A DNA stretch of 34,398 bases, taken from a virus. The stretch is taken from IMG/VR virus record IMGVR_UViG_3300037156_000416, positions 1 through 34,398 of that record. One strand, 5' to 3'. The position numbers were made by a program, and so were the translations under genes. This document shows, one piece after another, positions 1 through 34,398 of the stretch (the first letter of the stretch is position 1; each line of letters starts with the position of its first letter). Under the pieces are notes generated by a model that ran no database searches, was not told where the DNA came from, and was given only the letters and a program-made list of their open reading frames with translations.

Positions 1-243
1 ATGAAACTACTGCAGAATGAATTCGACTACCGGACCTGGATGACTGGCGAGTTTTTGGAATATGACAATAGTCCATCATTTGCAATGAGTCAGGACGAGT
101 TAGAACAAGAACTGCTGCGGATGATGCCGAGCAGCTTTCCTTGTCTGGTTTATGTGGTTTACAGCGGCAATCCCAATGCACCTGAACGACTTGTCTTTAC
201 TTCCCGCAACCAGGTGGCGGAATGGGCTGCGGCAATGGATTAG
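1..243 (+). CDS. Small acidic protein of unknown function
   Basis: An 80-residue open frame starts at the first base of the window, so its ribosome binding site cannot be judged. The protein is acidic and shows no signal peptide, membrane segment or Cys motif. I do not recognise the family. It converges on gene D with 36 bases between the stops. In P2 the neighbour of D on this side is ogr, a Cys-rich zinc-binding activator on the same strand as D; this protein lacks the Cys pattern and lies on the other strand, so it is not Ogr. It could be a prophage accessory gene or the first host gene. Confidence 0.55.
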   Translation: MKLLQNEFDYRTWMTGEFLEYDNSPSFAMSQDELEQELLRMMPSSFPCLVYVVYSGNPNAPERLVFTSRNQVAEWAAAMD

Positions 244-279
244 CCTAATCCCTTCATTTTGGTACATACACATCCTTCC

Positions 280-1443
280 TCACTCTGCGTCATGACTTTC
301 CGTCGCTTCATAACTGACATCTGACAGCAATACCTCCAGATTCAACATCGTCACAAATCCGCTGCCGTCCAGGTTGTGCGTCACCTTGCTGATAAGCCAG
401 GGCTGCGCGTCGATCACGGATTTAAAGCCAGATACCGCCACCGGCGTCTCAGGGAATAAATCCGCCCGCCCGCGAGCCAGGGAGATCGCGAACTCGGCGA
501 CGCCGCGCTGGAGTTTGTCCCATTTCGCCTGGGCTGCCCGCATGGCGGCCTTTTGCGTAGCGTAGACCGTCGTCAGTGCAAACACGTTTTCATCACTGCC
601 CACCAGGTATTCCCCCTCTTTCGCCTCCGGCGTTTTCTGTGCCTTCACCGTGGTCTTTTTGGCTGCCGGATGTTGCAGGGCGCGCAAATGCTGTTCTTTT
701 TTCTTCCGCTGCACCTTCACCTTTTTCGGCTTCGGGTCTTTGGTATGCAGCCAGGTGGCTGACACGCCGGTATAGGCATCACGGTCAGCAAGAGTAAAGG
801 TGTGCCCGTCGCCGTCGCTGCGGGTCAGCGTCGTTTTCGGTATCGGCTTGCCGCTGGCGGTCACGGCAGCGCCGGGTTTGATAAACAGCAGCTTTCCGGC
901 CTTGATGGCGACAACCCCGCCGTTCAGCTCGGCCAGACGGGTAATGAATGCAGCATCGTTTTCCTGCGTCTGGTCGATATGCGATACCTTCACCCCTTTA
1001 AACGCCTCCGCGACAGCAGGCTGGAGGCTGTTGCGCGCCGCCACGGTGGAGACAATCGCCTCCAGCGTCGTATCGTGATAGGAGTGATCGCGGCGGGAAT
1101 TCAGGCTGCCGCGATAGTCCGCGCTGCGGGCCCGCAGCGTCAGCGTATCCGGCGCACCGCGATGCTCCACCTCATCCACGGTGAATTCTCCCTTATGGAT
1201 AAGCGCCTGCCCCTTCCACCCCAGAAAAACGCTCAGCACCGCGCCGCGTGGGGGCATCTGCATCAGGCCGTCTGCGTCGTTCAGCGCAATATCAAGCTGG
1301 TCAGCCTCAAAGCCGCGGTTGTCGGTCAGCGACAGCGAAATCAGCCGCCTGCTGATATCGGCGGTGATGTCTGAACCGGCAAGTTTAACCCTGTAGTCCG
1401 GCGCAATCTGCGCGCCGTTATCTATTGCGAGAGTGGACATCAT
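280..1443 (-). CDS. D: Baseplate hub / tail protein gpD
   Basis: The 387-residue product matches the P2 gpD late control / tail protein family, which resembles the T4 gp27 and VgrG hub that joins the tail tube to the spike. The N-terminus (YRVKLAGSDIT, followed by the DNRGFEADQLDIALND region) and the AKWDKLQRG segment near residue 310 are typical. A Lys-rich stretch (KPKKVKVQRKKKEQ) lies near residues 240-255. It is the last gene of the F-E-T-U-D operon. Its start is an ATGATG pair overlapping the stop of U, so translation is probably coupled. The exact start within the pair is unresolved. Confidence 0.93.
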   Translation of the reverse strand: MMSTLAIDNGAQIAPDYRVKLAGSDITADISRRLISLSLTDNRGFEADQLDIALNDADGLMQMPPRGAVLSVFLGWKGQALIHKGEFTVDEVEHRGAPDTLTLRARSADYRGSLNSRRDHSYHDTTLEAIVSTVAARNSLQPAVAEAFKGVKVSHIDQTQENDAAFITRLAELNGGVVAIKAGKLLFIKPGAAVTASGKPIPKTTLTRSDGDGHTFTLADRDAYTGVSATWLHTKDPKPKKVKVQRKKKEQHLRALQHPAAKKTTVKAQKTPEAKEGEYLVGSDENVFALTTVYATQKAAMRAAQAKWDKLQRGVAEFAISLARGRADLFPETPVAVSGFKSVIDAQPWLISKVTHNLDGSGFVTMLNLEVLLSDVSYEATESHDAE

Positions 1444-1925
1444 GACAGCAGCCCGCCTGCAGACTTATGTGCACTGCTGGCAATCCCGCCCGCCTGATCC
1501 AGGAGACCATCGGCCTGGGATTTGATATCACCAAACATGGCGGTCAGGCTTTCGTCAACGCGCTTGAGGCTCAGCGTAAATTCAATTTTGCGGGCCGCCC
1601 CGTTGGCAAAAAACACCGAATGCTCGTCACTGAGGCTTTCGATCACGAACATCCCGTAAATCGCCCCGTTGCCGCCAATCAGCGACCAGGCGCGCCCCTG
1701 GTCAGCCATCAGGCGCAGCGCGTCCAGGCTCAGCCTGCCGCCGGTGATTTCCGGCAGCAGCGTGCCGGTCAGGGTGATTTTTTCATCCCCTTGCCCTAGA
1801 AACTGCGGCGCGGCACGCAGACCGATCCGGTCATTAGTCGGCCAGCGGTATTCCGCCGAGCGCTGCAAACTCTGATAGGGCAGCGTTTGCAGCATAAACA
1901 CGAACATCCCCAAAGCCAGCATCAT
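1440..1925 (-). CDS. U: Tail protein gpU
   Basis: I place the start at 1925 (MMLALGMFVFML), which gives 161 residues against about 159 in P2 gpU. This start follows an AAGGAGG ribosome binding site five bases upstream. A longer in-frame extension would run into the coding end of T and has no comparable site. The family is a minor tail protein needed for tail assembly, probably at the tail terminus. The gene lies between T and D and overlaps the D start by a few bases. Confidence 0.9.
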   Translation of the reverse strand: MMLALGMFVFMLQTLPYQSLQRSAEYRWPTNDRIGLRAAPQFLGQGDEKITLTGTLLPEITGGRLSLDALRLMADQGRAWSLIGGNGAIYGMFVIESLSDEHSVFFANGAARKIEFTLSLKRVDESLTAMFGDIKSQADGLLDQAGGIASSAHKSAGGLLS

Positions 1926-1935
1926 GAAAGCCTCC

Positions 1936-4521
1936 TTAGCCGTAATGCATTGCGCTGCGCGCCGCCGAACGCTGGCGGCGCAGGTAATCTTCGAACAACC
2001 GCATCGCCTCGGCGGCGACGTCTTTCGCACTTTGTCCGGGTGCGGCGTAAACGTTAAAAGTCGGGGCTGCCACCGGTGCCTGACTACGCATCAGCGCCGC
2101 CGTATCCCGACGCCCCGTCACGCTGACCGGCCCCCGCACCAGCTCAGCACCGTTCTCACCCACAATGCCGACTTCACCGGCGGCGATGTCGCCGCCTTTA
2201 TCGAACATCCCCGCGTAGCCGTAGGCCGCGCCGCCGGTGCCGTAAAACTGCGAAAGCCCCGCCGCCGGTTTCGACAGACCCTTGCTGACGCCCACTGACA
2301 GGGTTTTATCGCCACCTGATTTCATCCAGTCCGGCAGAAAATCAGTCATGCTGGAAAGCTTGTCTTTCAGCGCCTGCCATTTTTCGGCAATGCCGTCCAT
2401 CAGCGCGGTGATCATGCTGCTGCCCGCGTCCTTAAACTTGCCCGGCAGGCTTTTCACTACGTCGAAAATCTTCTGACCAAAAGACGTGAGGAAATGGATA
2501 TAGGCGTTAAATCCGGCTTTCGCCCCGTCCTTAATCGTCGTCCAGACTGCCGCGAACTTCTCTGACAGCCCCTGCACGCTGGCAACGATGCTGTTCCAGG
2601 TATTACTCAGCCAGTCCGTCATCGTCGTCCAGGCTTCGGTTGTCCAGGCGGCAATCGCGTCCCACATCTTTTTAAACTTCGGTGCCAGCGTGCTCCAGTT
2701 CGCCCAGATATATATCGCCGCCATGGCAATCAGCGCGACCACGGCCAGCAAGGGATTCGCCATCGCGGCGCGCCCCATCCACAGCAAGGCGGTGCCGACG
2801 CCTTTCAATGCCATGCCGATATAGCCCAGCCCCTTCACCACCGGCCCGACCACCACGCCCAGCACGCCGAGGCCGACAATCAGGCTCGTCACCGCCAGCG
2901 CTGACTTAACAATCGTGCCGGTCAGTTGCGGATTGGCCTTGACCCATTTGCCCACGTTGCCGAGCCAGTCCGTCGCCGATTGGGTGAGTTTTCGCAGGCT
3001 GGAGTCTTGTTTTTCGAAGGTTTCAATCTGCAAATCCTCAAAGGCGGACTGCATGTTTTTCAGGTCGCCGTCGAGGTTATCCGTCTGCGTTTTGGCGACC
3101 GCCGCCGCCGAACCTTGCGAATGTTCCAGCGCGTTTTTCTTCTCGCCGAGCCTGCCGTTGCCTGCGGCCTCCACCAGTTTCACCGCACCTTTCATCGCTT
3201 CCTCACCGAAGATCACTTTCAGGTATTCGGCCTGCTGCGCTGTCCCGAGTTTGTTCTTTTTAAAAGAGGCGTTAATGTCAGTGAGAATTTTTTGGACAGG
3301 CAGCATGTTGCCTTTCTTATCCCGCGTGGTGATCCCCAACTCTTTCAGCGCCGCCGGTGCCTGGCCAGTCGGTGCCTGCAACCGGCTGAACATCGCGCTG
3401 GCACCGGTGCCCGCCATGCTGCCCTTGATGCCGTTATCCGCTAGCACGCCCAGCATCGCGGTGGTGTCTTCAATACTGGCACCTGCAGCCTGCGCAATGG
3501 GTGCCACGTATTTCATGGCTTCGCCCAGCTCAATCAGGTTGGTGTTGGAGCTGGTAAACCCTTTGGTCATGACGTCTGAGACGCGCTTTATCTGATCCAT
3601 CGGGATGTTGAACGCCGACTGCATATTGGTCACGATGTCAGCGGCGTCGGCGATATCAATCCCCGAGGCCAGGGAAAGATTCACGGTGGATTCGGTCGAG
3701 CTGAGGATGGAGTCGGCGTTATACCCTGAGCGGGCGAGAACGCCCTGCGTGCGTGCCACATCCATCGGGGAAAAGGCGGTGCTGCCGCCGATATCACGCG
3801 CCTGTTGCCGGATGGCCGCCAGCTTTTTATCGCTTTTATCCAGGCCGAGAATGGCCTGTGTGCCTGACATCTCTTTATCGAAAGTGATACCCGGCGAGAT
3901 AAATTTACCTTCGGCATACAGGGCTGCCGACCCCACGCCCATCGCTACCGCGCCGTTGTTGCGCAGGGAATCGCCGACCCGTTGCGTGGCCTCAAAGCGT
4001 CTTTTTGTACTGGCCTGCCGCTGCTGCTGTTGGCTCAGCCGCGCCAGAGATTGCCGCTGGCGTTCCAGGGTGGCATTCGCCTCCTGTGAGCTGGCTTTTA
4101 ACCGGCGCTGCTCCGCCGCCAGCGTGCGCGTGGCGATGCCCAAGGATTCCAGCGCGGTGCGCTGCCGCTGCACGGAAACCCGCAGGCTGTTTTCTTTGGC
4201 CTGCAACTCACCGGCGGCGCGTTTGGCAGCCTCCATCAGCCGGGTCTGTTTTGCGGTAGGACTGGCGGTATTGGCAAACGCCTGTGACAGTTTGCTGGCT
4301 TCTTCTTTGGCCTTTTTCAGGCTTTCGCGGGTCACGGCAAGCTGCGCGCTGGATTTGCGAAAACCGTCGATTTGTGACGCCTGCGCGTTGAGTTTGCGCA
4401 GCGTGTCCTGCGTGTTGCGGATGTTTCCGCTGAGTGCCTTACTGGCTTTTTCCACCGAGCGGAAAGGACGGGACGCCCGATCCACGGCGTTCAGCAGCAC
4501 CTGTAATTTTAAATTACTCAC
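1936..4521 (-). CDS. T: Tail tape measure protein gpT
   Basis: The 861-residue protein sets tail length and is thought to form the core of the tail tube before DNA ejection. The N-terminus (SNLKLQVLLNAVDRASRPF) matches P2 gpT. Residues of about 20-200 are rich in Gln, Lys and Ala and predicted to be coiled coil. Hydrophobic segments lie in the middle (LVVGL-type and LLAVVALIAMAAIYI). I prefer the GTG at 4521 over the GTG at 4533 because a GGAG lies six bases before it and the protein then begins like P2 gpT. P2 gpT is 815 residues, so this one is slightly longer. The start overlaps the stop of the E' frame. Confidence 0.92.
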   Translation of the reverse strand: MSNLKLQVLLNAVDRASRPFRSVEKASKALSGNIRNTQDTLRKLNAQASQIDGFRKSSAQLAVTRESLKKAKEEASKLSQAFANTASPTAKQTRLMEAAKRAAGELQAKENSLRVSVQRQRTALESLGIATRTLAAEQRRLKASSQEANATLERQRQSLARLSQQQQRQASTKRRFEATQRVGDSLRNNGAVAMGVGSAALYAEGKFISPGITFDKEMSGTQAILGLDKSDKKLAAIRQQARDIGGSTAFSPMDVARTQGVLARSGYNADSILSSTESTVNLSLASGIDIADAADIVTNMQSAFNIPMDQIKRVSDVMTKGFTSSNTNLIELGEAMKYVAPIAQAAGASIEDTTAMLGVLADNGIKGSMAGTGASAMFSRLQAPTGQAPAALKELGITTRDKKGNMLPVQKILTDINASFKKNKLGTAQQAEYLKVIFGEEAMKGAVKLVEAAGNGRLGEKKNALEHSQGSAAAVAKTQTDNLDGDLKNMQSAFEDLQIETFEKQDSSLRKLTQSATDWLGNVGKWVKANPQLTGTIVKSALAVTSLIVGLGVLGVVVGPVVKGLGYIGMALKGVGTALLWMGRAAMANPLLAVVALIAMAAIYIWANWSTLAPKFKKMWDAIAAWTTEAWTTMTDWLSNTWNSIVASVQGLSEKFAAVWTTIKDGAKAGFNAYIHFLTSFGQKIFDVVKSLPGKFKDAGSSMITALMDGIAEKWQALKDKLSSMTDFLPDWMKSGGDKTLSVGVSKGLSKPAAGLSQFYGTGGAAYGYAGMFDKGGDIAAGEVGIVGENGAELVRGPVSVTGRRDTAALMRSQAPVAAPTFNVYAAPGQSAKDVAAEAMRLFEDYLRRQRSAARSAMHYG

Positions 4522-4947
4522 TGTCGGCTCCACTGCGAAGTAACGCGCGACGCCGCCACCCGATGATCTCGGTCAGCGACATCGCAAAAAGTTCAGAAGG
4601 CTGCCAGTGGAATACCGTCGCAATGTCAGCCATCAGATCGTCAATGACCAGTCCGGCGGGAAGTTTTACTGTGCCGATTTCGGCGATAAAAAACCGACCA
4701 CCTTGCTCGCCAGCGCAATCAGGTCAGGCAGGCAAAGGGCGTGGCATTCCTGTTTGGTCAGGATCGGCAGCGTGATGCGCGGCAGCACCGTCACCAGCGC
4801 GTCAACGTCTGCATTGGACAAGGAAGCCAGGCCGATGCCGCGCAGATGACCGGCGTTAGGTTTGATGATTTCAACCTGGCTGATCACCAGCTCGCCGCGT
4901 GCGATCGGCTCTTCAAGGATAACGATGTTTTCATTCTGTTCTGACAT
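4514..4947 (-). CDS. E': Frameshifted tail assembly chaperone gpE+E'
   Basis: A -1 shift at the canonical slippery heptamer T TTT TTA (4693 down to 4687) lets ribosomes bypass the E stop and read a second open frame to a TAA at 4514-4516. The predicted fusion is about 144 residues; P2 E+E' is 142. The extension begins IAEIGTVKLPAGL and contains VFHWQPSEL followed by a WRRRALLRSG-type end, which fits the P2 GpE family. The E' stop overlaps the preferred GTG start of T (GTGAGTAA), so E' and T are probably translationally coupled. The shift is seen as sequence, not measured. Confidence 0.85.
4666..4947 (-). CDS. E: Tail protein gpE (zero-frame product)
   Basis: The 93-residue product is the unshifted form of the P2 E gene. 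In P2 the E and E+E' products are tail assembly chaperones playing the role of lambda gpG and gpGT, working with the tape measure and not entering the mature tail. The gene sits directly upstream of T and downstream of the tube gene FII. A TTTTTTA heptamer in the right phase lies at 4687-4693, seven codons before the stop. The last residues of this form are GFLSPKSAQ. Confidence 0.9.
   Translation of the reverse strand: MSEQNENIVILEEPIARGELVISQVEIIKPNAGHLRGIGLASLSNADVDALVTVLPRITLPILTKQECHALCLPDLIALASKVVGFLSPKSAQ
4687..4693 (-). promoter_or_regulatory. Programmed -1 frameshift slippery site in E
   Basis: The heptamer TTTTTTA occurs in frame as T TTT TTA on the minus strand near the 3' end of E. 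It matches the X XXY YYZ rule for -1 shifting and opens the E' frame, as known for P2-like phages. Confidence 0.85.
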
Positions 4948-5005
4948 AGCGGTGTCTCTTCTTCAAAGGGGAGTTTTCGCGCCGGTGTCCGGCGCGGGTT
5001 GCGGA

Positions 5006-5515
5006 TTACAGGCCGATGTTTTTGCGGTGTTCCGCCAGGCGGTCGGTGCCGTTAACGATTTCCACCATGTTCACGGTGTCCACCTCGATCACGTCCTGCC
5101 CGTTAATGCTCAGCTTGAAATAGGTGCACTGGGTAGAGACTTTGGTTTCGGTGTCTTCTCCCTGTTTGTACTCACCAAAATCAACCTCTTTGTGACGCCC
5201 GCGCATGGCGACTTCTACCGCCATCGTCTCGCCGGTGTCGTCCTGCTGGAAGGAACCGGCAAAGCGCAGCGGCGTCGCATCGACTGCACCCCACTGCTGG
5301 AGCACCAGCGCATCCAGCCCGCCCATCGTCCATTCCAGCGTCAGCGCATCGTCGTCCAGGCCGAAATCAATCGGCGCTGTGCCGTTCATGCCGCCGCCGC
5401 GATAGTTCTCCAGCTTGCGGGTCAGCTTCGGCAGCGTCAGCGCGCTGACCACGCCGACATAATTGTGACCGTCGTTAAACAGGTTCAGGTATTTCAGTTT
5501 CTTAGGCAGTGCCAT
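5006..5515 (-). CDS. FII: Major tail tube protein gpFII
   Basis: The 169-residue protein matches the P2 tail tube family (P2 FII, 172 aa). It starts MALPKKLKYLNLFNDGHNYVG, which is characteristic. It polymerises into the inner tube of the contractile tail, inside the FI sheath. It follows FI by 13 bases in the same operon and precedes E. Confidence 0.95.
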   Translation of the reverse strand: MALPKKLKYLNLFNDGHNYVGVVSALTLPKLTRKLENYRGGGMNGTAPIDFGLDDDALTLEWTMGGLDALVLQQWGAVDATPLRFAGSFQQDDTGETMAVEVAMRGRHKEVDFGEYKQGEDTETKVSTQCTYFKLSINGQDVIEVDTVNMVEIVNGTDRLAEHRKNIGL

Positions 5516-5528
5516 GTTTTAGCGCCTC

Positions 5529-6698
5529 TTAGCTGTTGATGGCCGTGGCGAACGTCGCCAGGTACTGATCGGTGATGCGCTGACGCAAGGTTAAATCCTC
5601 CAGCGGCGGCACCGGCGTGTAGTCGTAATCAATGAACAGCTTGCCTGCTTTCAGGGTTTCAACGGTGTTCGCTTCGGGGTCATACCAGCAGGTGCCGTCA
5701 ATGATCAGACCGGCGGTTTTCATTTCGCGCAGCTTGGCGTTAATGCCTGCAATCATGTCCTTGATAAGCGTCGGGGTCATTGGCCTGTCCATCGCCCACA
5801 GGTGCGCTTCCGCCAGTGTGTCCGCCAGCACCTGCGCGGTACGGGTGTAGTTCTCAAACAGGAACAGCGGATCATCGGAGCATGTGCGCTGCCCCCAGAA
5901 CTTAAAGCCGTCTTTGCGGATAAGCGTGGTCACGCACGCCTGGTTCAGCAGGTCGGCATCGGTGCCGGGGGTCTGCAAATCCCAGTACACGCTGGCCGAC
6001 AGGCCGGTGACGCCGTTGATCCCGACGTTAGAGAGTGTTTTATGCCAGCCGGTTTCGGCGTCGATTTTGGCACGCAGGCCGAGGGCGTAAGCGGTGGCGG
6101 GGGCGATGTCGCTGGCGTTGGTGGTGGTGTTCCAGGCCACAAAATCCGGCCAGACAACCATCAGCTCACGCTGGCTGAAATTGTCGCGGTACTTGATGGC
6201 ATCAGAGACTGTTTTACAGCCGTATGCGCTGATGTAGCCAAAGGCGCGGAGCTGCTGACAGACGGCGGCAAGCGCGGCGGCGACTTCCTGGTTATCCAGA
6301 CCCGGCACGCCGAGAATGCGCGGCTTTACGCCGAGTTCAGTTTGCGCAGACAGCAGGGCTTTCATGCCGGTATACAGGCCGGTGTCGTCCGAACCGCCGA
6401 TGATGTTGGAGGTGGTTTCCGCTTCGGTCTCGCCTTGTGCTACACGCACCACGACAACAACCGGTTTAGCCTGGTTGGCGATAGCCATCAGGGAGGCGCG
6501 CAGCGTGCCGGTTTTACCGGCCTTGCCTGCGGCGGTCAGCACGTTGGTAATGAGTACCGGCGTATCCAGCGGGAAGGTCGCCGCGTCGGCATCCTCTGCA
6601 GTGCAGACCATCCCGATGATGGCGGTGGAAACGGTGGAGATAACGCGGGTGCCGTCATTGATTTCAACAACGCGCACACCGTGATGATAATCAGCCAT
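5529..6698 (-). CDS. FI: Major tail sheath protein gpFI
   Basis: The 389-residue protein matches the P2 contractile sheath family (P2 FI, 396 aa). It starts MADYHHGVRVVEINDGTR and includes the conserved VTGLSASVYWDLQTPGTDADLLN region with the following GFKFWGQRTCSDDPLFLFENYTR-type segment in the second half. It surrounds the FII tube and contracts on infection. It is the first gene of the F operon, and a TGT-N12-ACA activator site lies about 70-90 bases upstream of the start. Confidence 0.96.
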   Translation of the reverse strand: MADYHHGVRVVEINDGTRVISTVSTAIIGMVCTAEDADAATFPLDTPVLITNVLTAAGKAGKTGTLRASLMAIANQAKPVVVVVRVAQGETEAETTSNIIGGSDDTGLYTGMKALLSAQTELGVKPRILGVPGLDNQEVAAALAAVCQQLRAFGYISAYGCKTVSDAIKYRDNFSQRELMVVWPDFVAWNTTTNASDIAPATAYALGLRAKIDAETGWHKTLSNVGINGVTGLSASVYWDLQTPGTDADLLNQACVTTLIRKDGFKFWGQRTCSDDPLFLFENYTRTAQVLADTLAEAHLWAMDRPMTPTLIKDMIAGINAKLREMKTAGLIIDGTCWYDPEANTVETLKAGKLFIDYDYTPVPPLEDLTLRQRITDQYLATFATAINS

Positions 6699-6764
6699 GG
6701 TGTTTTTCCTGTGATTGGGGTGAGGTCAATCATCGCGTGTTGGGGACAATCAGGCACGGCGGGA

Positions 6765-6788
6765 GGGATGTTTGAACAATGGCACAAC
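6765..6788 (-). promoter_or_regulatory. Putative Ogr/Delta late activator site, PF
   Basis: Read on the minus strand the site begins GTTGTGCCA and contains TGT-N12-ACA exactly, the dyad reported for P2 Ogr and P4 Delta binding about 55 bases before late start points. It lies upstream of FI. The GTTGTGCCA block recurs upstream of V and O. Confidence 0.65.
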
Positions 6789-6796
6789 GCGGCTGC

Positions 6797-6820
6797 AGCA
6801 CAGTCAGATTTGACTGTGCT
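6797..6820. terminator. Strong hairpin between G and FI
   Basis: A perfect 10-bp inverted repeat (AGCACAGTCA / TGACTGTGCT) has a 4-base loop. It lies between the G terminator and the PF activator site. It could be a second transcription barrier or a protein-binding site. No clear T-run follows it on either strand. Confidence 0.45.
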
Positions 6821-6826
6821 CGATAC

Positions 6827-6846
6827 AAAAACGCCCCTTTCGGGGC
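6827..6846 (-). terminator. Rho-independent terminator after G
   Basis: On the minus strand the stem GCCCC-GAAA-GGGGC is followed by a TTTTT run. It sits 14 bases past the G stop and should end the V-W-J-I-H-G late operon before PF. Confidence 0.8.
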
Positions 6847-6860
6847 ATGAATTACATGAA

Positions 6861-7316
6861 TTAAGCGGGAATTTCAGGCCAGGTAATATCCGGCGTGGCA
6901 GACAAATCCAGCCGGTTAAGGGCGATGCGGTATTTTTTCCAGGCGGTCAGGCTTGCCCGTTCCGCCTCCGTGGCATCGTCAATATCGACGGCATCCTGCA
7001 AAGGCGCAATGGCGGCGTTCGCCTTTGCCATCAGCGCGGACAAGGCCGTGATGGCTTCGGCCTTGCGTTCTTCAACCGTCGGCGGCGGAATATCTCCCCA
7101 GGCAGGCTGACCGTCAGCTCCTGCAACCCGCATTTTACCCTCCGGCGGCGGGAGGGTTTGATATTCACGGTAAACAACATCGCTGACCGCAATGCCATCA
7201 TCCGGCCAGCTTCCGGCATCGTCGTACACGTCCCGCAACGCACGCGGATAAAAACCGTTGGTGAGCGGGCTGTAAACATAAAGACTTGAGGTGACTGCGC
7301 TGTAATAGTTGCTCAT
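6861..7316 (-). CDS. G: Tail fibre assembly protein gpG
   Basis: The 151-residue protein has the layout of the Caudo_TAP tail fibre assembly family: an N-terminal SPLTNGFYP motif, a central Pro-rich linker with PAWGDIPPPT, a helical middle rich in Ala and Glu, then the WKKYRIALNRLD motif and a short WPEIP end. These chaperones help trimerise the fibre encoded next door (H). It starts 10 bases after H, with AGGG before the ATG. No Z/fun-type accessory gene is present between G and FI, where P2 carries one. Confidence 0.93.
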   Translation of the reverse strand: MSNYYSAVTSSLYVYSPLTNGFYPRALRDVYDDAGSWPDDGIAVSDVVYREYQTLPPPEGKMRVAGADGQPAWGDIPPPTVEERKAEAITALSALMAKANAAIAPLQDAVDIDDATEAERASLTAWKKYRIALNRLDLSATPDITWPEIPA

Positions 7317-7325
7317 TATTTTCCC

Positions 7326-9842
7326 TTACCAGCCGGTGGCTTCCCAGTAACTGCCGCCGCTGTCCTGGCCGCAGGTGAAACCGATGTTATTGATAATTTG
7401 CGCCGTACCAAAGTTGTCATTGAACGTCCCGCCGCCGCCATTGATGGCTGTCACCTGAACGTTGACGCAGGTGCTCGGGAAGGGAATGGGGAAATTCACC
7501 GTTGACCAGCCGCGACTCCCTTTGTTGACGACGCCCCACTGCTTAATCATTCCTGTGTCACCGCAGCGCCACCAGCCGCCGCCGAGATTGGCGGTATTGG
7601 AATTGACCGGCTGCCGGTTATTGGGGCTGAAAACGCGCTGCCCCATCTCATAAATCCCGCCACCTTCTGCGGAAATACTCCCCTGTGTCGCCAGGTCACC
7701 GGTGCCGGTAAATCTGACAAAGCCCGTTTGTACGGAATTCGCCTGATTAACGGTGCGGAAAAGAAAGCCCCCCACGCCGCCGCCCCGGTTGTTCACAAAG
7801 TCGGATTCGCCCTGGCCGCCGCTTTCGTTCCAGCCTAAATAGGTCCCTTGACCGTCGCCAGGGTGCGGGATGGTTATCGCCCGGAGATAATTCGCCGTGA
7901 CGCGACCGTTCACATCGCCGCCCGCGCGGGGAAATGCGCCCACATTATCGGCATTCAGCCCGATATCCTGGGTGCCATCGAACGCCACACCGGCAATCTT
8001 GCGGGCAGTGGCGAGTTTGGTCGCGGCAACGGCGGTGCCATTTGCAGGAAGTGCGCCCACGTTTGCCGCGCTAAGGTTGATATCCTGCGTGCCATCAAAG
8101 GCCACACCGGCAATTTTGCGGGCGGTGGCGAGTTTGGTCGCCGCGACTGCCGTCCCGCCCGCCGGTAACGCGCCGACGTCTGCCGGTGTCGGTTTGTTCG
8201 CCTGGCAGTAAATTTCATTCCAGGCCGTCCACGGACCATCGACGCCGTTCCACGCCCCCGACGCACCACGGGTAAACTGTCGTCCGTTGTTGTTAAAGGC
8301 AATCTGCTGCGTCGCATTCGGTCCCCAGGTCACGAAAATCACGCCGACAAACCCGTTCATCGGGTAGCCTTTGTCCGTGGTCGCGGCGGCGGCACCGGGC
8401 ACGCCGTAATGCCCGAGCATGGCCGTGCCATGCAGCGCGTTTGGCGAGTCTGTCGCGGTTAAATTCGGGCGAATTTTAAAAGCCGTCGCCACCTCATCCG
8501 CCAGCGCCTTTTCACTGGCGGCGCTTTGCACTGCCGTCCACGCGCCCACGTCGGCGGCGGTGGGTTTGTTATTCGCGCTGTACGTTGGCACCCACTCCTT
8601 CCAGGGACCATCGACGCCGTTCCAGTCAGCGGACAATCCGCGATTCCAGATATTGCCCGTGAACGTAACGTACATCTGCTGACAGCCGTAGGCGCTCGGC
8701 GTGACGTACAGCGTGCCTGCGATGCCCTGCGGATAGTGCAACGCCGCCGTGGCGTTGGCATTTTTAGGCTGCGCGTACAGGGCGGCACTTCCGGCTCCGC
8801 TGGCAAAGCCCAGGGTATTAATATCCGTAGTTGTCAGGATGGCCGACGGCACCGTGACGGAATTCACCGCGCTGGCCTGCACCCAGTCACGCCAGGGTCC
8901 GTCCGTCCCATTCCAGGACGCATTCAGCGCACGCGTCCACACCATGCCGGTGTTTTGCACGGTGTAACGCTGCAGCACGCCGCCCGTCCAGGACGCGGGG
9001 ATAACCTCCAGCACGCCCGCCGCCTGGGAGCCTGCAGGGTAGCCATTGGCGACGGTGGCATTCGCGCCGGTGCTCTGCACGTAAACCCCGATTTTTGCCA
9101 GATTAAACGTATTGATATTCGCAGTGCCGAGAACGGCGGACGCGACAGGCAGCGCCCCCACGTCTGCCGCCGTCAGGGTAATGTCAGCGCTCAGCGCTTT
9201 ATTGTTCACCTTGCGGGTGGACGGCACGCGGCTATTGGCATTGTCGTTGGCGGCCTTCACTGCTTTGGGCGTGGCGGCCAGCGCCTCACTGGTACTGCTG
9301 ACCGAGCTGTTAAGCTGGACAAACCCCTTTGCCGTCAGCGTGCCGTCGGGGTGGTTGCGGGATTTTTCATGTGCGGCCAGCAGGTCATTCACATACTGCT
9401 CGGTGGCCATAATCACCGAGTCGTCAATCAGCAGGCTGATGGCCTCGGTGTTGCTGACGGCAATCACCATCCGCAACGTCTGCGTGCGGCCGGAACCTTC
9501 CGCCAGGGTCGGTTTGTAGGTGTCCGCCATATTGCAGACGGCAATCAGCGTGCCGTCGTCGGCAAACAGCCCCATTTCACGCATCCAGAAACCGCCGACG
9601 CTCGCAGAGAGTACCGCCTCGGCAATCACCCAATTGCCATGAGTCGGGTCGAGCTTTAAGGAATTGAGCGGCGTGCGGTACACCTCTTTAACCAGCCTGG
9701 TCTGTGTGGCGACCGGCGTGGTTGCCTTGCCGTTGCCGTCCCCGACGGCAAGCTGCGTGATGTTGATGTCAGTCCCCGCCGCAATGGCCGCCGCAATACG
9801 CGACTGGCCGAGCGTGGTGACAACGGATTTAAATGTGCTCAT
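7326..9842 (-). CDS. H: Tail fibre protein gpH
   Basis: The 838-residue protein starts with the conserved P2-type fibre N-terminus (SRIAAAIAAGTDINITQLAVGDGNG), which attaches to the baseplate. A modular shaft and tip follow: three WNGxDGPWxxW segments resembling pyocin knob-like fibre domains, separated by NKPTxADVGA linkers, and a 39-residue near-perfect tandem repeat (AVAATKLATARKIAGVAFDG). The C-terminus has GWWRCGDTGMIKQWG and YWEATGW, fitting a gp53-like receptor-binding end. It probably recognises a host surface sugar. It is larger than P2 H (669 aa). No invertible segment or nearby invertase site is seen in the fibre region. Confidence 0.92.
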   Translation of the reverse strand: MSTFKSVVTTLGQSRIAAAIAAGTDINITQLAVGDGNGKATTPVATQTRLVKEVYRTPLNSLKLDPTHGNWVIAEAVLSASVGGFWMREMGLFADDGTLIAVCNMADTYKPTLAEGSGRTQTLRMVIAVSNTEAISLLIDDSVIMATEQYVNDLLAAHEKSRNHPDGTLTAKGFVQLNSSVSSTSEALAATPKAVKAANDNANSRVPSTRKVNNKALSADITLTAADVGALPVASAVLGTANINTFNLAKIGVYVQSTGANATVANGYPAGSQAAGVLEVIPASWTGGVLQRYTVQNTGMVWTRALNASWNGTDGPWRDWVQASAVNSVTVPSAILTTTDINTLGFASGAGSAALYAQPKNANATAALHYPQGIAGTLYVTPSAYGCQQMYVTFTGNIWNRGLSADWNGVDGPWKEWVPTYSANNKPTAADVGAWTAVQSAASEKALADEVATAFKIRPNLTATDSPNALHGTAMLGHYGVPGAAAATTDKGYPMNGFVGVIFVTWGPNATQQIAFNNNGRQFTRGASGAWNGVDGPWTAWNEIYCQANKPTPADVGALPAGGTAVAATKLATARKIAGVAFDGTQDINLSAANVGALPANGTAVAATKLATARKIAGVAFDGTQDIGLNADNVGAFPRAGGDVNGRVTANYLRAITIPHPGDGQGTYLGWNESGGQGESDFVNNRGGGVGGFLFRTVNQANSVQTGFVRFTGTGDLATQGSISAEGGGIYEMGQRVFSPNNRQPVNSNTANLGGGWWRCGDTGMIKQWGVVNKGSRGWSTVNFPIPFPSTCVNVQVTAINGGGGTFNDNFGTAQIINNIGFTCGQDSGGSYWEATGW
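7962..8178 (-). repeat. 117-bp tandem repeat inside H
   Basis: Two adjacent copies, offset by 117 bases (for example GATATCCTG at 7962 and again at 8079), encode a repeated 39-residue unit of the fibre shaft. Synonymous differences between copies suggest the repeat is not recent. A unit gain or loss would change fibre length without shifting frame. Confidence 0.7.
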
Positions 9843-9851
9843 AACGTCCTC

Positions 9852-10379
9852 TTATGCGGGGTAAACGGTCAGCAGTTCGCCAAGGTAGTGCACCGCGCCG
9901 GTGTAAACGTCGCCTTTAATATCCTGGGTGATGGTCAGGCCAATCAGATGGCGGCTGGCCGGTTTGGCGTCGGCAATCAGCCGCTCCATCTCCAAATACA
10001 TGTCTTCGGTGATGCCGGTTTCCAGCACGCCGATGTCCAGGCGAAACGTCCCAGGCTCGTCATTCGTCTCCCACCACTCGGTCACGTTAATCAGGTAGCC
10101 GAGCGGCTCCACCACGCGCCGGATGGCGCCGATGGTTCCCTTATGGCAGTGAATGAACCAGGCCGACTGAATGACGCGGCGCTTAGTCGCGACAGGCCAG
10201 TTTTCATCCCAGCGGTCAACCGACAGCGCCCACGCCAGGTAAGGCAAAAACCTGGCCGGACAGGTCAGCGGATCCCAAAGCTGCCGCAGCGGCACCGGCA
10301 CGTTTTCCAGCGCCGCGCAGGCATCGGCGGCGGCAACCTCAAGAGCCGAGGAACCGACGGGCAGCAGGCGATCACTCAT
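9852..10379 (-). CDS. I: Baseplate protein gpI
   Basis: The 175-residue protein matches P2 gpI (176 aa), a baseplate component that links wedge and fibre. It contains LRQLWDPLTCPARFLPYLAWALSVD and the WETNDEPGTFRLDI segment typical of the family. It overlaps J by eight bases and precedes H by nine, consistent with one late transcript. Confidence 0.95.
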   Translation of the reverse strand: MSDRLLPVGSSALEVAAADACAALENVPVPLRQLWDPLTCPARFLPYLAWALSVDRWDENWPVATKRRVIQSAWFIHCHKGTIGAIRRVVEPLGYLINVTEWWETNDEPGTFRLDIGVLETGITEDMYLEMERLIADAKPASRHLIGLTITQDIKGDVYTGAVHYLGELLTVYPA

Positions 10380-11280
10380 CGTAACCGCCCACTTTCAGGG
10401 TGTACGCGGTGCAGAATGACGCCTGCGTTTTGTCCAGTTCGATGTCAGCGGCGGGGCTTTTCAGCTCCACCCGCTGCACGCCTTCAACGTGCAGCGCGGC
10501 ATAAATGGCGGACAGCCGGATGTCGCGGCCTAAACGGTGCTGCGCAGTGGTGTAGGCGATAAGCTTCGCCTCGGCGGCTGCGCGGATGGGTTCGGCTTCC
10601 GGTCCCGGAAACAGATACAGCACGGCGTCAATGGTGTAATTCACCACCGTAGCTGACTGGACAGTCACGCGATCAGCCACGGGGCGCACGTTTTCATCAT
10701 TGAGCGCGGCCTGAACCACCGCCAGCAGGTCAGCGGGGGCGGTGCCGTTACCCGTCTGTGCCAGCACGGAAATCGTCACGCAGGCAGGCGACGGGCTGAT
10801 GACCGAAATATCCGCCACCCGCCCGTCAGCCGAGCGCCCGTGATACTCATAAGAGCCAACCGGACCGGCGACGCTCAGCCCTTCAAACGCCTGCTGCGCC
10901 CGGATACGCAAATCCGCATCGCTTTCCATCACTGCCGCAACGGCTGGCACGCTGACCGTATCCGCAGGCGTGATGGTCAGGCGCTCCACGCTGAACGTGG
11001 CGGCGATATTGTCGAGGTCTGTTCCGGTGGCATAGGCCAGCATCACCGCCTGCGCCGCTTCGTTAACACGCTGACGCAGGATCACTTCGCGGTAAGCGTT
11101 CTCCTCCAGCAGCTTCACAATGGGTTCAGACTCCAAGGTCAGCGTGCGGGCGATGGCGGCCTGCTGGTCTTCGGGATACAGCGATACCAGCGTGGCTTTG
11201 CGTTCTGCCAGCAGGATTTCGTAATCCAGCACCTCCACCACGTCGGGGGCGGGTAACTGGCTCAGGTCGATAGTTGCCAT
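10372..11280 (-). CDS. J: Baseplate wedge protein gpJ
   Basis: The 302-residue product has exactly the P2 gpJ length and belongs to the Baseplate_J family (T4 gp6-like wedge). It starts MATIDLSQLPAPDVVEVLDYE and includes the GTDLDNIAA motif near residue 85. It lies between W and I and overlaps I. Confidence 0.96.
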   Translation of the reverse strand: MATIDLSQLPAPDVVEVLDYEILLAERKATLVSLYPEDQQAAIARTLTLESEPIVKLLEENAYREVILRQRVNEAAQAVMLAYATGTDLDNIAATFSVERLTITPADTVSVPAVAAVMESDADLRIRAQQAFEGLSVAGPVGSYEYHGRSADGRVADISVISPSPACVTISVLAQTGNGTAPADLLAVVQAALNDENVRPVADRVTVQSATVVNYTIDAVLYLFPGPEAEPIRAAAEAKLIAYTTAQHRLGRDIRLSAIYAALHVEGVQRVELKSPAADIELDKTQASFCTAYTLKVGGYDE

Positions 11281-11282
11281 GG

Positions 11283-11633
11283 TTAGCTCACTGGAAGGGT
11301 TAAGGAAATGGCGGCGGAGGTGTCTTTGCGGGTGCCGGTAATATCCACCACCATTTTTCCGTCAAACGTTGTTTCAAAGGTGATGCCGGTCAGGCTGACG
11401 CGCGGCTCCCACTTGAGGATCGCGCTGTAGCAGGCCGCCATGATTTGCAGGCGCAGCGCCGCATTCTGCGGGCGGTCTGTCAGCATCGATAGCAGTGAAC
11501 CATAGTCACGCCGCATGACGCGGGAACCGACGGGCGTGCGCAGAATGTCGCTGACCGACTGCTGAATATGTGCCAGGTCTTCGACGCTGCGCCCCGTGTC
11601 GCGAGCCAGACCGATGTATTTGGCGTTAGTCAT
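11283..11633 (-). CDS. W: Baseplate wedge protein gpW
   Basis: The 116-residue protein matches P2 gpW (115 aa), a gp25-like lysozyme-fold baseplate component without expected catalytic activity. The motif GSRVMRRDYGS near residues 37-47 is the usual family mark. It overlaps the end of V by four bases. Confidence 0.95.
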   Translation of the reverse strand: MTNAKYIGLARDTGRSVEDLAHIQQSVSDILRTPVGSRVMRRDYGSLLSMLTDRPQNAALRLQIMAACYSAILKWEPRVSLTGITFETTFDGKMVVDITGTRKDTSAAISLTLPVS

Positions 11634-12271
11634 GACGGCACCTGCGTCTGACCGCCGCCCGTCTGGACGCCGCCGTGTTTATGGGTGTGCACCGCCACGC
11701 CGTTTGACGTCAGGTTGCCACCTGAGTGGGTGAGGTTCCCGGTCATCGTGCCGCCTTGTTTCACCTCCAGGCTGCCCGTGGTGAGCTTTTTGGTGCAGAC
11801 CACCTCCGGCGTGTCGAGCGTGATGCGCGTTTTCGCCGTGCAGGTGATATCCGGTGCAGTTACAGCGACCTTATCCGCGGCGTTCACCGTGGCGGACTTG
11901 ATACCGGTAGCCAGCAACGCGCCGGTCTTCGGCTCGTACTCAATTACCGCGCCGTCAGGAAACGTGACATGCACGGCATCGGCTGACGCCGACGGCGCGG
12001 GGAAGTCATCAGAGAAAACCCCCGGCATCACAAAGGCGGTATCCAGCTCACCGCCCAGGCAAAACAGCAAAACCTGTTCACCGGCGGACGGTGCCCACCA
12101 GGAACGGGAGCGCCCCGCGCGGGAAGTCAGCCAGTGCAGCCAGTCCGTGACGTTGCCGCCGGTGTTAACGCGACAGGTTGCCGCATCCAAATCCACCTCG
12201 GCAACGGTGCCAATACGGATCAGATTGCGCAGCAGGCGCGGAATGTCGTTGTTTGGGATGGATGTATTCAT
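11630..12271 (-). CDS. V: Baseplate spike protein gpV
   Basis: The 213-residue protein matches P2 gpV (211 aa), the trimeric membrane-piercing spike. Residues of about 1-110 form the OB-fold region. A repetitive beta-helix part follows, and the C-terminus contains HTHKHGG, the His motif that binds an iron ion at the tip in P2-type spikes. It is the first gene of the V-W-J-I-H-G operon and has an Ogr-like site 45-67 bases upstream. Confidence 0.95.
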   Translation of the reverse strand: MNTSIPNNDIPRLLRNLIRIGTVAEVDLDAATCRVNTGGNVTDWLHWLTSRAGRSRSWWAPSAGEQVLLFCLGGELDTAFVMPGVFSDDFPAPSASADAVHVTFPDGAVIEYEPKTGALLATGIKSATVNAADKVAVTAPDITCTAKTRITLDTPEVVCTKKLTTGSLEVKQGGTMTGNLTHSGGNLTSNGVAVHTHKHGGVQTGGGQTQVPS

Positions 12272-12315
12272 GGGTAAAAGAATGCCCCCCTGTCAGGCGG
12301 CATACAATTTGAGGC

Positions 12316-12338
12316 GGGTTGATGGCGGGTGGCACAAC
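12316..12338 (-). promoter_or_regulatory. Putative Ogr/Delta late activator site, PV
   Basis: On the minus strand the site begins GTTGTGCCA and reads TGT-N12-CAA, close to the P2 late promoter dyad. It shares the outer blocks GTTGTGCCA and CATCAACCC with the site upstream of O. It lies upstream of V. Confidence 0.6.
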
Positions 12339-12360
12339 ACGGGGATCACTGACTGAAGAA

Positions 12361-12430
12361 TATTAGCTCAAACTTGAGCTGACACATTTCGTAGGTAGAA
12401 CATCATTAAATCTGACAGTCTGGTTTGGCG
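12361..12430 (+). repeat. Cassette end A
   Basis: The sequence begins TATTAGCTCAAACTTGAG and contains AAATCTGACAGTCTGG at 12408-12423. It is about 86 percent identical to end D (28695-28754, minus strand) apart from one 11-base gap. It is about 67 percent identical to end C over 60 ungapped bases. Confidence 0.75.
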
Positions 12431-12535
12431 AAAAACGGACTTCCCAGAGATTTATACACATAGTCTCTTGAACTGCATAGGGAGTACCTGCCATGGTTGT
12501 GGCTATTGTGAGTGCTAGAAAAAATATCTTTACGA

Positions 12536-12564
12536 TTTAGATGGTTGAGTTAAAATTCTATAAT
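12536..12564 (+). promoter_or_regulatory. Predicted sigma-70 promoter for cassette 1
   Basis: TTTAGA (12536-12541) and a perfect TATAAT (12559-12564) are separated by 17 bases. A start near 12571 would transcribe the 23-codon frame and the PIN_8 gene. Confidence 0.45.
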
Positions 12565-12591
12565 TATCTTCAATGAATTAGAGAGAAAATA

Positions 12592-12663
12592 ATGTTTCAG
12601 TTAGGTTCATTTATGGGTGCGGGAGTTTTAATTAATATTGGCTTGGTGGAATTTATCATTTAA
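12592..12663 (+). CDS. Possible 23-aa hydrophobic peptide
   Basis: An ATG preceded by GAGAGAAAATA opens a 23-codon frame encoding MFQLGSFMGAGVLINIGLVE plus three hydrophobic residues. The peptide is almost wholly hydrophobic and could span the membrane once. It ends 21 bases before the preferred start of the PIN_8 gene and lies just after a predicted promoter. It may be a leader whose translation couples to the nuclease gene, a small membrane partner, or a chance frame. Confidence 0.35.
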   Translation: MFQLGSFMGAGVLINIGLVEFII

Positions 12664-12683
12664 ATATCTTATGGGTGACTTAT

Positions 12684-13991
12684 ATGAAAGAAGAATTTAG
12701 TGGGTTTTATGGATTGGAAGAAGAAGAAGTCGAAAATCTTTATCGGAACAAGGAAACAGTTTTTATCTTTGATACTAATATATTACTCAACCTCTATCGC
12801 TGTGAAAAAAAAACCCGCGATACATTTATTTCAATCTGGAAAAGCATGAAAGAACAAGTGTGGGTTCCTTATCATGTAATACTTGAATATCAAAGAAATA
12901 GAATCCAATCTATCGAAGATAATGTTAACGATTTAGATAGTATTCCTAAAGAGCTTGAGTTAAAAACAATTGAAATATTTAATAATTTAAAGAATTCGAA
13001 AAGTTCAACCATATCACGGTATAGTGAACTTAATAAGGAAATTGAAAAGTTAGAAGAAAAGGTAATTGCAGCAGTCAAATTATTCAAAACAAATCAGATT
13101 GAAAAAAGAATTGATTTTATTGATTTAATTAATAAAAAAGACGTCGTGAGAGAATCGCTTGATGGTCTTTTAAGCAACCGAATTGGAAAAGCTCCTAGCC
13201 AAGATGAAATTGACAATATTAACAACAAAGGAAAGCAGAGATATAAAATTAAAACTGGCCCGGGTTTTTCTGATGAGAAAGAAAAATCCAAGTTAGAGAA
13301 TTATAATTTTAATGGAATTGAATACACTCCAATGTTTGGTGATCTATACATATGGCAAGAGATATTAGATTATGTTAAAAATAATCAGCTTAAAAATGTC
13401 ATTTGGGTGTCGAATGATTTAAAAAAAGACTTCATTTACATAACAAATAGAAATAAAAAAAGAGGCGCAAGAGAAGATCTTAGAACTGAAATGAAAATAA
13501 ATTCTGGGTGCCAGAATTTCACTGCGCATTCAATTAAGTCTTTTTTACATCATATAAATAAAGTTTCAACGATAAAGATGAGCGAGAAAGCCATTTCAGA
13601 ATTAATTCAAACAGGAAGGGTGAGTATTTCAGACTCATACTTTATATCTCTAAATGAACCCTATGAAATAGCTGGAGTTCTAACCCGGCAGTTCAAAGGA
13701 TTATCAAGGTTAGCTCATAAATTAAAGTCAATGATAGTTGATCTCAATGAAAAAATCAAAACACACGGTAATGATGGGGACTATATAATGCATCTAAGCA
13801 TGGAAAGTGCGGAGATAGAGCAAAATATTTCTGACGTAAACAAATTATTACTTAAAGTAGTTTCACTTCAAAGTAGATTTAATGAATCTTACGAGAGCGA
13901 TTCATTTAAGAAAGAGTTTCTTGAGTTTTTCAAAGAGTCGTCGTATTACATAAAAACAGCGTATAATAACGACTCGCAAGCATCTATATAA
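12684..13991 (+). CDS. PIN_8-like nuclease domain protein, putative phage defence cargo
   Basis: The 435-residue product begins with a PIN-like domain of the PIN_8 type: FIFDTNILLNLYR (Asp near residue 30), VWVPYHVILEYQRNR (Glu near 67), FGDLYIWQEI and VIWVSNDLKKDF near residues 215-250. Such acidic residues coordinate metal for RNA or DNA cleavage. A helical region separates the early and late motifs, and a helical C-terminal half of unknown role follows. I prefer the ATG at 12684, behind GGGTGA, over a GTG at 12675. The gene is far more AT-rich than its phage neighbours and reads against them, which suggests acquired cargo. Its position suggests anti-phage defence, which the sequence does not prove. 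Confidence 0.8.
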   Translation: MKEEFSGFYGLEEEEVENLYRNKETVFIFDTNILLNLYRCEKKTRDTFISIWKSMKEQVWVPYHVILEYQRNRIQSIEDNVNDLDSIPKELELKTIEIFNNLKNSKSSTISRYSELNKEIEKLEEKVIAAVKLFKTNQIEKRIDFIDLINKKDVVRESLDGLLSNRIGKAPSQDEIDNINNKGKQRYKIKTGPGFSDEKEKSKLENYNFNGIEYTPMFGDLYIWQEILDYVKNNQLKNVIWVSNDLKKDFIYITNRNKKRGAREDLRTEMKINSGCQNFTAHSIKSFLHHINKVSTIKMSEKAISELIQTGRVSISDSYFISLNEPYEIAGVLTRQFKGLSRLAHKLKSMIVDLNEKIKTHGNDGDYIMHLSMESAEIEQNISDVNKLLLKVVSLQSRFNESYESDSFKKEFLEFFKESSYYIKTAYNNDSQASI

Positions 13992-14009
13992 TTAATTGAA
14001 AACACAACC

Positions 14010-14046
14010 ACTTTGGCATACTCAATTAGAATGAATATGCCAAAGT
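14010..14046. terminator. Hairpin after the PIN_8 gene
   Basis: A perfect 11-bp inverted repeat (ACTTTGGCATA / TATGCCAAAGT) with a 15-base loop lies 19 bases past the PIN_8 stop. No T-run follows, so termination is plausible but not certain. Confidence 0.5.
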
Positions 14047-14164
14047 TAAATGACTTACCTATTATTAATGAAATCTTAATTCAAATTTATTTATTTCTGC
14101 CTTATGATCGCTTTATCTAATTTCAAGAATAAGATGGCGATATCCCGACCGTAGATATATCAAA

Positions 14165-14254
14165 GTAGGCAACGTCCGCTTATGGCACAGATCTCCCCGT
14201 CTGATTAGGTTTGGCTCTGTGCCGCAGTTATGTCAGGTGAAGTCTGAGCTAATA
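14165..14254 (-). repeat. Cassette end B
   Basis: Read on the minus strand it starts TATTAGCTCAGACTTCACCT. It is identical to end C (25362-25451) at 74 of 90 ungapped positions. It contains the inverted pair GGCACAGA and TCTGTGCC, which could form a hairpin. The last codons and stop of S lie inside its outer part. Confidence 0.8.
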
Positions 14255-14691
14255 AGTATTAGCAATTCATCTTCCACAATCTTCATATCCTCCGCGTCCA
14301 GCCCTAACAGCGGGCGCGCCGGATACTGCATCTCTTGTGCACGGACGGACGGGCGATCCCGCAGCCCGTACTGATGCACTTTCGCCATCCGTTGAACCTG
14401 GCCGGTGAATTCCACCACCGCGTCGTCAGCGGTGCCTTTGGCTTTCATGTATCTGGCCGTGCGCAGTTTGGCGAACATTTTCCGCTTAATACGGCCTTTC
14501 TTTGCCCGCAGAGGCTGCGGACGGCGCGGCGTGAAGGGCTGCCCTTCCGGCGTGACCTGCTGCTTAATGCGCTGCTGCTGATGTTTGCGCAGACGCTTCG
14601 CAATGGTCGCCGCCATCGCCTTCCGGCTTTGCGGTGACAGCGCGGCAATTAGCCCCGCCAGACGGGTATCAAAGGCTGACAGTTCACTCAT
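14233..14691 (-). CDS. S: Tail completion protein gpS
   Basis: The 152-residue protein matches P2 gpS (150 aa), needed with R to complete the tail at its head-proximal end. It has a basic middle (RKHQQQRIKQQ, RAKKGRIKRKMFAKLRTARYMKAK) and the conserved ARPLLGLDAEDMKIVEDEL near the C-terminus. Its final residues (about ISSDFT) and stop codon are encoded within cassette end B, so the cassette appears to have replaced the original 3' tip of the gene. It overlaps R by eight bases. Confidence 0.93.
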   Translation of the reverse strand: MSELSAFDTRLAGLIAALSPQSRKAMAATIAKRLRKHQQQRIKQQVTPEGQPFTPRRPQPLRAKKGRIKRKMFAKLRTARYMKAKGTADDAVVEFTGQVQRMAKVHQYGLRDRPSVRAQEMQYPARPLLGLDAEDMKIVEDELLILISSDFT

Positions 14692-15151
14692 GCCACTGGC
14701 TCACTAACTCGCCGTGCAGGTAGAGTTCACGCGGCCTTTCCACCGGCTCAGGCAGCGGCGGTTCCGGAAAATGCTCCACGTACAGACCGGCATCAATCTG
14801 TTTCACAATCACGCGCTCGGTGAGCTGCACATCAATCGCGATATCGTAGGAACCATCATCGAGCATATCGGCCTTGAATTTAAAGCCGGTCTGCTGCTTT
14901 TCCGGTGTCGCCATGATGTCCGGCTGGTTCTCACGCAACCACGCCAGGATAGGCACGATAATCAGATCGCAGTCCTGGGAAAAGTTGGTGATCAGCAGTT
15001 CCGTCTGATACTGATATTCAAACGACAGCGAACTGGCTAACGTGGAAACGATGCGGCCATTATCCACAAACATCCGCAGGGTGTCGGGGCTGGTTTGCAG
15101 CACCGGCACCGCGTCAGTTAACGCTTTTCGCAGTTGAGCGGGTTTTAACAC
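14684..15151 (-). CDS. R: Tail completion protein gpR
   Basis: The 155-residue protein matches P2 gpR (155 aa) throughout, including MLKPAQLRKALTDAVPVL, AWLRENQPDIM and a Pro-rich PEPPLPEPVERPRELYLHGE region near the C-terminus. It acts with S in tail completion and head joining. Its start overlaps the end of the Rz1 frame by 38 bases. Confidence 0.95.
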   Translation of the reverse strand: MLKPAQLRKALTDAVPVLQTSPDTLRMFVDNGRIVSTLASSLSFEYQYQTELLITNFSQDCDLIIVPILAWLRENQPDIMATPEKQQTGFKFKADMLDDGSYDIAIDVQLTERVIVKQIDAGLYVEHFPEPPLPEPVERPRELYLHGELVSQWHE

Positions 15152-15404
15152 GGTGTTCCTCCTGGCATTGTTTAACCGCTTCCACCTGGAGGCCGCAGGC
15201 GGTCAGCGCGGCCTCCAGGTTTCTGACATCACTGCTTAAATCGCCGTTAGTGGCCGGTGAGCTTGCCGGTATCGGGCAACTGGTTACCGCCGGACAGCCA
15301 ACGTAAATAATCTGCGGCGCTGGCAAAGGCGGGACGCGCGTGCATCCGGCTAATACCATCAGGCAGACGAGCGCCATACCAGTCACGCATTTCCTGATTT
15401 TCAT
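15114..15404 (-). CDS. lysC: Outer-membrane spanin subunit Rz1 (LysC)
   Basis: The start at 15404 gives a 96-residue lipoprotein precursor: MKIRKCVTG, a hydrophobic segment and a lipobox LAGC near residues 18-21. A Pro-rich stretch follows (TRVPPLPAPQ). An upstream in-frame ATG would bury the signal, so I reject it. The gene starts inside Rz in another frame, the usual nested Rz/Rz1 arrangement. After cleavage, the lipidated Cys should anchor it in the outer membrane, where it joins Rz to fuse both membranes at lysis. Confidence 0.88.
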   Translation of the reverse strand: MKIRKCVTGMALVCLMVLAGCTRVPPLPAPQIIYVGCPAVTSCPIPASSPATNGDLSSDVRNLEAALTACGLQVEAVKQCQEEHRVKTRSTAKSVN

Positions 15405-15672
15405 TAAGTAACCTTTGAATTGTGTATTCACGGACAAGTGCCTGCTCACCCGCCTGTGAGAGCTGGGTGCGCAGGCTTTGTTCCTGGCGTTCGCGCCTCA
15501 GTGCATCATCGTTCAGGCGGTGAATGGCGTTGTCGCGGCTTTCAATACCGGCGGACAGCGTGCCGATGATGCGCTGTGCCTGGTCGGCCTTATCCGTCAG
15601 GCCACTAATCCGCCAGGTTTGCAGCCCCGCCAGCGCGCAGGCGGTCAGCAATAAAATAATCGCAATGCGCAT
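15247..15672 (-). CDS. lysB: Inner-membrane spanin subunit Rz (LysB)
   Basis: The 141-residue protein has an N-terminal membrane anchor (MRIAIILLLTACALAGLQTW), a long coiled-coil periplasmic region (residues of about 25-95) and a WYGARLPDGISRM-type end, as in P2 LysB. It would span the periplasm and pair with Rz1. It overlaps the endolysin stop, so the lysis genes are tightly packed. No separate LysA-type antiholin is seen. Confidence 0.9.
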   Translation of the reverse strand: MRIAIILLLTACALAGLQTWRISGLTDKADQAQRIIGTLSAGIESRDNAIHRLNDDALRRERQEQSLRTQLSQAGEQALVREYTIQRLLNENQEMRDWYGARLPDGISRMHARPAFASAADYLRWLSGGNQLPDTGKLTGH

Positions 15673-16181
15673 CAGACACCCCGCAGGCAGTAGGCCAGCT
15701 CATTCGTGCGGCGGCGCTCCAGGCCGGTGATGCGCTCGCCGTTCACAAACACCCAGCGCGGTAACTGTTCGCAGGCGTCCCGCCATTGCCCCTTGCTGAT
15801 AAAAAACGCCAGCGTGGATTTACACGCCGCCGTCACGCCAACGTTGAACGCAAACGACACCACGGCGTCATACACCGGCTGCGGCATGGTAACCGGCATA
15901 CAGCGCGCAATGCCTTTCTCCACCCGCATCACGTCTTCCACCAGGTTAACGGCGGCCTGCCGTTCGCTGATTTGCGTCTGCGGCTTCACGCCTGCGGTGT
16001 GCCCGATGCCGTTTGTCCAGACGCCCGCGCTGCACTGATAGGCGGACAGGCGGCAGCCTTCAAAATCGGCAATCAGTGCCAGACCGGCGGCGGAGGTTTT
16101 CAACGTTGGCGTTTGCGGCAGCAGCGCGGCAATTGCCAGGACGGCAGCGACGGCGCAGCGTCTAACGATTGATGGCTGCAT
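15672..16181 (-). CDS. K: SAR endolysin, GH24 lysozyme (gpK)
   Basis: The 169-residue muramidase cleaves peptidoglycan at lysis. The catalytic pattern E-8-C-5-T is visible in FEGCRLSAYQCSAGVWTNGI, with Glu near residue 41, Cys near 50 and Thr near 56; the Asp of T4 lysozyme is replaced by Cys, a known variant. The N-terminus is hydrophobic and Ala-rich (VAAVLAIAALLP), which fits a signal-arrest-release anchor: inactive while membrane-tethered and active once released. It sits between holin and Rz and overlaps both. Confidence 0.9.
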   Translation of the reverse strand: MQPSIVRRCAVAAVLAIAALLPQTPTLKTSAAGLALIADFEGCRLSAYQCSAGVWTNGIGHTAGVKPQTQISERQAAVNLVEDVMRVEKGIARCMPVTMPQPVYDAVVSFAFNVGVTAACKSTLAFFISKGQWRDACEQLPRWVFVNGERITGLERRRTNELAYCLRGV

Positions 16182-16377
16182 TAATATCCCCTCTGACGCC
16201 CATTGCTTTCAGCAGGCGGTAGGTTTTGCGCCGGTAGTACCAGTTCACCAGGAAAGTCGCGACGCCGACGCCTGCCCCCACCAGAAAGGCGATATCCTGC
16301 GGTGACATTGCGCCGAGCCAGGCAAGAAAGGCCGCGACGCAGTAACAAATAAACGAGGTGATGCGCTCCATGGTCAT
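16162..16377 (-). CDS. Y: Holin (gpY position)
   Basis: A small protein of about 71 residues has two hydrophobic segments (SFICYCVAAFLAWLGAM and IAFLVGAGVGVATFLVNWY) followed by a basic tail (YYRRKTYRLLKAMGVRG). This fits a class II holin, probably the HP1-type family. It would depolarise or permeabilise the inner membrane and free the SAR endolysin. The start is taken at the ATG overlapping the X stop (TGATG); MERITS six bases later or an ATG at 16386 are also possible. Confidence 0.82.
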   Translation of the reverse strand: MTMERITSFICYCVAAFLAWLGAMSPQDIAFLVGAGVGVATFLVNWYYRRKTYRLLKAMGVRGDINAAINR

Positions 16378-16580
16378 CAGTCCCAAAGTGAGACGGTTTC
16401 ACTGACTGCGGCCAGGCTTATGTCCGGCAGCTCCACCGCGTAGCCATGGGGCAAAATTGCCCCGCGAGCGGCTAAGCCAACGTTAGCCGCGTAAACCTGT
16501 TCCATCACCGACTCGGTACGCCCGTAATACCGCCAGCAGAGCGAATCCACGGTGTCGCCTTGTTCGGCATAGACTTTCAT
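16377..16580 (-). CDS. X: Tail protein gpX (LysM-like)
   Basis: The 67-residue protein matches P2 gpX (67 aa), a small tail protein with a LysM-like fold: MKVYAEQGDTVDSLCWRYYG followed by YAANVGLA and PHGYAVELPDI. I set the start at the ATG overlapping the L stop, since the upstream extension has no similarity. It connects the head genes to the lysis genes in the O-to-S operon. Confidence 0.93.
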   Translation of the reverse strand: MKVYAEQGDTVDSLCWRYYGRTESVMEQVYAANVGLAARGAILPHGYAVELPDISLAAVSETVSLWD

Positions 16581-17050
16581 CAGAGCAGCCCGATGATGCA
16601 GTGGGATACACCGGCAACGTCGCTGATCGCGTTGCGCCCGTCCCGCCATAAATCATCCACCGTGCTTTCCACGATTTCGGCCTTTTTGCTGCCCTTGTCC
16701 GTGGTGTCGTTATTCGGGTAACGCTCCGCCAGGAAGGCCGCCGCAATAGACGCCACGGCGCGCTGATAGGCGCAAACCTTCACGCTTTCATCATCAATCT
16801 GATCGGCAGGAACATCAGCCAGGCGTTTAAAGCCCTGGGCAATTTGCGCATCGCGAAAGCTGTACAGCTCGGCGTTCACTTCGGTCATGGCAAACTTTGC
16901 GGCGGCGCGCAGGCGTTTTGCCGTGACGGTGCCCTCCAGTCGCAGGGTGTCGCGCAGCTCAACCGGATCCACATCAGGCCAGAAATGGGTGTTTTTAATC
17001 GCGGGTTCCGTCGCGGCGTCCGGTTTCGGTGCAGGTACAACAAGAGACAT
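16580..17050 (-). CDS. L: Head completion protein gpL
   Basis: The 156-residue protein matches P2 gpL (169 aa), which finishes the filled capsid and forms part of the connector. It includes FWPDVDPVELRDTLRLEGTVT and the YQRAVASIAAAFLAERY region. It follows M after a gap of about 95 bases and overlaps X at its stop. Confidence 0.93.
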   Translation of the reverse strand: MSLVVPAPKPDAATEPAIKNTHFWPDVDPVELRDTLRLEGTVTAKRLRAAAKFAMTEVNAELYSFRDAQIAQGFKRLADVPADQIDDESVKVCAYQRAVASIAAAFLAERYPNNDTTDKGSKKAEIVESTVDDLWRDGRNAISDVAGVSHCIIGLL

Positions 17051-17145
17051 AGTGACCTCTGAATGGGGGGCGGTGGACGCCAGCGTTGAACGAAGTCAAA
17101 GACCCGTCGCGGCTGGCGTGCCGCCCTGCGCGGGGCGCATGCTTT

Positions 17146-17802
17146 TTAGCTGCCGGATGCCTTTTTAATGGCGGATTCCAGGCGCTCAATGTCTTTTTTA
17201 ACGCCTGATTTGCCATCAAGAATGAGTGCACTTTTCAGACGTTCCAGGGCTAACGTGTCCTTGCCGCCGTCGCGGTAGAGATAGCCGATAATCTTGTGCA
17301 ACTGCGCACGGACTTTATCGGGCATATCTTCGCTGTCAGTCAGTTCCAGCACCTCCTGCATCAGGTCGATACTGACCGCCTCACCGGCAGCGCGGGCACG
17401 GGCGGCCTGGTCGATCACTTCCTCGGTGAAGGCACAGCCCGCCGTGCGGGTGCCGAACGGCATCGCGAGCCGGTGCTTAAAGGCGTAGCGGGCAATGTTC
17501 AGCGCACCGGCAATATCACCGGCGTCAATCCGCCAGATCATCACGGTCATAAGGATGGCGTCCTGTGCGCCGTTCCCTTCGGCGAGCACGCCCGACACCC
17601 ACGGGGCGTATTCAGGTAGCAGCTTGCGTTTCAGCTCCGCTTTGGCCTGGAAGGACTGGAGCTTGTGCAGTGCCTGTTTATCCGCATTCAGCTTTTGCAT
17701 TTGCAGTTCGTAGCCGGTGGCATGGGTCAGCTGACCGGCGGCCTGCTGTGCGGCGATGATGGCGGACTGTCGCAACATGTGACGACGGCAAGGGCTAATC
17801 AT
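17146..17802 (-). CDS. M: Terminase small subunit gpM
   Basis: The 218-residue protein matches P2 gpM, the terminase subunit that works with gpP in cos cutting and DNA packaging. Conserved parts are SPCRRHMLRQSA, LLPEYAPWVSGVL, ILMTVMIWRIDAGDIAGALNI and DMPDKVRAQLHKI. P2 gpM is 247 residues and ends in a long basic Pro/Lys-rich tail; this one stops after GVKKDIERLESAIKKASGS, so the tail is missing. The gene follows N by 11 bases. Confidence 0.94.
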   Translation of the reverse strand: MISPCRRHMLRQSAIIAAQQAAGQLTHATGYELQMQKLNADKQALHKLQSFQAKAELKRKLLPEYAPWVSGVLAEGNGAQDAILMTVMIWRIDAGDIAGALNIARYAFKHRLAMPFGTRTAGCAFTEEVIDQAARARAAGEAVSIDLMQEVLELTDSEDMPDKVRAQLHKIIGYLYRDGGKDTLALERLKSALILDGKSGVKKDIERLESAIKKASGS

Positions 17803-17813
17803 GACGTCCCCCT

Positions 17814-18878
17814 TTATTCCGCTGATTCAGGCGCGGCAGCTTTGAAGGTGCCGAGCTGGATGTTTTCGACCAGGCAGCCGCCGCGATAGTCTTCCACCAC
17901 GAAATCCTCATTAATGGATTCGTAGTTTTCGATACGGTCACGCTTCGGCACTTCTTCGATGTGGCGGCGGTGCGTGCCGTCCTGCCAGTAAATGGACAGG
18001 TTATCCAGGCGGGTGATCATGAAGGCTTTGGCCGGGAAGCCGGGCACGCGCACCGCCGGTAAGTTACCGATGCGCTTCTGGCTGATAATCATATCCGCCG
18101 CCAGGCTTTCGGAGTTCTCCTGCGCCTTGTTCACCAGCGGGAAATACTTGTCTGCCAGCAGCTGACGGCCGCAGATCACCACCAGGCCGGTATCGTCCTG
18201 ATAAATCGGGTCAACCATGTTGTTGGTGGCGTCCATCACCAGCGCGTCCAGGTTCTCAAAGTCGCCCCCGGCACCGACACGGACAGTCTCGGAAATCACG
18301 GCATCATCCTCACCGAGAATTTTGCTCATCACGCGCTCCGGCGCATTGTTGCGGTACTTTTGCAGCCAGCCCACGTTCACGTCCTGCAACAGCGGGTATT
18401 TAGCGCGGTCTGAGGTTGCCGCACGCTTGACGCCGTTAAAGCCGATGGTGATGCGGTCCAGTGCCTGACGTTTCACGATGGCGTCACGTAAACGCGCCTG
18501 GAAATCCTGGTAACGCGCCCACAAATCCAGCGTGGCGTAACGGAAATGGAAATCGTAGTTCGTCTGGCGGCACTCGTAGCCCTCAGCGGTCAGGGTGTTG
18601 AAGTCAGCGGTTTTACGCTCCCCCTCGCCGGTGGTGTCCGCCGTGCTGGCAATGGAGCCGGAGACGCCTACGCCGACCTTTTCCCCCTTCATTTCGTCCA
18701 CGGGGATGATGTTAATCATCTGGAGGAAGGCGGAAGATTCCTGTACGCGGGTCATCAGCGTCTGCGTCACCGACGGCTCCACGCTGAATTTTTTATCCAG
18801 GTCGCCGGTGTCCACCGAGTTCAGCTCAGCAATGCGGGACAGGTAGGCGTTAAATTGAAAACGGGTAGTTTGTTTCAT
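17814..18878 (-). CDS. N: Major capsid protein gpN
   Basis: The 354-residue protein matches P2 gpN (357 aa, HK97 fold). It starts MKQTTRFQFNAYLSRIAELN and contains the RYATLDLWARYQDFQ segment and GFNGVKRAATSD. In P2 the first 31 residues are removed by gpO during maturation; a comparable N-terminal arm is present here. It lies between scaffold O and terminase M. Confidence 0.96.
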   Translation of the reverse strand: MKQTTRFQFNAYLSRIAELNSVDTGDLDKKFSVEPSVTQTLMTRVQESSAFLQMINIIPVDEMKGEKVGVGVSGSIASTADTTGEGERKTADFNTLTAEGYECRQTNYDFHFRYATLDLWARYQDFQARLRDAIVKRQALDRITIGFNGVKRAATSDRAKYPLLQDVNVGWLQKYRNNAPERVMSKILGEDDAVISETVRVGAGGDFENLDALVMDATNNMVDPIYQDDTGLVVICGRQLLADKYFPLVNKAQENSESLAADMIISQKRIGNLPAVRVPGFPAKAFMITRLDNLSIYWQDGTHRRHIEEVPKRDRIENYESINEDFVVEDYRGGCLVENIQLGTFKAAAPESAE

Positions 18879-18924
18879 GCTTTTTTTTCCAAATTTGTTA
18901 ACGGGTTAATCGCGAGTGTTGTAC

Positions 18925-19776
18925 TTAGCAGTCGGTGAAATGGGCTGCATCACCTTTGCCGCCGCCGCTTGAAACAGGGCGCTGCGTGTAGCTCTGCGGC
19001 GCGGACTTCTCCAACTTGCCTTTCAGCGTGCTGAACTGTTCGCGGTCATCTTTCGCGGTTTGTTCCAGCGCGTTCAGACGTTCCGTCACGGTAACTTCCA
19101 GCGCAGACAGCTTTTCATCGCTGGCTTTCAGGCCGGTTTCGACGTGTTCCACCACCACTTCAACGGCGTCATGCACGTCTTTAAACCGGGCATCATCCGA
19201 GGCGGATCTGCTGGACAGCAGTTGTTTCACGCGGGAGAACAGCGACGGGGCAGCCGGTGCTTCTTCCACAAACTCGAACGCCGTTTCTTCGGCAGCGGTA
19301 AAGAGGTTTCCGGCATCCTGTTTGCGGCCAGCCAGCGGGTTTTGCTGTGCCTTCGCGCTGAATTGCAGGTACTCGGTGCCAAGGCTGGCGGGGCTGTCGG
19401 TCACGGCCAGGCCGATCAGGTAGGCTTTGCCGGTATCGGAAAACGAGGGGTTCACTTCGATGGAGGTGTAAACCTTCTGGCGGGCTTTCACCATTGAGAC
19501 TAAATCCGGCGTCGGGTCGATATCAGCATACAGTGCCAGCTTGCCTTTCAGGGCACCGTCCGCCACTTCTTCGGCGTAAACGCCGGTGACATCGCCGTAC
19601 ATACGAAACGCACTGTCAGGGAAATACCCCTTGATGTGTTCCATGTTGATGCGTGCGCCGTAGACCTTCGGGTCATAGGTCGCCGCCATCTGTTCGATCC
19701 AGTCGCGGGTAATTTCGCGTCCGTCGGTTGTCGCCCCTTCGGTGCAGATGCGAAAACGCTTCGCTTTTGTTGCCAT
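18925..19776 (-). CDS. O: Capsid scaffold and maturation protease gpO
   Basis: The start at 19776 (MATKAKRFRI) gives 283 residues (P2: 284) and follows GGAG at eight bases. The N-terminal half is a serine protease: likely catalytic Asp18, His47 (INMEHIKG) and Ser105 (VYTSIEVNP) match Asp19, His48 and Ser107 of P2 gpO. The C-terminal half (residues of about 165-265) is helical and acts as scaffold for the procapsid. A 17-residue upstream extension is open but has no family similarity. Confidence 0.95.
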   Translation of the reverse strand: MATKAKRFRICTEGATTDGREITRDWIEQMAATYDPKVYGARINMEHIKGYFPDSAFRMYGDVTGVYAEEVADGALKGKLALYADIDPTPDLVSMVKARQKVYTSIEVNPSFSDTGKAYLIGLAVTDSPASLGTEYLQFSAKAQQNPLAGRKQDAGNLFTAAEETAFEFVEEAPAAPSLFSRVKQLLSSRSASDDARFKDVHDAVEVVVEHVETGLKASDEKLSALEVTVTERLNALEQTAKDDREQFSTLKGKLEKSAPQSYTQRPVSSGGGKGDAAHFTDC

Positions 19777-19851
19777 GTTTATTACTCCAGTCGGTGTGGC
19801 TTCTGAGAAATCTAAGTTTCCGGACACACGCCCGACACCGCCAGCCGATGC

Positions 19852-19874
19852 GGGTTGATGCTTGATGGCACAAC
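19852..19874. promoter_or_regulatory. Putative Ogr/Delta activator site between O and P
   Basis: On the minus strand it begins GTTGTGCCA and reads TGT-N12-CAA, like the V site. It lies in the 143-base divergent gap between O and P and so could serve PO, PP or both. Confidence 0.55.
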
Positions 19875-19919
19875 GTGGACAGCAGGAAAATCAGCAGGCT
19901 GCCCGTTAACGTGGCAGTC

Positions 19920-21686
19920 ATGAAAATGACAAACTCAACCATTATCAGCGACCCACGGCGACAGGCGGCTCTGCTTTACTGGCAGGGGTTTTCTGTCCGC
20001 CAGATTGCGGAAATGCTGAACCAAAAGTTACCGACGGTGCAGAGCTGGAAAACCCGCAACGCCTGGGACAACGTCGCGCCCATTGCCCGCGTGGAATCCA
20101 GCCTGGAAGCGCGTCTTATTCAGCTCACCACCAAAGACGTCAAAGGGAATGCGGACTATAAGGAAATGGAGGCGTTAGGCCGGTTAATGGAACGCCTGGC
20201 CAGGGTGAACCGCTATGGCCAGAGCGGGAACGAGGTGGATTTAAACCCGAAGATTGCCAACCGTAACAAGGGCGACCGCAAGAAGCCGACTAAGAACTTT
20301 TTCAGCGAGGAGTCACTTGCGGAGCTGGAGCAAACTTTCTTTAAGAAGTGTTTCCCTTATCAGCGCATCTGGTACGACGCGGGACTTAAACACCGTATCC
20401 GCGACATTCTCAAATCCCGCCAGATTGGGGCGACGTTCTTCTTTGCCCGGGAGGCATTATTGCGCGCCCTGGCAACCGGCCATAACCAGATTTTCCTGTC
20501 AGCCAGTAAAACGCAGGCTTACGTTTTTCGTGAGTACATCATTCAGTTTGCGCGCCTCGCCGGTGTTGAACTGACCGGCGACCCGATTGTGATCGGCAAC
20601 AACGGCGCAAAGCTTATTTTCTTGGGCACCAACTCCAACACCGCCCAAAGCCATAACGGCGACCTGTACGTGGATGAAATCTTTTGGATCCCCAACTTCC
20701 AGAAGCTGCGCAAGGTCGCCAGCGGCATGGCGTCGCAGGAGCATCTACGCACCACCTATTTCTCCACGCCGTCAGCGCTGACGCACGGTGCGTACCCGTT
20801 CTGGTCAGGTGAACTGTTCAACAAAGGGCGGGAAAATCCGAACGACAGGATTGAACTGGATATCGGGCATCACGCCCTGGCAAAGGGTCGGCTTTGTGAG
20901 GATGGCCAGTGGCGGCAAATTGTCACCATTGAGGATGCATTAGCCGGAGGCTGCAACCTGTTTAACATCGACACGCTGAAACAGGAAAACAGCGCGGAAG
21001 ACTTCCGCAACCTGTTCATGTGTGAGTTCGTTGACGATCAGACGTCGGTATTTCCGTTCGCCGAGCTGCAGCGCTGCATGGTGGAAAGCGCGGAGGAATG
21101 GCAGGATTTCAGCCCGTTCGCCGTGCGTCCGTTTGGTTATCGCGCCGTTTGGATTGGTTACGACCCGTCACACACCGGCGACAGCGCGGGCTGCGCCGTG
21201 GTGGCTCCGCCGCTGGTGGACGGCGGCAAGTTCCGCGTGCTGGAACGCCACCAGTGGAAAGGTATGGATTTTGCCGCCCAGGCGAAAAGCATTGAGGAAC
21301 TGACAAAACGCTACTGCGTGGAATACATCGGCGTGGACGCCACCGGCATCGGCCAGGGCGTGTTCCAGCTTGTCCGACAGTTCTTCCCTGCCGCAATGGA
21401 AATCCGCTATAGCCCGGAAACGAAAACGAAAATGGTGCTGAAAGCGAAAGACACCATCACGTCCGGGCGTCTGGAGTACGACACCAACCATAAAGACATC
21501 ACCTCGTCATTCATGGCAATTCGCAAAACCATGACCGCCAGCGGCAGCCGCTCCACCTATGAGGCCAGCCGCAGCGAGGAAGCCAGCCACGCGGATGTCG
21601 CCTGGGCAATCATGCACGCCCTGCTTAACGAACCGCTGACCGCCGCGAACGGCGGCCAAAGCCCTAACATCCTGGAGTTTTATTAA
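19920..21686 (+). CDS. P: Terminase large subunit gpP
   Basis: The 588-residue protein (P2: 590) packages DNA into procapsids. The N-terminus (DPRRQAALLYWQGFSVRQIA, followed by PTVQSWK) contains a helix-turn-helix at residues of about 22-46. A Walker A-like SRQIGATFF lies near residue 166 and the Walker B LYVDEIF near 249. RNase H-like nuclease acidic residues are in WIGYDPSHTGDS (near 415), YIGVDATG (near 473) and SHADVAWAIM (near 555). The start is MKMTNSTIISDP; an ATG two codons later is equally possible and neither has a strong ribosome site. Confidence 0.95.
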   Translation: MKMTNSTIISDPRRQAALLYWQGFSVRQIAEMLNQKLPTVQSWKTRNAWDNVAPIARVESSLEARLIQLTTKDVKGNADYKEMEALGRLMERLARVNRYGQSGNEVDLNPKIANRNKGDRKKPTKNFFSEESLAELEQTFFKKCFPYQRIWYDAGLKHRIRDILKSRQIGATFFFAREALLRALATGHNQIFLSASKTQAYVFREYIIQFARLAGVELTGDPIVIGNNGAKLIFLGTNSNTAQSHNGDLYVDEIFWIPNFQKLRKVASGMASQEHLRTTYFSTPSALTHGAYPFWSGELFNKGRENPNDRIELDIGHHALAKGRLCEDGQWRQIVTIEDALAGGCNLFNIDTLKQENSAEDFRNLFMCEFVDDQTSVFPFAELQRCMVESAEEWQDFSPFAVRPFGYRAVWIGYDPSHTGDSAGCAVVAPPLVDGGKFRVLERHQWKGMDFAAQAKSIEELTKRYCVEYIGVDATGIGQGVFQLVRQFFPAAMEIRYSPETKTKMVLKAKDTITSGRLEYDTNHKDITSSFMAIRKTMTASGSRSTYEASRSEEASHADVAWAIMHALLNEPLTAANGGQSPNILEFY

Positions 21687-21688
21687 TC

Positions 21689-22720
21689 ATGAGTAAGCGC
21701 AAATTCTGCAAACCGGCATCAACTACCGTTACAGCAACGAGGCAGCAGACAAGCGGCGCGGAGGCGTTCAGCTTTGGCGACCCGACGCCGGTGTTAGACC
21801 GCCGTGAAATCCTGGATTACATCGAATGTACGGGGAACGGCCAGTGGTATGAGCCGCCGGTCAGCTTTGACGGCCTGGCCCGTACGCTGCGGGCAGCGGT
21901 GCATCACAGTTCATCGCTTTACGTGAAGCGTAATATTCTGGCCTCGACCTATGTCCCGCACCCGCTGCTATCACAGCAGGAATTCAGCCGGTTTGCCCTG
22001 GATTATCTGGTATTCGGGAATGCGTTTTTGGAAGTGATCCGCAACCAGCTCGGCGATGCCGTGGTGATGAAAACCGTGCCCGCCAAATATGCGCGACGCG
22101 GCGTGGAGCCAGATACTTACTGGTTTGTGCAGCAGTGGAAGGATGCCCATCAGTTCGAGGCGGGCAGCGTATTTCATCTGATTGAGCCGGACATTAATCA
22201 GGAGCTGTACGGCCTGCCGGAATACCTCAGCGCGCTGAACTCAGCCTGGCTGAATGAGGCCGCGACGCTGTTCCGCCGCAAATATTATCAGAACGGTGCT
22301 CACGCCGGATATATCCTGTACATGACCGACGCGGCACAAAGCAGCTCGGACATCGATCAGATGCGCAAAGCGATGCGGGACACTAAAGGGCTGGGCAACT
22401 TCCGCAACCTGTTCATGTACGCACCCAACGGCAAGCCTGACGGGATCAAGATTCTGCCGTTAAGTGAAGTCGCAACCAAAGACGATTTCTTTAATATTAA
22501 GAAAGCCAGCCAGAACGATTTGCTGTGCGCGCACCGCGTGCCGCCTCAGATGATGGGCATTATCCCGGAGAACAGCGGTGGGTTTGGTGATTCGGTGAAG
22601 GCATCGCAGGTGTTTGTCCGGAATGAGCTGACACCGTTGCAGGAAAGGTTTAAAGAATTGAATGCGTGGTTTGGAGAAGATGTGATTAAATTTACTGCGT
22701 ATGAACTGACACCAGAGTAG
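21689..22720 (+). CDS. Q: Portal protein gpQ
   Basis: The 343-residue protein matches P2 gpQ (344 aa), the dodecameric portal through which DNA enters and leaves the head. Typical stretches are AFSFGDPTPVLDRREILDY, YLVFGNAFLEVI, EYLSALNSAWLNEAATLFRR and KKASQNDLLCAHRVPPQMMG. It follows P by two bases in a two-gene operon opposed to the other late genes, as in P2. Confidence 0.96.
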   Translation: MSKRKFCKPASTTVTATRQQTSGAEAFSFGDPTPVLDRREILDYIECTGNGQWYEPPVSFDGLARTLRAAVHHSSSLYVKRNILASTYVPHPLLSQQEFSRFALDYLVFGNAFLEVIRNQLGDAVVMKTVPAKYARRGVEPDTYWFVQQWKDAHQFEAGSVFHLIEPDINQELYGLPEYLSALNSAWLNEAATLFRRKYYQNGAHAGYILYMTDAAQSSSDIDQMRKAMRDTKGLGNFRNLFMYAPNGKPDGIKILPLSEVATKDDFFNIKKASQNDLLCAHRVPPQMMGIIPENSGGFGDSVKASQVFVRNELTPLQERFKELNAWFGEDVIKFTAYELTPE

Positions 22721-22727
22721 GACTGCA

Positions 22728-22747
22728 AAGCCCCGAATACAGGGCTT
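22728..22747 (+). terminator. Hairpin after Q
   Basis: AAGCCC and GGGCTT form a six-base stem with an eight-base loop just past the Q stop. A second small hairpin (TAAGCT / AGCTTA) follows. There is no long T-run. It could end P-Q transcription. No P2-like cos sequence could be recognised nearby. Confidence 0.45.
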
Positions 22748-22850
22748 AAGCTAACTTTTAAAAGCTTAGTCTTATTAGTTCACACCTAAAACGGTAAGTA
22801 GGCTAAGGATGCGTGAATACTATATAGCCTTTAGCTTGGAAAGAAATTTC

Positions 22851-23852
22851 TCAAACGAATTTACAATATTTTTCGATGAAATCTTTTGAGTTGCAGACCA
22901 TAGTTTTACAACCAACGTATGCAAAGCAAGCCATAGCTTTCTTACGGAATTTATTATCGTTTGAAATTAAAAAATCAGCACCTAAAGCAGATGAAACATG
23001 CTGCATGTCTCTATTTGAGGCATTAAATCGATCTTTAGATTTTCTATTCTTAGTGAAGTCATCTGCATGGTATCCAGCCCAATTCATCAGGCTGTAAGCG
23101 CGAACCACCTCTGATTGAACAGTACTATCAAAATACTGTTCCAAAGAAAAATCGCAATTCTCCTGTTTGAATATTCTTTCGATTACATCAACAACGTGAT
23201 TTATTTCTACATTTTCAATATTTAGTGATTTTACCCCAATTGTTTCACGGAACGGTTTTGGTCCTAGCGCTTGCTCATTATTTATTTCTAAGGCTTTTAA
23301 ATTTTCAATTCTTTCTCTAAATTCTTTTATTATCTCAGTGAGATGTATGACCTGCTCTTCTTCGAGAGAAGTAAAACCATCCGAATTTATCAGAGGTATA
23401 TGGGCTTCACATTGTGCTATTAAAAAAGTTAATCTATCCTTTAACATATTGTTAATCTCATCGAAACTTTCTTCAACCAACAATCCTGATAATTTTCGAG
23501 AAAGAAGTTGATTGATATACATCAATGAATCAATCCCCATTTCATTGTTGGATTTGATTATCCCCAAGTATTCATTCCATATGCTTTCAGGACTAGTTTT
23601 CTTTAGCTGGCATGTTAGAGGTTCAATGTATTGAGCCGATAACTCCATTAAAACTTCGATATGCTCTTGCTGATATTCTATTTTTTCTATTTGTAAAATC
23701 TCTTCAAGATTGACATATGAGTATACTACCGTGACGTGTTTTGATTTCAGAGCGAATTTTAATAGTTTAAACTCTTTTTTTGCAATACTATCAATTTTTT
23801 TCTGACGTAAATCACTTAAAATATTTTGGTCTAAATATATAATAGTGCTCAT
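22851..23852 (-). CDS. PIN-like domain protein, putative nuclease (accessory)
   Basis: The start at 23852 (MSTIIYLDQNILSDL) follows GAGGAG at about six bases and gives 333 residues; an 11-residue upstream extension is rejected. The PIN-type pattern is IIYLDQN (Asp8), YSYVNLEEIL (Glu50/51), then near the C-terminus NRDMQHVSSALGADFLISND with two Asp residues and an Asn before the final strand. The middle is helical, and I cannot assign its role. It lies downstream of a different PIN gene on the same strand, so the two may be co-transcribed. Both are AT-rich cargo between Q and A. A defence role is inferred from position. Confidence 0.7.
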   Translation of the reverse strand: MSTIIYLDQNILSDLRQKKIDSIAKKEFKLLKFALKSKHVTVVYSYVNLEEILQIEKIEYQQEHIEVLMELSAQYIEPLTCQLKKTSPESIWNEYLGIIKSNNEMGIDSLMYINQLLSRKLSGLLVEESFDEINNMLKDRLTFLIAQCEAHIPLINSDGFTSLEEEQVIHLTEIIKEFRERIENLKALEINNEQALGPKPFRETIGVKSLNIENVEINHVVDVIERIFKQENCDFSLEQYFDSTVQSEVVRAYSLMNWAGYHADDFTKNRKSKDRFNASNRDMQHVSSALGADFLISNDNKFRKKAMACFAYVGCKTMVCNSKDFIEKYCKFV

Positions 23853-23939
23853 TACTTCTCCTCGCAGTTTTTTTAAAATTTTCATTGGAAGACGTGATTT
23901 TCTGCTTTAAGCTAATGAAAATTTTTACTGAGGGGACTA

Positions 23940-24941
23940 CTAAGTATCTAACATATCCCACTCATCTCCGAGCACCCATCTTAAAGCAGATAGTTTACCA
24001 TTGACCATCCCCCACTCAAAATCATCCCAAGGCCCAGTGTCTTCATATCTTTCTTCAACTTTCGCTGCTGATAACTTAGCACCCTCCCAAATGTCCTCGT
24101 GAATTAAATTATTAGCATGACGAGGATCACCTTTAGGAATTAAAGTAATCTCACCTATTTCAATTTTATACTCTCTATACTTATGACGGTTAAACCAAAC
24201 CTTTTCGCAATACTCATTGATTGCAGTGAGTATATCCGTTAAGCTCCTGGTATCATCTTCCAACCAATTAAACTCATCTTCAAGCTCGCTTAAAAGATCG
24301 GGTTCAATGCTGTTTATAGCATCCGTAATATCTAAATGATAGTGGGCGTTTTTAGAAAAAATCTCGTCAAAATCCGGATGAGGATTACGCCTGTCCGTTA
24401 ATGAACTAAAATCAGTGTAGTTTTCTGTGACGAAATGAAATGTTCCATCCTTATCCTTCATAAAGTCATTGAATAGTTCTATTAATATAGAATCTGCAAC
24501 GCTATTTTTAGAACGGTGAAAAGGTGCTTTCTTTTCTAATGCTCTTGTTACAGCTTTTAATCTAACTAACTCACTATCCTGAAGGTAAATACACTTATCC
24601 ATTAGAGATTCTATCATGTGTGCTGTATGACCTGTAACCTCACTGAGAATAGGCAATCTGCTTCCGACATCATTTAATACATTTAGTGCCAATTCTTTAT
24701 TTTCGCCACCATAAGTCCCAATTATTTTTTTTATTTTATGAAACTCTGAACCAACTTGTTGCTTAGTGGCTTCAATTACTCGTTCTTTATTTCTGAGGAA
24801 TTCTGTTTTCACCAAGGTTGGGACAACTATTGCAGTATTGTTCTTATCAATCAATTGATTAAATGCTTCAAGTAGAGCATGTTGGTTCTTAGATTTTGCT
24901 ATAGTCAGCCAAACACAGGTATCTATAAAGAGATAATGCAT
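23940..24941 (-). CDS. PIN domain protein, DUF4935-like (accessory)
   Basis: The 333-residue protein starts MHYLFIDTCVWLTIAKS with a PIN active-site Asp7. Glu47 follows in PTLVKTEFLRNKERV, then Asp150 in KNSVADSILIELF and acidic residues in FHFVTENYTDFS. This arrangement fits the DUF4935 (PIN_12) type of putative RNase. The C-terminal third is acidic and helical. No strong ribosome binding site precedes the ATG. A TTGCCA-17-TAAGAT promoter lies just upstream. It is followed on the same strand after 87 bases by a second PIN-type gene of another subfamily. Confidence 0.75.
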   Translation of the reverse strand: MHYLFIDTCVWLTIAKSKNQHALLEAFNQLIDKNNTAIVVPTLVKTEFLRNKERVIEATKQQVGSEFHKIKKIIGTYGGENKELALNVLNDVGSRLPILSEVTGHTAHMIESLMDKCIYLQDSELVRLKAVTRALEKKAPFHRSKNSVADSILIELFNDFMKDKDGTFHFVTENYTDFSSLTDRRNPHPDFDEIFSKNAHYHLDITDAINSIEPDLLSELEDEFNWLEDDTRSLTDILTAINEYCEKVWFNRHKYREYKIEIGEITLIPKGDPRHANNLIHEDIWEGAKLSAAKVEERYEDTGPWDDFEWGMVNGKLSALRWVLGDEWDMLDT

Positions 24942-24974
24942 ATTTTATATCTCATAAATTACGAATATGCCTTA

Positions 24975-25003
24975 ATCTTAATCTTTAGGCAGACTGATGG
25001 CAA
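24975..25003 (-). promoter_or_regulatory. Predicted promoter for the PIN gene pair
   Basis: On the minus strand TTGCCA (25003-24998) and TAAGAT (24980-24975) are 17 bases apart. The predicted start near 24968 leaves a leader of about 27 bases before the PIN gene at 24941. Confidence 0.4.
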
Positions 25004-25233
25004 TAAATCACTTTCTCGATGTTGACGTGTACTTGCCTAGAGATCTTTATGCCCCACCTATCACTCCACATCACTTAAGCTCCATACGGGAAGCATCTTT
25101 CAGAAACAGTGAAATAATCGGCAGAAATGGAAAGCTCCCCTTCGTCCGGCTATTTGCGTTTTTGGAGGCTCTGTACCTAGGCGCGCGCAATGTTACCCGC
25201 CTGCCCGCTTCTGACTTAGCTCACCGTTTTTAA
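24997..25233 (+). CDS. Doubtful 78-aa hypothetical frame
   Basis: An open frame encodes MAINHFLDVDVYLPRDLYAP and continues to LPASDLAHRF. It is richer in GC than the PIN genes beside it, so it may be a remnant of older sequence. The upstream AGG is weak and the start overlaps the predicted promoter of the PIN pair. I do not recognise a family. It may be a fragment or a chance frame. Confidence 0.25.
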   Translation: MAINHFLDVDVYLPRDLYAPPITPHHLSSIREASFRNSEIIGRNGKLPFVRLFAFLEALYLGARNVTRLPASDLAHRF

Positions 25234-25361
25234 TGCATCACTAAGATCGCAGCAAAGTAAGGCGATAGGGGTGATCAGGTGTTTTTTGATCCTCTAGGGG
25301 GCATGCAAAACCATGCGCATAATGCATGCATGGCTCTGCCATATGACCGCGCTCGATACAG

Positions 25362-25451
25362 TATTAGTTCAGAATTGACCTGACACAACTACGGCACAGA
25401 ACCAAAGCGAATCTGACAGGCAGCTCTGTGCAATGAGCGGACGTTGCTAAC
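25362..25451 (+). repeat. Cassette end C
   Basis: It begins TATTAGTTCAGAATTGACCT and is identical to end B at 74 of 90 ungapped positions. It carries AATCTGACAG at 25409-25418, also found in ends A and D, and the GGCACAGA...CTCTGTGC inverted pair. Confidence 0.8.
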
Positions 25452-25459
25452 GTCCGCTC
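25435..25459. terminator. Perfect 11-bp hairpin at the inner edge of end C
   Basis: GAGCGGACGTT and AACGTCCGCTC are separated by GCT. It lies about 195 bases past the HNH stop and could stop transcription in both directions, though no T-run follows. End B keeps only one arm. Confidence 0.55.
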
Positions 25460-25654
25460 TGTAATTATTATAATGGTGCAGGTCATTTCTCATACGCTTT
25501 AATCAAGAATTAAATCTTTCAGCACAGTGCTACATAATTTCCTTCTGAATGCACCGAAGAATTTTCCGGTTACCAGAATAACCAAACAAGCTGAAACTGA
25601 TTATTTCTGATTACGCCGAATCAATTTCTAAATCCTAGTCATCTTAACCACTAA

Positions 25655-26518
25655 TTAAATTTTTCTAGGTTTTACTTGGGGGTCAAATTTGTCAAACCCG
25701 CCTTCAATATACCACCTTTCTTTAAGTAACTTAGTATACAATGCAAATTCCCATGAGTCGGGCCTATGTGCTACACCTTTTAAATAAATTCCAATTTCCG
25801 ACGCAACCCCATCCCAATCTTTAGGCTTGATCATTTCGTGAAAGGAATTCTTCATGTCATGTAATTTAACTAGCGCATGGGAAGTGTAAAGTTCATTTAG
25901 CTTTAATCTTGAAAAATGGCTTTTTAGCTTAGCTAAAATTACCTTGCTAATTTTATCATCTTCAATGCATTGAAAGCTTATTTCTATTGGATCCATATTT
26001 AAGAACACCATTTCTATCCAAGTACATTTGGAAAAATCATCATAATATGGATGAATAAACTGTTTATTAACCATATTAGGCATGGTATGTCTTTTCTTTT
26101 TATTACACCGTGAACATATAGGGACTAAGTTTTTTGTATAAACCGAAAATTCATAATAGCTATTTTTTGGAAGATGATGATCAAGTTCTGTGACAGTACT
26201 CTCTGCACACATCGGACACTTTAAAAAAAGAGGCGAAGCTAAAATTCGCTCATAAATGTCGCGGCAAATGCCTTGTGCGCCCACAAATTGCTCTGTATAG
26301 AGCTTTTCCATGTAATTTTGGTCAAAATTTCCTGACGGATTAGATCGTGGTATGTTTATCACATTGCCATTAGCCATTTCATTATGGAAATCATTGAATT
26401 TATTCGCCAAGAAACATTTCATCTGTGCGATTTCTTGAGGCGTTACTATACCTTTTGCCCGCGCGCAATCTTCAAAAATCTTCAGATCATTTTCATTTGG
26501 ATAAGGAATAAAGTACAT
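25655..26518 (-). CDS. HNH endonuclease, Septu PtuB-like
   Basis: The 287-residue protein has a zinc-stabilised HNH domain at residues of about 100-142: CPMC (Cys101/104), TELDHHLPKNSYYEF (Asp113, His114/115), an Asn in TKNLVPICSRC (Cys135/138) and a basic NKKKRH end. Such domains nick or cut nucleic acid. The gene starts one base after the ATPase stop (TAAcATG), so translation is coupled. An AAA ATPase followed by an HNH protein is the plan of the Septu (PtuA/PtuB) anti-phage system and of some retron effector pairs; no reverse transcriptase is nearby. The function is inferred from family and context. Confidence 0.78.
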   Translation of the reverse strand: MYFIPYPNENDLKIFEDCARAKGIVTPQEIAQMKCFLANKFNDFHNEMANGNVINIPRSNPSGNFDQNYMEKLYTEQFVGAQGICRDIYERILASPLFLKCPMCAESTVTELDHHLPKNSYYEFSVYTKNLVPICSRCNKKKRHTMPNMVNKQFIHPYYDDFSKCTWIEMVFLNMDPIEISFQCIEDDKISKVILAKLKSHFSRLKLNELYTSHALVKLHDMKNSFHEMIKPKDWDGVASEIGIYLKGVAHRPDSWEFALYTKLLKERWYIEGGFDKFDPQVKPRKI

Positions 26519-26519
26519 G

Positions 26520-28094
26520 TTAGCCCTCGTTTTTTTTAATTTTTAATAGTGAACGAGCTAATGCACGGCCCTCCGCTCCTAACTTTTCTTCAAAGTAATT
26601 ATAAAGAGCGTCAAAATCATCAAACTTTTCTACTGCATCGGTGACCATTTTGTAAAAACCAGTGTTGGTCACTTCATGATTAAAAACTTCCCCTGTAAGA
26701 GTGCCAACATTTTCACCGAATGTATCAATTTGTGGCCTATTAGCTTGAATATAACGTCTAGTCCTATTCAATATCCATGCACAGTCTGAACGAACCTCCT
26801 GAAGTACGACTGGCGAATGTGTTGCAACAATAGCAACACCATTTCTATCGCTCATAAGGTCTGAAACAGCACGGATATAGGCAGAAATTAATGGTGGATG
26901 TAAATGTGCCTCTGGTTCATCAATTAAAGTTAGAGATCTATCTTCTGTTACTTCAACTAGTTTTGTAATACTGATTAAAGTAACTAAATGTCCAGAGCTA
27001 AATCTATTGAGATATTTATGCATTTCATTTTTCCATTTCTCATCATAAAAGAGAATGTTTGAATCTGCAAGTTTGGAAATCTCTACCTCTTTAAATAACG
27101 GATCATTTTCGAGAGTTTGCAAACATGCCTTCCACCTTTCTTTTCTAGCTCCAACTAAACATTGAATCATGCTGGTACAAAATTCATTGTGCAAAGTATC
27201 AAAAGATTTTGGAATTAGCCGCTCATCTTCTTTTGACTTTTCCATCAAACCTATATACTGATATTTAATTCCTGTTGGAATTTTATTTACTCCAACTGGA
27301 CCAAATTTGTCGAATGGGCTGTATGACAGTAATGTTAATGATGTAAAATAATCAGGCTTACGAAACAATTTTCCATCTTCCGATACCAGAAGCCATCCAG
27401 CGAATTCTTCAGGGATAGCATCTTGGTTGATGACGCCTTTGATAAATCCGGCGAAAAGAGTTGTTTTCCCGACCCCATTCCTTCCAATAATAGCGTGAAT
27501 GTTACTTGGTGGTACTGAATTAGGTTGAATACTAAAATCTAAGATAACGCTTTTGTCTTGGTGGTCTTTGTAGGGAAACATATAGGCAAAACTGTACTTA
27601 TCCGATGAACTATCACCTTTAGCCAATTTATGCAATGCGTCAAAAATATGCCTCTCGCTAATATCACGCATTACCGAATTTGTCATTGCAGGATGTAACT
27701 TATGATCCTCATAGATACGCAGGTTATATGCAACATCCCTTAAACCTAGTAATATCTCTCTTTTAACAGCCTTCGGAAGTTGATTAAGTGTTTCATAGTA
27801 GTTCTCACTTTGCCCTAAGGAAAAGAATTCTTGGTCTAATGTGTTAAACTCATTATTTATTAATGGCTTATTAAATGTCTGCTTTTCTTCATCATTAATA
27901 CATTCACTCTCAGGCTTCATCCTATTTTGACCAATCTTTACTGAACCAATACCTGTGACTTTTGTGGCATTTTCACAATACACCAAACTAAATTGAGTTT
28001 GCCAATAAAACCAATCATTCCAGTTATCTCTTATTAAATAGGCGGTGTTTGGTTGCCATGTGCTGGGTGAAGAATCGATTTTTATAAATTTCAC
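26520..28094 (-). CDS. AAA/ABC-type ATPase, Septu PtuA-like
   Basis: The 524-residue protein has Walker A GRNGVGKTT (residues 204-212), a signature-like FSSGH (365-369), Walker B SLTLIDEPEAHLHP (387-400) and a H-switch THSP near 427, the pattern of OLD/PtuA-like AAA ATPases. About 200 residues precede the first motif. No TOPRIM domain is seen, so it is not an OLD nuclease. The start is GTG at 28094, behind an excellent AAGGAG at five bases. It is the first gene of a two-gene operon with the HNH nuclease. It probably senses infection and licenses the nuclease. Confidence 0.8.
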   Translation of the reverse strand: MKFIKIDSSPSTWQPNTAYLIRDNWNDWFYWQTQFSLVYCENATKVTGIGSVKIGQNRMKPESECINDEEKQTFNKPLINNEFNTLDQEFFSLGQSENYYETLNQLPKAVKREILLGLRDVAYNLRIYEDHKLHPAMTNSVMRDISERHIFDALHKLAKGDSSSDKYSFAYMFPYKDHQDKSVILDFSIQPNSVPPSNIHAIIGRNGVGKTTLFAGFIKGVINQDAIPEEFAGWLLVSEDGKLFRKPDYFTSLTLLSYSPFDKFGPVGVNKIPTGIKYQYIGLMEKSKEDERLIPKSFDTLHNEFCTSMIQCLVGARKERWKACLQTLENDPLFKEVEISKLADSNILFYDEKWKNEMHKYLNRFSSGHLVTLISITKLVEVTEDRSLTLIDEPEAHLHPPLISAYIRAVSDLMSDRNGVAIVATHSPVVLQEVRSDCAWILNRTRRYIQANRPQIDTFGENVGTLTGEVFNHEVTNTGFYKMVTDAVEKFDDFDALYNYFEEKLGAEGRALARSLLKIKKNEG

Positions 28095-28260
28095 TTTAAC
28101 TCCTTAATAGATGTTAAGGCTTGTTGTCACTTTTAAAATAACTAGTTATGTTTTTTATCAAGACTAATTTAAATAATTTCTATATACATCTCCCTGAGAA
28201 GATGTGTGCAGCTCAAGTTTAAATTGAAAAAATATTTTTTTGAGCTAGAAACTGACTTTC

Positions 28261-28276
28261 GAAAACGATCGTTTTC
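28261..28276. repeat. Perfect 16-bp palindrome
   Basis: GAAAACGATCGTTTTC is self-complementary. It shares the GAAAAC...GTTTT core with crossover sites of Hin/Gin serine invertases, and a serine recombinase remnant lies about 120 bases away. It could equally be an operator. Confidence 0.45.
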
Positions 28277-28295
28277 AGAAATTTGTCATAACCCG

Positions 28296-28327
28296 TATGC
28301 GAAATCAAGTGTTTTACATTTCGCATA
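28296..28327. repeat. Perfect 10-bp inverted repeat
   Basis: TATGCGAAAT and ATTTCGCATA flank a 12-base spacer. The arms and spacing suit a dimeric DNA-binding protein or a hairpin. Confidence 0.55.
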
Positions 28328-28394
28328 TAGTTTGTGAAAAGTACACGTATTATGTATCTAAAGTAACTATATATCACGATTTTTTCTTACTTCA

Positions 28395-28670
28395 GTGTTT
28401 CTGCCCTTGAACAAAATAGAGAAACAAGTGCCGAGAAATCAAAGCGGTAGGTTTTTGACATTCAGGATCGGTGACTCATTAAGGAATATATCACTGCTTC
28501 GGGACTGTTTGAGAATGCCAAGTTATAAGCGTCTAATTAAAAAGCTGGAGCGTGGTGATATTCTGATTGTGACGAAGCTAGACCAACTAGACCAACTAGA
28601 CCAACTAGACCAATCAGGGGGGATACTACTGACTGTTCCCGAGGACTGTGCAGTAACTCATCATCGGTGA
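28395..28670 (+). pseudogene. Decayed serine recombinase (resolvase/invertase) fragment
   Basis: A 91-codon frame contains PSYKRLIKKLERGDILIVTK followed by LDQL. This matches the motif in the catalytic domain of serine recombinases that normally reads R-P-x-x-K/Q-L...GD-x-L-V-V-x-K-L-D-R-L. The N-terminal catalytic Ser motif (Y-x-R-V-S) and the rest of the protein are absent. The point where LDRLGRS should occur is replaced by DQL repeats from a 9-base tandem array. It is probably not functional. It lies next to cassette end D. Confidence 0.6.
28578..28613 (+). repeat. Four perfect copies of a 9-base repeat
   Basis: CTAGACCAA is repeated four times without mismatch and encodes repeated LDQ within the recombinase remnant. 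It looks like slippage expansion in a decaying gene. Confidence 0.85.
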
Positions 28671-28694
28671 TAGCACTGACTAACTTCTGTTCCT

Positions 28695-28754
28695 CGCTCA
28701 ATCCAGACTGTCAGATTTGATGATGTTTTACCTCGGATCAAGTCTGAACTAATA
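28695..28754 (-). repeat. Cassette end D
   Basis: On the minus strand it starts TATTAGTTCAGACTTGA and contains AAATCTGACAGTCTGG (28718 down to 28703), identical to end A. It matches end A at about 49 of 57 positions with one 11-base deletion. It ends five bases before the stop of gene A. Confidence 0.75.
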
Positions 28755-28758
28755 CACA

Positions 28759-31047
28759 TCATTCAAACTCAGCCCAATCCGGCATCAGCTCAAAACTCAT
28801 AACCAGATTACCAAAGCTGATTTCCGCTCCACGGCTCAGCGCTTCCAATTCCCAGCGTTCAGCCGTTATGTCGTGTTTCATCAATTCGCTTTCGATTTCC
28901 GGCAATCGCGCCCGTTCTTCTGCCGTCAATCTTTCCGATGGGGCAACATCACGGCCTTTTGTCGGATCGAAACTGCGCTGTGCATCGCTGACTTTCGGCG
29001 TTTCCTCGCGTATACGTGCCACAATAGCCTTCATGGCCGCAGTGTCGGCCCAGTCAATTACCATTTGGTTGGCAGAAATGAACGCTGTAGCGGCGCTCCC
29101 AGCCTGGCTATCTCGCCCATTTTCAGCGGCTTTCTTTCCATCTAACCCACAGTTATTGACAGGACTCCGAGGCGCGCCGGAGGCGCTTATTAAATTCAAA
29201 GGATGAACGGCAACTTCAACAGCCTTGGCGACAATGCGCCATTTTGTTGTGCGTGTTTCGTGGATGAGGTCAGTGCCAAGATGAGGGGCATAAACGCCGA
29301 TGATTTTCTGGATCTCTTCGTCGTACTCGTTTAACTCATCAATCACTTGGCGGGCAGTTCTTACTGTTTGCTCATCGCGTGGGACATTCGCCCCACCCTG
29401 CGCAGAAATATATGCGGCGAAATCACCACCGTCTGCCGCTGCTCTTGCAGCTTCGACAAGTTCGTCAAACTCGCTAGCGATACTCACGCCACGCGGCAAT
29501 CTGCGCAGCTCGCGATAGGCTCCCATTGTTGGTACACCGATAGATTTAAATTGCGGTATACGCCATGTAGAAGCCCATGCAGTAACGGCTGCGGCAGTCT
29601 CTGACAATGATCGGCCAGTCTCATGGTCTATCTCACCTTCCAGAGCATAACCATCAATATTCTTGGCTATGTATTTAGCGATATAGCCTGCCGCCCCGCC
29701 TTTATTTAAATGCTTACACTCAAAACGCTGAGCTTGTGCCCCACGTTCATCTCCATCTTCTTGGAGTGCATAGCGACGCATGATGTCAACGGCAGGCTGA
29801 CGGTGAGCTTTATCGCAAAACAACATCATATGCCAGTGAGGTGTAGCGTCGTGGTGAGGCTCAACTACGCGCATTCCGTATACCTTGATGCCGTTATCTT
29901 TGAATGCTGTACGCATCTTGCCCCAGATTTTCACCAGATAGCGCTGACCATCCTTTGGTGAAAACGCCTCTTCATCCCACTTATGATTGAAATTAACGCG
30001 GCGATCAGTCTTTTTCCCGACCATGCGTGTTGGATGGTATTTTGACGGAGTGGTTATCGTGAGGAACATGCCAACATGACCAACTTCTGAGGCATATTTT
30101 TCAATTCCTGCAATAGTGCTCATCAACTCCATACGACGGATTTCAGGGTTAGAAATACTCCCCATTACCTTATCGATGAGATCTATACGTTCCCCTGTTT
30201 CGATGTTTTCTAAATCGCAGGATTTCAGATATTCCATGTTTGCTAAGCGGCGCGCCCGAACATCCCGAATAGCCTGTTTGCTCGCATAGGCAGACTTTTG
30301 CAGACTAACCTCGCCAACAGCAATCAGGAGAGATTCGCGCCACTGCGTGCGCTGCGCTTTTAACTGTCGAATCCACCACTCATCATTTACCAATCGCGCG
30401 ATACTGGAGAACGCTGCGCGCATATCCAGTTTGCGTTTACAGTATTTTTGCCAGTGCATTGGAGTGATATTAAAAACGCGGGCAGCACCGGCAACCTCAC
30501 CATAAATTTTCTGCTGTGCGCTATCGGTGAAAAGCTTGGCTTGAACGCCATTGTGCTGGCTTAGGAGCTGATCGCTTTGCTCTTCATATTCGGTGAAAAG
30601 CCGTGATGAAATTTGCATAGCGAGACGTTTCAGCGCCTTGTCATTCATACCCGCTAGCTGGCGGTAGCTCTCGGCTTCATCGGTGAATATTTCGTTAGTT
30701 CGACCATTTAAAATCAGCTCATATTTAGCCTGTACGACTTCGATACGTGGCCAAATGCGTGGCATAAAAACGTTGATGAGATAGCGATGTGCAGCCAACA
30801 GCCCTGAGCTTTCTTTAAGATATTCATACCGGCCAGAGAAAATGCCACTTAGAAAAAATGGCAGCGCGTGGATCTTGCGTAAGGCATCTTGCCCCTGATG
30901 GAATTCATCACGGGTAAGAGGTCTTTCTTTTGAGATTGCAGGACGGGGAGCATTCCAAGGGTATGCGCCGACAAAAGGAACCTTGTCGGCTTTTATTAGT
31001 TTAGGTGGTGGCGAGGGCGCGATACGCCCTCTCGCATTCATCAGCAC
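28759..31047 (-). CDS. A: Replication initiator gpA (HUH endonuclease)
   Basis: The 762-residue protein (P2: 761) nicks the phage origin and starts rolling-circle replication. The HUH motif is in VEPHHDATPHWHMM (His404 and His406). The paired catalytic tyrosines are Tyr455 and Tyr459 in GYIAKYIAKNID, matching Tyr450/Tyr454 of P2. Conserved surroundings include ISNPEIRRMELM and SKYHPTRMVGKK. The P2 origin lies inside this gene, so the origin here probably does too; I could not pinpoint it. The gene ends the early operon that starts at cox, and its stop lies next to cassette end D. Confidence 0.96.
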   Translation of the reverse strand: MLMNARGRIAPSPPPKLIKADKVPFVGAYPWNAPRPAISKERPLTRDEFHQGQDALRKIHALPFFLSGIFSGRYEYLKESSGLLAAHRYLINVFMPRIWPRIEVVQAKYELILNGRTNEIFTDEAESYRQLAGMNDKALKRLAMQISSRLFTEYEEQSDQLLSQHNGVQAKLFTDSAQQKIYGEVAGAARVFNITPMHWQKYCKRKLDMRAAFSSIARLVNDEWWIRQLKAQRTQWRESLLIAVGEVSLQKSAYASKQAIRDVRARRLANMEYLKSCDLENIETGERIDLIDKVMGSISNPEIRRMELMSTIAGIEKYASEVGHVGMFLTITTPSKYHPTRMVGKKTDRRVNFNHKWDEEAFSPKDGQRYLVKIWGKMRTAFKDNGIKVYGMRVVEPHHDATPHWHMMLFCDKAHRQPAVDIMRRYALQEDGDERGAQAQRFECKHLNKGGAAGYIAKYIAKNIDGYALEGEIDHETGRSLSETAAAVTAWASTWRIPQFKSIGVPTMGAYRELRRLPRGVSIASEFDELVEAARAAADGGDFAAYISAQGGANVPRDEQTVRTARQVIDELNEYDEEIQKIIGVYAPHLGTDLIHETRTTKWRIVAKAVEVAVHPLNLISASGAPRSPVNNCGLDGKKAAENGRDSQAGSAATAFISANQMVIDWADTAAMKAIVARIREETPKVSDAQRSFDPTKGRDVAPSERLTAEERARLPEIESELMKHDITAERWELEALSRGAEISFGNLVMSFELMPDWAEFE

Positions 31048-31048
31048 G

Positions 31049-31327
31049 TTATTTACCGGACTGCGTCACGTTAAAAGCAACCCGGCAAAGATCTCCAATA
31101 TTAGCTATCTCATCAGCCAGTTCCGCAAGGGTACGGACATCAGAATCTCTGATTTGAAAGTGCAGTAATCCTTTCACTAACTGGTCAATCTTGGCGTAGT
31201 AAGCCGTGGCTTCTAAATATTCCTGCCCTTTCTTATCGCCAGAAAGAACAGTTTTCTTTTTGTTGAGAATGAACTGGTAGCAGTCGCTCGTCACAACCCA
31301 ATTGTCACCTACAGAAATTCGAATCAT
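31049..31327 (-). CDS. DUF5405-like small phage protein
   Basis: The start at 31327 (MIRISVGDNWVVTSDCYQFI) follows AGGAG at six bases and gives 92 residues. The sequence resembles DUF5405 proteins found between B and A in P2-like phages. Its function is unknown. It ends two bases before gene A starts and begins two bases after the zinc-finger gene stops, so it belongs to the early operon. The longer frame overlapping the upstream gene is rejected. Confidence 0.8.
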   Translation of the reverse strand: MIRISVGDNWVVTSDCYQFILNKKKTVLSGDKKGQEYLEATAYYAKIDQLVKGLLHFQIRDSDVRTLAELADEIANIGDLCRVAFNVTQSGK

Positions 31328-31329
31328 GC

Positions 31330-31548
31330 TTAGCTCCTGAAATGTTTTTTCTGTTGTTCGGTGATTTCTTGGCATGGCACACAACGCACGACACCGGGAA
31401 ACGCTGCGCGACGTGCCGCAGGGATTGGCTGGTCGCAGTCTTCACAGACTGAGGCCGATACCCCATTGCTATGAATACGATGTGCAGCTACCTGATGAGT
31501 CAAAATTTCGAGATTTCTTTCCTGCACTGAGTCCATTAAATCTGGCAT
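31330..31548 (-). CDS. TraR/DksA-type zinc-finger protein
   Basis: The 72-residue protein has a four-Cys zinc motif, CEDC (near residues 35-38) and CVPC (near 56-59), in the context ARRAAFPGVVRCVPCQ. This is the TraR/DksA C4 type, as in P2 orf82-like proteins. Full-length relatives enter the RNA polymerase secondary channel. This short version has a brief N-terminal helix (MDSVQERNLE) that could place an acidic tip there. It may adjust host transcription after infection. It sits in the early operon between DUF2732-like and DUF5405-like genes. Confidence 0.88.
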   Translation of the reverse strand: MPDLMDSVQERNLEILTHQVAAHRIHSNGVSASVCEDCDQPIPAARRAAFPGVVRCVPCQEITEQQKKHFRS

Positions 31549-31790
31549 TACATCACCCCTTTATTTTCTAAACCTTCGTTGTGAAAACGAATGGACTCTT
31601 GTCCGAGTAATTCAAGAATTTCAACCCTGTCTAATTGCTCTTGAATCGCGTGACTAATTAGCGAATCCAGATGCGAGGAAAAGGTGATTGCTGCATCAGC
31701 CTTAGCCTGATTTCGTGCCTGATTTAACATCCAATTCGTTGCTTCGCTGTCTGCTTTATTTCTCATTTCCTGACCAACTGTTAAGCTCAT
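31548..31790 (-). CDS. DUF2732-like small phage protein
   Basis: I place the start at 31790 (MSLTVGQEMRN), behind GGAG at six bases, giving 80 residues. It is mostly helical and rich in Gln, Ala and Glu, and resembles the DUF2732 family of P2-like early genes of unknown role. Its stop overlaps the start of the zinc-finger gene. Confidence 0.75.
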   Translation of the reverse strand: MSLTVGQEMRNKADSEATNWMLNQARNQAKADAAITFSSHLDSLISHAIQEQLDRVEILELLGQESIRFHNEGLENKGVM

Positions 31791-31849
31791 CTCTGGCTCC
31801 AGACAAAGGGATTCCCTACGCAATCAAGCGCAGAATTAAAAATGGTTAA

Positions 31850-32350
31850 TTAGTGGAGGTAAGTTTCGGGGCGAACCGACGTTAATACAGTCGGCGCATT
31901 TTCGAACAGGCTAAATAATTCGCGTAGCGCCCGGAATAAAGCCTCTCGCCATGAGCAGGTTTCGTCATCGATTCGCCAATATGGCTGGCTGAATTCTTCT
32001 TCCGTTAATCCTGCATGAAAATATAAAGTGCGGCGTTCGCTAATATTTAAACGTCCGATAAAACATGACTTGGTGATCCTGAAACTGCGGTACTTTGCAA
32101 AAGCAGCCCGGAGCTCATCAATTGCGCAGACAATACGCTCACGATCACAATCGTTCATTTCCTGCAATTTCATAACTGAATGCCGTTGTCTTAATTGAGC
32201 ATGAAAACAGATGGTCAGACGTTCACGTTCACTCATCTTGTTATAAAAATCACAAGAGGTTTGCCAGCGCGCGGGCGCAAGGCGCTCCCCAACAGCAGCG
32301 CGAAGCCCGGCAGGCTGATTCATTACGATAGCTGCAGTGATTACTGTCAT
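31850..32350 (-). CDS. B: Replication protein gpB
   Basis: The start at 32350 (MTVITAAIVMNQ), behind a GGGGGAAGAA ribosome site, gives 166 residues, the same length as P2 gpB. In P2 this protein is needed for lagging-strand synthesis and helps load host DnaB. Recognisable stretches are ERERLTICFHAQLRQRHSVM and the helical ERIVCAIDELRAAFAKY region. It lies in the early operon between the Fil-like gene and the DUF2732-like gene. Confidence 0.85.
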   Translation of the reverse strand: MTVITAAIVMNQPAGLRAAVGERLAPARWQTSCDFYNKMSERERLTICFHAQLRQRHSVMKLQEMNDCDRERIVCAIDELRAAFAKYRSFRITKSCFIGRLNISERRTLYFHAGLTEEEFSQPYWRIDDETCSWREALFRALRELFSLFENAPTVLTSVRPETYLH

Positions 32351-32514
32351 TTCTTCCCCCATGATAAAAACCGTTTTACTGCTACCGCGCGCATAGAACG
32401 GCGTGAGCAGATAATGATTCCTTTGCGGCCTTTCCCATGTGTAATTGAATTATTCATGGGACGTGCGGTTTGATGATTCCAGAGCAGTGGTGCTAAAGAG
32501 ATTGGGTTTTGCAT
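32347..32514 (-). CDS. Small early protein, Fil/DUF2724-like
   Basis: The likely start at 32514 (MQNPISLAPLLWNHQTARP) gives about 55 residues. The SLAPLL motif near the N-terminus, followed by a Gly/Lys-rich GKGRKGIIICSR strand, resembles the small Fil (DUF2724) proteins of P2- and 186-like phages; in 186, Fil causes cell filamentation when expressed. The protein is short, so the family call is tentative. It overlaps the start of B by four bases. Confidence 0.55.
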   Translation of the reverse strand: MQNPISLAPLLWNHQTARPMNNSITHGKGRKGIIICSRRSMRAVAVKRFLSWGKK

Positions 32515-32528
32515 ATCACTGGCCTCTT

Positions 32529-32903
32529 CTATGCTGCGCGGCCGCGTCCACGGCAAGGCTTACTTGCACTAATACGGTCTTTCCATCCGTGCCACTCTGC
32601 CGGTGCATCTTCAACAAGCTGATCAGCAAACTTGTCCCACTCTTTACGGCTAATCCACAACTCTGCGTGCCCACCCGGCTTTAATGGATCAGCCATGTAA
32701 AAAGCTGGGAGTTTTCCAGCCTTGGCCATGGCTACAATTGCGGCTGGGGTTTTACCCACGTAAAGCGCAAAACCCTCCTTTGAAAGTAGGTTGCCGGGCT
32801 TTTCCGACAAACTGATTGGCTTCCGCTTTGCCCCAGCCTCTGGATTGATGGTGGCATTTTCATCTGAGCTCTCAGATTCAATGGTTTTCGCTTCTACTGT
32901 CAT
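32529..32903 (-). CDS. cox: Cox-like regulator and excisionase
   Basis: The 124-residue protein includes the P2 Cox-type core KPGNLLSKEGFALYVGKTPA followed by AIVAMAKAGKLPAFYM and a KPGGHAELWISRKEWDKFAD end, a winged helix used to bind DNA. In P2, Cox represses the lysogenic promoter and directs excision with Int. It is longer than P2 Cox (91 aa), with an acidic N-terminal extension of about 30 residues and a basic tail. It is the first gene of the early operon and diverges from C. Confidence 0.88.
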   Translation of the reverse strand: MTVEAKTIESESSDENATINPEAGAKRKPISLSEKPGNLLSKEGFALYVGKTPAAIVAMAKAGKLPAFYMADPLKPGGHAELWISRKEWDKFADQLVEDAPAEWHGWKDRISASKPCRGRGRAA

Positions 32904-33009
32904 TTGCTATTCTCCGACTTGGCTCCGTATCACGTTCTGGCACCATTTAGGCTGCTTTGAGTGTGATTGCGGTTTTTAGTTTTCAATATAATTACGAGAA
33001 CTCGATATT
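32904..33009. promoter_or_regulatory. Cox / C divergent control region
   Basis: The 106-base gap should contain Pe (for cox and the early genes) and Pc (for C and int). A perfect TATAAT (32987-32992) is placed for Pc with only a weak -35. An imperfect 22-bp palindrome (32989-33010, centre CGAGAACTCG) covers the Pc -10 and the C start and is a candidate operator. I could not place Pe with confidence. Confidence 0.55.
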
Positions 33010-33309
33010 ATGTCAACATCTCAAGGCGAAAAACTTAAACTCATCCGTGACTCCGAAAGGCTAAGCATTCGGGAACTAACTGATATCGTTGGAATTAGTT
33101 ACACCACCTATCACGGCTATGAAAATGACAAATCAAAGATGACCTTTGAATCTGGCGTCAAGCTGTTCAAGCTTCCTCGTTTTCGCAAATATCAGAACTG
33201 GTTCATGTTCGATGAGACCGATCCCGCATCCGGCCAAATAGCGCCGGCACTCGCACACTCTGGGCAAGAAAATCCAACCTCGTCCCACTCAGACCAAAAG
33301 ACTGGCTGA
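33010..33309 (+). CDS. C: Immunity repressor gpC
   Basis: The 99-residue protein has exactly the P2 C length. The N-terminal helix-turn-helix is in LSIRELTDIVGISYTTYHGY (residues of about 18-37). The C-terminus SGQIAPALAHSGQ followed by a short Ser/Thr-rich end nearly copies P2 C, where it aids dimerisation. It represses the early promoter and maintains lysogeny. The predicted Pc start lies only about 10 bases before the ATG and no ribosome site is evident, so the mRNA may be almost leaderless. Confidence 0.95.
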   Translation: MSTSQGEKLKLIRDSERLSIRELTDIVGISYTTYHGYENDKSKMTFESGVKLFKLPRFRKYQNWFMFDETDPASGQIAPALAHSGQENPTSSHSDQKTG

Positions 33310-33341
33310 CCATATACGCCGCACAAATATGTGATTTTTGT

Positions 33342-33356
33342 ACAGTCGTCGACTGT
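33342..33356. repeat. 15-bp palindrome between C and int
   Basis: ACAGTCG and CGACTGT flank a single T. It sits in the short gap between C and int and may be an Int or Cox arm site or an operator; there is no T-run for a terminator. Confidence 0.4.
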
Positions 33357-33411
33357 TACAGCCACAAACAGACAGTACCGAACAAAGTTGTAACCATTGG
33401 AGGGCTTCGCT

Positions 33412-34398
33412 ATGTCAATTAAGAAGCTCGATGATGGTCGATATGAAGTGGACGTAAGGCCGCAGGGTTCCGAGGGAAGAAGAATCCGGCGTAAATTTAA
33501 TACGAAAGGTGAGGCTCAGATTTATGAGCGTCATGTGCTGGTTAACTACCATAATAAAGAGTGGTTAGAGAAACCGGCAGACCGCCGCAAACTGACTGAT
33601 TTACTGGAATTGTGGTGGCTATACCACGGCAAGCACCATAACCGTGGTCTGATAGAAAAAGGCAGGCTTTCAGCAATCATGATTAAGTTTGCTGAAATCG
33701 GGGTGACCAGAGCTGACCAGATAACCAAGAAAGCGATAACGGATTATCGGGTCAAGATGATGAATGAAGGCTTGAAACCAGCCAGTGTGAACCGTCATCA
33801 GGCTATATTCAGCGGCATGTTTACCAAGCTGATTGATGCCAATGAATATCACAGTGAGCATCCTTTCAGAGGCGTGAAAAAGCTTAAAGAGGCTGAGCCA
33901 GAAATGGCGTTTCTTTCTACTGAAGAAATCACGCAGTTGCTCGATATGCTGGAAGGAGACAACCGCAACGCTGTGCTGCTTTGTCTGGCCACCGGTGGCC
34001 GCTGGAGTGAAGTTGCAGATCTTAAAGCTGAGCACATTATTAACTGCATGCTGACATTCATGAAAACGAAGAATGGTAGACGCAGAACAATACCGCTGTC
34101 AGAGGGCTTGGTTAAAATGGTGAAAAAACGTAGTACCGGGAAACTGTTTACGCCCAATTACGACACGGTGCGAAACACACTGCGAACTATGAAGCCAGAC
34201 CTACCCGCCGGACAGGCTGTCCATGTTCTGCGGCACACATTCGCCACGCATTTTATGATGAATGGAGGTAATATTATTACACTACAGCGAATTTTAGGAC
34301 ATTCCACCGTACAACAGACCATGGTTTATGCGCACTTTGCACCGGACTTTTTGCAGGATGCAGTCTCATTAAACCCACTTAACGGAGTGTCCATATAA
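33412..34398 (+). CDS. int: P2-type tyrosine integrase
   Basis: The start at 33412 (MSIKKLDDGRYEVDVRP) follows GGAGGG at seven bases and gives 328 residues; a five-residue longer form is rejected. The catalytic set is visible: Arg197 in TGGRWSEVADL, a Lys near 218-220, His271 and Arg274 in HVLRHTFATHF, His297 in LGHSTVQQT and nucleophile Tyr306 in MVYAHF. It integrates and excises the prophage at att. Relative to P2 (337 aa) it is slightly shorter at the C-terminus. It reads with C, as in P2. The window ends at its stop, so attL is just outside. Confidence 0.97.
   Translation: MSIKKLDDGRYEVDVRPQGSEGRRIRRKFNTKGEAQIYERHVLVNYHNKEWLEKPADRRKLTDLLELWWLYHGKHHNRGLIEKGRLSAIMIKFAEIGVTRADQITKKAITDYRVKMMNEGLKPASVNRHQAIFSGMFTKLIDANEYHSEHPFRGVKKLKEAEPEMAFLSTEEITQLLDMLEGDNRNAVLLCLATGGRWSEVADLKAEHIINCMLTFMKTKNGRRRTIPLSEGLVKMVKKRSTGKLFTPNYDTVRNTLRTMKPDLPAGQAVHVLRHTFATHFMMNGGNIITLQRILGHSTVQQTMVYAHFAPDFLQDAVSLNPLNGVSI

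What the first reader, a model, noticed from the sequence alone, without database searches (positions are those of the whole stretch)
12361..28754. Two cargo cassettes share one set of homologous inverted ends with conserved polarity
Four related sequences occur only at cargo edges: A 12361-12430 (+), B 14165-14254 (-), C 25362-25451 (+), D 28695-28754 (-). All begin TATTAG(C/T)TCA on the outside. A, B and C carry AATC(T/A)GAC at the same offset of 48 bases; D has an 11-base deletion. By hand, B and C agree at 74 of 90 ungapped positions, A and D at about 49 of 57 around one gap, and A and C at about 40 of 60. Each cassette has one A/D-type and one B/C-type end, and in both the cargo is transcribed from the A/D end to the B/C end, although the two cassettes lie in opposite orientations. 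This is what two copies of a single cassette chassis with swapped cargo would look like. It could explain how different defence genes reach both P2 hotspots. Copying between hotspots by homologous recombination through these ends is an alternative.
Basis: seen in the sequence. Interest (0 to 1): 0.88.

Follow-up and report, generated by a model that had tools for sequence, protein, structure and literature searches.

The report
Transposase-less transposon cassettes carrying phage-defence genes
Two gene cargoes in a P2-like phage sit between matching left and right ends that look like the ends of an insertion sequence, so the phage seems to carry swappable cassettes of defence-like genes whose mobility enzyme must come from elsewhere.

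Summary
The four ends are real. A profile of them finds 323 copies in 195 loci; 122 of 122 convergent pairs are one B/C-type ('L') and one A/D-type ('R') end. They are homologous to 'left/right inverted repeats' annotated at the P2 Z/fun locus.

An IS481-family insertion sequence shares the terminal 27-29 nt, the 7-bp duplication (24 of 32 copies) and the NNTNANN target preference. Its transposase is in 0 of 122 cassettes.

Best reading: transposase-less IS481-type cassettes founded by transposition, cargo later swapped by homologous recombination through resident ends. Against a wider claim: conserved polarity fails (34 R>L, 30 L>R, 12 mixed, 5 none, of 81); P2 and Yersinia 56.17 carry S-V cargo without these ends; end C does not clearly follow its site. 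Three of the window's four ends lack the terminal TG, so both copies are probably immobile. Mobilisation in trans and defence are inferred.

The parts
12359..12440 (+). R-type (A/D) end of cassette 1; terminal dinucleotide AA instead of TG
12675..13991 (+). cargo 1: 438-aa PIN_8-domain protein (PF18476)
   Evidence: Pfam E 9.2e-43; no PADLOC match at 1e-3
14174..14256 (-). L-type (B/C) end of cassette 1; terminal dinucleotide CT instead of TG; holds the stop codon of gene S
14233..14691 (-). P2 gene S homologue; its last codons and stop (24 nt) lie in the cassette end
11630..12271 (-). P2 gene V homologue, left neighbour of cassette 1
   Evidence: baseplate assembly protein
25360..25442 (+). 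L-type (B/C) end of cassette 2; terminal dinucleotide AG instead of TG; the outer copy of the target duplication is missing
25655..26518 (-). cargo 2: HNH-endonuclease-like protein, PADLOC PDC-M01B
26520..28094 (-). cargo 2: PtuA-like / PDC-M01A ATPase (Septu-like)
   Evidence: PADLOC E 1.3e-178 (PDC-M01A), 9.6e-153 (PtuA)
28685..28756 (-). R-type (A/D) end of cassette 2; terminus TG intact; internal 11-nt deletion
28757..28763 (.). copy CATCATT of the target duplication at the 3' end of gpA; includes the gpA stop codon
   Evidence: the same 7-mer lies on both sides of the cassette at this site in L184

Best explanation
The four sequences are the left and right ends of two non-autonomous transposons: IS481-type termini around defence-like cargo, with no transposase inside. 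SHOWN: paired asymmetric ends; TG...CA termini and 7-bp target duplications at independent sites; a target preference shared with a transposase-bearing IS481 group; absence of that transposase from the cassettes. INFERRED: an IS481-family transposase acting in trans put founder copies at S-V, gpA-cos and Z/fun; afterwards cargo at each place was exchanged mainly by homologous recombination through the resident ends. In this phage the S-V copy (both termini mutated) and probably the gpA-cos copy (one terminus mutated, one duplication copy lost) are poor transposition substrates and act as fixed swap platforms.
For: (1) 122 of 122 convergent pairs are L+R, 0 LL, 0 RR; 12 of the 122 rest on one end under 45 bits, and 2 of 244 labels have a margin under 10 bits. 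(2) Of 14 independent virus sites (best row per site) 8 match 7/7 and 2 match 6/7; 10 at 6/7 or more against a shuffled mean of 0.92, maximum 7 in 5000. Of 6 bacterial-genome pairs 4 match 7/7, one 6/7, one 5/7; not all are independent sites. (3) Plasmids: 50 of 60 rows listed (753 records in all) match only nt 1-29 or 1-32 of the R end; 5 of 5 such regions opened hold IS481 DNA at 95-100% beginning at that terminus, 2 of them full length. (4) That IS481 group has 7-bp duplications in 24 of 32 copies, all different. (5) T at position 3 and A at 5: IS481 24 of 25, cassettes 8 of 9; background 0.082, P 1.7e-8. (6) No IS481 transposase by tblastn in 122 inserts or 195 loci. (7) PSP3, 186, Yersinia 201.16 and Erwinia ENT90 have S-V gaps of 68-73 nt with no end; P2 has strong ends only around fun(Z). 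(8) L ends with different cargo are more alike within a site (Z .898, S-V .862, gpA-cos .822) than between sites (.73-.81), R ends likewise (.85-.88 against .73-.82). (9) The L044 and L170 cassettes, at different sites, share 960 nt of cargo at 96.6% while their L ends share 74%.
Against: Shared sequence with IS481 covers only about the first 29 nt; the inner part of the cassette ends has no counterpart in the copies examined, so the true partner may be an unseen relative. Z and S-V sites have no good duplication, and the window's gpA-cos site matches 0 of 7. Of 14 sites, 4 match 3 to 5 of 7. End C does not clearly follow its site: mean identity .817 to gpA-cos ends.816 to S-V ends, best match an S-V end (L075.901). 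The site effect by segment is L .20.13.09 but R .23.29.05, so not a smooth fall in R; it rests on 50 Z, 12 S-V and 4 gpA-cos cassettes, and selection on the inner part could also cause it. Joined-site patterns gave an empty junction for 1 of 5 sites, with the left flank rearranged; two joined sites in E. coli gave none. No transposition has been observed.
Confidence: 0.8

Rival explanations
1. The ends are sites of a site-specific recombinase and cassettes move by conservative recombination; PMC8987985 so summarises Nilsson et al. 2004 for fun.
For: Passage in PMC8987985; many cargoes share one insertion point at Z; the L end holds an inverted repeat GGCACAGAG...CTCTGTGCC.
Against: 7-bp duplications of varied sequence and IS481-like termini point to a DDE transposase. 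The L hairpin has no compensatory change (0 of 6 pairs) and the R alignment gives no pairs. No recombinase is among the 25 commonest Pfam families of 150 proteins (104 more families not shown).
Confidence: 0.1
2. Only homologous recombination matters: the ends are conserved phage spacer DNA serving as a crossover handle, with no transposon origin.
For: Most ends group by site and not by cargo.
Against: Four cassette-free relatives lack the sequences at S-V; the same ends with 7-bp duplications occur at unrelated phage and bacterial sites and on plasmids without P2 genes (for the termini).
Confidence: 0.05
3. The ends are regulatory elements (late-promoter, Ogr-type or terminator sites) kept for expression of the cargo.
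For: In P2 the V-promoter activator site lies 42-69 nt upstream of V, near where end A sits.
Against: The same ends occur away from P2 late genes, and neither cargo direction is preferred.
Confidence: 0.03

Closest known systems
Left/right inverted repeats of the P2 Z/fun region (records AJ512676, AJ512680, AJ512683; Nilsson et al. 2004 not held, known here from the records and a passage in PMC8987985)
   Same: Homologous L and R ends over about 80 nt, same pairing, varied cargo
   Different: Those three records are at the Z region; here the chassis is at S-V and gpA-cos, with kinship to IS481 and 7-bp duplications
IS481-family insertion sequences (e.g. the NZ_CP117569 and NZ_CP097871 copies)
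   Same: Terminal 27-29 nt, TG...CA termini, 7-bp duplications, NNTNANN target
   Different: IS481 carries its transposase in about 1.2 kb; the cassettes lack it, have about 83-nt conserved ends and span 0.6-6 kb
Mobile insertion cassettes / transposase-less IS derivatives with passenger genes (recalled, from no call)
   Same: IS ends around unrelated genes, transposase needed in trans
   Different: Here a large family with fixed L/R asymmetry and residence in phage hotspots
Defence cargo of Tn7-like transposons (PMC8649781; search listing with start of abstract only)
   Same: Transposons spreading defence genes
   Different: Those are Tn7-like; these have no transposase of the IS481 kind and other ends
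gpA-gpQ defence hotspot of P2-like phages (PMC9122126; passages)
   Same: Cassette 2 lies at this hotspot
   Different: The passages speculate about recombination at cos; 'inverted repeat' occurs 0 times in the main text

Membership tests
IS481 family | encodes an IS481 transposase | tested here: not met
   0 of 122 inserts by tblastn at E 1e-3 with one IS481 transposase
IS481 family | terminal inverted repeats beginning TGT (family rule recalled) | tested here: met
   TGTATTAGCTCAG at independent sites; IS481 TGTATTAGCTCAGACCTGATCTGACAG
IS481 family | target duplication of the length and preference of this IS481 group | tested here: met
   7 bp; NNTNANN in 8 of 9 cassette and 24 of 25 IS481 sites
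transposase-less IS derivative (mobile insertion cassette; label recalled) | IS-type ends, passenger genes, no own transposase, direct target repeats | tested here: met
   the absence was tested for the IS481 transposase, not for every transposase family
transposase-less IS derivative (mobile insertion cassette; label recalled) | mobilised in trans by a related transposase | not testable with these tools
   needs an experiment
P2 Z/fun inverted-repeat cassettes | homologous left and right repeats | tested here: met
   A, D align with right and B, C with left repeats
Integron gene cassettes | attC-like sites with a conserved fold | tested here: not met
   0 of 6 predicted L pairs compensated, 0 pairs in R; absence of base-pair change is weak evidence where columns hardly vary
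Septu | PtuA ATPase with PtuB HNH nuclease | tested here: inconclusive
   ATPase matches PtuA at 9.6e-153; the partner matches PDC-M01B and an HNH PHROG, with no PtuB-named model among the 25 of 43 families shown

The most novel reading that the evidence does not exclude
A dedicated cassette system for phage-defence genes across Enterobacterales: standardised asymmetric IS481-derived ends, whose inner ~55 nt (absent from the IS481 copies seen) is a selected module for orientation-true cargo exchange, let a defence gene enter by transposition almost anywhere and afterwards be swapped at resident platforms in P2-like, lambda-like and chromosomal sites.
Probability: 0.3. Interest if true: 0.88.

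Novelty: new variant of a known kind. Interest (0 to 1): 0.74.

Why it matters
How different defence genes keep arriving at the same few phage places is open; passages of PMC9122126 speculate about recombination at cos. These ends give a concrete two-step route with testable predictions: transposition in trans with a 7-bp NNTNANN duplication, then homologous exchange inside the ends. They are also a sequence handle for finding defence genes: 15 of 30 cargo proteins, one per insert, match PADLOC-DB at 1e-5, and the other 15 do not. It does not explain all hotspot cargo: P2 and Yersinia 56.17 have cargo there without these ends.

Tried and rejected
Rejected: attC-like folding; a late-promoter or Ogr reading. 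Looked for and not found: an autonomous copy among the fetched cassettes (tblastn; the 25 commonest of 129 Pfam families of 150 proteins). The 102-aa 'transposase' annotation beside the end in E. coli B (L193) was translated but not scanned; I make nothing of it. The R model over 394 Enterobacterales genomes found 23 with a match under strict filters; not used for frequency claims. Exact empty-site patterns gave 0, 0, 1, 0 and 0 contigs; the one hit, L255, matches the right flank of L059 at 96.8% over 600 nt and 20 nt across the junction, while the left flank lies about 0.8 kb away. BLAST of two joined sites in E. coli found no empty site: 0 of 688 records covered 80% of the L195 join, and in the ten rows listed for L198 the insert is present. 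Literature listings; none of the titles and abstract starts shown describes IS481-type defence cassettes. Nilsson 2004 and Odegrip 2006 are not held, so prior description there cannot be excluded.

L/R labels come from profiles seeded with A-D and three Z-region records. 323 ends less 244 in pairs leaves 79 unpaired. In one search, 37 of 122 rows were dropped because a terminus matched fewer than 9 of 13 bases, and the Z rows (except a few) were not printed. The 14 sites keep the best row where several cassettes share a site: L059 for three rows, L184 for four, the window's 0 of 7 among them. The L198 site (7/7 by eye) is not in the 14 but is in the 9, which holds only 7/7 sites. The 25 IS481 sites are the 24 plus L246, whose TATGATG was read because mis-set one of its ends; one search also mis-set L242, and L239 and L244 carry the same insertion. 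Polarity uses mechanical ORFs of 150 aa or more. The 30 PADLOC proteins are 9 from S-V inserts, 1 from Z (L050, standing for L063's cluster), 3 gpA-cos, 16 other and 1 bacterial (L200); the remaining Z inserts were scanned only in the pooled, and for L177 a larger ORF exists. The window's cargo is not in the 30.
Full report
WHAT WAS CHECKED. The window is a virus record of 34,398 bases with P2-type genes: FII at 5006-5515, V, R, S and gpA, an integrase at 33397-34398. The four ends exist as described, down to the counts (74 of 90, 40 of 60, offset 48). Their likeness is far from chance, and they are the only strong profile hits in the window.

THE ENDS ARE A KNOWN PAIR AT ANOTHER LOCUS. BLAST of end A in phage records hits features annotated 'right inverted repeat' in P2-EC58 and P2-EC46 and an unlabelled repeat in P2-EC30. 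Alignment puts A and D with the right and B and C with the left repeats. These records are Z-region sequences. Reference P2 carries one pair around fun(Z) (15266-15358, 17433-17524) and no strong end at S-V or gpA-cos; a 9.4-bit hit at 31570-31620 is at noise level, E 0.19. PMC8987985 says, citing Nilsson et al. [quoted passage not shown] Nilsson 2004 itself is not held.

THE CHASSIS IS GENERAL. An iterated profile found 323 ends: 171 L, 152 R. Consecutive convergent ends form 122 pairs of 640 to 6,015 bp, all L plus R (62 LR, 60 RL). In 12 pairs one end scores under 45 bits. The pairs fall into 81 insert clusters. One end pattern also hit 10 contigs of the genome collection. The R end of L092 matches in 2,437 of 5,426 E. 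coli genomes at E 0.1, in 1,220 over at least 80% of the query; part of the shorter matches will be IS481 termini.

TRANSPOSITION SIGNATURE. Outside the Z and S-V sites the junctions read TGTATTAGCTCAG...CTGAGCTAATACA, often between direct 7-mers. One row per virus site, the best where several share a site, gives 8 of 14 perfect, 2 at 6/7, 2 at 5/7, one 4/7 and one 3/7; shuffled partners give a mean of 0.92 at 6/7 or more, maximum 7 in 5000. At gpA-cos L184 has CATCATT on both sides, L081 and L165 match 6 of 7, and the window keeps only the copy next to gpA. L255 shows one junction without a cassette, but with its left flank rearranged.

THE RELATED AUTONOMOUS ELEMENT. Of 753 plasmid records that match the R end, 679 are in the 90-95% identity band; 50 of 60 rows listed match only nt 1-29 or 1-32. 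In 5 of 5 such regions opened an IS481-family element or its remnant starts at that terminus (95-100% identity to the L239 copy; two full length, the rest fragments). In 14 of 197 Enterobacterales genomes there is a close transposase. Of 32 copies with both flanks 24 have perfect 7-bp duplications, all different. T at position 3 and A at position 5 hold in 24 of 25 IS481 and 8 of 9 cassette duplications, against 0.082 in cassette flanks, P 1.7e-8. By tblastn the transposase is in 0 of 122 inserts and 0 of 195 loci.

RELATIVES. PSP3, 186, Yersinia 201.16 and Erwinia ENT90 have S and V 68-73 nt apart with no end between them, so the ends are not standing S-V sequence there. On the other side, not all cargo at these places comes with ends: P2 has orf30 at S-V and old and tin at gpA-cos, and Yersinia 56.17 has a regulator and a reverse transcriptase at S-V, with no end found; Klebsiella ST147phi7.1 has one end upstream of V and none downstream of S. 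In the window gene S runs into end B, which supplies its last 24 nt with the stop.

CARGO SWAPPING. Ends with different cargo at one site are more alike (L: Z .898, S-V .862, gpA-cos .822; R.867.878.847) than ends of different sites (.73 to .82). The window's ends A and B are closest to S-V ends of other phages, and D to a gpA-cos end (L184.902, with an unrelated-site end at .901). End C is an exception.817 on average to gpA-cos ends.816 to S-V ends, best match an S-V end at .901. By segment (50 Z, 12 S-V, 4 gpA-cos cassettes) the within-minus-between difference is L .20.13.09 and R .23.29.05 for nt 1-27, 28-45, 46-83, and about 0 just inside the cargo. L050 (Z) and L063 (S-V) share cargo at 75% over 1,624 nt; L044 and L170, at different sites, share 960 nt at 96.6% while their L ends share 74%. 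The simplest reading is that ends stay and cargo enters by crossover within them; selection on the inner part may contribute.

POLARITY. Of 81 distinct inserts 34 run R to L, 30 L to R, 12 are mixed and 5 lack an ORF of 150 aa. The shared polarity in the window is not a rule.

ACTIVITY. Terminal TG at both ends: Z 43 of 49 clear cases, other sites 12 of 16, gpA-cos 2 of 4, S-V 0 of 10. A, B and C of the window lack it. I infer that cassette 1 cannot transpose now and cassette 2 probably cannot.

CARGO FUNCTION. The window holds a PIN_8 protein, with no PADLOC match, and a Septu-like ATPase/HNH pair. Of 30 proteins, one per insert, 15 match PADLOC-DB at 1e-5, among them a borderline one (L076) and one matching over a short N-terminal stretch that I take for a helix-turn-helix (L085). 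Defence was not tested.

WHAT IS NEW. Known: the Z/fun repeats and the P2 hotspots. Not seen in the listings: that these ends are IS481-type with 7-bp duplications, that the chassis sits at three P2 sites and at unrelated ones, and that most ends follow the site while cargo does not.

Noticed in passing
window 22851-24941 (-): Two further genes lie outside the cassette next to end C: an unknown 344-aa protein and a PIN_12 protein whose N-terminus also matches PIN_8, the family of cargo 1; neither matches PADLOC.
   Followed up: partly
L193 3987-4378: E. coli B carries an L end beside nanQ, next to a 102-aa ORF annotated 'transposase' and a DUF1016 fragment; several rows show a 'transposase' under the match.
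   Followed up: partly
L203 5342-5386; L205 598-662: A Serratia contig matches only the first half of the end, and a Nitrosomonas MAG contig matches it weakly (21.6 bits); these may be other relatives of the element.
   Followed up: no
G010:C6:437564-470322: Five matches to the R-end model within 33 kb in one genome (that of L208), possibly several cassettes in an island.
   Followed up: no
L066 8359-11493; L124 6568-7870: Loci with an extra L end in the same orientation, suggesting nested or leftover ends.
   Followed up: no
L196, L197 4960-5035: Partial L ends beside a GTPase/Ag43 locus, with a frameshifted reverse transcriptase on the other side in L196.
   Followed up: no
L251 13903-13986: Klebsiella phage ST147-VIM1phi7.1 has a single end upstream of V and none downstream of S, perhaps a decayed cassette.
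   Followed up: no
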